Of a stretch of 64,000 bases of DNA, positions 1 through 64,000 are shown in pieces. How positions within the stretch are numbered: the stretch's first letter is position 1; each line of letters opens with the position of its first letter. Origin of the DNA: Selenomonadaceae bacterium (lineage in GTDB: Bacteria; Bacillota; Negativicutes; Selenomonadales; Selenomonadaceae); the NCBI GenBank assembly GCA_017476005.1, contig JAFVEM010000035.1:1-64000 (forward strand), given 5' to 3'. The translations under genes and the position numbers were made by a program. The notes beneath the pieces were generated by a model that had not been told where the DNA came from, did not search any database, and saw only the letters and a program-made list of their open reading frames with translations.

Positions 1-59
1 ATGCTGTATAATCTCTGTGTGTGATGTTGTTTGATTCCATACTGCAATATTACACATAC

Positions 60-92
60 CCCACAAAGTTTCCTGCTTTGTGGGATTTTTTT
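60..92 (+). terminator. Intrinsic terminator of the gene left of the window
   Basis: A 9-bp stem (cccacaaag at 60-68 pairing with ctttgtggg at 76-84) with a 7-nt loop is followed by a run of seven T. It points rightward, so it probably ends a gene lying left of the window. Positions 1-59 hold no recognisable coding sequence. Confidence 0.8.
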
Positions 93-100
93 CGCTAAAA

Positions 101-137
101 AGGGGCTACCACACGATAATTATGTGCGACAGCCCCT
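101..137. terminator. Terminator downstream of the toxin-antitoxin pair
   Basis: The arms aggggct (101-107) and agcccct (131-137) pair, with partial pairing continuing inward (cacac with gtgcg). There are T-runs on both strands, so it can work in both directions. It ends the leftward toxin-antitoxin transcript. Read on the minus strand, the GGGGCTGTCGCACA half recurs in the hairpin at 45239-45290. Confidence 0.75.
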
Positions 138-141
138 TTTT

Positions 142-405
142 TTACTTATCCCGGTAGTGTGAGCCGCATTGGAGAATAAAGGCCGTGTCGTCTGTTATTT
201 TGTACACCACTCTATTCGTATCGTCGATCCTCCGACTCCAACATTCGCTTAGATCGTACTTGAGCGGTTCCGGTGAGCCGATGCCTTCGTAACCGTTACG
301 ACGTATATCCTCCAACAACTTGTTGATGCGTTTTAAGGTCTTTTTGTCCTGTCCCTGCCAATAACAGTAGTCATTCCACGCCTGTTCAGACCAAGCCAGT
401 ATCAT
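142..405 (-). CDS. yoeB: Txe/YoeB-family mRNA interferase toxin
   Basis: This is a ribosome-dependent mRNA endonuclease of a type II toxin-antitoxin system. The 87 residues match the usual YoeB length of about 85. The catalytic set of E. coli YoeB sits at identical positions here: Glu46, Arg65, His83 and the penultimate-region Tyr84. The KRIN...LL..I and WSRRID..NR.VY blocks are typical of the family. The start codon overlaps the antitoxin stop codon by 4 bp (ATGA), so the toxin is translationally coupled behind its antitoxin and expressed from the promoter at 684-712. The partner is a RelB/DinJ-like protein and not the YefM/Phd type that pairs with E. coli YoeB. With all catalytic residues present, the toxin is probably active. 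Confidence 0.93.
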   Translation of the reverse strand: MILAWSEQAWNDYCYWQGQDKKTLKRINKLLEDIRRNGYEGIGSPEPLKYDLSECWSRRIDDTNRVVYKITDDTAFILQCGSHYRDK

Positions 406-662
406 TGTTCTACCTCGATTGGTTCGTGAATGGTGTAGCGGCCGGCATTGACTTCAGCCAGACTTTGCCGGATGCGGTTTAGATTTTCTTCGCTGTAAAA
501 TGGGTCGCGTTCGATAACGAAGGGAATTCGCTGCGCCTTGATGACGGCTCTGACAAAAATATTGATAGCGGCCGAGACATTTAACCCTACGTCGTGGCAA
601 AAGTTTTCAAAGGATTGTTTGTCACGGCTGTCTAGGCGTACGCTTAATGTAGCTTGTGCCAT
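402..662 (-). CDS. relB: RelB/DinJ-family antitoxin
   Basis: An 86-residue antitoxin. The N-terminal ~45 residues have the ribbon-helix-helix pattern of RelB/DinJ proteins (ATLSVRLDSRDKQSFENFC, then a Gly-Leu-Asn-x-Ser-x-Ala-Ile-Asn-Ile-Phe segment). The basic/proline IPFVIERDPFYSEEN segment is a hallmark of the family. The C-terminal part should wrap the toxin. I chose the ATG at 662 because AGAGGTG lies 6 nt upstream. The frame stays open further upstream, but that would place the start inside the promoter. It should repress its own operon through the TACAT-N3-ATGTA inverted repeat at 688-700. Confidence 0.9.
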   Translation of the reverse strand: MAQATLSVRLDSRDKQSFENFCHDVGLNVSAAINIFVRAVIKAQRIPFVIERDPFYSEENLNRIRQSLAEVNAGRYTIHEPIEVEQ

Positions 663-683
663 AATAATCACCTCTTGCCATCC

Positions 684-712
684 ATTATACATCGTATGTA
701 AGACATTAGCAA
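684..712 (-). promoter_or_regulatory. Toxin-antitoxin promoter with embedded operator
   Basis: On the minus strand, TTGCTA (712-707), a 17-bp spacer and TATAAT (689-684) make a strong sigma70-type promoter about 20 bp upstream of the antitoxin start. An inverted repeat TACAT-CGT-ATGTA (688-700) lies in the spacer and touches the -10 box. That is the expected place for an autoregulatory operator bound by a ribbon-helix-helix antitoxin. The operator role is inferred. Confidence 0.7.
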
Positions 713-793
713 CAAAACTAAAAAAGGTCAGGCGCAAAACCTATGGGGTAGAACAAATTTTCCCCCAAAATACCACCATTGCGAAAAAAATTG

Positions 794-822
794 TTGACAG
801 GCCGTACTGACTCGTGTAGAAT
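794..822 (+). promoter_or_regulatory. Promoter of the 26-kb glycan operon
   Basis: TTGACA (794-799), exactly 17 bp, then TAGAAT (817-822): a near-consensus sigma70 promoter. Transcription would start about 829-831, at the first TTG of the reading frame, so translation probably starts downstream at an ATG. I see no other promoter as good before the terminator at 27271, which suggests one long transcript. Confidence 0.8.
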
Positions 823-872
823 AACGAACGTTGAATAAGGGAAGGCTTCGCATTCAGGGATTACGCGAGTCT

Positions 873-3419
873 ATGGAGGGTATGGCAGTGGCTATCAAAC
901 AGCGCGTAATGACAAAACTTAACGCTACCACGGCGGAGTTGCGCGCCGCTTCGATAAGTGCGGCCATAGAGGACTTAAAGGGCGCACGCGACCTGTGCCA
1001 CCGGGGTCTGCCGGCCAAGTACAACGCTTTGTACGACGAAGTTTTTGCCGGGGTGCTGGGTGTCCTCGCAACTCAGGAGGTAGGCGATGCTACGGCTGAA
1101 GTTCTGTCCCTGTGTATAGACCTGCTACAGGAGGTTGGCGACAATCTTTCTCGCGAGAGTCACTTCAAGAAAGAGATTGTCTTTTTACCCTATCAAGTTT
1201 CAATGTTTGATTCGATGGAGAGTGTCTGGCAAGCGGCGGTGAACGATAGCGAGCATGCCATTGCCTATGTGATGCCTTTGCCGTATTTTGATCGTACCCC
1301 TGAGGGAAATGTGAACGCGTGGCATTGTGATATTGGTAAATTTCCCCGTTATGTACCGGTGTTGGATTATCGGCGTTTGGATTTAGCCGCTATGCATCCT
1401 GATATAATTATCGTTCATAATCCATATGATAATTATAATTTGACGACGGCTGTGGATGAACGATTCTGTTCCCATCACCTCAAGGAATACACTGACTTGT
1501 TGGTTTATATCCCCTATTATGTGGTGACGGGGGAAATGCAGGAATTGCAGGGGCGTATCCCACCGCTGTTCAATATGGATTACATCGTGGTACAGGCGGA
1601 ATCCCTCATCAAGTATTTTTCGCCGGATCTCCCACGGAAGAAGTTTCTGCCCTTAGGTTCTCCCAAAATTGACCGAGTGGTATCTTTGTGTCAGAATCCT
1701 CCGTTACCGCCTCCGGCTTGGCGAGAGAAGATGCGCGGCCGCAGAGTTTATTTCTACAACACCAGCCTTAACACTATGCTGGGGGACACAGAACGTTTTT
1801 TGGAAAAATTGCGCTATGTATTCGCCTGTTTTCGGGAGAGAACCGATGTCTGCCTCTTGTGGCGACCGCATCCCCTCCTTGTCTCTACCATGGGGAGTAT
1901 GCGTCCTGAGTGTTTGGCGGAGTATGAAGAATTGCGCGATGGTTTTATCGCCGAGGGCTTTGGTATTTACGACGATACTCTCGATATGGAAAAATCCTTG
2001 GCGCTCTCCGATGCCTACATCGGAGACGAAGCCAGTAGCGTACCTGTCCTCTTCGGCATGACTGGCAAGCCGGTTTTTTATCTGAACAACCGTTTGCATC
2101 ATTTGCCTCAAAAAGATGATTGGTTGGGTAGTATAAACCGCGTATGGGATTTTTTCACCTCCGATTGGTTAAAACCCTACGGCAATCAGCTGTGGTACGC
2201 GCCCCAGAGGGACTTCCATTATCATTATGTGGCTGATTTGAGTGAATACGGTGGTAATAGCTACTACGGCTACATGATGCCACTGGATGGTAAGCTCTAC
2301 ATCTGTCCGAACAACGCTCAGGATATTGTGGTGGCGGCAGAGGGGAGAATCGTCGATAGGATACCGCTGGAGAAACGATGGGAAAAACCGGGTTCCTTTT
2401 CCGGCGCTTTTTGGGTCTATGACGAAGACTACTTTTTCTTGGCGCCTATGCTGTACCCGGCGGTGGTGCGGTATGATTATCGCCAGCGTAAGCTGGACTA
2501 CCTGCCTTGCCCCAATGAACTGTTTGTCAGGGAAATTGAGGGCGAAAAGTGGCGTGGTGCCGTATTTTGTTGGCGCGAGTGGCTGATCTTCGGTTCGCCG
2601 ATTGACGATCAGGCTTTTGCGCTTAACCGTCACACTTTGGAAACGAAGACCATGAACGGCCTTTGCCATGCCAAATTCGGCGGCAGTATGTTCGCCCTGT
2701 GTCGCGAGTGGGGTGATGATGATTACTACTTTTTCCCCTATGTGGGCAGAAAAGTCACGCGCTGGAATTTGGCTACGGGGGCGGCGCAAGAGTACGCACT
2801 TCCCGATAATTTCCGGTGTGAACACCCCCTGACGGGACAGGTCAGCGACGTTCGTCCTTTTTCCAGCGGTATTTTCCAAGATGAAAAGACCATTCTCCTA
2901 TCACCTCTGTGGGGTAATATGTTCGTCAAATTTCACCTTGATACAGGGATTATGGAGGAGTGGCAGACGCCCTTCCCAGTCAATCCTCAGGGGAAAAATG
3001 ACTATTACCATGCCGGAACCACGGGTCACTTTATCGCTGATTTGGAACTTGATTCGGTTTCCGACACTTACAAACCTAAAGGCTATCATTTTTACTACAC
3101 CCCGGAGCGTCGGCGTTATCATTTTGATCCCCAGACCGAAAAATTTACGCCGCTGGAGCAAGACACCGTCATCGACGAGGCGGAGTTGCGTCGTCATGTG
3201 ATGGGGTTCGGCCAAAGGTCTGAACAGGGAGCCTACGGTTGCTGGGAGGATGTTTTCAATACCTTGCCGGATTTCCTCAACGGACGGACAACCGGCGCGC
3301 CTTTCAGCAAAGAGAGACAGCTGGCGGTCTATGGGCAAAGAGTGGCCAACATCGACGGCACGGCCGGTGTTAAAATCTATGAATTTCTGCGTGACCATGG
3401 GAAGAGGGAGGTTGCATGA
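873..3419 (+). CDS. CDP-glycerol-transferase-like GT-B protein with a beta-propeller-like C-terminal half
   Basis: About 848 residues. Roughly residues 90-420 look like a TagB/TagF-type GT-B enzyme: a segment of the GSPKID kind, then WRPHPL, then SDAYIGDEASSVP followed by GKPVFYLN. These parallel the RxHP and D-x-SS-x..K-P motifs of CDP-glycerol glycerophosphotransferases. From about residue 440 on, repeated W/Y-rich strands with a four-stranded-blade rhythm (GKLYICPN, AFWVYDEDYFFLAP, LIFGSP, FALCREW, ILLSPLWG) suggest a beta-propeller, perhaps binding substrate. The start is uncertain. The frame is open from TTG 831, but the promoter puts the transcription start there, so ATG 873 or 882 is more likely. 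It overlaps the next gene by 4 bp. The domain call is moderately sure; the substrate is inferred. Confidence 0.75.
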   Translation: MEGMAVAIKQRVMTKLNATTAELRAASISAAIEDLKGARDLCHRGLPAKYNALYDEVFAGVLGVLATQEVGDATAEVLSLCIDLLQEVGDNLSRESHFKKEIVFLPYQVSMFDSMESVWQAAVNDSEHAIAYVMPLPYFDRTPEGNVNAWHCDIGKFPRYVPVLDYRRLDLAAMHPDIIIVHNPYDNYNLTTAVDERFCSHHLKEYTDLLVYIPYYVVTGEMQELQGRIPPLFNMDYIVVQAESLIKYFSPDLPRKKFLPLGSPKIDRVVSLCQNPPLPPPAWREKMRGRRVYFYNTSLNTMLGDTERFLEKLRYVFACFRERTDVCLLWRPHPLLVSTMGSMRPECLAEYEELRDGFIAEGFGIYDDTLDMEKSLALSDAYIGDEASSVPVLFGMTGKPVFYLNNRLHHLPQKDDWLGSINRVWDFFTSDWLKPYGNQLWYAPQRDFHYHYVADLSEYGGNSYYGYMMPLDGKLYICPNNAQDIVVAAEGRIVDRIPLEKRWEKPGSFSGAFWVYDEDYFFLAPMLYPAVVRYDYRQRKLDYLPCPNELFVREIEGEKWRGAVFCWREWLIFGSPIDDQAFALNRHTLETKTMNGLCHAKFGGSMFALCREWGDDDYYFFPYVGRKVTRWNLATGAAQEYALPDNFRCEHPLTGQVSDVRPFSSGIFQDEKTILLSPLWGNMFVKFHLDTGIMEEWQTPFPVNPQGKNDYYHAGTTGHFIADLELDSVSDTYKPKGYHFYYTPERRRYHFDPQTEKFTPLEQDTVIDEAELRRHVMGFGQRSEQGAYGCWEDVFNTLPDFLNGRTTGAPFSKERQLAVYGQRVANIDGTAGVKIYEFLRDHGKREVA

Positions 3420-4750
3420 CCAAGGTTATCACCTATGGTACCTTTGATTTGTTTCATGTAGGACATTACCGTTTGCTGGAACGCGCCAAGGCTTTGGGGG
3501 ATTACCTCATAGTCGGAGTTACCACGGAGGCTTTCGACCAAGCCCGGGGCAAGCTCAATGTGGTGGATTCTCTGGTAACGCGGATGGAAAACGTGAAGCA
3601 GACGGGCTTTGCCGATGAAATTATCATCGAAGCCTCCGAAGGGCAGAAATTCTCGGATATTAAAAAATATGGCATTGACATTTTCACCGTGGGTTCCGAT
3701 TGGCAGGGGAAATTCGATTATTTAAAAGACTACTGCCGCGTGGTTTATCTGGAGCGAACCAAGAATGTTTCCAGCACCATGCTCAGAGCAAAACGGTGCA
3801 GTATTCGCCGCATAGGTATCATTGGTACGGGACGCATCGCCGGCAGATTTATGGACGAAGCGCGAGCGGTGAGCGGTATCGAACCCCAAGGGGTATATAA
3901 TCCCCACCCGGAAAGTACCCGGCGTTTTGCCAAGCGTTGGGATTTGAATCCCTATGATAGTCTGGAGAAATTTTTCGCCGATATTGACGTGGCTTATGTG
4001 GCCTCACCCCATGAGACCCATTACGCGTATGTGAAAGCGGCTTTGGAGCATGGCAAACACGTTATTTGCGAAAAACCGCTGGCGCTGAAGAAGGCGCAAG
4101 CGAAGGAACTTTTTGACTGCGCCACGGCGCGAGAATTGGTGCTGTTGGAGGGAGTCAAAACCGCCTATTGCCCCGGCTTTAGGAAACTTTTGGGAATTGC
4201 CTGTAGCGGTAAAATCGGCGCCATCAGAAACGTGGAAGCCTGTTTTACCAAACTGGAAAATCCGCAAACTAGGGAACTGACGGACGAAGAATACGGTGGT
4301 AGTTTCTTGGAACTGGGCAGTTATGTGTTGCTCCCCATTTTGAAACTCTTCGGGCTGGAATATGACGAGTTACGCTTCGAGTCTATATGGGGCGAAAACG
4401 GGTTGGATTTGTTTACCAAGGTTTCCTTTCGCTACCCTCATGGGCTGGCCACGGCTACCTGCGGCCTAGGGGTAAAAGCGGAAGGTCGGCTCCTCATCGC
4501 CGGCACCTTGGGGTATATCGTGGTAGAGGCACCTTGGTGGAAGACCAGTTATTTTGAGGTGCATTACGAAGACCCGAACAAGGTGGAAAAATACACGGAA
4601 CCATATCTGGCTGCCGGGCTACGCTATGAGATCAGCGACTTTTTGGCGCAGCTGGGGACGGAAAAAAACGACTTCAAGCTGACTAGGCAGGAATCCATCG
4701 CCATGGCTGCTATCATGGAAGCATTTCGGGAGGCGAAGGAACGTGGCTAA
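3416..4750 (+). CDS. Fusion: glycerol-3-phosphate-type cytidylyltransferase plus Gfo/Idh/MocA oxidoreductase
   Basis: The 444 residues hold two enzymes. Residues 1-~130 are a TagD-like cytidylyltransferase: TYGTFDLFHVGHYRLLERA contains the HxGH nucleotide-binding motif, and the domain ends with the K-N-V-S-S-T-M-L motif of this family. Residues ~135-444 are a Gfo/Idh/MocA dehydrogenase, with a Rossmann G-I-I-G-T-G-R-I-A-G motif and the conserved E-K-P at H-V-I-C-E-K-P-L. The first domain would make CDP-glycerol or a relative from CTP. The second would oxidise or reduce a sugar or polyol, perhaps the precursor of the same donor. The fusion implies linked steps. It is coupled to its neighbours by overlaps of 4 bp upstream and 8 bp downstream. 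Confidence 0.88.
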   Translation: MTKVITYGTFDLFHVGHYRLLERAKALGDYLIVGVTTEAFDQARGKLNVVDSLVTRMENVKQTGFADEIIIEASEGQKFSDIKKYGIDIFTVGSDWQGKFDYLKDYCRVVYLERTKNVSSTMLRAKRCSIRRIGIIGTGRIAGRFMDEARAVSGIEPQGVYNPHPESTRRFAKRWDLNPYDSLEKFFADIDVAYVASPHETHYAYVKAALEHGKHVICEKPLALKKAQAKELFDCATARELVLLEGVKTAYCPGFRKLLGIACSGKIGAIRNVEACFTKLENPQTRELTDEEYGGSFLELGSYVLLPILKLFGLEYDELRFESIWGENGLDLFTKVSFRYPHGLATATCGLGVKAEGRLLIAGTLGYIVVEAPWWKTSYFEVHYEDPNKVEKYTEPYLAAGLRYEISDFLAQLGTEKNDFKLTRQESIAMAAIMEAFREAKERG

Positions 4751-5561
4751 AACCGAGGTATGGGCGCATCGAGGCGCGTCGGGCTGGGACAAGCAGTACG
4801 CCGCCGAGAACACCATGCCGGCCTTTCGGAAAGCGGTAGAAATGGGAGCCGACGGCATCGAATTGGATGTCCAACTCACGAAAGACGGCGAAGTGGTCAT
4901 CTGCCACGACGAGCGTATAGACCGCACCGCTAGGGGACGAGGCTGGCTCAAAGACTTCACCCTAAAGGAACTGAAGCAAATAGACTTCGGCAAACCCCAT
5001 GCAGAACAAGGCTTTGCGGCCATTCCCACCCTACGCGAGTTTTTGGAATTTGCCAGACCTTTGGACATTAAGGTTGATATCGAACTGAAAACCGGCTTTC
5101 TTTATTATGACAGACTGGAGGAAAAGACGGCGCGATTGGTGCAGGAATTTGGCATGGGGGAGAGAGCGATTTATTCCTCTTTCAACCATTACAGCTTGCA
5201 AAAACTAAAGTGTGAGTTTAACAACGCTCAAATTGGCCTTCTTATAGGGCAGAACACCCTGCATATCCCGGAAGATGTTGCAGTGTTGAAAGCAAATGCT
5301 GTTCATCCGCCGGAATCCATGGTGACAAGAGAGTATATCGAAAACTGTCATGCTAATGGTATTAAGGTACATACTTGGACGGTGGATAGTCCCGAGAGGA
5401 TGAGGGAGCTGGTGGATTTAGGCGTGGATGCTTTTATTACGGATTGCCCGGATAGTGGGAGGAAAGTGGTGGAGGAGGGGAAAAGGTGGATACGAACAAC
5501 TTACGAAGAAAATTGGCAAAGGATTCAGATGCGAAAATTGCAACATTCATCGAGGATATAA
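4743..5561 (+). CDS. Glycerophosphodiester phosphodiesterase (GDPD family)
   Basis: A TIM-barrel enzyme that hydrolyses glycerophosphodiesters to glycerol-3-phosphate plus an alcohol. Diagnostic motifs are HRGASG near residue 9, AENTMPAF, and GIELDVQLTKDGEVVICHD (metal-binding Glu/Asp and catalytic His). A KVDIELK strand follows, with VHTWTVD and DAFITDCPD near the C-terminus. It starts at GTG 4743 behind GGAGGCGAAGGA. There is no signal peptide, so it should be cytoplasmic and could supply glycerol-3-phosphate for the neighbouring cytidylyltransferase. The last ~25 residues lie in a 76-bp overlap with the next gene and look non-conserved. The original stop was probably lost at a recombination junction. 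Confidence 0.92.
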   Translation: MAKTEVWAHRGASGWDKQYAAENTMPAFRKAVEMGADGIELDVQLTKDGEVVICHDERIDRTARGRGWLKDFTLKELKQIDFGKPHAEQGFAAIPTLREFLEFARPLDIKVDIELKTGFLYYDRLEEKTARLVQEFGMGERAIYSSFNHYSLQKLKCEFNNAQIGLLIGQNTLHIPEDVAVLKANAVHPPESMVTREYIENCHANGIKVHTWTVDSPERMRELVDLGVDAFITDCPDSGRKVVEEGKRWIRTTYEENWQRIQMRKLQHSSRI

Positions 5562-6535
5562 AATCACAAAAAAGAGTGTTCCTGTATGGTGCCGGAATGG
5601 TAGCAGGAAAGCTAATCGAGTGTCTGCAATCTTATAAAATTGATAATGTTGAGGTCGTTATTGTTAGTGATGGTCATAAAAAGGAAACCTCTTTCATGGG
5701 GTTCCCGATCATGGAGTTATCCACGGTTAGATTTTTACCAGGAGATTGCATAGTACTTGCCGTAGTGGAATGGAAACAGGCGGATTTGCACGAGCAATTA
5801 TCATCGATAGAACTTCCAGAAAATGTTGTTATTTATGAACAGAAGGTAATTATATCTTTAAAAGATATGGAAGAATTCTATAATGGTGTTTGCATCGATG
5901 GCTATTTTTTTAGTGCATATTCGACTTTAAATGATTTAGGACATAGGTATGGAACCGATAAGGCGGAAGGAAAACATAATTATTTACATAAGTATGAATT
6001 CTTTTTGCGCCAGTTTCAATCGGAGCCTATGTTGTTGATTGAATTGGGTGTATTCGATGGCAGTAGTATAAGGATGTGGGCGGAATATTTTCACAATGGA
6101 CGTATTCTAGGGGTCGATATTGATGAAAGATGCCTAAAAATCAAGGGTAATAACTATGAATGTATGAGGCGCGATTTGTCTAAATCTGAAGTTTTGGAAG
6201 AGATAGGTCATTATTCGCCAGCAATTATTATAGATGATGCATCTCATATGTGGAGTCACCAAATTATGGCATTGTCTATTTTATTTTCTAAATTAAAATC
6301 GGGAGGCATATACATCGTAGAAGATATAGGAACAAGTTTTGGGAAATTTCGAGATATGTATTTTAATGATGCCACAATTAGTGCCTATGAGTTTTTGTCC
6401 ATAATTTGCGAATTGGTGACAGGTAAGGAATTGAGGGACACGAATAATTTGTTTATAAATGAGGCTCGAGAGATAGCCGAGCAAGTTGATATGATAACGT
6501 TTATCTATGGAAGTTGCATTATAGTAAAAAGGTAG
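5486..6535 (+). CDS. Rossmann 'GxG' module plus class I SAM methyltransferase (CmcI-like)
   Basis: 349 residues. Residues ~28-125 form the shared module: RVFLYGAGMVAGKL, a V-V-I-V-S-D-G strand, then a C-I-V-L-A-V strand. Residues ~150-349 are a class I methyltransferase of the cephalosporin-hydroxylase-like sort: LLIELGVFDGSS as the SAM-binding motif, then ILGVDIDERC, AIIIDDASH and GGIYIVEDIG. The likely substrate is a sugar or sugar-phosphate of the glycan. It starts at GTG 5486 just after a strong GGAGGAGGGG, and that start lies inside the previous gene. The 76-bp overlap is unusual. The DNA becomes clearly AT-rich from here on. It has the same two-part plan as the protein at 26241. Confidence 0.8.
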   Translation: MDTNNLRRKLAKDSDAKIATFIEDIKSQKRVFLYGAGMVAGKLIECLQSYKIDNVEVVIVSDGHKKETSFMGFPIMELSTVRFLPGDCIVLAVVEWKQADLHEQLSSIELPENVVIYEQKVIISLKDMEEFYNGVCIDGYFFSAYSTLNDLGHRYGTDKAEGKHNYLHKYEFFLRQFQSEPMLLIELGVFDGSSIRMWAEYFHNGRILGVDIDERCLKIKGNNYECMRRDLSKSEVLEEIGHYSPAIIIDDASHMWSHQIMALSILFSKLKSGGIYIVEDIGTSFGKFRDMYFNDATISAYEFLSIICELVTGKELRDTNNLFINEAREIAEQVDMITFIYGSCIIVKR

Positions 6536-6553
6536 TTAGCATGAAGCCAAATT

Positions 6554-7807
6554 ATGAATAATATACAAAATAAAATTTACATATTCAAAAGAGAATTGCT
6601 GGCTTGGGTGAATCGAATAGCGTTCTATATATGTAGAATCTTTCCTGTTAAGAAAAAATTGATTGCTGTATGTAGTTTTGAAGGCAAAGGTGGTTTTGGT
6701 TGCAATCCTAAATACATAGTCCGAGAATTACAGCGTAGAAATAATGGCTTTGAATTTGTGTGGCTCGTGAATGATTTACAAAAGGAATTCCCCGAATATA
6801 TAAGTAAAGTACCGAATACTTTATGGCACAGGGCTTACTGGCTATCTAGAGCGAGAATTTGGATTGATAACTATAGGACACCTTATGGAACAATAAAAAG
6901 AAGTGGTCAATTTTATATTAATGTCAATCATTATACATTAAGCATAAAGTGTACTGGGTTATTACGGGGCGAGAAATTTTCCACAATGGCGTATAAAGTC
7001 AGTAGAAATGATTCCAAAACGATGGATGCTTTGGTTATAGATTCAATTTGGGGGGAATTGATTTCCCCAAGAGGTCTCTTGTTCGCAGGACCATACTTGA
7101 AAATTGGTGCTCCGAGATGCGATGCCCTAAATGGAGAATATGTACAAAATGCAAGGAAATATCTCAGAAAGAAACATGGTTTGGCTGAAGATGCAAAAAT
7201 AGTGATGTATGCCCCAACCTTCAGAGAAGAAGAAAGAGATGGCAAGCGTAGTGTATTTAAAGCTCAATCAGCTCTAGATTTTTCCAGACTACTTTCTAAT
7301 CTAACCAAAAGATTTGGTGGTACTTGGCATTTATGCACTAGATTTCATCCACAAGTCGCGGAACAAATGTTAAATGTGTCCAGTGATCTCACTATGAATA
7401 ATGCATTTGATGAGAGTCAAGCCGATGATCTGTATGAAATTTTACCTGGTGTCGATGCATATATAACCGATTATTCAAGTGCCTCTTTCGAGGCTTGTTT
7501 GGCTCGCATACCTGTGTTTTTATATGCTGATGATGTAAAAGAGTATTGTACATCTCGCGGTGGTCTAATGTGGGATTTCTTGAGTACGGACAGGAAACAT
7601 ATAACCAACAATAAAGCGCTATTGCCTAGTTTAAACATTGCACTCCCTTTTACGATGGCAAGGAATAACGATGAGTTGGAATATGATGTTTTAAATTTTA
7701 ATAGTCAAGTATATAGCAATAACATAAAAATCTTCGTGAATAAACTTGGTGTTGTATTTGACGGCAAGGCTAGTGCTAGACTGGCTGATATAATAGAAAG
7801 CTTATGA
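6554..7807 (+). CDS. CDP-glycerol:poly(glycerophosphate) glycerophosphotransferase-like protein
   Basis: 417 residues of the TagB/TagF family (Glyphos_transf). An N-terminal amphipathic/hydrophobic helix (AFYICRIFPV) could attach it to the inner face of the membrane. Family motifs follow in order: FEFVWLVND, MYAPTFREE, CTRFHP (the RxHP motif), then the DAYITDYSSASFEACL donor-site motif. It should transfer glycerol-phosphate from CDP-glycerol to a glycan or lipid acceptor. It therefore partners the cytidylyltransferase domain at 3416 and the phosphodiesterase at 4743. Its stop overlaps the next start by 4 bp. It is one of the most secure functional anchors of the operon. Confidence 0.9.
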   Translation: MNNIQNKIYIFKRELLAWVNRIAFYICRIFPVKKKLIAVCSFEGKGGFGCNPKYIVRELQRRNNGFEFVWLVNDLQKEFPEYISKVPNTLWHRAYWLSRARIWIDNYRTPYGTIKRSGQFYINVNHYTLSIKCTGLLRGEKFSTMAYKVSRNDSKTMDALVIDSIWGELISPRGLLFAGPYLKIGAPRCDALNGEYVQNARKYLRKKHGLAEDAKIVMYAPTFREEERDGKRSVFKAQSALDFSRLLSNLTKRFGGTWHLCTRFHPQVAEQMLNVSSDLTMNNAFDESQADDLYEILPGVDAYITDYSSASFEACLARIPVFLYADDVKEYCTSRGGLMWDFLSTDRKHITNNKALLPSLNIALPFTMARNNDELEYDVLNFNSQVYSNNIKIFVNKLGVVFDGKASARLADIIESL

Positions 7808-8343
7808 CTGATATGGACGTACTGGAGTACCTTTACAAAATTTCTGCTAATGCTGTAGGTGTATTCATACTTCCTAAAGATGTGGTGTTTGAGGAAAATG
7901 TGAAGATGAACTGCTACTATTGTAGCAAGTATAACAGCAATTGGCGTTGCCCACCTAATATTCCAGACATAGATTATGAAAAAATGTTTTCGGAGTTTGA
8001 CAAAGGACTACTTATTAAACTTGAGTACCAAGTTAAAACTTATGATAGCTTTTCTGATTTACGCCGTGTATCATCAAATACGTTACACAAAACATTGCTT
8101 ATGCTTGAAAAATGGTTATGGGAACGTGGGAAATCGAACGCCATATCTTTCGGTGCAGGTTCGTGCAAGTTGTGTAAGGACGGTTGCGGTAAAGATAAAT
8201 GCAAAAATCCCGGGTTATCTAGATGTTCATTGGAGGCGGTAGGGGTACATGTGGTAAAAACTTGTGCAATGGCCAATATTCCCATATATTTTCCACCTAC
8301 TGATGTTTTGGCGAGGGTTGGACTTGTAATGTGGCAAGATTAA
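7804..8343 (+). CDS. DUF2284 predicted metal-binding protein
   Basis: 179 residues with the Cys-rich layout of the DUF2284 family. One cluster is near residue 37 (C-Y-Y-C, then W-R-C-P-P). A second is near residues 120-140 (C-K-L-C, G-C-G-K-D-K-C, then a Cys before S-L-E-A). The cysteines could bind an iron-sulfur cluster or another metal. The biochemical role of the family is not established. It is translationally coupled to the glycerophosphotransferase (ATGA overlap), which is an unusual setting and hints at a redox or radical-type step in making a donor. That idea is inference only. Confidence 0.75.
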   Translation: MTDMDVLEYLYKISANAVGVFILPKDVVFEENVKMNCYYCSKYNSNWRCPPNIPDIDYEKMFSEFDKGLLIKLEYQVKTYDSFSDLRRVSSNTLHKTLLMLEKWLWERGKSNAISFGAGSCKLCKDGCGKDKCKNPGLSRCSLEAVGVHVVKTCAMANIPIYFPPTDVLARVGLVMWQD

Positions 8344-8368
8344 CAGGAATGGACATTAGGGAGAAACT

Positions 8369-9094
8369 ATGACATATATCATTCTAGCTGCCGGTCGGGG
8401 GATTAGGCTTAATCCACTCACAATTAAGAATCCGAAAGCTTTATTTAAGCTGGATAGCGAAACAACCCTTATTGAAAAAACAGTAGCGCTAATTCGCAGA
8501 TATGACGTAGAAAACAGGATAGTTGTTGTTGTTGGCTTCCAGCATAAAAAAATAGAGGATGTTCTGGCAGGAGTCGAGTATATATTTAATCCATTTTATG
8601 ATGTAACAAATTCTGTTGCCTCGCTGTGGTTTGCTCGTAAATATTTGGGATCATCAGATGGAACGGTAATTATAAATGCTGATGTGATGATGAGCGAATC
8701 TTTGATGCGAGAGATCATTTGTCAGCCAATTACACGCCCAGTAGTACTGATTGATAGTTCGATAAAAACTAATGGTGATTATAATGTGGAAGTCAGTGAT
8801 GATAATATACTTGTCATGAGTAAAGAACTGGAAGAGTATTATGGAGAGTATGCCGGAGTAACTCTACTAGATGTAAATAGCGCATTAAAATTAAAAGATG
8901 AAATTATTTCCATGGTAGATAGTGGAGACTATAATCAATGGTACGAGAACGCTTTGGTTAGAATGATATTCTCGGAGGATTTTAAGCTAGGTTATGTAGA
9001 TATTTGCGATTACGACTGGACAGAAATTGATGATGTAAATGATTTATTGCATGCAAAAAAAATACATATACGAGAAGAGTCATTAAACATGTAG
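8369..9094 (+). CDS. LicC-like CTP-dependent nucleotidyltransferase
   Basis: 241 residues with a MobA/LicC-type Rossmann fold. The N-terminal nucleotide signature ILAAGRGIRLNPLT...PKAL is present. The NSVASLWFARKYL and INADVMMSESLM segments resemble phosphocholine cytidylyltransferase LicC and 2-aminoethylphosphonate cytidylyltransferases. A DWTEIDDVNDL segment near the C-terminus matches the metal-binding end of these enzymes. It should activate a phospho-alcohol or phosphonate, for example phosphocholine or aminoethylphosphonate, with CTP for attachment to the glycan. No choline kinase or phosphonate synthesis gene is in the window, so the substrate is open. Confidence 0.8.
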   Translation: MTYIILAAGRGIRLNPLTIKNPKALFKLDSETTLIEKTVALIRRYDVENRIVVVVGFQHKKIEDVLAGVEYIFNPFYDVTNSVASLWFARKYLGSSDGTVIINADVMMSESLMREIICQPITRPVVLIDSSIKTNGDYNVEVSDDNILVMSKELEEYYGEYAGVTLLDVNSALKLKDEIISMVDSGDYNQWYENALVRMIFSEDFKLGYVDICDYDWTEIDDVNDLLHAKKIHIREESLNM

Positions 9095-9106
9095 GTTCAA
9101 ATCAGT

Positions 9107-10054
9107 ATGACTAATAAACTATCGGTCATTGTACCTGTTTTCAATACTGAACAATATTTAAGAAAGTGTATTGAAAGTATTTGTGAACAAACATATAAAA
9201 ACCTAGAGATTATTTGCATAGACGATGGTTCTTGTGATTCGTCTGGGTTGATCTTAGATGAACTGGAGCGCAAAGATTCGAGGCTCAAGGTATATCATCA
9301 AAAAAACCATGGAGAAAGTTACGCTAGAAATAGAGGGTTGCTAACGGCAACTGGTGAATATATAGCTTTCGTTGATTGTGATGATTGGGTGGAAGCTGAT
9401 ATGTACGAAACTCTGATCTCCGCTCTTGAGGATAAACAAGTTGATATATCAGCCGGGAGCTGGTTTAGAGAGTACGATAATAAAAGTGAGGTAATTTTTA
9501 ACGAAGTGCCTATACATGAGCAGGTATTTAATCAAAAAAAATATTTACAATATCTGTATATGCGTGACTCATATAGGGGCTTTGCATATATGTGGAACAA
9601 AGTTTTTAGACAAGCTATTATGATGCAAAGCGGCTTGCCGGTTTTATTTGATGAAACTCTAAAAATCGGTGGAGATGTTTTGTTTTTAGCAGAGACGGCA
9701 ATAGCATCTCGCAAGGTTTCATATATAGAAAGGCCATTTTATCATTATAGACAAAGACGACAGTCCGGTTCTCGAACAGATGATTTAGATAAATTATATG
9801 ATTGGGTTATGGCATACGAAAAAGTCATAGATTTGTTTTTAAAGCAAAATATATCGGATGAGATTGTTAATTATGTTAAGAGATTTATCGCTTACCATTG
9901 CGGAAATTTCACGGAGGTAGCTGTAAGACAAAATGATATTGAGATGAAAGAACAATTTCAGCAAATTATGGCACAGTATGAAAGAGAGTATATGAAGTTG
10001 AATCGTCAATATCAAGACAGGATAGAGTGGTTTAAAAGAATTGTACAAATATAA
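9107..10054 (+). CDS. Family 2 glycosyltransferase
   Basis: 315 residues. The GT-A fold of GT2 is clear: LSVIVPVFNTEQYLRKCIES, EIICIDDGSCDSS, then ARNRGL and FVDCDDWVE, which carries the DxD-like metal site. An acceptor-side segment (WNKVFRQA...GGDVLFL) and a FYHYRQR motif complete the typical bacterial capsule-type enzyme. Its C-terminus has no Rossmann GxG module, unlike most other GT2 proteins of this operon. It should add one sugar to the growing glycan in the cytoplasm. Confidence 0.9.
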   Translation: MTNKLSVIVPVFNTEQYLRKCIESICEQTYKNLEIICIDDGSCDSSGLILDELERKDSRLKVYHQKNHGESYARNRGLLTATGEYIAFVDCDDWVEADMYETLISALEDKQVDISAGSWFREYDNKSEVIFNEVPIHEQVFNQKKYLQYLYMRDSYRGFAYMWNKVFRQAIMMQSGLPVLFDETLKIGGDVLFLAETAIASRKVSYIERPFYHYRQRRQSGSRTDDLDKLYDWVMAYEKVIDLFLKQNISDEIVNYVKRFIAYHCGNFTEVAVRQNDIEMKEQFQQIMAQYEREYMKLNRQYQDRIEWFKRIVQI

Positions 10055-10077
10055 TCAACAAGTTATTTGATAAGGGG

Positions 10078-10218
10078 ATGTTGATAAAACTTCCGGGTAA
10101 TAACGGCACAGTGTATATTCCAGAACGCAAATATGCAAAGCGAATGAGCGATATCAATACACAGTTAACAAACAGTAATGACGAACTTTGGAAATATGTA
10201 ACATCATTAAACGAATAG
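10078..10218 (+). CDS. Small open frame, 46 codons, unknown
   Basis: The only content of the 233-bp gap between two operon genes. An ATG (10078) or TTG (10081) follows AAGGGG and opens a 46-codon frame ending TAG at 10218. The product begins MLIKLPGNNGTVYIPE and continues as a polar, probably helical, segment. It matches nothing I recognise. It could be a genuine small protein, or the tail of a decayed glycosyltransferase left by cassette exchange. The SD-to-start spacing is poor. Confidence 0.3.
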   Translation: MLIKLPGNNGTVYIPERKYAKRMSDINTQLTNSNDELWKYVTSLNE

Positions 10219-10287
10219 AAAAATAGCTAGAATTGTTTCTAAGGCCTTATCCATTTGTAGTACTCCGCAGAAGGAGATGGCGGCGCA

Positions 10288-11439
10288 ATGTTGACCGATA
10301 GCGAAAAGACTAGCAGAGTGGCCATTTTTTCAGTGTATGACAAAGATGGAGTTTGGGGAGAATATCGTTCATATTTGGTGACGGAACTAAAGAAGGTATC
10401 ACAACGGTTGTTTATTGTTGTCAATGGAACTCTGCATGATGAAATACCTCAATCAATCAGCGATTCCACTACCCAAATTTTCTTTAGAGAAAATTTGGGA
10501 TTTGATGCTGGGGCATATAAAGAGATTTTGGTAAATCATATAGGTTTAAATGATTTACGAATTTACCAAGAATTAATACTTTGTAATGATACGTTCTTTG
10601 GCCCATTCACTTCTTTTGTGGATATTTTTGAGGATATGAAAAAAAACGATGCTGATTACTGGGGATTATTTCGCATAGAAGAGCGCATTCTAGAGGTTAT
10701 ATGCTCATGTTTCTATGTATTTAGATTAAAAACAAATTTAATAGCTGATTTATATAGTTATTTTAAACGATCAATAAATGCTAATACAACCAATATTTAT
10801 GATACATATAATGAATATGAAATCGGGCTTTATTCGTGGCTGAGGTTCAAGAATTATAAAAGTGATACTTACATAAAACACAATCCATATAATGTAAATG
10901 TAAACGGTGACATGGCTTTATTAGATGTGAAGTTACCTATAATAAAGAAAAAATTTTTTTCGTCGTGTACCAATAAAGAGAATATTGTACACGCATTGCA
11001 ATTAATATATTATTCTAGTAGGTATAGTATAGATTACATTCTTAATTACACCGATTTATCAATATATGAAATCAACTGTATAGATGATGTTGTTAATTAT
11101 GAGTTGCAACAGAATAAATTGAATACCTCACGACAATACTTTTGTCAATTAACAAAAGTATTTCTCCTATCGTATATAGATGAAGCAAGTGACATATATA
11201 TATATGGCAATGGTATTTGGGCCGATTTTATTTATGGAATTTATTTCAAGAACACAAATAAGCTCAATGGCTTTATTATCAGCAAGGAAAAGTGTAAACA
11301 TAATATGTATGATTTGCCGATCTATTCATATGACAAATATTTTGACGAAAAAAATGTAATTGTAGCAATGTCTGCAAGTAATACTAGAGATTTAATTTTG
11401 CATATAGGAAAAAAAGTTAAATGGCTATATCTGTGGTAA
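10288..11439 (+). CDS. RgpF-like (rhamnan synthesis F) protein with C-terminal Rossmann module
   Basis: 383 residues. The N-terminal ~230 resemble the rhamnan synthesis protein F family of glycosyltransferases: VAIFSVYDKDG, RENLGFDAGAYKE, LILCNDTFFGP and NDADYWGL are characteristic. Residues ~300-383 carry the shared module with a Gly-Asn-Gly variant (IYIYGNGIWADF) and a V-I-V-A-M-S-A strand. It should transfer a deoxyhexose-like sugar, as its relatives act in rhamnose-rich streptococcal polysaccharides. It is very AT-rich. GGAG lies 12 nt before the ATG, slightly distant. Confidence 0.8.
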   Translation: MLTDSEKTSRVAIFSVYDKDGVWGEYRSYLVTELKKVSQRLFIVVNGTLHDEIPQSISDSTTQIFFRENLGFDAGAYKEILVNHIGLNDLRIYQELILCNDTFFGPFTSFVDIFEDMKKNDADYWGLFRIEERILEVICSCFYVFRLKTNLIADLYSYFKRSINANTTNIYDTYNEYEIGLYSWLRFKNYKSDTYIKHNPYNVNVNGDMALLDVKLPIIKKKFFSSCTNKENIVHALQLIYYSSRYSIDYILNYTDLSIYEINCIDDVVNYELQQNKLNTSRQYFCQLTKVFLLSYIDEASDIYIYGNGIWADFIYGIYFKNTNKLNGFIISKEKCKHNMYDLPIYSYDKYFDEKNVIVAMSASNTRDLILHIGKKVKWLYLW

Positions 11440-11518
11440 TCTATGAAGTGAAACTGACGTTTTACAATCACCTCAAATTTTAAAAATTCGATGGATCGTG
11501 TGTTGCGTGAGGATTGTT

Positions 11519-13543
11519 ATGCAAAATAAGAGAAGCATATATCAAAATGTTTTTGGAGTATATAAGAATTACTCCATAATTATATATGGAACGGGGGTCA
11601 TCGCTTCAGATATCGTTGATGCGCTAAAGGATACATACGATTTATATGCAGTAATGGATCAAACAAGACGACATGGAGAATTCAATGGCATAAAAATTAT
11701 CGACTGGGATGATATGATAGAAGAAGGATATGTGTTGATCGTGGCTGCCGCAAGTCACCACTACCTTAGTATATATCAGAGAATTAAGTACGAATGTGAG
11801 AAAAGAAGGATTTTAATAATTGGCGCGTATGGGGAGATTATCTCAACTAAGGCATGGGCGCAGTTTGATATGACGCCATTTCATGATTATTTGAAATTAA
11901 ATATTAATGATGCAAAGCTAGCGATATCAGAACATGACTATATTAGCTTTGATGTCTTTGACACTTTACTCGTACGGCAGGTTTATGAGCCTGCAGATGT
12001 ATTTTCTATTATCGAGGATGAAATTATCAAAGAGAGACTCGAGATAGCTGATTTTGCATTTTTAAGAGGCAAGATAGGGCTAAAGAAAAATAACATTTAC
12101 GAAACATATGAACAATTACAAAAAGAAACGGGTATAAGCGATACATTAAAGGAACACCTGTTATATTTGGAAATAGCTATAGAAAAAGAGGTTTTACTGG
12201 TCAGAGAGGATGTAAAAATTCTATTTAATTATGCCAAGTCCTTAGGGAAGGAAATAAGTATAATATCAGATATGTACTTACCAAAAGAACTTTTAGCAGA
12301 GATATTGTCCTTAAAGGGTATTAGCGGTTGGAATAATATATATGTTTCATGTGACTATCGATGCAATAAAGAAGACGGTTTATATCAGGTATATCTAGAG
12401 AGTATGAACGAAAGTGATACATCTCTTTTTCTGCATTTTGGAGATAATCCCCAAAACGATGATCGTGTTCCTCGAGATTTAGGGATGCATGTATTTCCCT
12501 TGAAAAGTCCGAAGGAGCTACTTAGCATTTCAACACTTAATAGTTTATTTGAATTGACTGGTAGCTATAGTGGACGTCTTCTTGTGGGGGCGGTTATTGC
12601 GAGGCTATTTAACAGCCCATTTTCGGTATCAGAACAAGGAGGCGTTCCCATTATAAGAAAATGGGAAACTGTAGGGGCGGCGTATTTTGCAATATTTGTT
12701 ATAATATACTACCAACAACTTTTTTCCTATCTAAAGACTCATCCTGTAAATGGAAAGATTTTGTTTACAGCGCGAGATGGCTATATATTTGAGAAAATAT
12801 ATAGCATCATTAGACAATGGCCAAAATATAAGTCGCTACCACTAGCGGTTTACTTGTTCATATCTCGCCGACTAGTGTTTGATTTATGCCGTAATGATAC
12901 AGATTTAATTGGATTTTTAGAGCATTATTACGTTTTGAACAATAGCGATATAAAAATCTGGATGCAAGAGCAATTGGCACCTGCACAGAATGTTATGGAG
13001 AGACGTATACAATATCGATCTTATCTACAACAAATTGGGTTGGAGACGGATCGAAATAATATTTTTTTTGAAGTATATTCTATGGGTACAGTTCAACATT
13101 TCTCAAGGAGTTACTTAGGAGATAATTTAACGGGACTGTATTTGATGCGTTACTATAAAGATATAAAATTTGACGATAAAATTGAGAGTGTTTATACTAT
13201 AGATGAAAATTTTCAAAAGGACTATCCTTTTATGCGAAATGTCCAGTTATTTGAGTGGTGTTTTTCCTCGCCACATCCCTCCATATATGCAATAGATGCA
13301 ATGGGTAAACCTTTGTATTATTCAGATTGGCGTTTACCAAAAGATATTATGGCTATGCTAGCTATGCAAAAAGGTGTTCACGATGTTACTATATATTTTT
13401 TTAAATATTGTCGTGATGATGATCAGTTAGATAAAGATATTGCTCCTAAGATTCATTCTCACCTATATGAGTCAGTGTTTGAATCAGAAACAAAAAGTAT
13501 ATTTGATAAAGAACGATTTTTTAAATTGCTTAAATTTAATTAA
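11519..13543 (+). CDS. Rossmann module plus HAD-like hydrolase and large C-terminal region
   Basis: 674 residues. I chose ATG 11519 because TGAGGA lies 5 nt upstream; the frame also opens at GTG 11498. Residues ~14-110 are the GxG module (SIIIYGTGVIASDI). A HAD domain follows with the nucleophile motif ISFDVFDTLLVR near residue 142, the Ser motif ISIISDMYLP, the Lys in C-N-K-E-D-G, and LHFGDNPQNDD as motif IV. The last ~300 residues include ILFTARDGYIFEKIY and a FFEVYSMGTVQHF segment. This matches a class of HAD proteins found in glycan clusters whose substrate is unknown. It could dephosphorylate a sugar-phosphate intermediate. Confidence 0.78.
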   Translation: MQNKRSIYQNVFGVYKNYSIIIYGTGVIASDIVDALKDTYDLYAVMDQTRRHGEFNGIKIIDWDDMIEEGYVLIVAAASHHYLSIYQRIKYECEKRRILIIGAYGEIISTKAWAQFDMTPFHDYLKLNINDAKLAISEHDYISFDVFDTLLVRQVYEPADVFSIIEDEIIKERLEIADFAFLRGKIGLKKNNIYETYEQLQKETGISDTLKEHLLYLEIAIEKEVLLVREDVKILFNYAKSLGKEISIISDMYLPKELLAEILSLKGISGWNNIYVSCDYRCNKEDGLYQVYLESMNESDTSLFLHFGDNPQNDDRVPRDLGMHVFPLKSPKELLSISTLNSLFELTGSYSGRLLVGAVIARLFNSPFSVSEQGGVPIIRKWETVGAAYFAIFVIIYYQQLFSYLKTHPVNGKILFTARDGYIFEKIYSIIRQWPKYKSLPLAVYLFISRRLVFDLCRNDTDLIGFLEHYYVLNNSDIKIWMQEQLAPAQNVMERRIQYRSYLQQIGLETDRNNIFFEVYSMGTVQHFSRSYLGDNLTGLYLMRYYKDIKFDDKIESVYTIDENFQKDYPFMRNVQLFEWCFSSPHPSIYAIDAMGKPLYYSDWRLPKDIMAMLAMQKGVHDVTIYFFKYCRDDDQLDKDIAPKIHSHLYESVFESETKSIFDKERFFKLLKFN

Positions 13544-13620
13544 GGACTACAAAAGGTAAATATCCACTTGTATGCGTTCATTCAATCATGACGTTAAACA
13601 TTGTGAAGGGGAACCAATTA

Positions 13621-14724
13621 ATGGGTATTAAGGTTTCGATTGTGACGGTATGTCTTAATAGTAAAAATTGCCTCGAACAAGCTATGAGGAGTGTTTTTTA
13701 TCAAAACTATGATAACATAGAGTATATAGTCATTGATGGAGGCTCTACAGATGGCACTTTGGATATAATAAAAAAGTATGAAAGAAATATTACATATTGG
13801 GTAAGCGAACGAGACAAGGGAATATATGATGCGATGAACAAAGGGGTTGCTAAGGCCACGGGCGATATTATTGGCTTTATGAATAGTGATGACTGGTATG
13901 AGACAGATTCGATATCTACCATTGTCGCTACTTTTTCTGCCTCCGATGCAGATATTGTTTATGGAGATGCAATAAGAATAAATGGTAATGCTTTTCAAAA
14001 ACAACAAACTCTAAGATTAAAAGATTTGATATTTGGTATGAATATCTGCCATCAAGCTAGTTTTACTAGAAGTAAATTATTAAGGGAAAATCCATTTGAT
14101 ACATCATACAAAATTTCTGCCGACTATAATTTTTTTTTAAAAATGTACTTTCAAGGAAAAAAATTTCGACGAGTCGATGCAGTGATCGCCTTTTATCGGT
14201 TGGGGGGCATCTCATCAAATCCATGGAAAAATTATATAGAAACTAGGAATGTGTCATTAAAACTATCTAAGGAAAACGTATCTGCCGAATTTTACCAGAC
14301 AATACGGAGGTATTTTAAAGATTACAGATTCCATCCACTGCTCTTTTTTCTTATGGCAAGATGTCAGACGAAGCAAGTCCACAGTATAAAATTGCTCTTG
14401 GAAAAGTATGATTTTATATTGTTCGGTGCTGGAAAAATGGGGCATAAATTACTCGTTGTAATGAGACACATAGGACTCAATGTCATTGCATTTTGGGATA
14501 GCAATAAATCGTTGTATGACGTTATGCTAGGAGGTATGCCTGTACAAAGTCCACATCCAAAAGAGATATGGCCGAATAATACGATTATTTTAGTGGCTAG
14601 CAAGAAAGCAAATGAGTCTATTTCTGCTAGACTTTCGTCTTTGGGGTACATCAATGGACAAGATTTTTTCGATGTATGGGCATGGCTTGGTTGGGTTGCC
14701 AAGGTTTGGTTAGGTAGGATATAG
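13621..14724 (+). CDS. WcaA/WcaE-like GT2 glycosyltransferase with C-terminal Rossmann module
   Basis: 367 residues from ATG 13621, preceded by AAGGGG. An in-frame ATG at 13588 would add 11 residues without a ribosome site. The GT2 domain has IVTVCLNS, EYIVIDGGSTDGT, WVSERDKGIYDAMNKG and FMNSDDWYE, the pattern of colanic-acid-type GT2 enzymes. The shared module starts near residue 264 (FILFGAGKMGHKLL). The catalytic and Rossmann parts are separated by a short helical linker, the same arrangement as in the proteins at 17624, 19121 and 20418. Confidence 0.88.
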   Translation: MGIKVSIVTVCLNSKNCLEQAMRSVFYQNYDNIEYIVIDGGSTDGTLDIIKKYERNITYWVSERDKGIYDAMNKGVAKATGDIIGFMNSDDWYETDSISTIVATFSASDADIVYGDAIRINGNAFQKQQTLRLKDLIFGMNICHQASFTRSKLLRENPFDTSYKISADYNFFLKMYFQGKKFRRVDAVIAFYRLGGISSNPWKNYIETRNVSLKLSKENVSAEFYQTIRRYFKDYRFHPLLFFLMARCQTKQVHSIKLLLEKYDFILFGAGKMGHKLLVVMRHIGLNVIAFWDSNKSLYDVMLGGMPVQSPHPKEIWPNNTIILVASKKANESISARLSSLGYINGQDFFDVWAWLGWVAKVWLGRI

Positions 14725-14787
14725 ACAGTAAACGATAATAAAGTATATGTCCTCAATGATAGCAGTTCAGTATAAAGGGTGATATGT

Positions 14788-16554
14788 ATGAAAGTTACCA
14801 TGGTATCCTCCAGTGATATTGGAGGCGCGGGATATGCAGCAGTGAGTTTGTTAGATGCATTGAATAAAAATGAGAACATTTCCTGTGATATGTTGGTACG
14901 GAATAAACATACCAATCATCTGAAAATTTATCCTGTCAAAGGTCGTCCACTTTTCTTAGATTACGTTCAGCAGGCTTATTTTCAGCAAAATATTAAACCG
15001 GGTCATACTTTACTTTCGCTTATGTATTCTGATATGGAGGAGGAATATCTGAAAATATGTTTAAACTATGATATTATTCATTTTCATTGGATCGCGAATT
15101 TTGTGTCTGTGGAATCAATATCCTACTTAGCGAGGCAAGGAAAAAAATTGATATGGACATTCCATGATTTGAATCCAATGACAGGAGGATGCCATTATTC
15201 CTATGGGTGTGAAAAATATATGGAATTCTGTAGTAATTGTTCGGAAATGGTCGATAATAAATATAATATCACGAAAGGTATGTTGTTACAAAAAAAGAGG
15301 TATCTTCCTAAGAATTTAGTGGTCGTTACTCCCAGTCAATGGCTAGCAAATTGTGCTAGAAAATCTGCTGTCTTTAAGAAACATAGGGTAGAAGTAATTC
15401 CTAATTCAGTGGCATTAGATATTTTTTCGTCTCATGATAGGTTATATGCTAGGGAATACTGGCATATTCCTCATAATGCTAAGGTTATTCTTTATTGTGC
15501 TGAATATCTCTTGCAAGTTCATAAGGGTTATAAATATTTTATAGAAACATTACGATGTGTGCGTAGCAATCCCGTATGGAAACAATGGGTACAGCAAGGT
15601 GTCATTCAACTTTTAATAGTAGGACATAGTGAAACGATAAAAAATGATATACAAGCATTAAGCGTTCCATGCATATTTACCGATTATCTGCAAAATAAAG
15701 AGATACTTGCTAAAGCCTATTCAGCAGCAGATGTTACCATATTACCATCCATTGAAGACAATTTTCCAAATGTAATGTTAGAATCATTATCATGCGGCAC
15801 ACCGGTGGTGGGATTTGCGACTGGCGGCATTCCTGAAGCCATTATCAATGGACAAACAGGATTTGTTGTTCCACAAAAGAATTGTAAAGCTCTTGGCGAT
15901 GCTATATTGCACATATTGCAAAAGGATAATATGAGAGAGGCGTGTAGAAAATTTGCAGAGAAATTTTTTAATGATAAGGTTCAAACTAGGAAGTATAAAA
16001 TTTTATATGATGATATTTTGTCCAGTCGTAGCAGTAGCACTAATTTTTACTATAATAAATTTCAGATGCCCACAGATGCTAAAAAGCTGTTAGCACCTTA
16101 TTTGTTTGATACTATTAAGTATTATTCTAGGTTATCTGTTAAACAACAGTTACTATTTATGAATAATATTAAAGAATTGGAAGACAAGGTATTGAATTAT
16201 ATGGAGAATAATTGGCAATTTATGGAGAAACTGCCTGATGAGTCTATTGCCATTTGGGGAGTAGGGAATTTTGCACAAAAATTGATGAGTTTTTTTAGTA
16301 AGATGAGGACTGATCTAAAAAACAAAATTAGGGGGTTCTTTGATAATCGTAATTATAGGAAAGTTGATTTCTTTTATGAATTACCGATATTAGATACGGA
16401 TCTTATCGCCACATACAATTTAAAAATGATTATTATAGCCTCTCTGAAATACGAGGATGATATATTTGACCAAATAAAAAAATTATCTTTATCAGATACA
16501 GAGATTATTCGACTGGGTAATATGTATATACAAAAAGTAATTTTCCCTGTTTAA
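14788..16554 (+). CDS. GT4 glycosyltransferase with C-terminal Rossmann module
   Basis: 588 residues from ATG 14788, behind AAGGGTGAT. The GT-B enzyme of family GT4 begins SSSDIGGAGYAAVSLL (glycine-rich acceptor loop) and continues through IIHFHWIANF and IWTFHDLNPMTGGCHY. The donor-site E-x7-E motif is in PSIEDNFPNVMLESLSCG, followed by GTPVVGFATGG. The N-H-W/F and Cys-rich GGCHY...C...C segment is typical of WcaC/WbaZ-like enzymes. The module near residue 486 has a Gly-Val-Gly variant (IAIWGVGNFAQKL). It should act on a nucleotide-sugar in the cytoplasm. Confidence 0.88.
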   Translation: MKVTMVSSSDIGGAGYAAVSLLDALNKNENISCDMLVRNKHTNHLKIYPVKGRPLFLDYVQQAYFQQNIKPGHTLLSLMYSDMEEEYLKICLNYDIIHFHWIANFVSVESISYLARQGKKLIWTFHDLNPMTGGCHYSYGCEKYMEFCSNCSEMVDNKYNITKGMLLQKKRYLPKNLVVVTPSQWLANCARKSAVFKKHRVEVIPNSVALDIFSSHDRLYAREYWHIPHNAKVILYCAEYLLQVHKGYKYFIETLRCVRSNPVWKQWVQQGVIQLLIVGHSETIKNDIQALSVPCIFTDYLQNKEILAKAYSAADVTILPSIEDNFPNVMLESLSCGTPVVGFATGGIPEAIINGQTGFVVPQKNCKALGDAILHILQKDNMREACRKFAEKFFNDKVQTRKYKILYDDILSSRSSSTNFYYNKFQMPTDAKKLLAPYLFDTIKYYSRLSVKQQLLFMNNIKELEDKVLNYMENNWQFMEKLPDESIAIWGVGNFAQKLMSFFSKMRTDLKNKIRGFFDNRNYRKVDFFYELPILDTDLIATYNLKMIIIASLKYEDDIFDQIKKLSLSDTEIIRLGNMYIQKVIFPV

Positions 16555-16604
16555 ACACATTATTACTTGATTAGAGAAAAGTGCCGAAGACAGAGGTGAG
16601 CGTT

Positions 16605-17591
16605 ATGCTAGCGATTTCTATACTGATACCCTTGTACAACCAAGAAAAGTGGCTAGCTTGTTGCATAGAGAGTATAATCAAACAAACCCTGCATGGAATC
16701 GAAGTGATTGTGGTAAATGATGGTTCTACCGACAAATCACTGGAAATTTTGCGACCATACCTAAAAAAAGATTCTAGAATAAAGCTGATCAACCAAGAAA
16801 ATCAAGGTGCTTACGCAGCGCGCAACAGAGCACTTATGGATGCAACGGGCGAGTATGTCGCTTTCATGGATCCAGATGATTATTATCCAGCTGATGATAT
16901 CCTAAAGAAATTATATAATGCTGCAAAAAAATTTGATGTCTATATCTGTGGCGGTTCCCTATGCATTGATCACAATGGTGAGATAATTAAGGCATTTGCT
17001 ACTAGAATGGAAAGAAAGCTTGTTTTTACAGAAGAAGGAATATGGGATTTCAGGGAGTATCAGATGGAGTTCTACTATCAACGATACATTTATAAGAGGT
17101 CTTTTTTGTTGGAAAATAAGTTTATTTTTCCTCCATACAAGCGTTACCAAGATCCACCATTTTTACTCAAATCTATGCTTCAGGCTAGATTTTTTTATGC
17201 GATTCCAGATTATGTTTACTGCTACCGCGTTGGACATCAGTTACCGATGGTAGATTGGGATTTGTATAAGGTATATGATATGTTGCGCGGAATCAAGGAT
17301 TGTTTACAAATTTCTTTATCCCATGACTTGGAGGCTGTACATGCTCATTCAGTGCATCGGCTAGATGACAACATGACATGCATTGCTTTGATACGGTATA
17401 TGACGGTAGTTGAATCGGATATTTTATCATTATTGCTTGATATACATAGATGTATAGATGTGGAATTATTGAAGCGTTATGGTTGGACACAAAGAATGTT
17501 TGGCGAGTCATATAACCTGCGCGTGTTTGAGATAATGCGACAGTGCTTATGTGGAAACGCTTATAAGCAACTCACGTCATTGTACAAGTAA
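16605..17591 (+). CDS. Family 2 glycosyltransferase
   Basis: 328 residues from ATG 16605, preceded by AGAGGTGAG at good spacing; the frame is also open from GTG 16581. GT2 motifs: SILIPLYNQEKWL, EVIVVNDGSTDKS, AARNRAL and FMDPDDYYP. An acceptor segment (RYQDPPFLLKSML) and a YCYRVGHQ motif follow. It lacks the C-terminal Rossmann module. It is a typical single-domain capsule-type sugar transferase, and its sugar cannot be predicted. Confidence 0.9.
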   Translation: MLAISILIPLYNQEKWLACCIESIIKQTLHGIEVIVVNDGSTDKSLEILRPYLKKDSRIKLINQENQGAYAARNRALMDATGEYVAFMDPDDYYPADDILKKLYNAAKKFDVYICGGSLCIDHNGEIIKAFATRMERKLVFTEEGIWDFREYQMEFYYQRYIYKRSFLLENKFIFPPYKRYQDPPFLLKSMLQARFFYAIPDYVYCYRVGHQLPMVDWDLYKVYDMLRGIKDCLQISLSHDLEAVHAHSVHRLDDNMTCIALIRYMTVVESDILSLLLDIHRCIDVELLKRYGWTQRMFGESYNLRVFEIMRQCLCGNAYKQLTSLYK

Positions 17592-17623
17592 ACATAAGGA
17601 TCAGCTACTTTTGGAGAGGTATT

Positions 17624-18988
17624 ATGCAAAAGCCTAAAATATCAGTGATAATCCCCGTGTTTAATGTCGAATGTTATTTAGCCCGTTGTTTGGATAGCAT
17701 TATCCAACAAACGCTTACCGATATTGAGCTTATCTGTATAGATGATGCTTCAACTGACAATTCTCATGCTTTGTTGCAAGAATATGTTGCTATAACGCCA
17801 TATATGAAAATTGTGCATAATCAACATAGCCAAGGTGCCGGCGAATGTCGTAATGTCGGGCTACGTTTGTCCAAAGGCAAATATGTGGTGTTTTTAGACA
17901 GTGATGATTGGTTCGATATACATTTACTAGAGATAGCCTATGATAAAGCGGAAATGTGTAACGCCGAGGTCATATTTTGGGATTACATAGTGTATGATGA
18001 AGGAAATGACAAAATAATAGAACCACCTCAATATCCACTAGATGTAATAATGCCTTTAAGTAAATGTACTGTCAACGGCGTTCCTTTAACGGCTATAAAT
18101 AGTATGGCTGTATCGCCTTGGGTAAAAATGTGCCGCAGAGATTTTATAGTGCAAAATGATCTACAATTTCAAAGTCTGTCCAATTCCAACGATGTTTACT
18201 TTGGCTATATGACTGTATTATTAGCCAAGAAAGTGGCTTATATAGATAAACCATTAGTATATCACAGAATAAACAGAAAAGGTCAAATTTCGGAAACAAG
18301 AGGTAAAGATCCATGGAGTTCCTATGCTGCACTATATAAAATAAGCAGTGCTTTGGCAAAAAGACAATTACCATTTTTTAATATATTTAGAGGAAGAATC
18401 TTTGGAATAATTCATTACGCATACGTTTCTAAGGGAAGTAGTTCGGAGGTCAGAACCAAATTCAGCAGATTTATGGCAGATCGAGGCTTAAAAAAATTAC
18501 ACATGAATAACGTCAATGCAAATGATTTTGAATTCCCCATAGATTATCTTATTTGGCGCGATGTAAATCCTTATATCGTAGATAACTCACAAAAAAACAT
18601 CATTTTACAAAATTATTTTCTTGAACTCCTTAAAGATAGCCACTTACAGATGTTAGCCCGGAAGGGTTGGCGTATTTGCTTATGGGGCTGTGGTGTACGG
18701 GGAAACCATGTATTGACAATGGCGGAGGAAAATAATCTCAATATCGTATGTATAATTGACAAAAATCCCTCAGTGGTAGGTATGCATCAATGTGGTTTGA
18801 TGGTAAGTAATAGTCTTGATAATTTATGCCATTTTGAGGCAGTTATATTCACTAACAGAGCCTATGGTCGCGCAATAATGAACGAACTCATTAATGTTGG
18901 TAAACATGGTGTATATCTAATCGACATGGATTTATTCGTCTGTTATGACCAGTCTTTGGAGAAATGTATTTATAAAGTTGATGGATAA
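17624..18988 (+). CDS. GT2 glycosyltransferase with C-terminal Rossmann module
   Basis: 454 residues, ATG 6 nt behind GGAGAGG. GT2 motifs: ISVIIPVFNVECYLARCL, LICIDDASTDNS, AGECRNVGL and FLDSDDWFD. The acceptor side has SNDVYFGYM and VYHRINR. The shared module begins near residue 350 with a Gly-Cys-Gly variant (RICLWGCGVRGNHVL), followed by a V-C-I-I-D-K-N-P strand and a VIFTNRAYG strand. Downstream, 18989-19120 holds no gene and only short T/A-rich sequence. Confidence 0.88.
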   Translation: MQKPKISVIIPVFNVECYLARCLDSIIQQTLTDIELICIDDASTDNSHALLQEYVAITPYMKIVHNQHSQGAGECRNVGLRLSKGKYVVFLDSDDWFDIHLLEIAYDKAEMCNAEVIFWDYIVYDEGNDKIIEPPQYPLDVIMPLSKCTVNGVPLTAINSMAVSPWVKMCRRDFIVQNDLQFQSLSNSNDVYFGYMTVLLAKKVAYIDKPLVYHRINRKGQISETRGKDPWSSYAALYKISSALAKRQLPFFNIFRGRIFGIIHYAYVSKGSSSEVRTKFSRFMADRGLKKLHMNNVNANDFEFPIDYLIWRDVNPYIVDNSQKNIILQNYFLELLKDSHLQMLARKGWRICLWGCGVRGNHVLTMAEENNLNIVCIIDKNPSVVGMHQCGLMVSNSLDNLCHFEAVIFTNRAYGRAIMNELINVGKHGVYLIDMDLFVCYDQSLEKCIYKVDG

Positions 18989-19120
18989 CATAAAAAGGTC
19001 AAGGCTTTTCCACAAGGGATATTGCCTGCTATGGTAAATCTTCCACAAGTGACTATATGGTCATCTGTAAATTGTATGTCATTTAGGGTGTGCGACATCT
19101 TATTGAAAGGGTGTTGATAT

Positions 19121-20389
19121 ATGCTAGACATAAGTGTTATCATACCTGTCTATAACAGCGAAAAATATTTAAATGATTGTCTCGACAGTATATTGTCACA
19201 AGACTTGTCAAATATCGAAGTGATATGCTGGGATGATGGTTCTACCGATAATTCCAGACAAATTTTAGTCGACTATGAAGCTAGAGATAGTCGCGTAGTG
19301 GTTCTGGGAGGTACAAATAACCTAGGTCAGGCCTATGCCAGAAACCAAGGTATTTCCGTAGCGAAGGGGAAATACATTTTCTTTGTTGATGCGGATGACA
19401 TGGTAAAACCAAACGCCCTACAAGAAATGAAAATCAACATGGATAATCACAATATAGATGGTTTGTTGTTTGATGCTGATGTCATATATGAATGTGATGA
19501 AATGAAAAATTATCTTATATCTAAGAAGCGAGAACACGAGTATAATGGCATATTTACTGGTTCTGTTTTGTTTGCGCGTCTGTTATCCTATCAGGAATAT
19601 GATATGGTAGTTTGGCGTCAATGCTGGAAAAGAGATTATCTGATTAAAAATAATATTTTCTTTCAAGATGAGACAGCCCCCCATGAAGATAACCTCTTTA
19701 CTTTTAAAGCAATTCTATGCGCTCCACGCATGAGTTTGATTCACAAATCACTGTATACACATCGTCGCAGAAAAGGGTCATCAACGGCAAGTAATATCAC
19801 TCCACAAAGATTTATAAGTCATTTTTTGGTGTACTGCGAAACGGTTAAGTTCATATACGAAAAATCACTTAATATTAACTCGGCATGTGGTGTTATGGAT
19901 GATATTTATAAATATATTCTTTCGCGCAAAAATTTAGTAAAAAAATATTTGGTTAATCTATTTCACCAAGGGGTATCAATACAAGAGATAGAGTTTAATA
20001 TTTTTGATAAGCTTACATTTTATATGTATTTTAATCAGGACTATAAATACATTGATGAATTTTTTGTTGTAGGGATTTTACATAAAATAAGAAACTATAA
20101 ACATATTATAGTATATGGTGCTGGCTATATAGGAAGAGACACTGTAGCTATGTTGATTGAATACGGATTTAATAATTTTTATGTATCGGTAACAGAGTTA
20201 CAAGGTAATAATCATTTAATAAATATGGAAATACATGAAATAAAATCATTGCAGCCTATCCAAAGAGATAGTTTTGTGTTAATAGCTGCGCAATATAAGC
20301 ACTACCCCATAATGAGACAAAATTTAATTACGTTAGGGTTTAAAAACTATTGCCATGTACTTTATCCAGGAGAACGCAAAATATGGTGA
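19121..20389 (+). CDS. GT2 glycosyltransferase with C-terminal Rossmann module
   Basis: 422 residues, ATG behind GAAAGGGTGTTGAT. GT2 motifs: ISVIIPVYNSEKYL, EVICWDDGSTDNS, AYARNQGI and FVDADDMVK. The acceptor side has PHEDNLFTFKA and a THRRRKGS motif. The shared module begins near residue 327 (HIIVYGAGYIGRDTV). Its second half is less conserved but keeps the V-L-I-A-A strand. This is the last clearly AT-rich gene. Its 3' end and the ATG at 20418 mark the right edge of the low-GC block. Confidence 0.87.
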   Translation: MLDISVIIPVYNSEKYLNDCLDSILSQDLSNIEVICWDDGSTDNSRQILVDYEARDSRVVVLGGTNNLGQAYARNQGISVAKGKYIFFVDADDMVKPNALQEMKINMDNHNIDGLLFDADVIYECDEMKNYLISKKREHEYNGIFTGSVLFARLLSYQEYDMVVWRQCWKRDYLIKNNIFFQDETAPHEDNLFTFKAILCAPRMSLIHKSLYTHRRRKGSSTASNITPQRFISHFLVYCETVKFIYEKSLNINSACGVMDDIYKYILSRKNLVKKYLVNLFHQGVSIQEIEFNIFDKLTFYMYFNQDYKYIDEFFVVGILHKIRNYKHIIVYGAGYIGRDTVAMLIEYGFNNFYVSVTELQGNNHLINMEIHEIKSLQPIQRDSFVLIAAQYKHYPIMRQNLITLGFKNYCHVLYPGERKIW

Positions 20390-20417
20390 TATGATTAGCA
20401 TAAAACGAGGAATAACT

Positions 20418-21737
20418 ATGTGCAGTGTATCGGTTTTGGTACCAATTTACAATGTTGCACCATATCTGGCGCAGTGCCTATCAAGTCTAGCGGCGCAAAC
20501 CATGCAAGACATAGAGTTTATCTGCATTAACGACGGCTCCACGGATTCATCATCGGAGATTGTCCATGTGTTTGCCCAGCGTGATTTGCGCTTCCGTGTT
20601 ATCGACAAAGAAAACAGCGGCTACGGTAAATCTATGAATCTTGGCTTGCGCGAAGCGAAGGGCGAGTATATAGGTATTGTGGAAAGCGACGATTTTGTGG
20701 AGCCGGATATGTTTGCTACTCTTTATGAAACGGCTAAAGGCTATGATGCCGACATAGTTCGGTCAGACTACTGGTCATATTTTCATAGCACAAACCATTA
20801 TTTTAATACAATCGGTGTTTATTACTACAATAAAGTCATCTCCGCCGAGCAAGTTCCTTCAGTTTTTGAGGGAAATCCATCCATTTGGAGCAATTTATAT
20901 CGTCGTGATTTTTTGTACAAAAACGATATTTGGTTTACCGAATCGCCGGGGGCATCTTTTCAAGACATAGCCTTTCATTTAAAAAATTTTATGTGCGCAA
21001 AAAGATTGTTTTTCTTGCATCGAGCCTTTTACTACTATCGCTGTGATAACGTAAATGCATCGGTCAAATCAAAAGGTAAACTTTTTTGCGTCTGTGATGA
21101 GTATGACGAGGCGGAACGTTTTATGAATGAACGACCGGAACTTGTCAAGAGATATCAACTGTTAATACCCTTTCTTCGTTTTGGGCATTATCTGTGGAAT
21201 TGCCATGATCGCAATCTAAAAGGGGAGGATCGTTTAGCATTTCTTAATCGTGTATATGATGAATATCAGGTCATTAACCAAAAAGGTCTAGTCGTTGAGG
21301 GCTATTGGTCGACTTATCGGTGGCGGATGATACAATTACTGCTTACTAATAAAGAGCTGTTCTTTCAACAGTTGTTGGCCAAGGCGCAAAAAAATCAGTT
21401 GCGTCGTAGCTTGTTAAACAATCTGCGCAGTGCAAAGCATGAGTACAAATTAGCCATATACGGGGCAGGTAAAATCGGCAAGCAAGTACTCGACACTTTC
21501 CTCAGAAATTATGTCAAGGTCGATTGTTTCTTGGTGACGGGGAAGCCGGAGGTAGGTTGCTTGGCTGGAATACCGGTATATTCCGTGGATGATGTGACGG
21601 CGGATAAGGAGGACTATCAGGTATTGGTAGCGGTGTCTGCGAAAACTCAAGCGGTCATTTATGCAAGGCTGATGGAGTTACAATTTCCCAATGTCATTTT
21701 ATTAGATGACTTGTGGCAGAAAATTTTGTGGGGGTAA
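20418..21737 (+). CDS. GT2 glycosyltransferase with C-terminal Rossmann module
   Basis: 439 residues. I chose ATG 20418 (behind ACGAGGA) over the upstream in-frame ATG 20355, which lies inside the previous gene. GT2 motifs: VSVLVPIYNVAPYLAQCL, EFICINDGSTDSS, YGKSMNLGL and VESDDFVE. The GASFQDIAFHLKN acceptor segment and FYYYRCDN motif recall capsule GT2 enzymes that use a Gly-Tyr-Gly-x-Ser-x-N loop. The shared module starts near residue 344 (KLAIYGAGKIGKQVL). GC content rises within this gene, so it may be a recombination boundary. Confidence 0.88.
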   Translation: MCSVSVLVPIYNVAPYLAQCLSSLAAQTMQDIEFICINDGSTDSSSEIVHVFAQRDLRFRVIDKENSGYGKSMNLGLREAKGEYIGIVESDDFVEPDMFATLYETAKGYDADIVRSDYWSYFHSTNHYFNTIGVYYYNKVISAEQVPSVFEGNPSIWSNLYRRDFLYKNDIWFTESPGASFQDIAFHLKNFMCAKRLFFLHRAFYYYRCDNVNASVKSKGKLFCVCDEYDEAERFMNERPELVKRYQLLIPFLRFGHYLWNCHDRNLKGEDRLAFLNRVYDEYQVINQKGLVVEGYWSTYRWRMIQLLLTNKELFFQQLLAKAQKNQLRRSLLNNLRSAKHEYKLAIYGAGKIGKQVLDTFLRNYVKVDCFLVTGKPEVGCLAGIPVYSVDDVTADKEDYQVLVAVSAKTQAVIYARLMELQFPNVILLDDLWQKILWG

Positions 21738-21740
21738 ACC

Positions 21741-23960
21741 ATGGAAGGTGACTTTGAGCTGGCACGGGAAATGCCTACGGGACTATTGCGTTGGTACCCC
21801 TTGCATCGGGGAGAAAATGTTTTGTATATCGGCGATGAATATGATGCCATGGCGAATATGTTACGCGACGTTAAAGGGCTTAACGTCACGGTGATGCAAT
21901 TAGCCGATTTAGCGGATGTTAAGGGAAAATTCGCCTATATTGTTTGCGTAACTAAGTTGGAGCAAGTCGCCTCCCCCATTGAGTCGCTGCAACTGTTAAA
22001 GGGTTTACTGGCAACCGATGGTATTTTGTTCTTGGGCATGAATAATCGATTAGGGATGCGCTATTTTTGCGGCGATCGTGATCCCTATACCCTGCAAAGT
22101 TTTGATAGCATTGAAAATTATCGTCTCGCCAAGTCCCAGAATTTGCCGGGAAGAATGTACAGCCAAGCAGAAATTCGTCGCCTGCTGAAAGAGGCTGGGC
22201 TGAAAGGAAGGTTTTATGCGGTACTCTCTGACCTGCGTGATCCCAATTTTCTTTTTGCCGAAGGCTATACGCCCAATGAGGATTTAATCAATCGCATTTT
22301 GCCCTCCTACGTTTATCCAGAGGCTGTTTTTTTACAGGAGGAATACCTGTGCCAAGATTTGCTGGACAATGGTTTGTTTTATCCCTTAGCCAATGCTTAT
22401 TTGGTGGAATGTGTGTCGGCAGATAGTGCCGCGCATAATTTAGCCAACGTTGACTTTGTCACCTTGACATTGGCTCGCGGCAAGGAGAATGCCTTGATGA
22501 CCGCCGTTCGTGCTGATAGTGTGACTAAAGAAGCCGTGTGGCCTGAGGGACATTCTCGGCTCGCGCGTTTACAGTACAATACCGCGCTACTCAAGTCGAG
22601 GGGTATTCCCGTTGTTGAAGGAAATCTACAGGATAATATTTACACGATGCCTCGTATAGAGGCCGTAACGGGGCAGGTGCATCTGCAAAACTTGCTAAAA
22701 CACGATGTAAAAGAGTTTTTGGCGGCCATGGACAGATTTCGGGAATTGATTTTCCGTTCCTCCGAAGTTTATCTCGGTACTTACAATATGGGAGGACGCG
22801 AGGTATCTACCTTACTTCTGCGTGAGGCGTTCATTGACATGGTTCCCCTTAATTCTTTTTTTATAGACGGGGATTTCGTATTTTATGATCAAGAGTTTCT
22901 CATTAAGGATTATCCCTTTGAGGCATTGGTCTTTCGTATGGTGTCAACCTTTTACGCTTACCATGATGAATTGGAAAGATTACTTCCCTCGGTTGAGGTG
23001 TATGCACGATATGGCCTCCTAGAGAAACGCCGGATTTTGTATAATATGGAAAACGCCTTCCTACAAGATTTGCGAGAGCGAGATTTTTACCGACCGATGC
23101 GACGGAATCTGCCTCAAGTACATGCCAACCGCGAACGCATAAACTGGACGGATGCGGATTACCAACGTCATTTTGTGCAAGTCTTTGACAAACTGGACAC
23201 CCGGAAAGTTATTTTGTTTGGCGCCGGGAATTTTGCCCGGAGATTTATGGAAAGCTATGGCAATCGCTATCCGGTGTACGCTGTGCTGGACAATCAGGCG
23301 CAAAAGATGGGGCAGGAATGGTGCGGCCTAGAGATTCAGTCCCCGGAGTTTTTGTTGACTTTGTCGCCGGGGGAGTACAAAGTCCTTATTTGCATAAAAA
23401 ATTATATGCCCATAACTAAGCAGCTAGAAAACATGGGTATTACGGAATACGCTGTCTTTGATCCGCGTAAAAAGTATGAACTACCCAAGCATTGGAGTCC
23501 GCGGCACCTTGAGGGAAAATCTGCCAAGCTGAAAAAATTTCATCTTGGCTATGTAGCCGGGGTCTTTGACTTGTTTCATATCGGCCATCTCAATATTCTT
23601 CGTCGCGCCAAGGAAGAGTGCGATTATCTCATTGTGGGGGTAGTATCCGATAAGCAGGTACGCGAAGGGAAAAAGGTGGAGCCTTTTGTGCCTTTTGCGG
23701 AGCGTTTGGCCATGGTTAAGGCTTGTCGCTATGTGGATGAGGCTCACGAAATTCCCTTTGAGCATCCCGACACGGATTTTGCTTGGGAAAAATATCATTT
23801 TGACGCGCAGTTCTCCGGCAGCGACTATGAACATGACCCGGTGTGGCTCAAGAAGAAAAAATTTTTGGAAGAGCGTGGGGCGACCATGGTGTTTTTCCCT
23901 TACACCGAATCTACATCTTCCACCAAGCTGAAGCAGCTTATTGATAAAGGTTTGCTCTGA
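21741..23960 (+). CDS. Tri-partite protein: methyltransferase-like, Rossmann module, cytidylyltransferase
   Basis: 739 residues. The N-terminal ~170 look like a degenerate SAM-methyltransferase fold (ENVLYIGDEYDAMA as motif I, then GILFLGMNNRLGMRYFCG). Residues ~170-480 are an unassigned region with FIDMVPLNSFFIDGDFVFYDQE. The shared module begins near 489 (KVILFGAGNFARRF). Residues ~598-739 are a TagD/ECT-like cytidylyltransferase: YVAGVFDLFHIGHLNILRRA contains HxGH, and the domain ends S-T-S-S-T-K-L. The last domain should make a second CDP-linked donor besides that from 3416. Spacing to the previous gene is 3 bp, indicating coupling. The combination is unusual. The cytidylyltransferase part is secure, the first part less so. 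Confidence 0.82.
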   Translation: MEGDFELAREMPTGLLRWYPLHRGENVLYIGDEYDAMANMLRDVKGLNVTVMQLADLADVKGKFAYIVCVTKLEQVASPIESLQLLKGLLATDGILFLGMNNRLGMRYFCGDRDPYTLQSFDSIENYRLAKSQNLPGRMYSQAEIRRLLKEAGLKGRFYAVLSDLRDPNFLFAEGYTPNEDLINRILPSYVYPEAVFLQEEYLCQDLLDNGLFYPLANAYLVECVSADSAAHNLANVDFVTLTLARGKENALMTAVRADSVTKEAVWPEGHSRLARLQYNTALLKSRGIPVVEGNLQDNIYTMPRIEAVTGQVHLQNLLKHDVKEFLAAMDRFRELIFRSSEVYLGTYNMGGREVSTLLLREAFIDMVPLNSFFIDGDFVFYDQEFLIKDYPFEALVFRMVSTFYAYHDELERLLPSVEVYARYGLLEKRRILYNMENAFLQDLRERDFYRPMRRNLPQVHANRERINWTDADYQRHFVQVFDKLDTRKVILFGAGNFARRFMESYGNRYPVYAVLDNQAQKMGQEWCGLEIQSPEFLLTLSPGEYKVLICIKNYMPITKQLENMGITEYAVFDPRKKYELPKHWSPRHLEGKSAKLKKFHLGYVAGVFDLFHIGHLNILRRAKEECDYLIVGVVSDKQVREGKKVEPFVPFAERLAMVKACRYVDEAHEIPFEHPDTDFAWEKYHFDAQFSGSDYEHDPVWLKKKKFLEERGATMVFFPYTESTSSTKLKQLIDKGLL

Positions 23961-23980
23961 AATTTTTTTCGGAGGTTTAT

Positions 23981-25279
23981 ATGGAAATTGTTTGTTTTGC
24001 GAGTGGGGTGAACGGCCTTCATCCTCGTCAGGGGTTGCAAGATTTGAAGCAAGCCGGTTTTGATAAACTGGTGCTTGATTTTGGTTGGCTGAGTAACGTT
24101 CACGAATCCACCCTCACCATAGGACGAATTGCCAAAAAACCGCCGCGCTCTTGGCTCTCTCTGCACCCGGAGGCAGTGGCGAAGGTGACGGCGCCTTATG
24201 TGGAAAAATTCGTCGCCGCCGGCTTTTCCCTGCCGCTGGCGTGGGCGCCTTATATCGGTTGGCTGAAAGATGAGGTCGAGGCCAAAGTCGATCTTACGGA
24301 CATATTGACCGATTTTGTGACGGCTTGTTTGCCCGTGGCCGGGAAGGCCGGCTGTCGCTATATGGCGGTAAGTCCCTTAGCGCCGGAACTTATCGGCAGT
24401 CGCGAACTGTGGGAGGCCAATCGCGCCTATTATCTGCGTTTGGGGGCTGCAGCTCGTCCTTACGGGGTACAACTTTTGCTCAAAGGCAGGTGTCGCAACC
24501 AAAACGGGCGAGCGGTACGGGGTGTCGGCACCGATGAGAATATGACGGCGCAGTGGATTGACGCGCTGAACAAGGAAGTCGGGGCGGAGGTTTTTGGCTA
24601 TTGTTTGGATGTTGGCATTGCCAGCGTCTGCGGTCAGAATATGTATGACCTTGCTGTTACCATGGGGCATCGCCTCAAGGCCGTTATTCTTAGGGAGGCC
24701 AGCAATGTCTGGGGCGGATCCCTGCTGCCCTTTTCCTTGGCCAGAGGAGGCGAATCCCAGACTGATTGGCTGAATTTAATCAGGGGACTTCGTCGGATTG
24801 ATTTTGACGGGCAACTTATTATGAATTGTGGGGACACCTTGGCCGCGTTTTCACCCCTGCTACGCCCCGATGTCCTGTGCCTAGCCAAAAAGACGGCTGA
24901 TTATATCGCTTGGCAAGTAAAGATGGAGCAACTTTTGGCCAAGTATGATACGCGCGTACTGTTCGGCGCCGGCAATATGTGTCGCAATTACCTGAAGTGT
25001 TACGGCGAGCAGTATCCACCGCTGTTTACCTGCGACAATGACCCGGCCAAATGGGGGACAAAATTTTGCGGCCTGGAGGTGCGCGCGCCGGAATGTCTGC
25101 TGGATTTGCCGGAGGATTGCGCCGTCTTTATCTGCAACACCTATTATCGAGATATTGAGGAACAACTACGCGAAATGGGGCTAAAAAATCCCGTGGAGTT
25201 TTTCAACGATGAATTTATGCCCAGCTTTTACTTTGAACGCTTAGAAGAATTGGCGGAAGGTGGCGCAGAGACATGTTGA
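23981..25279 (+). CDS. Xylose-isomerase-like TIM-barrel protein with C-terminal Rossmann module
   Basis: 432 residues behind CGGAGG. Residues 1-~310 follow the AP-endonuclease-2/xylose-isomerase-like barrel: VLDFGWLSN, YMAVSPLAPELIG, FGYCLDVGIAS, VILREASN and IMNCGDT. The usual metal-binding Glu/Asp/His residues are partly altered compared with its neighbour at 25273, so it may be a non-catalytic or altered partner. The shared module starts near residue 323 (RVLFGAGNMCRNYL). The C-terminus overlaps the next gene by 7 bp. Confidence 0.75.
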   Translation: MEIVCFASGVNGLHPRQGLQDLKQAGFDKLVLDFGWLSNVHESTLTIGRIAKKPPRSWLSLHPEAVAKVTAPYVEKFVAAGFSLPLAWAPYIGWLKDEVEAKVDLTDILTDFVTACLPVAGKAGCRYMAVSPLAPELIGSRELWEANRAYYLRLGAAARPYGVQLLLKGRCRNQNGRAVRGVGTDENMTAQWIDALNKEVGAEVFGYCLDVGIASVCGQNMYDLAVTMGHRLKAVILREASNVWGGSLLPFSLARGGESQTDWLNLIRGLRRIDFDGQLIMNCGDTLAAFSPLLRPDVLCLAKKTADYIAWQVKMEQLLAKYDTRVLFGAGNMCRNYLKCYGEQYPPLFTCDNDPAKWGTKFCGLEVRAPECLLDLPEDCAVFICNTYYRDIEEQLREMGLKNPVEFFNDEFMPSFYFERLEELAEGGAETC

Positions 25280-26232
25280 AATTGGGGGTGCAGACCCAAG
25301 GGGTTATTGACGACGAAAACCCTTTAGAAGGTTTCGCTATGATTAGTCGCGCCGGCTTTTCCTGCGTGGATTTCAGTTTGCATGGTTATCTCAAAAACAC
25401 CGACATTTACGAGTCAAGACTCAATAATTTTTTTGACGCGCCCCTAGCTGAACTTAAAGAATTTTTTACTCCACATAAAGAAGCGGCGAAGGCCTATGGT
25501 ATTGCCATTCATCAAATGCACATGCCCTATCCGATTTATCAACCCAAGGGCAAACGTGAGGTCAATGAATATCTATGGCAACAGGTGGCGCCGAAGAGCA
25601 TGGAACTCTGCGCTTTTTTGGAGTGTCGGTACATTGTGGTGCATGGGTTTAAGCTACAGAAATATCTGGGTTCGGAGGAAGCGGAATGGCGTGAAACTGA
25701 ACGGTTTTTAGATTCTATATTACCGTTGGCCAAGGAGCATGGTATCGTCGTTTGCCTAGAAAATCTTTATGACGAGGTGGCCGGGCATATAGTGGAAGGG
25801 TCTTGCGCTAAGGCGGAGAGAGTTGCGGAACGCATTGACCGCATCAATGAGAAATACCAGACGGAGGTGCTGGGATTTTGCTTTGACATGGGACACGCCA
25901 ACTTGTTAGGGCTGGACGCGGAAAGTTTTTTGGTGACATTAGGCCGGCGGCTCAAAGTCCTGCATTTACACGATAATGACGGTCTGTGTGATCTCCATCA
26001 AATTCCCTTTACCTTCACCCGTGACAGAACGAATAAAGCCTCTACCGATTGGGAGGGATTAGTGCGCGGCCTCAGCAAAATCCAATTCGACGGTGTTTTA
26101 AATTTTGAAACCGCCCCGGCTTTGACGCCCTTTCCTGTTTGCATGAAAGCGGATGTGTTGCGGTTTATAGGTTGTATCGGTGAGTATTTGGCAGGGGAGA
26201 TTAGACGGATAGGATTGACGAAAGAGGAGTAG
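25273..26232 (+). CDS. Sugar-phosphate isomerase/epimerase (TIM barrel)
   Basis: 319 residues of the xylose-isomerase-like barrel family. The metal and catalytic positions expected for the family are visible: H-Q-M-H-M-P, Y-I-V-V-H-G-F, V-V-C-L-E-N-L, GFCFDMGHANL, VLHLHDNDG with LHQIPF, and a C-terminal N-F-E-T strand. The protein should isomerise or epimerise a sugar or polyol phosphate that becomes a donor. It lacks the Rossmann module found in the paralogue immediately upstream, so the two may work as a pair. Confidence 0.85.
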   Translation: MLKLGVQTQGVIDDENPLEGFAMISRAGFSCVDFSLHGYLKNTDIYESRLNNFFDAPLAELKEFFTPHKEAAKAYGIAIHQMHMPYPIYQPKGKREVNEYLWQQVAPKSMELCAFLECRYIVVHGFKLQKYLGSEEAEWRETERFLDSILPLAKEHGIVVCLENLYDEVAGHIVEGSCAKAERVAERIDRINEKYQTEVLGFCFDMGHANLLGLDAESFLVTLGRRLKVLHLHDNDGLCDLHQIPFTFTRDRTNKASTDWEGLVRGLSKIQFDGVLNFETAPALTPFPVCMKADVLRFIGCIGEYLAGEIRRIGLTKEE

Positions 26233-26240
26233 GCGCAGAG

Positions 26241-27251
26241 ATGACCAGACAAAACATTTTGCTTTGGGGAATAGGGTCAAGTTTCGCTAATGATAAAGAT
26301 ATTTTTTTCAGCCAAGAATTTGCGAAGCAATACAACATCATGGCGTGTATAGCCGCTACCCCCCCCGATAAAGACAATTCTGTAATTTCAACTATTCCTG
26401 TGATCACCAAGCATGATATAATAAATTTTGCTTTTGATAAAATTGTGATCGCGGCCTTGCCACATAATTTGCCGTCCATAAGAGACGATGCCGCCAGCGT
26501 TGGCGTACCGCTGTCTAAAATAATAACCGCCGACGATTTACTAACCGCCGAAGGAGCTTTTCGGTCGGCAGAATACTCGTATTGCGAACGGGTACAACAG
26601 GAGGTTATAAGTAATATTTTGTCGGCCACGGAGGAGCAAATCCACGACTATGAATGGCTGTATAAGCAGATATGTCGCTACGGCATTTATTGTTTTAATC
26701 CCGACTGGCAGACGCTAGATGATTCTATCCGTTGGACAAGATACGGTATCATGCAAGTACCCGAAGAATTTGCCGCCTTTTGTATATTACTCGGCAAATT
26801 AAAAATTTCCACGGCCATAGAGATCGGTGTTTTTCGCGGTAAAAGCTCTTACTTTATGTGCGCTGTTTTGCAACGATTAAATCCTACTTTGACCTATAAA
26901 ATGGTAGATATAAGAGACAATTTGGAAAGCTACGCCACTTTTGCGAGATTATTGCCGTCGCTGGAAAAATGTATTCCGTCCACATCAAACGACTATATTG
27001 GGGAACAGTATGATTTTGTTTTTATTGACGCTGATCATTCCTATGATGCATCAATTAAAGATTATTATAATCTAGGGCAATATTCCAAGGTGATAACGGC
27101 TTTTCATGATATTTACGCTCACGAATATGATCACTTAAACGGTGGAACCGTGCGAATGTGGAACGAAGTCAGCAAAATGGAGACAAGAAGAGCGCATGGC
27201 GTTTTTGCCAAGTATCCTAATCAATGGATGGGGATTGGGTTTGTAATTTGA
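26241..27251 (+). CDS. N-terminal Rossmann module plus class I SAM methyltransferase
   Basis: 336 residues. Residues ~3-110 are a divergent form of the shared module (ILLWGIGSSFANDK; an I-V-I-A-A-L strand). Residues ~185-336 are a class I methyltransferase of the Methyltransf_24/CmcI kind: AIEIGVFRGKSSYF as the SAM motif, YKMVDIRD, DFVFIDADHSYD and KVITAFHDIY. It repeats the architecture of the protein at 5486, so the operon has a methyltransferase near each end of the variable block. It is the last gene before the operon terminator. Confidence 0.83.
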   Translation: MTRQNILLWGIGSSFANDKDIFFSQEFAKQYNIMACIAATPPDKDNSVISTIPVITKHDIINFAFDKIVIAALPHNLPSIRDDAASVGVPLSKIITADDLLTAEGAFRSAEYSYCERVQQEVISNILSATEEQIHDYEWLYKQICRYGIYCFNPDWQTLDDSIRWTRYGIMQVPEEFAAFCILLGKLKISTAIEIGVFRGKSSYFMCAVLQRLNPTLTYKMVDIRDNLESYATFARLLPSLEKCIPSTSNDYIGEQYDFVFIDADHSYDASIKDYYNLGQYSKVITAFHDIYAHEYDHLNGGTVRMWNEVSKMETRRAHGVFAKYPNQWMGIGFVI

Positions 27252-27270
27252 ATTGCCAATGGTGCCTAAC

Positions 27271-27307
27271 AGCCGCCGTCAACTTAATGACGGCGGCTTA
27301 TTTTTTT
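27271..27307 (+). terminator. Terminator of the glycan operon
   Basis: A perfect 11-bp GC-rich stem (agccgccgtca at 27271-27281 with tgacggcggct at 27288-27298), a 6-nt loop, then TTATTTTTTT. It lies 20 bp after the last methyltransferase gene and closes the long transcript. Confidence 0.92.
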
Positions 27308-27350
27308 ACGGTGGAAGCAAGCCTTAATCCCCTCTATCTTCAAAAAGGCA

Positions 27351-27380
27351 TTGACTTCACCCCTACGGCTATGATATATT
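27351..27380 (+). promoter_or_regulatory. Candidate promoter of the first AAA-ATPase gene
   Basis: TTGACT (27351-27356), 18 bp, TATATT (27375-27380), about 44 bp upstream of the gene at 27424 and just beyond the operon terminator. The -10 box assignment is loose because the region reads TATGATATATT. Confidence 0.5.
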
Positions 27381-27423
27381 TTTGTGCAATAAGTCGTGTA
27401 TAGCATGAAAGGAGCGTTTTATC

Positions 27424-29010
27424 ATGCGGAAACTGCCTATCGGGATTCAATCCTTTGAGAAGCTTATTAGCAGTAACTTCGTTTATGTGGATAAGACGGA
27501 GTATGTATATCGTTTGGCCAGCGAGGAATCCACCTACTTCCTGAGCCGTCCCCGTCGTTTCGGCAAGAGTCTCTTTTTATCTACTCTCAAGGCTTATTTT
27601 GAGGGCAAGCGTGAACTTTTTGCCGGGCTTAAAATTATGGAGCTTACTCGGGATAACCCAGAGGCGTGGCAAGCCTACCCCGTGTTCTACTTTGATTTCA
27701 CCGGCGAGGATTATTCTAAGGAGGAGGCTTTGGAGTCGCTACTGGACGAGCATCTGCGCCGCTGGGAGGAGCTGCATGCGCTTGACCATGACTCGATGAG
27801 CTTAGGCGAGAGATTTCGCGCCCTTTTGCTGGCGGCTAATCGGCAATCCGGCCTACGCAGCGTCGTGTTGGTGGATGAGTATGATAAGCCGTTGCTGGAG
27901 GTTATGAACAACCCTCAACTGCTTGAGCGTAACAAAGCTACTTTTAAAGGCTTCTTTAGTACCCTGAAGGGGTTTGACCAGTACATTCAATTCACCTTCA
28001 TCACCGGGGTTACCAAGTTTACCAGAGTAAGCCCCTTCAGCGATTTAAACAATCTAAATGATATTTCCTTAGAGAAAAAGTACGCTGATATTTGCGGTAT
28101 CACCAAGAAGGAGCTACTGAGCTACTTTCAGCCGGAAATAGTTGAATTAGCGGCGGAGCAGTCGCTGACAATAGATCAATGCATCAAGGAACTTCAAGAA
28201 TGCTACGACGGTTATCATTTTCATCCAAGCACCGGCGGCGTTTATAACCCCTTTAGTCTCTTGAAAGCATTTTACGCCAAAGAGCTGGGTTCATACTGGT
28301 TTGCCACCGGTACGCCTACTTTCTTGATAAACAAGATGAAGTTTTCACAGTTTGATGTACGTCAGCTGACTAACGGGACACTCGGCGCCACCGAAGCCGT
28401 TTTGGAAAACTACCGTGGCGAGGACAGCGACCCGATACCCCTCCTTTACCAAGCCGGTTATTTAACGCTGGCCGGCTATGACAGAAGACGCAATCTTTAT
28501 CGCTTAATAATCCCCAACCGCGAGGTCGAGTACGGGCTTTTGGAATGTTTGCTACCAAGCTACGTCCCCAATCCCTACAATAATAAGGACCTAGATATAT
28601 ATATCCTAAGCGATTATATCGATGCCGGCGATTTGGACGGCATCAAAAATGTTATCACCGCTCTTTTTGCCGGCATCCCTTACACTAACAATGATGCCCC
28701 CTTTGAGCATTACTTCCAAACGGTCATTTACCTTGTGTTTAAACTCCTCGGGCGATACATCCAATGTGAGATGTACACCGCCACCGGACGGATAGACTGC
28801 ACTTTAGCAACCAATGATTACATCTACCTCTTCGAGTTCAAACGTGATAGCACCGCTAAGGCAGCCCTAGAACAAATCGAAGCCAAGCAGTATGCGCTAC
28901 CCTTTGCGGCCGACAAACGTAAGCTGTATAAAATCGGCGTGGCCTTTGATTCGGAGACGAGGCTGGTAAGCGACTGGTCAGTGGGGGAACAGAATAAACC
29001 CACGCCATAG
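27424..29010 (+). CDS. AAA-ATPase-like protein with PD-(D/E)XK nuclease-like domain (copy 1)
   Basis: 528 residues behind AAAGGAG. The N-terminal AAA-ATPase_like domain (Pfam PF09820 type) has FVYVDKTEYVYRL, then the modified Walker A RPRRFGKS near residue 39. The VVLVDEYDKPL Walker B region and FITGVTKF sensor segment follow. The C-terminal DUF1703/PD-(D/E)XK-like domain has I-D-C-T-L and YLFEFKRD, matching the D...E-x-K signature. Such proteins are abundant in gut Firmicutes and Bacteroidetes, and their function is unknown. Two diverged paralogues lie at 33954 and 51908. Confidence 0.88.
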   Translation: MRKLPIGIQSFEKLISSNFVYVDKTEYVYRLASEESTYFLSRPRRFGKSLFLSTLKAYFEGKRELFAGLKIMELTRDNPEAWQAYPVFYFDFTGEDYSKEEALESLLDEHLRRWEELHALDHDSMSLGERFRALLLAANRQSGLRSVVLVDEYDKPLLEVMNNPQLLERNKATFKGFFSTLKGFDQYIQFTFITGVTKFTRVSPFSDLNNLNDISLEKKYADICGITKKELLSYFQPEIVELAAEQSLTIDQCIKELQECYDGYHFHPSTGGVYNPFSLLKAFYAKELGSYWFATGTPTFLINKMKFSQFDVRQLTNGTLGATEAVLENYRGEDSDPIPLLYQAGYLTLAGYDRRRNLYRLIIPNREVEYGLLECLLPSYVPNPYNNKDLDIYILSDYIDAGDLDGIKNVITALFAGIPYTNNDAPFEHYFQTVIYLVFKLLGRYIQCEMYTATGRIDCTLATNDYIYLFEFKRDSTAKAALEQIEAKQYALPFAADKRKLYKIGVAFDSETRLVSDWSVGEQNKPTP

Positions 29011-29135
29011 CCATGCCGACGGCGTGAAATCAGAAATACCCAAATTCTTTGGCAGGAATTAGGAAATATGGGGCGAAACTTAACCCTGCAAGGAAATCTT
29101 TTGTTCTCAATGCGTAAATAGGGAGGCGAATTTTC

Positions 29136-30110
29136 ATGGGGAGTCGGGTAAAAAAATTTTTTTCCGGCAAGATGCTGGCGGTCTTGGCGCTTTGTCTGGT
29201 TTTAGGTAGCGCCACGCTACTGGCTGCCGGGGAAGGTGCGACGGTGAATTGGGCGGATGAAATGATTAGCGCCACGGGGTACGGTACGCCGCCTGACAGG
29301 GCGAAGAACCCCGGTCATGCCAGAATCCTCGCGAGGAATGCGGCCATCATGGACGCTTATCGTCGGTTGGCAGAGCAAGCTCAGGGGATCCATATTACCG
29401 CTGCCAGCACCGTGGCCGACAATGTTTCGCAAAACGATACCCTACGCGGCCAAGTTGATGCCGTTATCAAACGCGCCAAAATCCTGCCGGGTAGCGAAAC
29501 CTATGACGAATACAATAACTGCCAACTGATGATGGAGGTTCCCCTGTACGGCGTGAGCAATTCTCTCGCCAAGGTGGTTTTGCAACCGGTAGAGAAAGAG
29601 GCTTTCCCCGAACCCACCACGGAGGAAGGCTCCGAGGCAGTCGAGGGGGATTACACGGGGCTTATCATCGATTGCAGCGATGTCACCGAGGACACCGCCG
29701 GTAGCGTTATCCCCGTGGCCTTTTACAAAGTTTTGCCCCTTTCCGTGCCGGGAGTGGGCGGCCTGAACCCGGTAATGACTCCCACGGTACGCAGTACGAG
29801 TCAACAGGCCATCTACGGCTACAGCAACCTTGACCACAGCAAAGTGGTGGAAAAGGGTATGGTGGGCTACGCCACCGATAAGAAGGATACGGCGCGCGCC
29901 GGGAAAAAACCTTTGGTGGTAAAAGCGGTGAAAATGGAGGACGACAACAGCACTCCCGTGGTTTCCGAGAAGGATGCCAACAAAATCCTCCGGGAAAACA
30001 AGAGTTCTCATTTCATGGATGACGGCGCCGTCATTATGCTCAGCACCAAAGGCCTCCGGGACAGCTACAGCAAACGCTATACCGCGCCCATGAACGGCAA
30101 CGGTGTCTGA
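29136..30110 (+). CDS. LPP20-like exported protein
   Basis: 324 residues behind GGGAGGCG. A signal peptide is clear: KKFF, a hydrophobic run MLAVLALCLVLGSATLLAA, and a likely cleavage near Ala31. The following ~120 residues (ARILARNAAIMDAYRRLAE, an ITAAST segment, then a MMEVPLYG strand) resemble the LPP20/FlgT-type domain of envelope proteins. The rest, to residue 324, is unassigned, with a VEGDYTGLIIDC segment. It overlaps the CHASE2-cyclase gene by 8 bp, so it may be the periplasmic partner of that sensor. There is no lipobox Cys. Confidence 0.72.
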   Translation: MGSRVKKFFSGKMLAVLALCLVLGSATLLAAGEGATVNWADEMISATGYGTPPDRAKNPGHARILARNAAIMDAYRRLAEQAQGIHITAASTVADNVSQNDTLRGQVDAVIKRAKILPGSETYDEYNNCQLMMEVPLYGVSNSLAKVVLQPVEKEAFPEPTTEEGSEAVEGDYTGLIIDCSDVTEDTAGSVIPVAFYKVLPLSVPGVGGLNPVMTPTVRSTSQQAIYGYSNLDHSKVVEKGMVGYATDKKDTARAGKKPLVVKAVKMEDDNSTPVVSEKDANKILRENKSSHFMDDGAVIMLSTKGLRDSYSKRYTAPMNGNGV

Positions 30111-31908
30111 CATGAAGTCAACGTCCCTAGGACGGAAGCGACGCGCCATGGAAGCCTGTTTGGCTGCCATGGCCATTGTCGCCCTCGTGGCTACCGGCTG
30201 GCTGAATAATTGGACGCTGGCGGTCTCCGATTGGTTTTATCAGAAGCCGGGGGAGAAAAGCGAGGATATTGTGATTGTGGAGCTGGATGCCGCCACCATT
30301 AACAGCCTCGGCCCCGTCTATACTTGGCTCCGTCCCGAAATGGCGAACGCCATTAACATTTTGAACAACGCCGACCCCACAAAGCGACCGGCGGTTATCG
30401 GTATCGACTGTCTTTTTTCCGGGGATAATGTCGAGGATCCCGAAACCGATGCACGCCTTGCGGCGGCCGCCGGTCAGTACGGCAATGTGGTAATCGCCTC
30501 CGAGGCCATCATGGATGACGTTACCGATTATGAGACAATTCCTAAGGGCCTCCCTTGGGATCCCCCTTTTACCGCCTTGGCCGCAGCCACCGACACGGGA
30601 TTGATTAACGGCCCCGACGACCCGGACGGTATCACGCGCCACGATTTTTTGTTTGTGGATGTGGAGGGACGCGGCCAAATGCTTTCCTTTGGTCGCACCA
30701 TTTACGAAAAATGGTGCGCGGCCAAAGGTCTTGTCCCCAATCCACCGCCGACCGTGGGGGAAAACGGGGTCTTTTATCTCCCCTTTTCCGTCAGAACTTA
30801 TCGGCAAAATATCACCTTTAGTGATTTGTTGGCTGGCAAGATTTCCCCGGATGTTTACGCCGGGAAAATCGTGCTTATCGGAGTTTGCGCCAAAGGCATG
30901 GGGGACGACTTTTTGACGGCGCTGGATCACGCCAACTCCATGTACGGCATCGATATTCATGGCAACGCCATACAGGCCTTTCAAACAGGTTTTTTCCCCC
31001 GTGAGGCGCCGAAGGCTCCTCAGCTGATTTGGCTGGGGGTAATGTCCTTTGGCCTCTCTTTTTTCTTTGGTCGTCAACGCTTGAGTTTAATTATGGGCGG
31101 CTGGCTAGGGATTTCTGTTGGTTGGCTCCTAAGCTGTCATTTGCTTTATGCGCGCGGAATCATGCTGAACGTCTTATGGGTACCGCTGGCGGCGAGCCTT
31201 TTGCTCGTGAGCGCCATCGCTCTTAACTACCTGCGAGCGCAAAAGGACAGGGAGGAAATTTTAACCACCTTTGGCCGCTATGTGGATCCCTTGGTACTGG
31301 AAGAACTGCTCAAAAACAAGGCGGCGGCCATGGACGTGGGAGGGAAACTCCGAGAGATAGCGGTGCTGTTCGTGGATATTCGGGGCTTTACTTCCATGAG
31401 TGAGAAACTGCCCCCCGAAACGGTAGTAGCAATCTTAAATCGCTATTTGACTCTGACCACCGCCTGTATTCAAAGATACCATGGCACCTTGGATAAATTC
31501 GTGGGAGACTGCACCATGGCTTTTTGGAATGCCCCCCTGTTACAAAAAGAGGCGGTTTTCCTCGCTTGTCGCGCCGCTTTAGACATGAAAGAGGAATCGG
31601 CTAGGCTCAATGCGGAAATCGTCGCCCGATACGGACAATCCATCGCTTTCGGCATCGGTGTTCATTGGGGCAGCGCCGTGGTGGGCAATATCGGCTCTCA
31701 GGCGCGGATGGACTACACCGCCATTGGCGACACGGTAAACACGGCGGCGCGGCTGGAGGAAAACGCCCCCGGCGGCACGATTCTTATTTCTCGCGCCGTA
31801 GCGGATAAACTGGGGGATAGGGCAGTGGTTTCGCCGCCGCCAAAAGCCATCAAGTTAAAGGGAAAAACCGCCGAATTCGAAATTTTAGTTTTAGAAGCGT
31901 TATGGTAA
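30103..31908 (+). CDS. CHASE2-domain class III adenylate/guanylate cyclase
   Basis: 601 residues. An N-terminal membrane helix (~16-36) precedes an extracytoplasmic CHASE2 sensor (DIVIVELDAATINSLG, VIGIDCLFSGDN, KIVLIGVCAKGMGDDF), then three membrane helices (~305-375). A class III cyclase domain (~410-600) follows: LFVDIRGFTSMSE carries the first metal Asp, GDCTMAFWNAP the second metal region, and DYTAIGDTVNTAARLE the transition-state Asn/Arg motif. It should make cAMP or cGMP in response to an envelope signal. The start is GTG 30103 or ATG 30112; neither has a strong SD. Confidence 0.9.
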   Translation: MSDMKSTSLGRKRRAMEACLAAMAIVALVATGWLNNWTLAVSDWFYQKPGEKSEDIVIVELDAATINSLGPVYTWLRPEMANAINILNNADPTKRPAVIGIDCLFSGDNVEDPETDARLAAAAGQYGNVVIASEAIMDDVTDYETIPKGLPWDPPFTALAAATDTGLINGPDDPDGITRHDFLFVDVEGRGQMLSFGRTIYEKWCAAKGLVPNPPPTVGENGVFYLPFSVRTYRQNITFSDLLAGKISPDVYAGKIVLIGVCAKGMGDDFLTALDHANSMYGIDIHGNAIQAFQTGFFPREAPKAPQLIWLGVMSFGLSFFFGRQRLSLIMGGWLGISVGWLLSCHLLYARGIMLNVLWVPLAASLLLVSAIALNYLRAQKDREEILTTFGRYVDPLVLEELLKNKAAAMDVGGKLREIAVLFVDIRGFTSMSEKLPPETVVAILNRYLTLTTACIQRYHGTLDKFVGDCTMAFWNAPLLQKEAVFLACRAALDMKEESARLNAEIVARYGQSIAFGIGVHWGSAVVGNIGSQARMDYTAIGDTVNTAARLEENAPGGTILISRAVADKLGDRAVVSPPPKAIKLKGKTAEFEILVLEALW

Positions 31909-31918
31909 ACGAAATAAA

Positions 31919-31976
31919 AATTTATCGCCGGGTCAAGGGGCTGCCAGCCCCTTGTGGGGTTTGGGGCAAAGCCCCA
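31919..31976 (+). repeat. 58-bp double-hairpin dispersed repeat, copy 1
   Basis: Contains the perfect hairpin AAGGGGCT-GCC-AGCCCCTT followed by GGGGC-AAA-GCCCC. Nearly the same 58 bp occurs on the opposite strand at 58973-59030, differing at only a few positions. It lies between the cyclase and hydrolase genes and could act as a transcript stabiliser or attenuator. Confidence 0.85.
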
Positions 31977-32007
31977 ATAATAAAATACGGAAGGGACGGG
32001 GAGACGG

Positions 32008-32856
32008 TTGAGTAAAATTGCCGACCAAGCCGAGATTTTTAGCTTGACCGTGTTGGGAGCGCGAGGTTCCATGCCGGGAGAAGGCAGAAAATGCGCCCGT
32101 TACGGCGGCGCTACCTCCTGTTACCTCGTAAAAGCCGGGAGGGAGGAAATTTATTTGGATGCCGGTTCCGGTATCGCCGGGGTAAAATCGGCGCCGGAGG
32201 CTAGTGTGTCCCTCCTTATCACCCATATGCATCTTGATCATCTGGTGGGACTGCCTTTTTTTGCGGCTCTCGGCAACAAAAACCGCTCGTTAGAAATTTA
32301 CGCCGGTTATCATCAGGGACTGTCACCTAAGGAGGCCATCGACCGACTGATTTCGCCGCCCTTTTGGCCATGTTTCATCGATGACTATCCGGCTAAGGTG
32401 AAATTCCAAACGCTGGTTACCGCGAAGGAAATAAACGAGTTTGCCATTGGGGAAGTGTCGGTAAAATTTATGGAGGGGGCGCATCCTAACGGCTGTACCC
32501 TCTTTCGCTTATCCTATCGGGGAAAATCCTTGGTCTATGCCACGGATTTTGAGCATAGCCCGGAGGACAGCGCGCGGCTGGCCAATTTTGCCCAAGGCGC
32601 GGATCTTTTGCTCTACGACGCCCAATACACCGCCGCCGAGTACGAAAAATATCGGGGCTATGGCCATTCTACGCCGGAGGAGGGCATCGAAGTAGCCAAG
32701 GCCGCCGCCGTCCAAAAACTCCTGCTGGTGCATCATGCGCCTTGGCGTACCGATGAGGATTTAGATGCCTTGGAGGCGGTTTTTGCCGGTCAATACCAAG
32801 AGGTGTCGTTTGCCAAGATTGGCGAGGAAATTATTTTAGGGGAGGGTGAAAATTGA
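32008..32856 (+). CDS. Metallo-beta-lactamase-fold hydrolase, possible cyclic nucleotide phosphodiesterase
   Basis: 282 residues from TTG 32008 behind CGGGGAGAC. Zinc ligands of the MBL fold are visible: ITHMHLDH near residue 73, G-A-H-P near 158, YATDFEHS near 180 and LLVHHAPW near 242. The N-terminal VLGARGSMP and YGGATSCYLV strands match PhnP/RNase Z-like members. HxHxDH enzymes include class II cyclic nucleotide phosphodiesterases. Its position between a cyclase and a diguanylate cyclase gene, with a 4-bp overlap to the latter, makes a signalling role attractive. The substrate is inferred only. Confidence 0.85.
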   Translation: MSKIADQAEIFSLTVLGARGSMPGEGRKCARYGGATSCYLVKAGREEIYLDAGSGIAGVKSAPEASVSLLITHMHLDHLVGLPFFAALGNKNRSLEIYAGYHQGLSPKEAIDRLISPPFWPCFIDDYPAKVKFQTLVTAKEINEFAIGEVSVKFMEGAHPNGCTLFRLSYRGKSLVYATDFEHSPEDSARLANFAQGADLLLYDAQYTAAEYEKYRGYGHSTPEEGIEVAKAAAVQKLLLVHHAPWRTDEDLDALEAVFAGQYQEVSFAKIGEEIILGEGEN

Positions 32857-33914
32857 ACAGGGAAAGAGCCGCCGAGGAAATTTTGGATAAGCTGTTCACC
32901 GTCATGGAAGACTTAACCCGGGAAATGCGCTCCAATGACAAACGCAGCAGCGATCATTATCAGGTATTCGGCATTTTTGCCGAACTGGGGCGTACCATGG
33001 TGAATGCGGACAGAGCCAGCTTCTGGCGTTGGGACAAGCGAGGCCATCAGCTGGTGACCACCGCCGCCACGGGTACCGGCCAAATAACAATCCCGGATAC
33101 CGCCGGGATTGTGGGGCAAGCCTTGGCGCTGAATCGTCCCCTAGTCACTAATGATCCCTACCATCACCCTAAATTTAATTCCGCCGTGGATAAGGCTACC
33201 GGCTATTTAACCAGATCCATCCTCGTGCTACCGGTGTCCAATTGCCGGGGAGAGGTCATTGGCGCTTTTCAGGTCATCAATAAGCGACTGGATGAAGAAA
33301 ATTTCGACGAAACGGGCTTTGACGAAATTGCGGACGTAAAGCGACTGTCCATTGCCGCTTTCATCTGTGGGTTGGCGCTGGAATCGGATCTTTTCATGGC
33401 CGACGCGCAGAACGACAAATTGACGGGGCTGAAAAATCGCTTTGGCTTTTACAGCGATTGGCAGAGCAAATACCTTCCGCTCACGTCGGGAGAGGACAAC
33501 AGCCTAGCCATAATCTTATGCGACATAGATTTTTTCAAGAAGGTGAACGACACTTACGGTCATAACGCCGGCGATGCGGTGCTAAAAAAGGTGGCGCAGG
33601 TTTTGCAGGCGGAGCTACCCACGGGCAGCAATGCATATCGCTGGGGCGGCGAAGAGTTCATCATCGTTCATGTCGGGAGTGGCCTTGCCGCCACCGTAGC
33701 CTTAGCGGAGCAAATCAGAAGCCGGGTGGCGGAGAGCGAGTGTCATTTCGAGGAGCAGAGGCTGAAAGTAACCATGAGTTTTGGGTGTAGCGCCTATGAA
33801 AGGCTCTACACCTTAGACGAAAATATTGGGGTGGCCGACGAGCGACTGTATCACGCCAAGGAGCAGGGCAGGAATCGCGTGGTGGGCGAGGCAGAAACCA
33901 CCTATATGGAATAG
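32853..33914 (+). CDS. GAF-GGDEF diguanylate cyclase
   Basis: 353 residues from TTG 32853 (4-bp overlap with the hydrolase gene, SD GGGGAGGG). Residues ~25-180 are a GAF sensor (ASFWRWDKRGHQL, GIVGQALALNRPLVTND, SILVLPVSN). Residues ~190-350 are a GGDEF domain with NDKLTGLKNR, LCDIDFFKKVNDTYGHN and the active GGEEF at about residue 265. No RxxD inhibitory site precedes GGEEF, so product inhibition may be absent. It should make c-di-GMP. There is no membrane segment, so the signal is cytosolic, perhaps the cyclic nucleotide made by its operon partner binding the GAF domain. Confidence 0.92.
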   Translation: MNRERAAEEILDKLFTVMEDLTREMRSNDKRSSDHYQVFGIFAELGRTMVNADRASFWRWDKRGHQLVTTAATGTGQITIPDTAGIVGQALALNRPLVTNDPYHHPKFNSAVDKATGYLTRSILVLPVSNCRGEVIGAFQVINKRLDEENFDETGFDEIADVKRLSIAAFICGLALESDLFMADAQNDKLTGLKNRFGFYSDWQSKYLPLTSGEDNSLAIILCDIDFFKKVNDTYGHNAGDAVLKKVAQVLQAELPTGSNAYRWGGEEFIIVHVGSGLAATVALAEQIRSRVAESECHFEEQRLKVTMSFGCSAYERLYTLDENIGVADERLYHAKEQGRNRVVGEAETTYME

Positions 33915-33916
33915 CA

Positions 33917-33953
33917 AAATCCCCGAGCTTGCTTTAAGCCCGGGGATTTTTCT
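33917..33953. terminator. Bidirectional terminator between convergent genes
   Basis: aaatccccg (33917-33925) pairs with cggggattt (33941-33949), with inner gctt/aagc pairing. A-run and T-run on the two sides serve both the signalling operon and the leftward AAA-ATPase gene. Confidence 0.85.
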
Positions 33954-35639
33954 TTACTCCCCCACCATCTCCACCCGTTTTCCGGCAAAGGCAATGCCAT
34001 AGCGCCAAATAGTGTTTACGTTTTGTAACCTTAGGGAGGCCACATACTCCTTGGCAGCGATTTGCGCCAGCGCATCCTTGGCCAGTTCCGGGAGTTTGTC
34101 GGCTTCGTCGGCCTTGGCGGCTTTTAACTCTAAAATCACGCCGGGGTAGGTATTTTGCGCCGGGAAAAAAGCTAGGTCAAAACGCCCGTAGCCGCTTTCG
34201 CGATTGGACTCTAGGCGGTATTTGCCGTCTAGGAGCAGAGTCAGCCCCAGCATTAGGCCGTGATAAAAATTCTCCGGCTCTCCGGCGGCATCGTGGTAGC
34301 TCACAAAGTCTCGGAGTATCTCTCTTAGGCAAGCGGCAAATTCCTTGACGTCGCCGCCGGTCATGGCGATTAACATTTCTCGCAGTAAGGTTTCCCCTTG
34401 CTGTGGGGCTATATTTTGCAAAATTTCCGCACGGAGGGCAATGCTGATTTCTTTATTGGGGATTTGGAGGTTCAGCCAGCGATTAGACCACTCGTCCAGC
34501 CATAAATCCACAGCTTTCAAATAACCGGTGGTGAGCAGCATCATAAATAGGGCATCGCGACTTTGATGAATGTCGGCATAGACCGTGTTTTCATTGGCCG
34601 GAGTAATCACGGCCTTGCCTTTTAAGAGTCCCTCCAGCTCCCTTTGACGGCGATAGTCCACTCGCTCCAGTAGCGCCTTCAAGATAACATTGCCGGAGGT
34701 ATTGAGCCAGTAGGGAGCGACTTCGCAACCGCTGGCCACATAGCGTATTACCGACCAAGGATTGTAGATTTCCGTGTTACCAAACTGGTAGCCATCGTAC
34801 CAAGCCTTGACCTCCGGCATCTTGGAGGCTACGCCGCTGCGCGCCATGAGTTCCTCGGTTTCCGTTTCCGTGAAACCGAGGATGTCGCTGTATTTTTTGG
34901 TGAGTACGGAGCAGACGTCCAGATTGTTGAGGTCGCTGAAGATGCTTTCTTTGGAAACGCGAGAAACTCCCGTGAGCAGGGCAAAATCTAAGTATTCGTT
35001 GCTTTTTAAAGCCGCCCCTAAAAGTCTTTTCATAAAGCCGATGCATTCTTTATAGTAGCCATGCTCCCAAGCGGCGATAATGGGAGCGTCGTATTCGTCG
35101 ATGAGGAGTAGCGGCCTTTGGCGGTAATGCTTGGCAAGAAACAGGGTTAGCTGTTTCAAGGAATCCTGCATTTCGACTATGTTGGCGGATTTTTCCAGCA
35201 TACGTTGGAAGTAAGCGATTTCCTCGGGAGCAAGAGCCTCCCCCTTTAGCAAATAGCGAAACTGACCGTATAAGCCGGACAGCGTCCCGCGCCACCGGTC
35301 GGTTAGAGCGGCAAAGGTCGCCTCCTGCACGTCTTTTAGGGAAATGAACACTACCGGTCTCGTACCTTGCTCCGTCATGTACCTTTCGCCGGCCTTATCA
35401 ATGTCGAGCCCTTGGAAGAGTGAGCGGTTTTCGGCGGCATTATCTAGGTCAAAAAAATAACGCACCATGGACATGGTCAGGGTCTTGCCGAAACGGCGCG
35501 GCCGGGTGATGAGCGTAACCCCACTGTGACCATCGATCAGTTCTTTTATAAAGCGCGTCTTATCTACAAACAAGTAGTTTTCCCTACATAACTTCTTAAA
35601 ATCATCGATTCCCACGGGCATTATTTTTGCTTGGCTCAT
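33954..35639 (-). CDS. AAA-ATPase-like protein with PD-(D/E)XK nuclease-like domain (copy 2)
   Basis: 561 residues, with AGGAGGT 6 nt before the ATG. Same family as 27424. YLFVDKTRFI and Walker A RPRRFGKT are near residue 46, the LLIDEYDAPII Walker B follows, then FALLTGVSRVSKESIFSDLNN. The C-terminal nuclease-like part has R-F-D-L-A-F and VILELKAAKA (D...E-x-K). It differs from copy 1 throughout, so it is an old paralogue and not a recent duplicate. Confidence 0.88.
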   Translation of the reverse strand: MSQAKIMPVGIDDFKKLCRENYLFVDKTRFIKELIDGHSGVTLITRPRRFGKTLTMSMVRYFFDLDNAAENRSLFQGLDIDKAGERYMTEQGTRPVVFISLKDVQEATFAALTDRWRGTLSGLYGQFRYLLKGEALAPEEIAYFQRMLEKSANIVEMQDSLKQLTLFLAKHYRQRPLLLIDEYDAPIIAAWEHGYYKECIGFMKRLLGAALKSNEYLDFALLTGVSRVSKESIFSDLNNLDVCSVLTKKYSDILGFTETETEELMARSGVASKMPEVKAWYDGYQFGNTEIYNPWSVIRYVASGCEVAPYWLNTSGNVILKALLERVDYRRQRELEGLLKGKAVITPANENTVYADIHQSRDALFMMLLTTGYLKAVDLWLDEWSNRWLNLQIPNKEISIALRAEILQNIAPQQGETLLREMLIAMTGGDVKEFAACLREILRDFVSYHDAAGEPENFYHGLMLGLTLLLDGKYRLESNRESGYGRFDLAFFPAQNTYPGVILELKAAKADEADKLPELAKDALAQIAAKEYVASLRLQNVNTIWRYGIAFAGKRVEMVGE

Positions 35640-35894
35640 GGTTTTACCTCCTATCTTGACTGACTGCGAGCATAATTATGCCGGCGGACTTTTTCCTTTG
35701 GTGTCATCATTCGACAGTTCTCACGCAAATCCTGCCGTTGTAGTGCCGGATATGCAAATTGGCGCCGGCGCCGTAAAATTGCGGCAGGATTTTGCCATTT
35801 GGCGGCGAATAGAGAATAAAAAGGAAGATATACAGCAATCGTCGCCGGAGAGCAAGGCCGCGACACAGAACGACACAGAAGAGGAGATAGCATT

Positions 35895-36272
35895 ATGGCA
35901 ACCATGGATCGTTTCAAAGAGGTATTGCAAAGGGGATGTTTGCCGGAGGCTTTGGGGGGCGAGGCGCTCACGGCGCAATGGAAATACGATTTTCTGACCG
36001 CCGTGCATACCATGGAAGAAGTAGAGAGCGTAACGGCGGCGCTGAAAAAACGCGCCGCCAAACGAGGCAATCTCAAGGAAAAACTCATTGCCACCTGCCG
36101 GACAAATCTGCAAAAAATTACCCAGAAAGAAGAACTCACCGCCAAAGACATCGAGGAAGCTCTCAAAATTTTGTACGCCTGTCGGCAGGAACTACTGCCC
36201 ATCGAGGGGGAAGAACGCTCGGAAAAAGCCATCGCCAAACTGGTGGCCGACGGTGTCAGCGCCGGGCGCTAG
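35895..36272 (+). CDS. Small helical protein of unknown function
   Basis: 125 residues behind AGAGGAGA. It is predicted all-alpha and highly charged, with features such as MEEVESVTAALKKRAAKRGN and a DIEEALKILYACRQELLPIE segment. It has no signal peptide, membrane helix or motif I recognise. It lies alone between a divergent AAA-ATPase gene and a convergent kinase gene, with a terminator behind it, so it is a single-gene unit. The coding call rests on the good ribosome site and natural composition. Confidence 0.65.
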   Translation: MATMDRFKEVLQRGCLPEALGGEALTAQWKYDFLTAVHTMEEVESVTAALKKRAAKRGNLKEKLIATCRTNLQKITQKEELTAKDIEEALKILYACRQELLPIEGEERSEKAIAKLVADGVSAGR

Positions 36273-36324
36273 CAAATTCTTGAGGTGAAAATTATGGGCA
36301 GCGTAGCGACGGCCTTAAAATAAA

Positions 36325-36362
36325 AGCCCCCTCAGCCGCCATATATGGTAGCTGAGGGGGCT
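36325..36362. terminator. Bidirectional terminator
   Basis: agccccctcagc (36325-36336) pairs with gctgagggggct (36351-36362), loop containing ccatatatgg. A-rich and T-rich flanks serve the rightward small gene and the leftward kinase gene. Confidence 0.8.
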
Positions 36363-36378
36363 TCTACTAAAAATCATC

Positions 36379-39300
36379 TCAAATATCCTTTGCTCCCAAC
36401 ATATTCTCTAGGGTTTCAAACAAAATTTCCGGGTCAACGGGCTTCGACAGGTGGGCATTGAGTCCGGCTTGTAGGCTGCGTTGCACGTCCTCATCGAAGG
36501 CGTTGGCGGTGAGGGCGATGATGGGGATTTTTTTGGCGTCGGGGCGGCTCATGGCGCGAATGGTGGTGGTGGCCTCTAGGCCGTCCATTTCCGGCATCCG
36601 CATATCCATTAGAATAGCGTCGTAGTAATTTTCCGGGTGAGCGGCGAACATCTCCACGGCGATTTTGCCGTTCTCCGCCAGCTCCGACTCCACCTCGCGC
36701 ATGGTGAGAACCTGTTTCATGATTTCGGCGTTCACCGGCATATCCTCCGCCAATAGTACGCGCCGTCCCTTGAGTTCTACTTTTTGGCGCGGCACGGACA
36801 GGAGGATTTGTTTCTTTTTCAGGGTTTTCTTGAATTCCTCAATCAAACTGCCAAAGAACAGAGGCTTGGAAATGAAACTATCTACCCCGGCAGTCACCGC
36901 TTCTTCCATTACGTCGTCCCAATTGTAGGCCGTCAGAATAATGATGGCGGCATCGTCGCCGATGATGGAGCGAATCTGCCGGGTGACCTCCACCCCGTCC
37001 ATGTCGGGCATGTGCCAATCCACCACGATTAACTGATACGGCTCCCGTCGCGCCTGACGCAAACGTATTTTTTCCAAGGCATCCTTGCCGGAAAGAGTGG
37101 TTTCCGTGACAATCCCCGCCTGTCCCAAGACCACTTTGGCGTGTTCGCAGGCGATAGGATCGTCGTCAATCACGAGCACGCTCATATCTTGGGGACGAAT
37201 TTCCACGTCCTGCCCGTCGTCCTCATCTTTCTTATCGGAATCCCGGAGGGTGACGGTGACGGTAAAGGTAGTCCCCACCCCTTTTTCGCTTTCCACCTCG
37301 ATCTTGCCGTTCATCATCTCGATAATGTTCTTCGTAATGGCCATACCGAGGCCGGAGGAGCCGTATTTATTGGCGGCGGTGGTGTCCTCTTGGCTGAAGG
37401 TATCGAAGAGCTTCGGCAAAAATTCCTTTTTCATGCCGATGCCCGTGTCCTTCACCGTGAAGCGGAAAGCCGATTTCCCGTCGAAGCCCCCGATTCTTTC
37501 CACCCAAAAATCCACCTTGCCGCCTTTGGGAGTGAATTTCACCGCGTTGCCCAAAAGGTTGATAATGGCCTGACGGAGTTTTCCTTGGTCGCCGATGTAG
37601 TACGACGCGATGGGGCCGCTGAGACGGCAATCATAGGCCACGCCCTTTTCCTCGCACTGGCCGCCGGCGATGATGTTGATTTGCTCGAGGAATTTGGCAA
37701 AGGAAAATTCTTCGTTCCGAATGACCATACGTCCCGATTCGATGCGCGACATATCCAAAATATCGTTAATGAGGGACAGCAGGTGCTTGGCGGAGCTGTC
37801 GATTTTCTCCAAGTATTCCCTGGTGGAATCGGCCAAATTCGGCTCGTGGAGCGCCAAGCTGTCTAGGCCGATGATGGCGTTCATGGGAGTTCGTATCTCA
37901 TGGCTCATATTGGACAGGAATACCGTCTTGGCCTTACTGGCTTCTTCCGCTGTCTTGAGAGCTTCGCTTAAGGCTTGGCTCTTTTGCATGGAGTCGCGCA
38001 TCTCGGCATCACTGTCCGTGAAGCCCACGCCCAAGAGATTGCTGTTATCCTCCCCCTCTTCTTTACTCTTGGCGCGCGCCATTTTCAGCATTTCATAACG
38101 TTCCTCGCCGTCATGCTTCACCAAGTAGCGATAGGAAATGACGGCGTTTTTCTCCAAAGCCTCGCGAATGGCGGAAGGGCGAATAAACTCCCGGAAGCCG
38201 GCGCGGTATTCTTCGGCCACATATTTGTCGGCGTAGGCGAAGAATTTTTCTCTGAAACCGAAACTCTCGCCCTCCTCCACCGCGCCCAAGTGGTCATGCC
38301 CCTTGCGGTAGCAAATCCCTTGGTCGGTATCCAAATCTACATAGTAAACGCTGCGATAATCGGAGGCCAAAGCCGTAATCATGCTGTCCTGCTGGGTTTT
38401 CTGTTGCTCCTGCGCGAGAAGTTCCTCCTGCAAGGCCAGTTGCTCCTCCAGCTCCTGTTGCTTGACCCGGTTTTCCGTTTCGGAAATTTCTTTCTCCATG
38501 GTCATTTTGGCCGCTCGTCTGGTTTGCAGGAGCATGATGCTCGCCAAAGCCCCGAGTACCAGTACCGTCAACACTGATTGCGCTAAACCGCGCGACACAA
38601 TGCCGTCGTAGATGGAGCTGATGCGGCTTTCTATTACGCTTTCGCGCACCAAGTAAGTGAGCATCCAGTCCGTCCCGTGTACCGGCACATAACACATTGT
38701 TTCGCGAATGTCGTTATAGGTGAAGGAAACCACGCCGCCATGCCCGGCCTGAAAATCCTCGCGCATGGCGGACAGGGAATGTCCTTTTTCAAAGGCGGCG
38801 TTCTCCAAGGCTTTCAAGAGGTTGTTTTCACTGGCCAGTCCCCCTAGCACCACGTTGGTCAAGGCCGCGCCTCCGTGGGTGTAGATGTTGCAGAAAGTTA
38901 TATTGTTTTCCGTACCCGCTTGCAGGGAAATACTTTCCAGCATGCGATTCATGTCGATTTCCATGAAGCAGACCACGAGGGTCTTGCCCTCGAAAGCAAG
39001 GCGATCCACCGGTACGGCGACAATGACCTTTTTGTTGTTGCCGTCGGGATTTTTGATGGAAATCTCCGGCTCCGACAGTTGGGTGTAGTCAAAGCTGTAT
39101 TGGTCAATGTCCGTGCGCGTACCTCGCGAGGTGTAAATCAGACCGTCCATATCCACAAAGGCGAATTTCTCCAAACCGTAAAGCTGCTTCATGCGCGCCT
39201 GATAAGCCTCTAGATGCGCCTTGTCGCTGAGGTCGTCTTTATCCATCAGGCCGATGGCCACATCCAAATTATTGATATAACTCGCCAAGGTAGAGGCCAC

Positions 39301-39483
39301 GACTTGCTCGCGCCGGCCGGCCAGTTCGTCGAGATAAATCAAACTCACGGTTCGCACCGCCGTCTGCGTGTCCTCCCCGGCGTTCTTCCCCGTCCAAAAA
39401 GTGCCGAGTCCCAGCAAAACCATGATGATGACTCCGCCGATGACGGCAAGGCGCCTGATTTCGCTTTTTTGGGCGCGTTCCAT
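36379..39483 (-). CDS. Hybrid sensor histidine kinase with two receiver domains
   Basis: 1034 residues from ATG 39483; the frame opens 17 codons earlier without a better site. The order is: membrane helix (~12-32), extracytoplasmic Cache-like sensor (~35-295), second helix (~300-317), coiled coil, PAS-like region (~375-490). HisKA follows with SNMSHEIRTPMNAIIG (phospho-His near 526), then HATPase with DTGIGM and SSGLGMAI, receiver 1 (VLVIDDDP, phospho-Asp in VVDWHMPDMDG) and receiver 2 (VLLAEDMPVN, LMDMRMPEMDG). There is no output domain and no Hpt, so the signal must pass to a separate Hpt or response regulator, none of which lies adjacent. Confidence 0.93.
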   Translation of the reverse strand: MERAQKSEIRRLAVIGGVIIMVLLGLGTFWTGKNAGEDTQTAVRTVSLIYLDELAGRREQVVASTLASYINNLDVAIGLMDKDDLSDKAHLEAYQARMKQLYGLEKFAFVDMDGLIYTSRGTRTDIDQYSFDYTQLSEPEISIKNPDGNNKKVIVAVPVDRLAFEGKTLVVCFMEIDMNRMLESISLQAGTENNITFCNIYTHGGAALTNVVLGGLASENNLLKALENAAFEKGHSLSAMREDFQAGHGGVVSFTYNDIRETMCYVPVHGTDWMLTYLVRESVIESRISSIYDGIVSRGLAQSVLTVLVLGALASIMLLQTRRAAKMTMEKEISETENRVKQQELEEQLALQEELLAQEQQKTQQDSMITALASDYRSVYYVDLDTDQGICYRKGHDHLGAVEEGESFGFREKFFAYADKYVAEEYRAGFREFIRPSAIREALEKNAVISYRYLVKHDGEERYEMLKMARAKSKEEGEDNSNLLGVGFTDSDAEMRDSMQKSQALSEALKTAEEASKAKTVFLSNMSHEIRTPMNAIIGLDSLALHEPNLADSTREYLEKIDSSAKHLLSLINDILDMSRIESGRMVIRNEEFSFAKFLEQINIIAGGQCEEKGVAYDCRLSGPIASYYIGDQGKLRQAIINLLGNAVKFTPKGGKVDFWVERIGGFDGKSAFRFTVKDTGIGMKKEFLPKLFDTFSQEDTTAANKYGSSGLGMAITKNIIEMMNGKIEVESEKGVGTTFTVTVTLRDSDKKDEDDGQDVEIRPQDMSVLVIDDDPIACEHAKVVLGQAGIVTETTLSGKDALEKIRLRQARREPYQLIVVDWHMPDMDGVEVTRQIRSIIGDDAAIIILTAYNWDDVMEEAVTAGVDSFISKPLFFGSLIEEFKKTLKKKQILLSVPRQKVELKGRRVLLAEDMPVNAEIMKQVLTMREVESELAENGKIAVEMFAAHPENYYDAILMDMRMPEMDGLEATTTIRAMSRPDAKKIPIIALTANAFDEDVQRSLQAGLNAHLSKPVDPEILFETLENMLGAKDI

Positions 39484-39602
39484 AGGGCATCCCCCGTTTC
39501 TCCAGTATATGTTCGCCGCTTCCCGGCGACCCACCGGGTACTATATTCGCCGCCAAGACCGATTTTTCCTTTAGACGGCTCAGGGGTTGGCGAAATTTTT
39601 TT

Positions 39603-39648
39603 GTGTACTCCCTCCGCCCTTCGGGCACCTCCCTCTAAGAGGGAGGCT
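39603..39648 (+). repeat. 46-bp double-hairpin dispersed repeat, copy 1
   Basis: Two hairpins in tandem: CCGCCC-TTC-GGGC-type and CCTCCCTCT-AAG-AGGGAGG. It lies between divergent genes. A 46-bp copy with few mismatches is on the minus strand at 45035-45080, and a diverged third copy is at 44961-45011. Confidence 0.85.
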
Positions 39649-39720
39649 GACACTTTCCGTCATTGACAGCCATGAGTATTGTGATTAGAATGAATGTGGG
39701 TAACGAGAAAGGAGCCTTCG

Positions 39721-40392
39721 GTGAAACTGAATATTTCTGACTACAAAGCCTACATCGTCGATTGCGACGGCACCCTGTATTTCCAACATGGCGTCAGAAT
39801 GAGTATGATGCTGTGTATGCTCAAGTATTTCCTCACGCATTTTTGGCGACTGAAAGATCTGTTTATCATTTTCTGCTATCGCCGGATTCGTGAGCGACGC
39901 CAATATGCCGCCGCGGCAAACATAGAGGCAATGGAGTACGCCGCGGCGGCCTTAAAATGTCGGACAACCCCCGACTATGTGGCGACGGTAATCAAGCGTT
40001 GGATGATAGAACGGCCTTGCCAATATCTCAAAGCCGCTCAAGATGAAGCCCTCTTGTCATTTTTGCGCGAACAACAACGTCAGGGCAAGCCGGTCATAGT
40101 TTATTCGGATTATCCCCTCTCAGATAAACTGGCGGCGCTGGATTTTGCGCCCAGCGCTTCATATTACACCGGTGATGCCGTCATAAATTGCTTAAAGCCG
40201 GACAATCAAGGACTGGAATATATTTTAAGTACATTGAGACAAAAAAATATCCACAGAAACGAGGTGCTTTTTATAGGAGACAGAGATGATAGGGACGGTC
40301 TTTGCGCTAGGGAAAGTGGGGTTGACTGCCTGATTCTAAAAAAGTTTAAGGGAGAGCGAGAGGGGCAGTGGCGGAAGCTAATGCAGAACTGA
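39721..40392 (+). CDS. HAD-superfamily phosphatase
   Basis: 223 residues from GTG 39721 behind AAAGGAG. HAD motifs in order: YIVDCDGTL (nucleophile and acid), VIVYSDYP (motif II Ser), a Lys-Pro in C-L-K-P-D-N (motif III), and FIGDRDDRDG (motif IV). A basic, amphipathic insertion after motif I (FLTHFWRLKDLFIIFCYRRI) could contact the membrane. A phosphatase of this kind is needed after a UbiA-type phosphoribosyl transfer, and a UbiA gene lies 4 kb away, so it may dephosphorylate a polyprenyl-phosphate sugar-phosphate. Its last ~34 codons are duplicated at 41215-41340. Confidence 0.85.
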   Translation: MKLNISDYKAYIVDCDGTLYFQHGVRMSMMLCMLKYFLTHFWRLKDLFIIFCYRRIRERRQYAAAANIEAMEYAAAALKCRTTPDYVATVIKRWMIERPCQYLKAAQDEALLSFLREQQRQGKPVIVYSDYPLSDKLAALDFAPSASYYTGDAVINCLKPDNQGLEYILSTLRQKNIHRNEVLFIGDRDDRDGLCARESGVDCLILKKFKGEREGQWRKLMQN

Positions 40393-40416
40393 GTCCTAAA
40401 TTATGACAGGGAGGCT
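40291..40416 (+). repeat. 126-bp direct repeat, copy 1 (HAD gene 3' end)
   Basis: Covers the last ~34 codons of the HAD gene and the following ribosome site GACAGGGAGGCT. The second copy at 41215-41340 has the same length and is nearly collinear, with scattered substitutions. Together they bracket the three small genes at 40423-41202. Confidence 0.85.
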
Positions 40417-40422
40417 AATCGT

Positions 40423-40695
40423 ATGGATGGGGAAGCCATTCTGAGCAGTTGTGACGGATATACTGTTTTTCGGTATGGCGACTACAATATTCGCTTTGTG
40501 GCGCCATATTCGCTCGAAAAATATATATCCGTCAAAGAATGGGATGCCGGTTATATCGTAGTGATGACCAAATATCGGCATAATAGCGAGCCTGAAGAAG
40601 AGTATATTGATTTAATTCCCATTTTGGAAAATCTCTACATTGACAAAGACAAATTTTTACAGCCAATAAAAAAGGTGAGGGTTTGTTATGACTGA
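40423..40695 (+). CDS. Small protein of a three-gene cassette (first)
   Basis: 90 residues, ATG behind ACAGGGAGG. It has a beta-rich pattern (GYTVFRYGDYNIRFV, AGYIVVMTKY) followed by an acidic segment and a short helix with IPILENLYID. I cannot place it in a named family. It overlaps the next gene by 8 bp, so the two are translationally coupled. In position and size it resembles the partner of DUF4160-type pairs, which often carry a small DUF2442-like protein, but the sequence is not convincing. Confidence 0.6.
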   Translation: MDGEAILSSCDGYTVFRYGDYNIRFVAPYSLEKYISVKEWDAGYIVVMTKYRHNSEPEEEYIDLIPILENLYIDKDKFLQPIKKVRVCYD

Positions 40696-40909
40696 TGTTT
40701 TGCAGGTCGCAGATGAAGCTAAAATGATTGTGAATGGATATGCTTACACGCCTAAAGATGATAATATACGTGTCTTAAATCTCAACCTGCCCCAAAAGGC
40801 AACCGTATTGTCTAATGATGGTAAAATCATTGAGACAACAATGGACGATATTGAACTTGAAATCGTAAAGGGATATTTCTATAATAATTATGAGTTTCTA
40901 GTGGAGTGA
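40688..40909 (+). CDS. Small protein of a three-gene cassette (second)
   Basis: 73 residues, mostly beta with an acidic centre (VNGYAYTPKDDNIRVLNL, then ETTMDDIELEIVKGYFY). The start ATG lies in the preceding gene behind AAAAGGTGAGG. No family is recognised. Its coupling to both neighbours and its size fit an antitoxin- or immunity-like partner. That is inference. Confidence 0.55.
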   Translation: MTDVLQVADEAKMIVNGYAYTPKDDNIRVLNLNLPQKATVLSNDGKIIETTMDDIELEIVKGYFYNNYEFLVE

Positions 40910-40914
40910 ATTGT

Positions 40915-41202
40915 ATGCCTAAATATTTTGAGTATAAAGTCGCAGGCTATTATCTCTATTTCACCTCCAAATGCGTTGTAGAATGTATGCACACTCACGC
41001 AAGTGATCGCAAGCTGACCGAAGCAGGGGCGGCCAAGTTTTTTGTAAAGAGTAATGGCGACAGCATAGTGCAAAACAAAGGCATCCTTAACGACCGTGAA
41101 ACCAATATAATCCAAAGGTTTATCAAAAAGAACTATAAAGAAATGTATTTGCAATGGTCTTTATACAGTCAAAAAGGCTTTTATGGAGAAGCTGACAACT
41201 AA
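40915..41202 (+). CDS. Small protein of a three-gene cassette (third), DUF4160-like
   Basis: 95 residues from ATG 40915 behind GTGGAG; GTG 40906 is an alternative. The layout recalls DUF4160 proteins: an N-terminal strand pair, a His-x-His (C-M-H-T-H-A-S), a strand with KFFVKSNGDSI, then two helices ending IIQRFIKKNYKEMYLQW. DUF4160 genes usually sit in small toxin-antitoxin-like operons. The match is by pattern only. It is followed directly by the second 126-bp repeat. Confidence 0.55.
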   Translation: MPKYFEYKVAGYYLYFTSKCVVECMHTHASDRKLTEAGAAKFFVKSNGDSIVQNKGILNDRETNIIQRFIKKNYKEMYLQWSLYSQKGFYGEADN

Positions 41203-41214
41203 TGCTAATTAGAA

Positions 41215-41340
41215 AAGGACGGCTTTTGCGCCAAAAAAAAGCGAGGTGGCTTGCCTGATTCTAAAAAATCTAAGGGAGAGCGAGAGGGACAGTGGCGACA
41301 ACTTATGCAGAACTGATGCCTAAATTAAGACAGGGAGGCT
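41215..41340 (+). repeat. 126-bp direct repeat, copy 2 (decayed HAD gene tail)
   Basis: A non-functional copy of 40291-40416. The frame is broken, but the alignment is evident by eye (shared CCTGATTCTAAAAAA, GGGAGAGCGAGAGGG, CAGTGGCG, ATGCAGAACTGA and CAGGGAGGCT). Ribosome site GACAGGGAGGCT is kept, with no gene behind it. Confidence 0.85.
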
Positions 41341-41388
41341 CATTATCAATCATATCAATTCGTGGCTTGGCTTTTTGACACACTGAAG

Positions 41389-42582
41389 CTACCATTTGTT
41401 CAACTTCTCCCAATGTCTTTGGCGACAGAGAAACAATCCACATAGAATTAACCCTAAATTGTACAAAGTGAAGCCATCATGCAAGGGCAAAACCAAAAGG
41501 AAGTAGTGAATCATATAAAAACTTAAATAACAATAGCCACCCACCAAAAGAAACATAAGCTTTCTAAACTTTCCGTGAGTCACGAACGAAAAATAAAAGG
41601 CTACTATGGACGGCCAAAATAAAATGAAGCACTCCATGCGCCAACTATAACACCAAAAATCGGTGGCTATGGCTGTCACGGTAAACAGAAACAACATGGA
41701 TGTTTGCCCTTTTTTGCTACGCCACATTAGCCATACGAACAATGTGCCGACTAACATACTCAAAGGCATAACATCTAATTGAGGCCAGTATCTGCGCAGA
41801 GGTTCCATAATGCCCGGGTACGCTTTTCCTCCGCCTATATTGGCCGACAAAAACTCACGCATTAGCTCTAATGAGCCGGTATCAACCCACCAAGCCGCAA
41901 TAACCCATGCCACAATAACCATAGAAGAAGTTGTCATTAGCGTTTTCCACTGCCTCGCCAAGAGCATGGCGAAGCAAAAAAGAAGGGCAGTTTGCGGTTT
42001 TACCATGGCAAACCCCAGCAAGACGCCGGACAGTATTGGAAAGCGACGATTTAAGAGACAGGCTATTATGATAAGGCAACATATTATGCCGCCGCAGTTG
42101 CCATCGTGTGCGGCAATCCAATATCCATAGGACACCGTAGCCAGCACCATCATGCTAACGCAAAAAAATTTTCCCTGTTGTCGCAAGGTATAATACAGAA
42201 CGACCATCAATAACAATATACTGCCCAGATAAATTAGCCCAAAGTAAATTTTCGCCCAAGCTAAAGGCAGGTAGCCCGGATAAAAGACTTGCCCCAGCAG
42301 TAGCCCCCAAGGGCTTGTCCCCCAGTCGGCCGGGATAATTCCAACGTCAGGTAGCAGTGCTGTTTCTGCGCCTATCTGTGGAAAAGGATCAACGTGGTGA
42401 AAGGCGTAGGCGCATAAAGCCCATTGACCGTAAAAATCACACAACCATGATCTGCTATTCACCTCAAGATTGGCGATTCGCAGAAACAGTAGTAAGCAGG
42501 AAATAAGCACCAATGCGATGAGAATATCCTTGATGATTCGGTTGGTGGTAAATGCCTCCTGCCAAAATTCCTTGCGTGTCAT
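41389..42582 (-). CDS. GT-C/DUF2029-like polyprenol-dependent glycosyltransferase (paralogue A)
   Basis: 397 residues with about nine to ten hydrophobic segments. The first extracytoplasmic loop holds an acidic motif (W-L-C-D-F-Y-G-Q-W-A, then VDPFPQIGAE) where GT-C enzymes carry their catalytic Asp. The motif LLGFAMVKPQTALLF and a NIGGGKAYPGIMEP loop are shared with the paralogue at 42656. DUF2029/GT87 enzymes move a sugar from a polyprenyl-phosphate donor outside the membrane. This fits the UbiA gene just upstream. The ATG follows AAAGGA. The two paralogues are homologous end to end. Confidence 0.78.
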   Translation of the reverse strand: MTRKEFWQEAFTTNRIIKDILIALVLISCLLLFLRIANLEVNSRSWLCDFYGQWALCAYAFHHVDPFPQIGAETALLPDVGIIPADWGTSPWGLLLGQVFYPGYLPLAWAKIYFGLIYLGSILLLMVVLYYTLRQQGKFFCVSMMVLATVSYGYWIAAHDGNCGGIICCLIIIACLLNRRFPILSGVLLGFAMVKPQTALLFCFAMLLARQWKTLMTTSSMVIVAWVIAAWWVDTGSLELMREFLSANIGGGKAYPGIMEPLRRYWPQLDVMPLSMLVGTLFVWLMWRSKKGQTSMLFLFTVTAIATDFWCYSWRMECFILFWPSIVAFYFSFVTHGKFRKLMFLLVGGYCYLSFYMIHYFLLVLPLHDGFTLYNLGLILCGLFLCRQRHWEKLNKW

Positions 42583-42655
42583 GCGCTTGCACGTCCTTTG
42601 CTAAAACCCAAGCAATTCCTTATCGGCAAATATAGATAGCCAAGGAATATCCACA
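42581..42655 (-). repeat. Duplicated 3' tail of the UbiA gene
   Basis: About 75 bp, nearly identical to 43901-43975. It contains the last ~17 codons of the prenyltransferase, its stop, and the short spacer with ribosome site before the GT-C gene. It abuts the stop of the upstream GT-C paralogue. It marks the joint of a tandem duplication. Confidence 0.88.
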
Positions 42656-43903
42656 TTATACCCTCCTCTTCAGAAAGTCCTCGTCCAATTTCTTCCAATT
42701 ACCATAACGGCATAGATATAAACAACATAGGATTAAGCCTAAATGGTAAATTGTAATTGCATTATAGAAATCAATGTTTATCGCATTTATCGAATTTGCC
42801 AAAATCTTTATTGAAGTTATAATGGTTCTATTTACGGAGCAGTAGAATGCTATGCACCAAAAAACAAGTTTTTCCCTTTCTGAATGTTCCAAGGTAGAAA
42901 AATAAAGAGATACAATGGCAGGTAGAAGTAAAATTGTTCTTTCTAAAAGCCATGTATAACACCAAAAAGCGGTAGCAATAGCAGCCAGTGAAAGGGGATA
43001 TAAGTACAAGGTTTGCCCTTTTCTGTTTCGCCACATTAGCCATACAAACAATACACCGAACAATATGCTCAAGGGCATAACGTTTAATTGAGGATAATGT
43101 ACACGGAAGGGTTCCATAATGCCGGGGTAGGCTCTACCACCACCTATGTTCGTCGTCAAAAACTCGCTCAGTAGCTCTAAAAAGCCGGTATCAACCTGTA
43201 AAGCCACAAATGCCCACGAGGCAATAACCATAACGGAAGTCGTCAGTAGCGTTTTCCAACGCCCGGCCAGAAGCATGGCCAAACAAAACAATAAAGCCGT
43301 CTGCGGCTTTACCATGGCAAAACCCAATAAAATGCCGGATAGTATCGGATAGCGAAGGTTTAACAGACAGGCCATTATGAGAAAAACACATATCATCCCA
43401 CCGCAATTTCCTGTGTACATAGCTTCCCAATATACATCATTTACTGCGGCTAAGATCAATACATTGTAGCCTAAGAATTTGTCAACGGTACTTATATCTA
43501 TCACGACCGAATGCAACACATAAAGAAAACACAACAAACAAGTAATATTCAGGAGTACAAAATATACTTTGGCAGTTTCAAAAGACAGATAACTGGGATA
43601 AAAAAGTTGCCCGAGTAATAGACCCCAAGGAGTAGCTCCCCACTCAGCCGGTATTTTCCCTACTTCAGGCAGTAAAGCTATTTCAGCTCCTATTTGTGGG
43701 AACGGATCGATCCCATGAAGTGCATATCCTCCTAATGCCCAATGTCCAAACAAATCGTATAACCAGTAATGCTCAGTGAAATCAACACTAAAAGTGACTC
43801 GATAAATCAATACTAAACACGAAATGCATACCAGCATTAAGAGCAGATCCTTAATAATTCTGTTAGTGGCAAATGCCTCCTGCCAACATTCCTTGCGTGT
43901 CAT
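42656..43903 (-). CDS. GT-C/DUF2029-like polyprenol-dependent glycosyltransferase (paralogue B)
   Basis: 415 residues, multi-pass, collinear with paralogue A: the same MTRKE-WQEAF N-terminus, the Y-D-L-F-G-H-W-A loop with IDPFPQIGAE, LLGFAMVKPQTALLF, and NIGGGRAYPGIMEP. It differs most in the last third, where it is AT-richer and has a longer tail (DEDFLKRRV). It starts 18 bp after the UbiA gene, so the three genes form one leftward transcript. Divergence suggests different acceptors or sugars. Confidence 0.78.
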   Translation of the reverse strand: MTRKECWQEAFATNRIIKDLLLMLVCISCLVLIYRVTFSVDFTEHYWLYDLFGHWALGGYALHGIDPFPQIGAEIALLPEVGKIPAEWGATPWGLLLGQLFYPSYLSFETAKVYFVLLNITCLLCFLYVLHSVVIDISTVDKFLGYNVLILAAVNDVYWEAMYTGNCGGMICVFLIMACLLNLRYPILSGILLGFAMVKPQTALLFCLAMLLAGRWKTLLTTSVMVIASWAFVALQVDTGFLELLSEFLTTNIGGGRAYPGIMEPFRVHYPQLNVMPLSILFGVLFVWLMWRNRKGQTLYLYPLSLAAIATAFWCYTWLLERTILLLPAIVSLYFSTLEHSEREKLVFWCIAFYCSVNRTIITSIKILANSINAINIDFYNAITIYHLGLILCCLYLCRYGNWKKLDEDFLKRRV

Positions 43904-43921
43904 ACGCTTGCACGTCCTTTG

Positions 43922-44872
43922 CTAAAATCCAATCAATTCCTTATCGGCAAATATAGATAGCCAAGGAATATCCACTTTCATAAGTACACAGAAGAGAATC
44001 GTCAGCCCTAGGCAGTAAAGCATAAGCAGGGGTTGACGATATATTTTTTCCGGTTTTTGTACCGCCGAATCTTCTTGAAAAGCTAAGTAGAAATAATAGC
44101 AGAATATACCTATGAAAAATGGCATAAACAGCAATAATTCCAAGCGGTATTTAATGAGGAATATCCCGATAAAGAACACCGACAGCATGGCGTAAAAGAA
44201 AGCGCTAATCAGCAGGGAACGCTCCGTATAAAAGGTAAAAGACTGGCGGTATTTCCCGGCTACGGCGGCATCTCCTATCATTATGTATTCGGCGTAACGC
44301 TTTATGGCCATGAGAAAGGCTCCTGCCAGCCAATATCCCAACAATACACTGACTGGCGGCAAATTATTAGCCGTCACAATAAACCAACCCAAGAGGAAAC
44401 GAATACCGTTATTCAGCGATTCCGATAACACGTCCAAAATGGGTATATCTTTAGTGCGAATCGGGCGCACATTGTAGATTATGCCCATGACCCATAAGGC
44501 TATACACGCAATCAGAAAAGGAAGGTTTACCCTCCAAGCCAAGATAAAACCAATGGCTGTTAAAAAAGACCACAAACAAAAGATGTGCTGACCGCGCACT
44601 GCTTTACCAACAATGCTACGGTGCTTTTTGGTGGGATGGAACTGGTCAAACTTGGCATCCAAGTATTCGTTAATAACGTAATTGGCCGAGGCCACGAGGG
44701 AGGCCGCTATTCCGCCACACAGCACGTCAATAATGACGTTCCGAAACGCATCGTCAGTCAGAGCCAAGGCGGTGATAATTCCCGGCAGGATAAACAACTG
44801 CTTTATCCAGTGGTCTAAACGCATGATGCGAATGTAATCACTCCAAGTAACTCGTTGTATGTCATCAGACAC
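43922..44872 (-). CDS. UbiA-family prenyltransferase, decaprenyl-phosphate phosphoribosyltransferase-like
   Basis: 316 residues from GTG 44872 behind GGGGGGA at 5 nt; an ATG at 44941 lacks a ribosome site. It is a multi-pass protein with the UbiA Asp-rich motifs. Near residues 63-85, N-E-Y-L-D-A-K-F-D followed by HPTKKHRS closely parallels mycobacterial Rv3806c and Azorhizobium NoeC. Near 130-150 is the second motif, D-V-L-S-E-S-L-N-N-G-I-R. Such enzymes attach phosphoribose to a polyprenyl phosphate, giving, after dephosphorylation, a lipid-linked pentose donor. The adjacent GT-C genes and the HAD phosphatase at 39721 fit that route. No DprE1/DprE2 epimerase is seen here. Confidence 0.85.
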   Translation of the reverse strand: MSDDIQRVTWSDYIRIMRLDHWIKQLFILPGIITALALTDDAFRNVIIDVLCGGIAASLVASANYVINEYLDAKFDQFHPTKKHRSIVGKAVRGQHIFCLWSFLTAIGFILAWRVNLPFLIACIALWVMGIIYNVRPIRTKDIPILDVLSESLNNGIRFLLGWFIVTANNLPPVSVLLGYWLAGAFLMAIKRYAEYIMIGDAAVAGKYRQSFTFYTERSLLISAFFYAMLSVFFIGIFLIKYRLELLLFMPFFIGIFCYYFYLAFQEDSAVQKPEKIYRQPLLMLYCLGLTILFCVLMKVDIPWLSIFADKELIGF

Positions 44873-44960
44873 TATATCCCCCCTACTCTCTATACGCCTC
44901 ACAAACGATATTATACGGCCAATTCTCTGCAAAAACAACATAACTCTTTATTGGTTCGCC

Positions 44961-45011
44961 GTGTACTCCCCCCTGCCGCTTTGCGGCTGTCCCCCCTCCA
45001 TGAGGGGGGCT
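44961..45011 (+). repeat. Double-hairpin dispersed repeat, diverged copy 3
   Basis: Begins GTGTACTCCC like 39603-39648 and keeps the two-hairpin plan, but with altered bases (GCCGC-TTT-GCGGC and CCCCCTC-CATGA-GGGGGG). It faces copy 2 in inverted orientation 23 bp away. Confidence 0.7.
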
Positions 45012-45034
45012 TTTTCAGTTTTTCCGTATCACCA

Positions 45035-45080
45035 AGCCTCCCTCCTAGAGGGAGGTGTCCGAAGGGCGGAGGGAGTCCAC
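45035..45080 (-). repeat. 46-bp double-hairpin dispersed repeat, copy 2
   Basis: The reverse complement matches 39603-39648 over all 46 bp, with few substitutions. It lies at the 3' side of the small reading frame at 45084. Confidence 0.85.
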
Positions 45081-45083
45081 ATT

Positions 45084-45218
45084 CTATGCCGTTTTTTTCA
45101 TCACTGCTCTGAACTGCGCCAGTTGTTCAGCAGTCTGTTTAGGGCAGTCAGGAGTGTAAACTATGGGATACGCTCGTGTCCTCCTCTCCGTTTCACGTTT
45201 GATGCGTTCGGGCGTCAT
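45084..45218 (-). CDS. Small open frame of 44 codons, possible gene remnant
   Basis: The minus strand between the repeats and the kinase terminator encodes 44 residues from ATG 45218 to TAG 45084. The product begins MTPERIKRETERRTRAYP and continues with D-C-P-K-Q-T-A-E-Q-L-A-Q-F. Sense-like codons continue upstream of the ATG until a TGA at 45251, so this may be the 3' end of a truncated gene. The 'TxEQLAQ' tail recalls antitoxin termini, but I cannot assign a family. The rest of 44942-45293 holds only repeats and a terminator. Confidence 0.35.
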   Translation of the reverse strand: MTPERIKRETERRTRAYPIVYTPDCPKQTAEQLAQFRAVMKKTA

Positions 45219-45238
45219 GAGGCGTTTAATTTCCTCGT

Positions 45239-45290
45239 AAAAAGGCTGTCACACGAAGAGTTTTTCCCTTTGTGCGACAGCCCCTCTCGG
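45239..45290 (-). terminator. Terminator of the hybrid kinase gene
   Basis: On the minus strand, GGCTGTCGCACAAAG pairs (with two mismatches) with CTTCGTGTGACAGCC, followed by TTTTT. The left half matches the hairpin at 101-137. Confidence 0.8.
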
Positions 45291-45293
45291 CGT

Positions 45294-48089
45294 TTATCCC
45301 AATATCTTTCTCAATTCTTCCCAATCAGGTTTAGCCGCCGCTTTTTTTATAGACTCGTAACGCTCCTGCTCCGCCTCCGGCAATTCATAACCGCCGAGGG
45401 AATCCATCACGAATTTCAGGCTGTCGTAGTCAAAAGAGGCCACGATTTCCTTGAGGGTTTCGTAGGCTTCGCTCAGTTCCGCCGCCTCTATGGGAGTTTT
45501 GGGCGTGTCTGCCGCCGGCGAATCAGCGACGAGGAGGGGGGAAAGTCGGTCGGAGTACTCGCGATACAAAGAAAGAAGCGCCGGGGTGTTTTCCGTTATC
45601 TCGTTATAATAACCGCTGTTCCCGGCATCCTCCAGCCGTCTGGCCTTGTCGGAAAGTTCCTTGGCGCCGATTACTCTGGCGCTGCTCTTTAGCGCGTGTA
45701 CCTTCACCGTGTAATTTTCCCAATCGGCGGCCTGATAGTATTGCTCAATCTCTGCCGAACTGCTCTTTATTGATTCGGCAAAAACCGTCAGGGCATCCAA
45801 ATACGCCTCCACCGAGCCGCAATAGGCCACGCCAGCTTCCACATCCAGCCCCGAAGTTTCCCTGAGCCAATTCGGCAATGCCAAGTCAGTTTCTGGTTCT
45901 GTCGCTTCAGCCGCCGGGGGAGAGTTCGAGGCGGCAGCGGCGGTCTCGCTACGACGCTTTACCTTATCTGCCGGCAGGTATTTCAGCATCATTTCTTCCA
46001 GCTTCACGCTGTTAATGGGCTTGGTCAGATAATCGTTGAACCCGGCGGCCATGTATTCCTCCCGGGCGCCGGATACAGCGTTGGCGGTTAAAGCGATCAC
46101 GGGGGTGTTTTGATTGAGATTATCCGGCGTTTCTTTCAAGCGACGCAGGGTTTCAATGCCGTCGATACCCGGCATACGATGGTCTAAGAAGATGATGTCA
46201 AAGACTTCTTTGGTGACCGCATGCAAACATTCGTAGCCGCTTTCCACTGCCGTGATTTGCACTTGGGTTTGCTTTAAGAGTCCCTTCACCACGGTAATAT
46301 TCATCACCGTATCGTCAACCACCAGTATTTTAGCTTTGGGCGCCGTGAATTTTTCCTGATAGCTCTGCCTGAGTACTAAATTATGACGATGGGATTCGGT
46401 GAAATTCCCCATAGGCTCCCAATTCATCACCTTTTGTTCCACCGTAAAGAAGAAATCCGAACCTTCGCCATAGACACTCTCCACTTCCAGTTTGCTTCCC
46501 ATTAAGTTCAGCAAGCGTTGAGTGATGTTCATGCCGAGACCGGTGCCTTCGATGGAACGATTACGGGCTTCTTCGATGCGTTCAAAGGCGGTGAAAAGTT
46601 TTTGGATGTCCGCTTCTTTGATGCCGATGCCCGTGTCTTTGACGCTGATTTTGACTGCGATGCGATCCTCCGCCAGTTTTTCATAGTCAACGGCTAGGGT
46701 GACGCTACCGCGTTCCGTGTATTTGACCGCGTTAGTGAGAATGTTCGTCACCACTTGCTTGAGGCGAATTTCGTCGCCGAAGAGAATCGAAGGCAGATTT
46801 TCAGCCACCTCCACGTTCAACTTGAGGCCTTTTTTCTCCGCTCGTTTTTCGATCATGTTCACCAAATCGTTTAGGAGGGAGCTGACGGAATACTCCACGG
46901 GGATAATATCCATCTTGCCGGCTTCGATTTTGGAAAAATCCAAGATGTCGTTTACCAGTCCCAAGAGGCTGTTGCCGGCGGTACGAATATTCTCCGCATA
47001 CTCCAAAATTGGCGGCTCGTTGCTTTCTCGTAAAATCATCTCGTCCATGCCGAGGACAGCATTGATGGGGGTACGAATTTCGTGGCTCATGTTGGAGAGA
47101 AATTCGCTCTTGGCCTTGTTGGCCGATTCAGCCATAGCCTTGGCCGCCTTCAAATCCTCGCTTTCTTTGGCGCGGAGCCTTGATACAAAGGCAATGCGCG
47201 CAAAAACGATGATGATGGTCAGCAAAAGACAAAATACCACCAGCATTGCCAAATAAATGGAATCTATACCGCCGGCCACCACTTTCCAAGGCACATTTCC
47301 CATTACGCAGAGATCTGTTTCCGGCACTTTGGCGCCGAAATGAAAATACCATTTGCGATTAAACTTGTACACGAGGGCGCCGCTACCGTCGCGTTGTACC
47401 AGTTCCCATATTTGGTGATAAGATTCTTCTCGTTCGGCCGTATCGCAGAAATCCTCAAATCGCTCGTCATCTCTTTCGCCGCGAGACAAAACCGCGAGTG
47501 GGCCGGTTTTGTCGAATAAAACCACCAATCCTTCGCCGCCATAGCTTACCAAACTGAAACGATCCTGCATGGCCACAGTCCCGTAGAGCTTTATAAAGGC
47601 TTCGGTTACTTCTCCTGCGCCGTTTCTTATCGGTACGGCGAACAGTAACCCATGCTCCGGCACATAGCGAATGATAGTTTCGCCTCGCAGTAACTTTTCA
47701 TCTAAGGCCGTGTATTCTCTCCAAGGTGGCAGATAACCGGCTATCAGGCCGTTTTCAAAATCATAAAGCCCCGTGAAAGTGTCGAATTGATTATCATCCA
47801 AGGCTTCCACCAAGGCATCAGGGGCAATGCGGTCTTGTTCTAAAAGGCGCGCCCCTTTTTCCATCTCCACAATTTGCTGACGGAATTGTTGTCCCACGGA
47901 GTAGGCCACGGTGGTCACCTGCCGCGCCACGTTCCGCGAAAGCGCTTCGCGGAGGTGCATGTCTATACGATGGCTTGCAGCGTATCCCAAACTTCCCAAC
48001 ACGGCAACACACAATAAAAATTCTATCACCACACGGGCGGCAATGCGGTGCTTTATGGAATCTCGGCAAAATTTCAGTGTCTTATTCAT
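45294..48089 (-). CDS. Hybrid sensor histidine kinase with receiver and Hpt domains
   Basis: 931 residues, ATG behind AGGTGA. The order is: membrane helix (~18-38), extracytoplasmic sensor (~40-285), membrane helix (~288-313), HisKA with SNMSHEIRTPINAVLG (His near 336), HATPase with DTGIGI and GTGLGMNI, a receiver (ILVVDDTVMN, FLDHRMPGIDG near 632), an Ala/Pro-rich linker, then an Hpt domain with VHALKSSARVIG (phospho-His near 795) and a helical C-terminal tail. It is a complete phosphorelay up to the Hpt. Its final response regulator is not adjacent. It could also feed the Hpt-less kinase's pathway (36379). Confidence 0.93.
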   Translation of the reverse strand: MNKTLKFCRDSIKHRIAARVVIEFLLCVAVLGSLGYAASHRIDMHLREALSRNVARQVTTVAYSVGQQFRQQIVEMEKGARLLEQDRIAPDALVEALDDNQFDTFTGLYDFENGLIAGYLPPWREYTALDEKLLRGETIIRYVPEHGLLFAVPIRNGAGEVTEAFIKLYGTVAMQDRFSLVSYGGEGLVVLFDKTGPLAVLSRGERDDERFEDFCDTAEREESYHQIWELVQRDGSGALVYKFNRKWYFHFGAKVPETDLCVMGNVPWKVVAGGIDSIYLAMLVVFCLLLTIIIVFARIAFVSRLRAKESEDLKAAKAMAESANKAKSEFLSNMSHEIRTPINAVLGMDEMILRESNEPPILEYAENIRTAGNSLLGLVNDILDFSKIEAGKMDIIPVEYSVSSLLNDLVNMIEKRAEKKGLKLNVEVAENLPSILFGDEIRLKQVVTNILTNAVKYTERGSVTLAVDYEKLAEDRIAVKISVKDTGIGIKEADIQKLFTAFERIEEARNRSIEGTGLGMNITQRLLNLMGSKLEVESVYGEGSDFFFTVEQKVMNWEPMGNFTESHRHNLVLRQSYQEKFTAPKAKILVVDDTVMNITVVKGLLKQTQVQITAVESGYECLHAVTKEVFDIIFLDHRMPGIDGIETLRRLKETPDNLNQNTPVIALTANAVSGAREEYMAAGFNDYLTKPINSVKLEEMMLKYLPADKVKRRSETAAAASNSPPAAEATEPETDLALPNWLRETSGLDVEAGVAYCGSVEAYLDALTVFAESIKSSSAEIEQYYQAADWENYTVKVHALKSSARVIGAKELSDKARRLEDAGNSGYYNEITENTPALLSLYREYSDRLSPLLVADSPAADTPKTPIEAAELSEAYETLKEIVASFDYDSLKFVMDSLGGYELPEAEQERYESIKKAAAKPDWEELRKILG

Positions 48090-48184
48090 CCGTTTTCACC
48101 TGCTCCGCTTATAAAGCAAAAGGCAAAGCCCTGCCGCAGTCTAAGGACTTCACCTTCACCCTTCATCAAGCGGACAAAACTTTT

Positions 48185-48577
48185 CTATCTTTTTTCCGCT
48201 TTAGCCAAAAATTTATCGCCCTGCACCAAAAAACGCTCGTGAACCCCACTGCCGATTTCGCTGGTACCGTCGAAGGCGCGCACCGCAAAAGTTATCTTGC
48301 GCCCGTCCATGGCCGTTATTTTAGCTTCGGCAATTACCTTGCGACCGACAACTGTGGGGGCTTTGTGCTGAATGTCTAGTCCCGTTCCCACCGAAGTCCA
48401 TCCTTCAGGCAACAGGGGAGCCATAACCAAGGTGGCGGCATTTTCCATCAAGGCCGCCATGGCCGGTGTGGCATAAACGGGTAGCGAGCCGCTTTTCATG
48501 CGCAAAGCCGTAAGTTCCTCCGTCACTTCTTCTTCTACCTGCGCGGTTCGCCCCAATTCAACCGTGGGAAAATCCAT
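48185..48577 (-). CDS. FlK-like hot-dog thioesterase
   Basis: 130 residues from ATG 48577 behind GGGAGGT; the frame opens 8 codons earlier, without a site. It has the hot-dog fold of the fluoroacetyl-CoA thioesterase-like family: V-Y-A-T-P-A-M-A-A-L-M-E-N-A-A, SVGTGLDIQHKAPTVVG, and a GSGVHERFLV strand near the end. The Thr/Glu/His triad positions of FlK (in the A-T-P, M-E-N-A and I-Q-H-K-A segments) are present. It should hydrolyse a small acyl-CoA. Confidence 0.87.
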   Translation of the reverse strand: MDFPTVELGRTAQVEEEVTEELTALRMKSGSLPVYATPAMAALMENAATLVMAPLLPEGWTSVGTGLDIQHKAPTVVGRKVIAEAKITAMDGRKITFAVRAFDGTSEIGSGVHERFLVQGDKFLAKAEKR

Positions 48578-48597
48578 AGAGTAACCTCCCATGTGCT

Positions 48598-49158
48598 TCA
48601 CTCAAAAATATCTTTTATCGCTATTTCAAAATCATCATACAAACTCAACTTCAAGGTCATGACCACCTCAAACCTATCTTCCGGCGGTATCTCGCACAAA
48701 CTTTCCTCATCGTAGGCGTGATAGGAGTTGTCCAGCTCATATCGACCGTCCTTAAGTTTATATACATCAATAGTTTTGCTGATGGGATCGATAATCCAGT
48801 ATTCCTTCACGCCGAAACGCTCATAGATGCGTTTCTTTTCCCCTACATCACGACGGCGAGTGGCCGTGGACAGTATTTCCACGACAAAATCGGGAACGCC
48901 TTCTATGCAGACTCTTTTTATCTTGCGTGGGTCGCAAACGATGAGCAAGTCGGGGATAAGGTGATTTTCTTCATCAAAGATTACTTTGGTTTCAAAGAAC
49001 ATCTCACATCGTTTGCCGCGTAAATACTTCCACAATATGCCAGATAGATTGCGCTGAATCCGATTGTGCGGTATTCCTGCCGGACTCATCATAACCTCTC
49101 GTCCGTTAATGACTTCGATTTTAGGCTCCTCAAAGCGGAGCGGCGCCGCTCCACTCAT
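48598..49158 (-). CDS. Uma2-family (DUF820) PD-(D/E)XK endonuclease-like protein
   Basis: 186 residues. The Uma2 signature is complete: an N-terminal N-G-R-E strand, HNRIQRNLSGIL helix, LIPDLLIVCDP with the catalytic Asp, PDFVVEILS with the catalytic Glu, and KKRIYERFGVKEYWIIDP. The family is common in cyanobacteria and Firmicutes and has a restriction-endonuclease fold with no settled function. It lies one base downstream of the RpiB-like gene, so it is probably cotranscribed. Confidence 0.9.
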   Translation of the reverse strand: MSGAAPLRFEEPKIEVINGREVMMSPAGIPHNRIQRNLSGILWKYLRGKRCEMFFETKVIFDEENHLIPDLLIVCDPRKIKRVCIEGVPDFVVEILSTATRRRDVGEKKRIYERFGVKEYWIIDPISKTIDVYKLKDGRYELDNSYHAYDEESLCEIPPEDRFEVVMTLKLSLYDDFEIAIKDIFE

Positions 49159-49159
49159 C

Positions 49160-49621
49160 CTACTTCACCGGCACACAATGCTTGTCGTTAATGGCCGCCA
49201 CTTTCTCCACACGGCGACGATATTTTTCGGCGGTCAAGGCATCGGTATGCATCCAAGTTTTCACCGTTTCCATGGCGATGGCGCTGCCGATGATTTTACC
49301 GCCGAGGCACAGGACGTTAGAATCCGTATGCTCGCGAGCAAGTTTGGCGCAGAAAGGGTCTTGGCAAACGGCGGCATAAATACCGCGGATTTTATTGGCA
49401 ATGAGAGCGCTACCGTAGCCCACCCCATCCACAAAGATACCGCGCTCACACTCGCCCTTGGCCACCGCCAAAGCCGCCGGATAAACGAAATCCGAGAGGT
49501 CGCAAGAGGCGTCATCGTAAGTGCCAAAATCCTGCACTTCATGCCCCTCGGACTTTAAGTAAGCGGCGATTTCTTGCTTCAAGGCCGTACCGGCATGATC
49601 GTTAGCCATCGCAATTTTCAT
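49160..49621 (-). CDS. rpiB: RpiB/LacAB-family sugar-phosphate isomerase-like protein
   Basis: 153 residues, ATG behind GAGGAGG. The family fold is clear: N-D-H-A-G-x-x-L-K at the N-terminus, A-N-K-I-R-G-I-Y-A-A-V-C in the middle, then REHTDSNVLCLGGKIIG. Where E. coli RpiB has its catalytic Cys in the I-C-G-T-G-I-G loop, this protein reads F-V-D-G-V-G-Y-G, so the Cys is replaced by Asp. LacA subunits have a similar Asp-containing loop. It may act on another sugar phosphate, use a different base, or be a subunit of a heteromer. The symbol denotes family, not proven activity. Confidence 0.82.
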   Translation of the reverse strand: MKIAMANDHAGTALKQEIAAYLKSEGHEVQDFGTYDDASCDLSDFVYPAALAVAKGECERGIFVDGVGYGSALIANKIRGIYAAVCQDPFCAKLAREHTDSNVLCLGGKIIGSAIAMETVKTWMHTDALTAEKYRRRVEKVAAINDKHCVPVK

Positions 49622-49679
49622 TTTAGGTTCCTCCTCTGTTCAAAGCGTTTATTTTCAGCGGATTATATACATTTATACT

Positions 49680-49791
49680 AGAATCCGTTAAAAAGTGTAA
49701 CTTTTTTTACGGATTCTGTATGAGACGTCAGACGCGCTTTGGCGCGGCTGTAGCGTGCGAAGCACGCGTATATCCGATTTTAATCGGATAT
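49680..49791. repeat. Run of four hairpins
   Basis: In 112 bp there are four separate inverted repeats: agaatccgt/acggattct (49680-49717), cgcgc/gcgcg (49733-49746), gcgtgc/gcacgc (49753-49767) and atatccgatt/aatcggatat (49770-49791). The first has T-runs in its loop and could terminate transcripts. The interval lies between two leftward genes and holds no gene. Confidence 0.75.
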
Positions 49792-49831
49792 TAGTATTAG
49801 CCGAGTCGATATAAGATACCTATCCCCTGCC

Positions 49832-51661
49832 TCACTCCTCATACCGTACTTCGCTATGCTCGCTTTCCACCGTCAAAAGCCAAGCATCATCGCCGATTTT
49901 TTGATAGGTGCCGCCTTCCATGGCGATAGGATTTCTCGTTGTACGCATGATGAATTTTAGGGGCTTTCTGAAGTTTACGCAGTGGAGTTTAAAACCGTCT
50001 TCTTCTCGTACCATTCGATAATCCATATCCAAATAATCCGCCAGATACTCCATGCACTCCGAATCAGTCATCCCCGTGAGCCAAGGGTAGCGTTCCTTAA
50101 ACTCTCCCAGAAATTTTACCATACCGGCGGACATATCAGCCCATGAAAGATCTTTACTTTCTTCGTAAAAAATTTCATCGGGGTGAATAAAGTGAGAAAA
50201 AACGCCAATATAATTCAATATGGCAATCTCCTCATAATAGCTTTGGAGTTTCGGCGCGTGTCCCGAAGATACTCGGGGAATCTCAAAGGTGCCGTCGGGG
50301 TTCCGTTCGTAGTCTTGGTAATAAGCCATGGCTTCCATGGGGCCGTCGATAAGAGAGGAATAAATTTTGAGTTCCGGGAAAACATTTTTCACCGCCGCTT
50401 TGCCCTCGGGGCTTAAAATATCGGAGGGCGGCACATAACAACGAAATTCGTAACCGGGATAGACATCGGTGATGTAGCGACGTAGTTCCCGGAGACCTTC
50501 TTCCATGTCCGCTTGGCTCGCCCACGGCACATAATCCAAATCGTCTTGGTTGTAGCCCTCGGGAGCCAGCGATTGATGGTTGTAGCCGTGCAGTCCCAGT
50601 TCGCCGCCGGAATCCAGTAGTTCCCTGCCATAAATAATGAGATTGTCCCTAGCCTCGCGTCCCCCGGCGGGATAGAAAGGCCCTTTTACTTGGTCGCCGT
50701 AGGATTCAATAATGAGTCCCGTCAGTTTCAAATCATAGTCTTGGTGCATCTTCAGCACGAATGGCCACCATATTTTACGGTAAAAATCAGCGGTGGAAAG
50801 GTGGACTTCTTCGTACAGGCGCTCAAAATTTCCTTCCGGCACCGGCGCCGGGAAATCGTCGAGGAAAAAGAGCCTTGCCCCCAGCACCGGATAAATATTA
50901 TCGCGCCCCGTATGGGAGAGCATGGCCGCCATAAACCCGATATTGCTACGGTCGTCCCGTACCGAGCCGTTGTAGCAAAGGAATTTTCCCTGCCCTACCT
51001 TATGTTCCCAGAGTAGCGGCTCGCCGTTTTTGGCCGTTACATGGGCTACGGTATCGGGAGTAAGAGTGGCCACCAAGGCGTTGGTATTATAGGGACTGCC
51101 GTTTTCCCTACCGAAGGAAAAATCCTTGCCCCCCACCATAAAATCGGTTGTGAGATGCAGCCCGTACAGATTCTCCGTGCCGGCAAAACTCTCTATGCCC
51201 AGCCAAGCTAGGTAGTCGGCTGGCATTTCCGCAATGTCCTCCGGCGATAAATTTTCCATGATGATAGCCGAGCCGCCTTGCGCCACATAATTTTTTATCT
51301 CCGGGAAGGAGGTCACCAAATTAAGGCGGCCGCTTACCACCACTACGCCTTGATAGGTCGGATCTATGGCCACTCGATCGTAGATGGAAGCCACTTGGCT
51401 GGCTTTTTTTTGCTTGGCGAGCAACTCCGTAAAATTATGCCGTTGCAGGACGCTACCCACATCTAGGGGGTCATAGAGAATGAGAAACTTGTCCTGTCCC
51501 TTTTCCCCGGCCAAGGGGCCAAACTCCACCATAGAGGTCGAAAAGCCCGTTAAATTCTCCCTTGACAGCAGGTGCAGGAAGCCATCTACCCGGCTGTATT
51601 GGAAAAAAAGGCCAATGGCAAAGGCAAAGGCCAGAATCACATAAATACTGCGCTTGTCCAT
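49832..51661 (-). CDS. DUF2194/PelA-like secreted polysaccharide deacetylase-type protein
   Basis: 609 residues. A single N-terminal signal anchor (SIYVILAFAFAIGLFFQY) precedes an extracytoplasmic part. Residues ~60-260 resemble a ThuA/amidotransferase-like fold (FLILYDPLD, GVVVVSGRLN, GGSAIIMEN). Residues ~275-540 look like a carbohydrate-esterase-4-like barrel: LFFLDDFPAPVPEG with candidate metal Asps, GELGLHGYNHQSL with His residues, and FSHFIHPDE. DUF2194 proteins occur with Pel-type exopolysaccharide genes in Firmicutes, where they fill the PelA deacetylase role. No other pel gene is in view. The domain call is moderately sure. Confidence 0.72.
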   Translation of the reverse strand: MDKRSIYVILAFAFAIGLFFQYSRVDGFLHLLSRENLTGFSTSMVEFGPLAGEKGQDKFLILYDPLDVGSVLQRHNFTELLAKQKKASQVASIYDRVAIDPTYQGVVVVSGRLNLVTSFPEIKNYVAQGGSAIIMENLSPEDIAEMPADYLAWLGIESFAGTENLYGLHLTTDFMVGGKDFSFGRENGSPYNTNALVATLTPDTVAHVTAKNGEPLLWEHKVGQGKFLCYNGSVRDDRSNIGFMAAMLSHTGRDNIYPVLGARLFFLDDFPAPVPEGNFERLYEEVHLSTADFYRKIWWPFVLKMHQDYDLKLTGLIIESYGDQVKGPFYPAGGREARDNLIIYGRELLDSGGELGLHGYNHQSLAPEGYNQDDLDYVPWASQADMEEGLRELRRYITDVYPGYEFRCYVPPSDILSPEGKAAVKNVFPELKIYSSLIDGPMEAMAYYQDYERNPDGTFEIPRVSSGHAPKLQSYYEEIAILNYIGVFSHFIHPDEIFYEESKDLSWADMSAGMVKFLGEFKERYPWLTGMTDSECMEYLADYLDMDYRMVREEDGFKLHCVNFRKPLKFIMRTTRNPIAMEGGTYQKIGDDAWLLTVESEHSEVRYEE

Positions 51662-51907
51662 AGCTCCTCCCGTGCCATAGGGCTACTATGGCCTATTTTA
51701 ATACGGTTTTACGTTACACTCTACGCGTCTATGCTACCACATTGCGGCTTTTTCATCAAGCAATTTGTTGAAGTTTCATAAAATCCACTCAAGGCGGCGA
51801 CATCGGCAAAACAAAAATTGTACCCCCGTTATAGTGGCAGGATTTTTCAGCGGACAAAGCGAATACAATGTGGCGGCGGATGTGGTGTAATGAAGGAGGC
51901 GAAGCCC

Positions 51908-53482
51908 ATGGGTATATATCTTAATCCCGGTGGAGAAAAGTTCAAAAAGAGTCGCCGCTCAGAAATTTATGTCGATAAAAGTGAACTATTGGCTTACCTT
52001 AATCAGGTGATTGATACAGAGAACCGTTTTGTCTGCGTCAGCCGTCCCCGACGTTTTGGCAAATCCATGGCGGCAAACATGATTGCGGCCTACTATGACC
52101 GCACGGCTGAAACGGAGGCCGAGTTTCTGGCATTAAAAATCGGAGGTGCCCCCAGTTTTAATGTGCATTTGGGCAAGTACGATGTTATACATATCAATGT
52201 GCAAGGATTTGTGAGCGAAGCCAGTAATATCCAAGAGCTGTTAGTGGCGTTACAAAAGGCCATTCTGTGGGATCTGTTAGAGGTGTATTCGTATTTCCGT
52301 TACTTTGACAACACAAAATTGATACGCACAATGTCCGACATATATCGCAATACCAAACGCCCCTTCGTCATCATCATCGACGAGTGGGATGCTATCTTCC
52401 GCGAGTATCAAGGGAAAAAGGATTGGCATGAGAAATATCTGGATTTTCTCAGGGCGTGGCTCAAGGATCAGTCTTATGTGGGGCTAGCTTACATGACGGG
52501 GATTCTCCCCATAAAAAAATACGGAACCCATTCGGCGCTTAATATGTTTCGCGAGTTCTCCATGACGGATCCAGATGCTTTGGCAGAATATGTGGGCTTT
52601 ACGGCAGCGGAGGTGGAAACCCTTTGTACGCGTTTCAATATGGATCTCGCCGAGTGTAGGCGCTGGTACGATGGCTACCGATTGGAAGGAGTTGGTGCCA
52701 TCTATTGTCCACGTTCTGTCGTAGTGAGTATGGAGTCGCATAAATATAAGCCTTACTGGAATCAAACCGAAACCTTTGAAGCCCTCAAGGTTTACATCGA
52801 CATGGACTATGATGGCCTCAGGGAAGCCGTCATAGCTCTAATGGCCGGGGATGTACAACGCATAAATCCCTATAAATTTACCAACGATATGGATACTTTT
52901 CACGGCAAGGACGATGTGTTGACCCTTTTGGTGCATTTAGGCTACCTAGGCTATGATGCTATCTTGGAGAGCGTGTATATACCTAATCAGGAAATCATGC
53001 TTGAATATAGTAACGCCGTAGAAGATGATAAGTCTTGGAACATTGTGGCAGAATCGCTCAAAGCCTCCGATGCGCTACTCACTGCTACCTTAGCTAAGGA
53101 CAGCGAGGCGGTAGCTAAAGGCATTGAGGCCGCCCACTTGGAAACAAGCCACATCACCTACAACAGCGAGGCGGCGCTTTCCTATACTCTATCCTTGGCA
53201 TATTATACGGCGCGGCAAAAGTATGTCGTAAAGCGAGAGTTTCCCACGGGGAAAGGCTTTGCCGACCTAGTGTTTATCCCTCGCAAGAATCACCCGGAAC
53301 TGCCGGCGCTTATCTTAGAGCTAAAATGGGACAAGTCGGTCAATGCAGCCATCAAACAAATCAAGGAGCGGAACTATCCTCGGTCTGTGGCGGATTTTAC
53401 CGGCAAGTTGCTTTTAATCGGCATTAACTACGACAAGGACACTAAGGCGCATAAGTGCGTGATTGAGGAGCGGCAAAAGTAA
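51908..53482 (+). CDS. AAA-ATPase-like protein with PD-(D/E)XK nuclease-like domain (copy 3)
   Basis: 524 residues from ATG 51908, with AAGGAGG 8 nt upstream; the frame is open from 51818. EIYVDKSELLAYL and Walker A RPRRFGKS are near residue 48, FVIIIDEWDAIF is the Walker B region, and YMTGILPIKKYG is in the sensor position. The C-terminal nuclease-like region has F-A-D-L-V-F and LILELKWDKS. It belongs to the same superfamily as copies 1 and 2 but to a different subgroup (WDAIF, not YDxPL). It lies 20 bp upstream of manC and may be cotranscribed with it. Confidence 0.88.
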   Translation: MGIYLNPGGEKFKKSRRSEIYVDKSELLAYLNQVIDTENRFVCVSRPRRFGKSMAANMIAAYYDRTAETEAEFLALKIGGAPSFNVHLGKYDVIHINVQGFVSEASNIQELLVALQKAILWDLLEVYSYFRYFDNTKLIRTMSDIYRNTKRPFVIIIDEWDAIFREYQGKKDWHEKYLDFLRAWLKDQSYVGLAYMTGILPIKKYGTHSALNMFREFSMTDPDALAEYVGFTAAEVETLCTRFNMDLAECRRWYDGYRLEGVGAIYCPRSVVVSMESHKYKPYWNQTETFEALKVYIDMDYDGLREAVIALMAGDVQRINPYKFTNDMDTFHGKDDVLTLLVHLGYLGYDAILESVYIPNQEIMLEYSNAVEDDKSWNIVAESLKASDALLTATLAKDSEAVAKGIEAAHLETSHITYNSEAALSYTLSLAYYTARQKYVVKREFPTGKGFADLVFIPRKNHPELPALILELKWDKSVNAAIKQIKERNYPRSVADFTGKLLLIGINYDKDTKAHKCVIEERQK

Positions 53483-53502
53483 TAATTAAAGGAGCATACG
53501 CT

Positions 53503-54873
53503 ATGAAAGTAATAATTTTGGCCGGCGGCGGCGGTTCGCGTCTTTTCCCCTTGTCACGGCAATCTTATCCCAAGCAATTCTTGCGTTTGGAGGACGAAAA
53601 ATCTTTGCTTTGTCATACGGTGGAGCGTTTTTTGCCCATTACCTCGCCGGAAAATATCGTCATTGTCACCAATAAACGCTATCTCTATCATGTGCAAAAC
53701 GAATTGGCGGAAAGCAAGGCCGAAAAAGCCCATATTATTTTGGAACCCTTGGCGCGCAATACCGCTCCGGCCATTGCCTTGGCGGCGCAATTTATCAAGG
53801 AAAAGTTAAACGCCCCTCCCGGCGAAGTTCTCTTGGTGGCGGCGGCCGACCATGTTATCAGGCAAGGGGAGGTCTTTGAAGAATGTATCAAGGCGGCGGC
53901 GCAAACGGCGCAAACCGATTGCCTCGTCACCTTCGGCATACCGGCCAAAAAACCGGAAACGGGCTACGGCTACATTGAGGCCGGAGAAGCCGAGGGAGCA
54001 TCCTGCCCGGTGCTTTCTTTTAAGGAAAAGCCCAATCAGGAAACCGCCGCACGCTATGTGGCCGCCGGCAATTATTACTGGAATTCCGGCATGTTTGCCT
54101 TTACCCTCGGTTTTATTACCGCCGAAATGTCGCGTTATCAGCCGAAAATCGCCGCCATTACCGCCGGCGGTTACGCCGAAACTTTGCGAGACTTTGCCTC
54201 CATGCCGGAGATTTCCATTGATTACGCCATCGCCGAACAATCTCCCAATGTTAGAATGGTACCCTTGACCTGTTATTGGAACGATATTGGCTCTTGGGAT
54301 GCCATGTACGATATTTTACCCAAGGACAAGCGCGGCAACGCCATGAAAGGCGACATTTTGGCTCTTGATTGTCAAAACTCCCTCATTATGGGACGGGATC
54401 GGTTGATTGCCGGTATCGGACTGGATGATTTGCTTTTGGTGGAAACGGACGATGTTATCGTGGTGGCCAAAAAGGGAGAGTCCCAACGGGTAAAAGAAGT
54501 GGTGGAGCGGCTCAAACAAAACGGTCGCTCGGAGGCGGTGGCGCACACCACCATTTACCACGAATGGGGGACATCCTCCCAAATGGGAAAAGGGCCGGGC
54601 TACTTGATGAAAAAAGTACGCGTCATGCCCGGCAAGAAAATTTCCCTGCAAATGCACTATCACCGGTCGGAACACTGGATAATTTTGCGCGGTACAGCCG
54701 AAGTTACCAAGGGAAGCGAACAACTGATGGTGCATGAAAACGAATCGGTGTTTATTTCTCAAACCGTTTGGCATGAGCTGAGAAACCCCGGGCGAATACC
54801 CTTGGAATTTATTGAGATTCAGAACGGCTCTTATATCGGCGAGGACGACATTGTAAGACGCAACCAAAAGTGA
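53503..54873 (+). CDS. manC: Mannose-1-phosphate guanylyltransferase / mannose-6-phosphate isomerase
   Basis: 456 residues, ATG behind AAAGGAG. The N-terminal GMP domain has IILAGGGGSRLFPLSR...PKQFL, LEPLARNTAPAIALAA, ADHVI, FKEKPN and YYWNSGMF. The C-terminal cupin PMI-II domain (~350-456) has EWGTSS, PGKKISLQMHYHRSEHWI with the metal-binding His/Gln/His/Glu, and a VHENESVFIS strand. The length equals that of typical ManC/AlgA/CpsB. It makes GDP-mannose for surface polysaccharide. It may supply the glycan operon or the exopolysaccharide suggested by 49832. Confidence 0.96.
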   Translation: MKVIILAGGGGSRLFPLSRQSYPKQFLRLEDEKSLLCHTVERFLPITSPENIVIVTNKRYLYHVQNELAESKAEKAHIILEPLARNTAPAIALAAQFIKEKLNAPPGEVLLVAAADHVIRQGEVFEECIKAAAQTAQTDCLVTFGIPAKKPETGYGYIEAGEAEGASCPVLSFKEKPNQETAARYVAAGNYYWNSGMFAFTLGFITAEMSRYQPKIAAITAGGYAETLRDFASMPEISIDYAIAEQSPNVRMVPLTCYWNDIGSWDAMYDILPKDKRGNAMKGDILALDCQNSLIMGRDRLIAGIGLDDLLLVETDDVIVVAKKGESQRVKEVVERLKQNGRSEAVAHTTIYHEWGTSSQMGKGPGYLMKKVRVMPGKKISLQMHYHRSEHWIILRGTAEVTKGSEQLMVHENESVFISQTVWHELRNPGRIPLEFIEIQNGSYIGEDDIVRRNQK

Positions 54874-55384
54874 TAAGCAGACAAGCGAACCATAGTAGCC
54901 AAATAAACGGCTTAACGCTGACTTCAACCGCCACTTTCTGCGCCGCTAGGCCGCCGGGGCTTAATTTATGCGCTTTAAAGGCAAGGAGGGAGGCGACTGC
55001 GCCTAATAAGGATGCGCCGCCTAATAGCAGGGGCAAAAATTCCCTTACGCCCACGAGGTAGGCAAAGACTACGCCGCCGCCAAAAGAAGCGAGCATCATA
55101 AATTGCGGCGCGGCAAATTTTCGGTTGACGTTTTCAGCGCCGTAACTTTGCCACTGGGCAATAACCAAAATAGGCATGATTACATCTTCTAAAAGCGCTT
55201 CATTCAAATTGGGGGCAAAGGGGTTTTTCCCCAAAACTAAGAGGGTAATTATTCCCTCCAAGGCAAGATAAATCGCCAGCATCCGCTGATTTTCCCCGGT
55301 CTTTTTCGGCAAAAAGAACACCGCCAGCCCTTTGCCCCATTTTTTTACGCCCTGTGCCGATAGCCCGTACAGCAAAGCTTCCAA
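54809..55384 (-). CDS. Hydrophobic membrane protein, probably 5'-truncated
   Basis: 191 residues from TTG 55384, with four or more hydrophobic segments (YLALEGIITLLVLG, PILVIAQW, LASFGGGVVFAYLVG, LLLGGASLLGAVASLLAF, WLLWFACLLITFGC). The same frame continues upstream for 13 codons as another plausible hydrophobic stretch (F-L-A-L-T-L-A-C-S), then lacks any start codon before a TAA near 55424. It overlaps the end of manC by 65 bp on the other strand. I read it as a remnant or mis-started gene. No family is assigned. Confidence 0.4.
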   Translation of the reverse strand: MEALLYGLSAQGVKKWGKGLAVFFLPKKTGENQRMLAIYLALEGIITLLVLGKNPFAPNLNEALLEDVIMPILVIAQWQSYGAENVNRKFAAPQFMMLASFGGGVVFAYLVGVREFLPLLLGGASLLGAVASLLAFKAHKLSPGGLAAQKVAVEVSVKPFIWLLWFACLLITFGCVLQCRPRRYKSRSESQ

Positions 55385-55582
55385 AAGGGAACAGGCTAGG
55401 GTTAAGGCGAGAAAGATTGTTCCTACATAAAGTGTACCCCTATCATTTTATATTTTACACTCAGCCTAAAAAGCAATTCGCTTTGCCGTGGTCAAAATCC
55501 TGCTACCTTGGCCGATTTCTTTAGTAAAGATGGCGTAGCCAAAAATTTTTTTATAAAAAAACAATTTCTTTTAAAATAACTC

Positions 55583-55610
55583 TTGCAATCTAAAAAATGC
55601 CTGTTATAAT
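55583..55610 (+). promoter_or_regulatory. Promoter of the coiled-coil small protein gene
   Basis: TTGCAA (55583-55588), 16 bp, perfect TATAAT (55605-55610), 46 bp upstream of the start codon. A strong, isolated promoter for a single gene closed by the terminator at 55940. Confidence 0.8.
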
Positions 55611-55656
55611 GAACAGCGTAGTGATTCATGTTTTTAATTTCTGGGGAGGAAAAATA

Positions 55657-55905
55657 ATGGCGCGTGCGGTTAATTACGAAGGTAAAATCAATCAGCTTCG
55701 CGAGAAAATCGAAAAGAAGCAGAACGAGATCAAAAATTTGCGGACTAAGATGGCCGAGCTTGAGGCCAAGCAGGACAATCAGGATGTAAACGTTTTGGCC
55801 TCCATCATGCGTGAAAAGGGCATCAGCGCCCAGGCTCTTATGGATATGCTCAATCAGATGCCTAACACCGATAACGGCCAGCAGGGCGAGTATCACGAGG
55901 GCTGA
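55657..55905 (+). CDS. Short coiled-coil protein, DUF4315-like pattern
   Basis: 82 residues from ATG 55657 behind GGGGAGGAAA. Residues ~7-45 form a heptad coiled coil (INQLREKIEKKQNEIKNLR, KMAELEAKQ), followed by a short helix (VLASIMREKGISAQALMDML) and a polar tail. The coiled coil plus a final 'I-S-x-x-x-L-x-x-x-L' helix recalls DUF4315 proteins of conjugative elements, but no other conjugation gene is here, so the match may be superficial. The strong private promoter and terminator suggest high, independent expression. Confidence 0.75.
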   Translation: MARAVNYEGKINQLREKIEKKQNEIKNLRTKMAELEAKQDNQDVNVLASIMREKGISAQALMDMLNQMPNTDNGQQGEYHEG

Positions 55906-55939
55906 TTTCAGCATTTGGCGGTATCCGACAAATGCAAAA

Positions 55940-55973
55940 AGAAGGTCGCCGGGCAGTGTGACCTTCTTTTTTT
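55940..55973 (+). terminator. Terminator after the coiled-coil protein gene
   Basis: agaaggtc (55940-55947) pairs with gaccttct (55960-55967), 12-nt loop, then a T-run to 55973. Confidence 0.88.
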
Positions 55974-56031
55974 ATTGGATGGCGAAAAAGAATATACTAG
56001 CGAAAGCGAAATTCCTAGGGAGGCTTAACAC

Positions 56032-57012
56032 ATGAAGATACAAATCGGTATCTTGGGCTATGGCAATTTGGGTCGCGGTGTGGAAATGGCCGTTAATCAA
56101 GCCGAGGACATGAAGCTGGCGGCGGTTTTCACCCGGCGTAACCCCAAAAATCTCGCCATCGCCACGGCAGATGTCCCGGTACTTAATATAGCGGAAGCTC
56201 CGGCTTGGCAAAACAAAATCGATGTTTTGATTCTCTGCGGCGGTAGCGCCACGGATTTGCCGAAACAGACGCCTGAATACGCCGGTATGTTTAACGTGGT
56301 GGATAGTTTTGATACCCACGCCAAAATTCCGGCGCATTATGCGGCCGTGGATGAAGCGGCACGGCAAGCCGGCAAAATCGCCATTATTTCCGTAGGTTGG
56401 GATCCGGGACTTTTTTCTCTCGCTAGAGTTTACAGTAGCGCCGTGTTGCCTACAGGCAAGGATTATACTTTCTGGGGCAAAGGCGTTTCTCAGGGGCATT
56501 CCGATGCGGTGCGTCGCATCCCCGGGGTAAAAAATGCCAAACAATACACCGTGCCGGTGGAAGAATCTTTGGCGGCGGTGCGTCGCGGCGAAAACCCGGA
56601 GCTTTCCACTAGGCAAAAACACACCCGGGAGTGTTTTGTAGTGCTGGAAGAAGGTGCCGACCCCAGCCAAGTGGAGCGAGAAATTAAATCCATGCCCAAC
56701 TATTTTGCCGACTACGACACCACGGTACACTTTATAGATGAAGCGGAGTTTAACGAAAAACACAGCGGTTTGGCTCACGGCGGTTTTGTAATTCGTTCCG
56801 GGAATACAGCCGAGGGGCATCATCATTTAGTGGAATTTAGCTTAAAACTGGATTCTAATCCCGAATTTACCGGCAGTGTCCTCACGGCTTACGCCAGAGC
56901 CGCTTATCGACTGGCCGAAGAAGGAAAAAAAGGATGCCGCACGGCTCTCGATATTGCGCCGGCGTATCTATCTCCCCAAAACGGTGACGAACTGCGCGCT
57001 CATTTCTTGTGA
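56032..57012 (+). CDS. ddh: meso-Diaminopimelate D-dehydrogenase
   Basis: 326 residues behind AGGGAGG. It makes meso-diaminopimelate from tetrahydrodipicolinate in one NADPH-dependent step, for peptidoglycan and lysine. The motifs are full length: ILGYGNLGRGVE (dinucleotide binding), VFTRRNP, LILCGGSATDLP, VDSFDTHAKIP, SVGWDPGLFSL, FWGKGVSQGHSDAVRRI and HGGFVIRSGNT. It is a single gene with its own downstream hairpin. Confidence 0.97.
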   Translation: MKIQIGILGYGNLGRGVEMAVNQAEDMKLAAVFTRRNPKNLAIATADVPVLNIAEAPAWQNKIDVLILCGGSATDLPKQTPEYAGMFNVVDSFDTHAKIPAHYAAVDEAARQAGKIAIISVGWDPGLFSLARVYSSAVLPTGKDYTFWGKGVSQGHSDAVRRIPGVKNAKQYTVPVEESLAAVRRGENPELSTRQKHTRECFVVLEEGADPSQVEREIKSMPNYFADYDTTVHFIDEAEFNEKHSGLAHGGFVIRSGNTAEGHHHLVEFSLKLDSNPEFTGSVLTAYARAAYRLAEEGKKGCRTALDIAPAYLSPQNGDELRAHFL

Positions 57013-57057
57013 GTTATTATTACTAAGAGGTGGGTTTTGAGGTAAGAAGCGTACGCA

Positions 57058-57090
57058 AACAGCCCCCTATGGGAGGGGGCTGTTCATTTT
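57058..57090 (+). terminator. Terminator after ddh
   Basis: aacagccccct (57058-57068) pairs perfectly with agggggctgtt (57074-57084), 5-nt loop, then CATTTTT. The T-run is on the plus strand only. Confidence 0.82.
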
Positions 57091-57158
57091 TGCATTCTGT
57101 TTCCCTGCTCTCCGCAATGCGGCTTTCCAAGTACACCAAATCGCCAGCCACCATCTTG

Positions 57159-58253
57159 TTACTGCCGGTAAGTAAGACTAGGCAATATAACTTTGAAGGA
57201 ATTAGTAGCCACAATAATTTCCGGCGCCACATCTTTATCCTTATAAGCGTTCTGTATCTTTAATAGTCCCGTGCCATAAGCCTCGATTAAATCCAGCCGA
57301 TAGAAAACATCGGCTAATTTTTTATTTCTGCACACTGATAAACCTAACATTATGTCGTCCTTATGTACACCGGGGAGCAATCCACCTATAGAAGTGAACT
57401 CCATGCGATTTTGATATATGCTGATGAAACTATCCGTACTAAAGGAATAGTCACGGTGTACGATGCAATTGAGAAGCGCTTCGCGTATGGTATTATCGGG
57501 ATAGGCCATTTCATCGCTACGGTACAGACCACTAAACCTAGCCGTAAGTGGGTTATTCAGTTTCAAAAAGTCAAAACAATCCTCTAGCTGTGCAAACAAC
57601 GCTCCGGAAAATTCTCTTCTGTCTTGGAACTTTGTTTGGTCGTTTCCACGAAAGACGGCTACCTTCACACTGAAAGGGCATTGATCGGATAGTAGTAGCG
57701 CTAAATTGGTGTAAGCTCCATTTGGGGTTAATAATCCTAGGGTTTGTTGTTGCAACGAGGTAAATTTAAGGTTGTTCGCCTGGAATACCACCTCGGTCTT
57801 GTTAAAGCTTAGTTCCTGATTGAGCGAGATATTGTCCTCGTAAATATCTCCGTCGGATTTCTTTATCATTTGTCTAATTTGTTCGCTAGATGCCTGTACC
57901 GAGGCACTTCCTTGACGAACATATACTCCGGAGGGTTTCAAGCCATATTTTTTTAGATAATATGGCTTATTGGTGCCTTCAGCGATTTTTATACACATTA
58001 TCGGGCTTTCATCTATTACCTTAGGGTGAATATCCACAAACATCATTACGTCGGGGTGAACGGCATCCCGTAACATATTGCCAACCGCCAGCATGGCGCC
58101 GTCAAGGTCATCGATGCCCACGATAGTACCATCGTCATCAATACCTATGTATATTGTACCACCATGGGTATTAACGAAGGCGATAACTTCTTTTTTTATG
58201 GTATCGGTTATTTCTCGTTTTAGTTCTAGTTTGTCGCTTTCGGTTAGAGTCAA
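57159..58253 (-). CDS. AlbA_2 (Schlafen-like) ATP-binding protein
   Basis: 364 residues from TTG 58253 behind GAGG. Residues ~1-120 are an AlbA_2 domain: L-E-L-K-R-E, VIAFVNTHGGTIYIGIDDDG and a VDIHPKVI region. Residues ~120-240 form a linker with VYVRQGSASVQAS. Residues ~245-355 match the HATPase_c_4-like domain (NTIREALLNCIVHRDYSF, FTSIGGLLPGV, EAYGTGLLKI). Such proteins are annotated as putative transcriptional regulators or helicases, and some are defence-linked. It stands alone beside the amidase gene. Confidence 0.9.
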   Translation of the reverse strand: MTLTESDKLELKREITDTIKKEVIAFVNTHGGTIYIGIDDDGTIVGIDDLDGAMLAVGNMLRDAVHPDVMMFVDIHPKVIDESPIMCIKIAEGTNKPYYLKKYGLKPSGVYVRQGSASVQASSEQIRQMIKKSDGDIYEDNISLNQELSFNKTEVVFQANNLKFTSLQQQTLGLLTPNGAYTNLALLLSDQCPFSVKVAVFRGNDQTKFQDRREFSGALFAQLEDCFDFLKLNNPLTARFSGLYRSDEMAYPDNTIREALLNCIVHRDYSFSTDSFISIYQNRMEFTSIGGLLPGVHKDDIMLGLSVCRNKKLADVFYRLDLIEAYGTGLLKIQNAYKDKDVAPEIIVATNSFKVILPSLTYRQ

Positions 58254-58326
58254 AATATTTGCCTCATTTCTGCTTTATATATCGACGTATAATCATTTAT
58301 TTAATCTGTCAACGCCAAAAAGGAAA

Positions 58327-58953
58327 CTACCTTCCTTTAAGTGTAAGTTGCGTAGCGCAGGATTCCCTGATTTCCTCCAGTCTGTCATAGAGCGCGTTGC
58401 CGGGGCAGGTGGTTTCGTTTAAATCTCGATGCCCCAGTATTGTTCCCTTTTTCGTAGGGTCTAAAGCATATTCTTGGCACAGCCACGCCGTCAGGTGTTT
58501 TAGGGTCTTTATTTGCTCCTTCGTGGGACGACCTATATCAAAATTCCCGGCTAGGGCAATGCCGATGGATTCCTTATTGAAACCGTAGGCGTGTGCTCCT
58601 ACCATCATGGGACGGCGCCCCTGTTCCAAGGTGCCGTCCTTTTGAATAAAATAATGATACCCGGCGCCGGCCCAGCCGTTATTATGCAAGTGAAAATCAT
58701 GAATCTCCGTCACCGAAGAATCTTTATCTGTGGGAAAACCTGTGTGGTGTATCACCAAAAAATCGGTACGGGGACGGAGTTCATACTCGGTGAAGGTCAA
58801 AAACCGGCGGTAAATATAAGGCGGCTCTATCAAGGAAGCTTTTTCGTTTTCTCCTGCAATCTGTGCCGCCGCAAGTTTCATTCCTGCCGCAGGAAAAGCC
58901 AACGCACCCAAGGTCATAAGCCCTAAGCGGCGCAAAAAATCTCGTCGTTTCAT
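58327..58953 (-). CDS. N-acetylmuramoyl-L-alanine amidase (Amidase_2) with Tat-type signal
   Basis: 208 residues from ATG 58953 behind AGAGGAG. The N-terminus MKRRDFLRRLGL followed by a hydrophobic stretch (GALAFPAAGMKLAAA) is a twin-arginine-like signal. The Amidase_2/PGRP domain has zinc ligands in FLVIHHTGF (first His), VGAHAYG/SIGIALAGNFD, and ILGHRDLNETTCPG (final His, Asp and Cys). It should cleave the lactyl-amide bond between MurNAc and peptide outside the cytoplasm. It overlaps the acyltransferase stop by 4 bp. Confidence 0.9.
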   Translation of the reverse strand: MKRRDFLRRLGLMTLGALAFPAAGMKLAAAQIAGENEKASLIEPPYIYRRFLTFTEYELRPRTDFLVIHHTGFPTDKDSSVTEIHDFHLHNNGWAGAGYHYFIQKDGTLEQGRRPMMVGAHAYGFNKESIGIALAGNFDIGRPTKEQIKTLKHLTAWLCQEYALDPTKKGTILGHRDLNETTCPGNALYDRLEEIRESCATQLTLKGR

Positions 58954-60149
58954 GTTTCTCCTCTTTTTTTTGTGGGGCTTTGCCCCACTCTCCACAAGGG
59001 GCTGGCAGCCCCTTGACCCGGCAATAAATTATTATTTTTTACATCCCACCTACACAAAATTTCCCCCAAGACTAACCACAGCAAACACCATGAGGCGGCA
59101 AATAGCGTCGTGCTAACCTCCGGGCTGAAAAATTTCCCCCAAGTTCGCTGCCATAGCCAAGTAAAAGCAGGTTCCCCCGTAGGGAGGTGGAGTACCCACA
59201 GGAAGATGAGGGCAAAATTGGAGGCTAAGTAAAAAAACAGGGGACGTCTTCCGAAAACTACCAAAGGTCGCCGAAAAAATTTCATTTGGGAGTGGCTTAA
59301 GAGCAGTAGCGCCGCCGTGTCGATTCCCACATTTAAGAGGACATAGGGGGCCGTCCAGAGATTTTTGGACACAATTTCCCACTGGTTCCACAGCCAGCCG
59401 CCCCCGAGGAATAAACCGGCGCCCACAAGCATCAGGCGACTTTTCTGCGCCGGGGGGATCTCCGACGTAATCAGCCTACCGGCCAAGACTCCCCACAAAA
59501 AGGTAGCCGCAGTGTTAAACGTCCCATAAACTCCCTCCGGATCAAAGGGAACGCCCCAGCCTTGATAAAGATGACTTGCGCCAAAAAGCAACATATCTAG
59601 GTGGGTGGCAATATTATGTTCTAGGTCGTAAGGCGCCTCCGGCGCATACCAGCGAAATCCCAAGGAGGAGATGGCCATAAGGAGTAAAGCCGCCCCCATT
59701 AGACGACGGCTTTCTTTAAGCCACAGCGCAAGGAAACTGCCTAGGCCATATACCAAGGCTAGGCGTTGCAAGACGCCCATTGGCCGCCAGTTTGCCGTCA
59801 CTTCATGCCAAAAAGTTACCCCGGTGTAGTCCGGTAGCAACAGCCAAGAAAAAACATAGGGGACAAGGTTAAACAACACGCCGATTCCCCAAAGTAGCAC
59901 TACTCGGCGGATAATTTTTTTCCCACGTCCGGTCTTGCCCTCCTTCAAGGAAAAAACGGTAGCCGCCCCCATGGCAAAAACGAAGGCCGGGAAAGGTGTA
60001 TCGGCGAGGCTAATCCCCTCAAGGGAATGTACCAACACGGGATACGCCAACGTCCCGTCCGGCACCGCATCCACCAGAATCATCAAAATTACGGCCAGAC
60101 CGCGCAAGGCATCCAGCCCTAGGTGTCTGGCTTTTTCCCGGTGGCGCAT
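58950..60149 (-). CDS. Heparan-alpha-glucosaminide N-acetyltransferase-like (DUF1624/DUF5009) membrane acyltransferase
   Basis: 399 residues, about ten membrane segments. The N-terminus carries the family block H-L-G-L-D-A-L-R-G-L-A-V-I-L-M-I, followed by T-P-F-P-A-F-V-F-A-M-G. Later blocks are MGVLQRLALVYG, HLYQGWGVPFDPEG (the family FDPEG motif), TAATFLWGVLAG and RPLFFYLASNF. It should move an acetyl group from cytosolic acetyl-CoA to an extracytoplasmic sugar, perhaps peptidoglycan, given the amidase downstream. The last ~26 residues (from about 374) are encoded by the 58-bp dispersed repeat and its flank, not by family sequence. It overlaps recD2 by 1 bp. Confidence 0.87.
   Translation of the reverse strand: MRHREKARHLGLDALRGLAVILMILVDAVPDGTLAYPVLVHSLEGISLADTPFPAFVFAMGAATVFSLKEGKTGRGKKIIRRVVLLWGIGVLFNLVPYVFSWLLLPDYTGVTFWHEVTANWRPMGVLQRLALVYGLGSFLALWLKESRRLMGAALLLMAISSLGFRWYAPEAPYDLEHNIATHLDMLLFGASHLYQGWGVPFDPEGVYGTFNTAATFLWGVLAGRLITSEIPPAQKSRLMLVGAGLFLGGGWLWNQWEIVSKNLWTAPYVLLNVGIDTAALLLLSHSQMKFFRRPLVVFGRRPLFFYLASNFALIFLWVLHLPTGEPAFTWLWQRTWGKFFSPEVSTTLFAASWCLLWLVLGEILCRWDVKNNNLLPGQGAASPLWRVGQSPTKKRGET
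58973..59030 (-). repeat. 58-bp double-hairpin dispersed repeat, copy 2 (inside a coding region)
   Basis: Reverse complement of the element at 31919-31976 with few differences (TGGAGAGTGGGG in place of TGGGGTTTGGGG at the centre). It lies in the 3' end of the acyltransferase gene, in frame, and just upstream of the amidase ribosome site. Confidence 0.88.
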
Positions 60150-62347
60150 CAGTCATCTCCCAATCCCGCCAAACGTTCGGCGAGCAGCGTGTAACGTTTG
60201 GCGGTGCGGTCGTTGCCCACGGCGATTCGGAGCGCCGCCTTGGTGCCGAGCAAAATAACCAGTTCCTTGGCGCGAGTGACGGCGGTGTAGAGAAGATTGC
60301 GTTGGAGCATGATGTAGTGGCTTTTCACCAGCGGCAAAATCACCACCGGGTACTCGCTGCCTTGGCTCTTATGAACGCTCATGGCGTAGGCTAGTTTTAG
60401 GCTCGCCAGCTCGTTTAGCTTATACCCCACCAACCTATCCTCGCCGTACTCCACCGTAAGGCCTTCGCTGTCGATGCCTACGATATAGCCTATATCACCG
60501 TTGAAAATCCCCTTAACGTAGTCGTTCCTAGTCTGCATAACCTTATCGCCCAAGCGTAAAATTTGATTGCCGCTGATAAGTTCCGTTTTTTGCTCGCTCT
60601 TGGGGTTAAGATTTTCTTGTAGCAGTCGATTTAAATTATCCACTCCACATTCAAGGCGGTACATGGGGGAAAGCACCTGCACATCCTGCAAGGGCGAATA
60701 ACCCTTTTGCGGCAAAAGTTGAACGCAGAGCTTGATTATTTTGGCCACGGTCTGACTTGGCTCTTCGTCTTCGAGGAACCAAAAATCCGTGGTCTTATCC
60801 CAGCGAGGCATTTGGCCGTGATTGATAGCGTGGGCGTTGAGAACTATGCTACCGGCCTCGTCCTGTCGAAAAACTTCCGTGAGCCGCACGCTGGGTACGG
60901 CTTTGGAACGCAGTATGTCCTTTAGCACCGCCCCGGGCCCCACCGCCGGGAGCTGATCCACATCTCCCACCAAAATGACGCGACATCCTTCCGGCACAGC
61001 GGCCAAAAAGTACCGCATGAGGACGATGTCCATCATGGAAACCTCGTCTAAAATTATGGCATCCGCTTCTAGGGGATTGTATTCGTCGCGCATGAACTGC
61101 ACCCGACCGTTTTTTTCCACTTGGGATTCCAGCAAACGATGCACCGTGACCGCTTCGCGTCCCGTAGCCTCGGCCAATCGCTTGGCCGCTCGTCCCGTGG
61201 GCGCCCCGAGGAGAATTTGCATATTCTGCCGGAGTAGCAGGTCGATCATGCCGCGAATAACGGTGGTCTTTCCTGTGCCGGGGCCGCCGGTTAGGACAAA
61301 AACCCCGTACTTTAGCGCCGCCGCCATTGCCTCTCGTTGTTTAGCCGCCAGTTTCAGGCCGCCTTCTTGTTCCCAAGCGTTCACCAGCCCGATGAGGTTT
61401 GAGGCGGCAGAAAGAGCGTTGGCCTTTTTTTGCAAAATTTTCAGTTTGGCGGCGGTTATGGTTTCCGCTTTATAGAGAAAATAGGGATAGACCAGTTGTT
61501 CCCCACGATAATACTCCGCCGCCACTTCTTCTTGGGCGATTTGCTCGCGCAGAATCGGCCAAACGGTTTGACTCGTAAGCCCCAAAAGCTCTGCCGTCTT
61601 GTCGGCCAACGCCCCCTCGGGAATGTAGCAATGGCCGGACTGGGCGATTTGTTCTAGGACATAATCAATACCGGCGGCAATGCGACCGGGGCTGTCTTGC
61701 TCCAAACCTACGCTTTGCGCGATGGCATCCGCCGTAACGAAGCCGATACCGGTGATTTCCTTGGCCAAACGGAAGGGGTCATGCTCTAAAACGGCAATGG
61801 TCTCGTCGCCGTATTTTTCCTTGAGGGCGGCGGCGAAGGCGCCGGAAATACCGTGGCTTTCCAGCCAGTAAATAAGCGTACTCATCTCGCCCAAGGCGCG
61901 ATATGATTCGGCGATGGCCGCCGCCTTTTTGGGACTTATGCCCTTTATTTCCGCCAGTCTCGCCGGTTCTTTTTCCATAATGGCGAGGGTATCTGCGCCG
62001 AATTTTTTCACGAGGCGCGTCGCCGTAGCTTTGCCCACCCCAAAAATCACGCCGGAGGCCAAAAATCTTTCGATGCCATCCAAGGTGGTGGGAGCGGAAA
62101 TGATAAGCTGCGTCGCTTTAAACTGATGCCCAAAGCGCGGATGCTCCACCCACTCCCCCCTTAGTTTTACCTGCTGACCGGGGAGGGGCGGCGCCGTATT
62201 CGCCGTTACCGTTATTTTTCCCTGTCCCTCCAAGGGACGCAGACGAAACACCACGAAATTTCCGTTGTCACTGGCAAAGATGACGCTATCTACCGCGCCT
62301 TCCATTTCCTCCCGGCCATCATCTGGCGCTAGGCCAGTTTTTCCCAT
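60149..62347 (-). CDS. recD2: RecD2-type ATP-dependent DNA helicase
   Basis: 732 residues, full length for RecD2. An N-terminal OB-like region and tandem helix-hairpin-helix motifs (GVIFGVGKATATRLV, IKGISPKKAAAI) precede the SF1 helicase core: GGPGTGKTT (Walker A, near 354), APTGRAAKRL, ILDEVSMMD, LVGDVDQLPAVG, LTEVFRQ, MSVHKSQGSEYP and LYTAVTRAKE. It unwinds DNA 5'-3' in repair outside RecBC. The start is ATG 62347, overlapping the ABC-F gene by 19 bp, or ATG 62305, where family homology begins. Confidence 0.96.
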   Translation of the reverse strand: MGKTGLAPDDGREEMEGAVDSVIFASDNGNFVVFRLRPLEGQGKITVTANTAPPLPGQQVKLRGEWVEHPRFGHQFKATQLIISAPTTLDGIERFLASGVIFGVGKATATRLVKKFGADTLAIMEKEPARLAEIKGISPKKAAAIAESYRALGEMSTLIYWLESHGISGAFAAALKEKYGDETIAVLEHDPFRLAKEITGIGFVTADAIAQSVGLEQDSPGRIAAGIDYVLEQIAQSGHCYIPEGALADKTAELLGLTSQTVWPILREQIAQEEVAAEYYRGEQLVYPYFLYKAETITAAKLKILQKKANALSAASNLIGLVNAWEQEGGLKLAAKQREAMAAALKYGVFVLTGGPGTGKTTVIRGMIDLLLRQNMQILLGAPTGRAAKRLAEATGREAVTVHRLLESQVEKNGRVQFMRDEYNPLEADAIILDEVSMMDIVLMRYFLAAVPEGCRVILVGDVDQLPAVGPGAVLKDILRSKAVPSVRLTEVFRQDEAGSIVLNAHAINHGQMPRWDKTTDFWFLEDEEPSQTVAKIIKLCVQLLPQKGYSPLQDVQVLSPMYRLECGVDNLNRLLQENLNPKSEQKTELISGNQILRLGDKVMQTRNDYVKGIFNGDIGYIVGIDSEGLTVEYGEDRLVGYKLNELASLKLAYAMSVHKSQGSEYPVVILPLVKSHYIMLQRNLLYTAVTRAKELVILLGTKAALRIAVGNDRTAKRYTLLAERLAGLGDD

Positions 62348-64000
62348 CGTTCGTAACGCTCCTCTATTTCCCGTTCTTTAGCCGCATAGGCCAAAGCTAT
62401 GGCCTCGCTTTTGGCGAGGTCGGCCTGTAGCGCGGGATCATTCATTTCCCTTTCCAGCATTTTCAGTTCCGCCTCCGCCATGGCTATCTCGGCCTCGGCT
62501 CGCCTTAGCATTTCTTCTCGTTTGGCTTCGCTGAGACCGTTGTAATTGGGCGGCTTAGGCAAATTTTTTTGGTCGCTGTCGGCGGTAGGTGCCGGGGACG
62601 CGGTCGCCAGCGGCTTCTTTTTTACCTCCGTAGGCCTACTCGCTTTTTCTTCTGCGGCCGCTTGCTGTTGCTGGCGGTAATAACTGTAGCTAACCAGATA
62701 CTCTTTAAGTTGTCCCCGTTCTAACACCAAGGTGGCGTTGGTCACTTTATCCAAAAAATATCGGTCGTGGGACACCACCAAAAAAGTGCCGGGGAAAGCC
62801 AGCAAGGCTTCTTCCACCGCCTCTTTGGCCGGAATGTCCAAATGGTTCGTCGGCTCGTCCAAAACCAAAAAATTAGCTCCCGTCAGCATGAGTTTCAAGA
62901 AAGCCAGCCGCGATTGCTCGCCGCCGGAAAGTTCCCCGATGGGGCGAAGTACCTCGTCCCCGTGAAAGAGAAAGGCTCCCAAATATCGCCGCGCCTGTTC
63001 CTCGTCCAAGCCGTACTCGTATTGAAGCTCCGCCAGCACCGTGCGGTCGAAATGCAGTCCCTCGTGTTGCTGGGAAAAATAACCGATTTTCACCCGACTG
63101 CCGATGGTAATTTCTCCTGCCGTAGGGGCAAGTTCCCCCACCAAAAGCCGGAGCAGGGTGGTTTTCCCTTCCCCGTTAGCCCCCACCAAAGCAAGGCCGT
63201 CGCCCTTCCGCACCAGCAGATTCAGCCGAGAGAGGATTTCTCCCTCGCCGTAGCTAAAGGAAACCTCTTTCAGCTCCGCCACTCGCTCTCCGCACTCCGG
63301 GGGACGATGGAAGGCAAAGTAATTGAAGGTAGCCGCTTCGGGGGGGAGTTTTATTCTCTCCAGCCGGTTCAGTTGACTTTGCCTTCCGCGCGCCTGTTTG
63401 GCCTTGATACCGGCGCGATAACGGCGAATATACTCCTCCGTCTTTTTTATTTGCGCCTGTTGTTTGTCGTAGGCGGAAAGAAGCGCGGCGCGGCGTTCGT
63501 TCTTCACCTTGGTGTAATAGGTGTAGTTGCCGGCGTATTCGGTGACGGTCTTGCCGTTCAGTTCCAAAATGCGCGTTACCACTCGGTCTAAAAAGAAACG
63601 GTCATGGGAGATTAAGAGGACGCCGCCGGGATAACTTTGTAAAAAACCTTCCAGCCATTCAATCATGGCGATGTCCAAATGATTCGTCGGCTCGTCCAAA
63701 AAAAGAAGCTCCGGCTCTCGCAACAACGCTTTGGCGAGATTTATACGCGTCCTTTGGCCGCCGGAAAAATGCCGCGTCTCCTTGGGAAAATCAGCTTCGG
63801 TAAAACCCAACCCGAACGCCACCCGGCGGATGCGGCTCTGGTAATCGTAGCCCCCCAAGGCTTCAAAGCGTTCCACCGTTTTCTCGTAAGCGGTCATATT
63901 CTCGGGCGTCGGCGCCTCGCCGATTTTTTTTTCCAGCGCGGCCTTCTCCGCTGCCAACCGAATAACATCGGCGAAGGCGGCGGAAAATTCATCGTAAAGG
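62329..64000 (-). CDS. ABC-F family ATPase (5' end outside the window)
   Basis: A partial gene. The coding frame is open through the right edge (residues like Y-D-E-F-S-A-A-F precede the first visible start-like codon at 63957), so the first Walker A is missing from view. Seen here are the first signature FSGGQRTR, Walker B FLDEPTNHLD, the inter-domain linker, second Walker A LVGANGEGKTT, second signature LSGGEQSR and VLDEPTNHLD, then a Lys/Ala-rich linker and C-terminal coiled coil. It is a soluble ribosome-associated or antibiotic-protection type ATPase, closest in layout to YdiF/YheS. It is the first gene of the leftward run. Confidence 0.93.
   Translation of the reverse strand, partial: LYDEFSAAFADVIRLAAEKAALEKKIGEAPTPENMTAYEKTVERFEALGGYDYQSRIRRVAFGLGFTEADFPKETRHFSGGQRTRINLAKALLREPELLFLDEPTNHLDIAMIEWLEGFLQSYPGGVLLISHDRFFLDRVVTRILELNGKTVTEYAGNYTYYTKVKNERRAALLSAYDKQQAQIKKTEEYIRRYRAGIKAKQARGRQSQLNRLERIKLPPEAATFNYFAFHRPPECGERVAELKEVSFSYGEGEILSRLNLLVRKGDGLALVGANGEGKTTLLRLLVGELAPTAGEITIGSRVKIGYFSQQHEGLHFDRTVLAELQYEYGLDEEQARRYLGAFLFHGDEVLRPIGELSGGEQSRLAFLKLMLTGANFLVLDEPTNHLDIPAKEAVEEALLAFPGTFLVVSHDRYFLDKVTNATLVLERGQLKEYLVSYSYYRQQQQAAAEEKASRPTEVKKKPLATASPAPTADSDQKNLPKPPNYNGLSEAKREEMLRRAEAEIAMAEAELKMLEREMNDPALQADLAKSEAIALAYAAKEREIEERYERWEKLA

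Follow-up and report, generated by a model that had tools for sequence, protein, structure and literature searches.

Why do eleven unrelated enzymes encoded in a single operon of a Selenomonadaceae bacterium each carry what looks like the same small Rossmann-like module? The original prediction, made on the letters of the window (the whole 64,000-nt stretch of DNA analysed here), placed a 'GxG' segment in all eleven and considered that it might dock the enzymes into one assembly line or let all of them respond to one nucleotide or cofactor. We find that the pattern is real and widespread, that the domain behind it is of a known type, and that a description of it is apparently absent from the literature searched. 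Open-access papers on an operon-wide Rossmann tag, CAC2185/2G6T, PF17836 and PF22674 yielded no account of the pattern.

One domain family in eleven enzymes

By our own count, 11 of the 19 genes between 3416 and 27251 bear the module, which spans ~95 residues and has the signature loop [YFW]GxGxx[GA] (Table 1). The predicted order of elements is present in the expected open reading frame in all eleven segments; the hosts first listed at 11519, 14788 and 13621 open at 11498, 14779 and 13588, respectively, and that at 20418 has an alternative start at 20355. Pairwise identity among the eleven segments is as low as 7-35%, so that similarity judged by eye is insufficient and an independent homology test is needed. 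An HMM was therefore built solely from proteins of other genomes, drawn from 40 regions that come almost entirely from related genomes. Searched against 119 ORFs from the window and contig C73, this non-window HMM recovers ten of the eleven segments with E values from 7.4e-25 to 1.2e-5, and the only further matches below 0.01 are three ORFs, all on contig C73; the module hosts found in the rest of the assembly likewise number three, all on that contig. Among 1106 reversed ORFs the best match has E=0.011. The Rossmann domain of the GFO/IDH/MocA protein encoded at 3416 is not matched by the non-window HMM, and the module profile is thus not a generic GxG detector. Ten segments combine an aromatic residue and GxGxx[GA] with an independent profile match, and the segment at 26241 joins them through its fold and a profile-profile comparison (hhalign) only.

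Table 1. Positions, hosts and matches of the eleven modules in the window
Module	Position	Strand	Location and host protein	Non-window HMM E	Partner and other matches
1	5537..5872	+	N-terminal in methyltransferase-like protein 5486-6535	5e-14	Methyltransf_24, weak
2	11155..11436	+	C-terminal in RgpF-like protein 10288-11439; final elements missing	1.2e-5	RgpF E=4e-27
3	11537..11872	+	N-terminal in HAD-like protein 11498-13543	3.9e-8	HAD via NCBIfam TIGR02252, 9e-6, under its cut-off
4	14374..14709	+	C-terminal in GT2 protein 13588-14724	3.9e-14	GT2 E=1.5e-31
5	16207..16542	+	C-terminal in GT4 protein 14779-16554	5.8e-10	Glycos_transf_1 E=3.7e-27
6	18635..18970	+	C-terminal in GT2 protein 17624-18988	9.1e-11	GT2 E=4.4e-30; CoA_binding 9e-4, under cut-off
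7	20066..20386	+	C-terminal in GT2 protein 19121-20389	3.3e-7	GT2 E=6.6e-36
8	21411..21734	+	C-terminal in GT2 protein 20355/20418-21737	7.9e-14	GT2 E=1.5e-32; PglD_N 0.012, under cut-off
9	23169..23504	+	Internal in protein 21741-23960 (methyltransferase-like, kinase-like, module, cytidylyltransferase)	1.8e-19	CTP_transf_like E=1.6e-18
10	24914..25249	+	C-terminal in TIM-barrel protein 23981-25279	7.4e-25	AlphaFold pLDDT 89
11	26241..26552	+	Divergent; N-terminal in methyltransferase 26241-27251 (C2185-like_N type)	0.014 (marginal)	PF22674 E=1.8e-4, under cut-off; hhalign 94%; model matches 2g6t

Module 11 represents a divergent branch. A phmmer search with the N-terminus of protein 26241 finds five other ORFs (E 1e-5 to 0.009), all of them module hosts by profile, and hhalign aligns the domain with the non-window profile at 94% probability. 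Its AlphaFold model has the order beta-alpha-beta-beta-alpha-beta-alpha-beta, the same as in the other modules, and its best fold match is 2g6t in the PDB, an uncharacterised Clostridium acetobutylicum protein which, going by the names, would be the C2185 of the Pfam family C2185-like_N (PF22674). Protein 26241 scores 22.2 bits with PF22674, under the curated cut-off of 27; a protein of the same architecture from another locus (L130:8219-9211) reaches 45.2 bits, above the cut-off, and PF22674 matches 6 of 103 redundancy-thinned hosts of the bacterial family. Taken together, the eleven segments are homologous and belong to a single domain family whose predicted fold is Rossmann, as had been anticipated.

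Structural relationships

The AlphaFold model of the module at 23981 matches the Rossmann domains of Rex, VioB, PerB, PglB and 3nkl; the VioB match is a structure with a TDP-sugar, and VioB, PerB and PglB are sugar N-acetyltransferases. Against solved structures, the module profile matches 3nkl (7e-10), Rex (7e-9), VioB (6.5e-6), 2g6t (1.6e-5) and WbaP (1.2e-4). Profile-profile alignment by hhalign pairs it with PF13727 CoA_binding_3 at 95.8% (E=7.8e-9, 78 columns), which is homology at the profile level, and with Rex at 96.2%; Rex, with a fold match of E=1.3e-4, is of the same Rossmann type. The alignments with SucD-type CoA_binding and with two PglD sequences cover too few columns for a placement. 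An aromatic residue precedes the GxG in 98% of 208 modules. On these profiles and models, the module is best classed as a Rossmann domain of the group that comprises Rex, PglD_N, CoA_binding_3 (WbaP) and CAC2185. The proposed resemblance to PglD-N and CoA-binding folds is therefore borne out, as hhalign, fold matches and PDB profile matches agree. In the comparison with PF17836 PglD_N, the likeness in fold and motif stands and two window proteins give weak matches, but the best of these, at 16.6 bits, and the best of the genome search, at 19.4 bits, fall under the family cut-off of 23.4 bits.

Occurrence and inheritance of the module

Is the module peculiar to this operon? With module profile A1, matches at E<=0.01 occur in 45 of 61 genomes from the family, strongly clustered and up to 26 per genome, and those close to the limit may include other Rossmann proteins. 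At the level of the phylum, matches at 1e-6 are present in 164 of 398 genomes (with per-genome counts limited to 12 scored candidates), a figure that overstates the true modules, as many of the matches are single, several of them in ~214-aa frames, and are probably Rex or NeuD. Regions for closer sampling were picked for module density, so that the host and partner numbers describe such loci and not genomes at large. The 41 loci sampled within the family contain 206 host ORFs, in which the module is N-terminal in 96 cases, C-terminal in 88, internal in 18 and in short ORFs in 9. The partners of the 103 redundancy-thinned hosts are GT2 (17), FkbM (13), radical SAM (11), GT9 (6), Methyltransf_24 (5), RgpF (4), GT4 (4), WbsX (3), TylF (3), HAD (3) and others; TIM-barrel, cytidylyltransferase and further methyltransferase proteins are also among the host types. 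A further 71 hosts come from 14 loci in other families; their partners are of much the same kinds, with Glyphos_transf and polysaccharide deacetylase among them. Relatives of the TIM-module protein occur in Selenomonadaceae, Lachnospiraceae and one Desulfovibrio MAG. The module is not peculiar to this operon, which is one of many such loci, and it is attached N-terminally, C-terminally or between domains to many unrelated enzymes of the kinds typical of surface-glycan assembly.

For 92 of 211 modules the nearest relative sits on the same partner family (expected 10.4), and for 15 of 211 it lies in the same locus (expected 9.2), 11 of those 15 sharing the partner too. Modules of the same locus on different partners are 20.6% identical, compared with 20.0% for unrelated pairs. 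These counts indicate that modules follow their enzymes, with no matching of copies inside an operon; judged from such sequence relationships, the module is inherited together with its partner enzyme. The suggestion of an operon-wide docking tag is not supported by these figures, and neither is an operon-specific tag, since the modules resemble copies on the same type of partner and not their operon neighbours. Recent duplication inside the operon was likewise discarded, given the low identities and nearest relatives located elsewhere.

Conservation around the putative pocket

The Gly-x-Gly is kept in ~95% of modules, and 159 of 209 have an acidic residue after strand 2. This residue is missing from 27 of 50 GT2/RgpF copies as opposed to 23 of 159 others (Fisher p=7e-8, only indicative because the sequences are related); in this operon, six of the eleven copies have it and five lack it. 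Its absence from about half of the GT2/RgpF copies and from five of the eleven argues against one common ligand. In five orthologue families, pocket-side loops are conserved more than opposite-side loops (permutation p 0.003-0.014), the sides being assigned by the order of elements and not by coordinates, and part of this conservation is expected from the fold alone. In an 80-member alignment of the TIM-barrel family, columns at least 90% identical number 53 of 94 in the module versus 58 of 300 in the barrel, mean information is 3.51 versus 2.57, and cysteines near the ends of strands 1, 2 and 4 of the module are at least 90% conserved. Module 9 is conserved across a 61-member orthologue alignment, and in the GT2 families the module is conserved less than the remainder of the protein.

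Discussion

What might such a module do for so many enzymes? We propose, with a probability of about 0.5, an accessory role: the Rossmann domain would bind a nucleotide, or an activated sugar through its nucleotide moiety, and so control or supply the enzyme to which it is fused, and it may also pair subunits. The module would bind a (di)nucleotide or an NDP-sugar, the ligand would differ among module subclasses and its binding would adjust the flux through each fused enzyme; we infer each of these steps, ligand binding included. The operon pattern would then reflect a convenient sensing domain that glycan enzymes have adopted repeatedly, rather than an assembly-line tag. In favour of binding, the module lies closest to the domains that bind nucleotides in Rex, PglD/VioB and WbaP, and the loops assigned to the ligand side are its most conserved loops. 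In WbaP, the PF13727 domain is stabilised by UMP, UDP and UTP and bears most dimer contacts, UMP inhibits the enzyme, and a 'one-size-fits-all' regulatory role has been proposed by the authors (PMC10942596). For the related PGT EpsZ, modelling has led to the proposal that a response regulator stabilises a dimer in which these domains are in contact (PMC12802240). With these precedents, nucleotide or NDP-sugar binding is favoured and docking becomes its main rival. Several points weigh against binding: the conserved glycines are required by the fold itself as well, the acidic residue is absent from roughly one module in four and from five of the eleven here, the module in 10288 is without its final elements, the WbaP precedent comes from a neighbouring family and not the module's own, and the partners use SAM, Fe-S or NDP-sugars, hence no single obvious ligand. 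The idea that all the enzymes respond to one nucleotide or cofactor is accordingly weakened where it calls for a single cofactor, with the acidic residue in only 6 of 11 copies. A nucleotide-sensing role agrees with all the results.

Docking or oligomerisation, in which copies would pair mutually or with a common partner and gather the enzymes at the membrane, ligand binding being secondary or lost, is a tentative alternative that we hold to be rather unlikely. A single fold at N-terminal, C-terminal or internal positions of many unrelated co-encoded enzymes suits it, as do the dimer contacts of WbaP and EpsZ (PMC10942596; PMC12802240) and the degenerate pockets of some copies. However, same-locus modules are scarcely more alike than random ones, which speaks against operon-specific matching, the loop conservation sits on the pocket side, and Pfam and profile searches find no module in three enzymes of the operon, the GT2s at 9107 and 16581 and the Glyphos_transf at 6554. 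Homotypic docking of a kind that tolerates divergent sequences is possible. That the module is a redox or energy sensor, binding NAD(H) like Rex and throttling glycan synthesis, appears improbable. Rex matches the fold best and is also close in sequence, and the acidic residue, which holds the adenine ribose in NAD-binding Rossmann folds, is kept in most copies; against this, about half of the GT2/RgpF copies have lost that residue, similarity to relatives that bind NDP-sugars and UMP is nearly equal, and no match to the winged helix, the DNA-binding part of Rex, is found in the window hosts, which are enzymes. It is still more doubtful that the module is a structural spacer, an old and transferable second half of these proteins that has neither a specific ligand nor a specific partner: the high divergence (7-35% identity) and the weaker conservation of GT2-family modules would fit, but the TIM-family module is conserved more than its enzyme domain, the pocket side is favoured in five families and the module occurs on many enzyme classes. 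Chance look-alikes or different Rossmann families, which the very low pairwise identity might suggest, have a negligible probability and are refuted for the ten segments that the independent profile matches, since the reversed control stops at 0.011 and the GFO/IDH domain of the same operon goes unmatched.

Returning to the nucleotide-binding accessory domain, we speculate, with some doubt, that it may be a general-purpose plug-in for nucleotide sensing and pairing, which surface-glycan enzymes share in Selenomonadaceae, in Lachnospiraceae and elsewhere in the phylum. Through it, the enzymes of one pathway, glycosyltransferases, methyltransferases and radical-SAM enzymes alike, would be co-regulated or held together. 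The module largely escapes Pfam and NCBIfam, though it recurs in glycan enzymes of a large group of gut and rumen bacteria. Knowledge of its ligand or partner would aid the annotation of hundreds of enzymes and could reveal how the steps of an assembly line stay in balance when its enzymes change. Moreover, the module offers a test of whether the 'one-size-fits-all' nucleotide sensor idea raised for WbaP extends to later pathway steps.

Relation to known systems

How does the module compare with described domains? PF22674 C2185-like_N resembles the N-terminus of 26241, with a weak match, but spans only the divergent branch. The C-terminal domain of C-methyltransferases, PF08484 (4rv9, D-mycarose 3-C-methyltransferase), is also carried by a sugar methyltransferase, though similarity is weak and confined to one enzyme type. 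The NADH-binding domain of Rex gives the top fold matches, but has an aliphatic residue before the GxG in 11 of 11 scored sequences from the same bacteria, where the modules have an aromatic one. The N-terminal domain of PglD, NeuD and VioB (PF17836 PglD_N, TIGR03570) has fold and motif in common with the module; unlike in PglD, no match to a hexapeptide (left-handed beta-helix) acyltransferase follows it in the eleven hosts. PF13727, the cytosolic domain of WbaP and the large phosphoglycosyl transferases, differs in that an aromatic residue precedes the GxG in 1 of 14 scored sequences from the same bacteria, versus 98% of modules, and no Pfam match to it appears in the window hosts up to E=1. 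PF13727 and 3nkl nevertheless share with the module the Rossmann fold, the GxG loop, the acidic residue followed by a G-x-P-V-type strand, and a glycan enzyme as partner, and 3nkl, named UDP-D-quinovosamine 4-dehydrogenase in the PDB, has a Tyr before its GxG, like the modules.

Genes surrounding the module hosts

The TIM-module gene and the methyltransferase/kinase/module/cytidylyltransferase gene form a conserved pair, both members of which are present in 65 of 80 loci. The latter gene lies upstream in 63 loci, and more than 400 bases separate the two in 26 of these. Two xylose-isomerase-like TIM barrels adjoin in the window, and it is the first that bears the module. This barrel lacks the His residues that are conserved in its neighbour, the 'LEN' Glu is also substituted in the window copy, and the barrel may be non-catalytic or altered. 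Its module, together with the orthologues, contains several strongly conserved cysteines, found in the motifs NMC, KCYG, TCDN and ICN. Three of them are located near the ends of strands at the pocket, the predicted ligand-binding side, and a metal or redox site is possible.

The operon opens with genes of CDP/phosphate-type chemistry, and an AAA-ATPase-like/PD-(D/E)XK protein is encoded immediately 3' of it. Three more module hosts are encoded elsewhere in this genome, on a separate contig (sampled locus L069, G000:C73), and probably belong to a second glycan locus.

Coordinates of the features discussed
Feature	Position	Content
Operon start	window 3416-9094	cytidylyltransferase-GFO/IDH fusion; GDPD; Glyphos_transf; MobA-like NTP transferase; DUF2284 protein
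Conserved gene pair	window 21741-25279	
First TIM barrel	window 23981-25279	
TIM-family module	window 24914-25249	
Second TIM barrel	window 25273-26232	
Downstream flank	window 27424-29010	
Further module hosts	L069 (G000:C73) 1006-4175	short ORF; radical-SAM-like protein; DUF4422 protein
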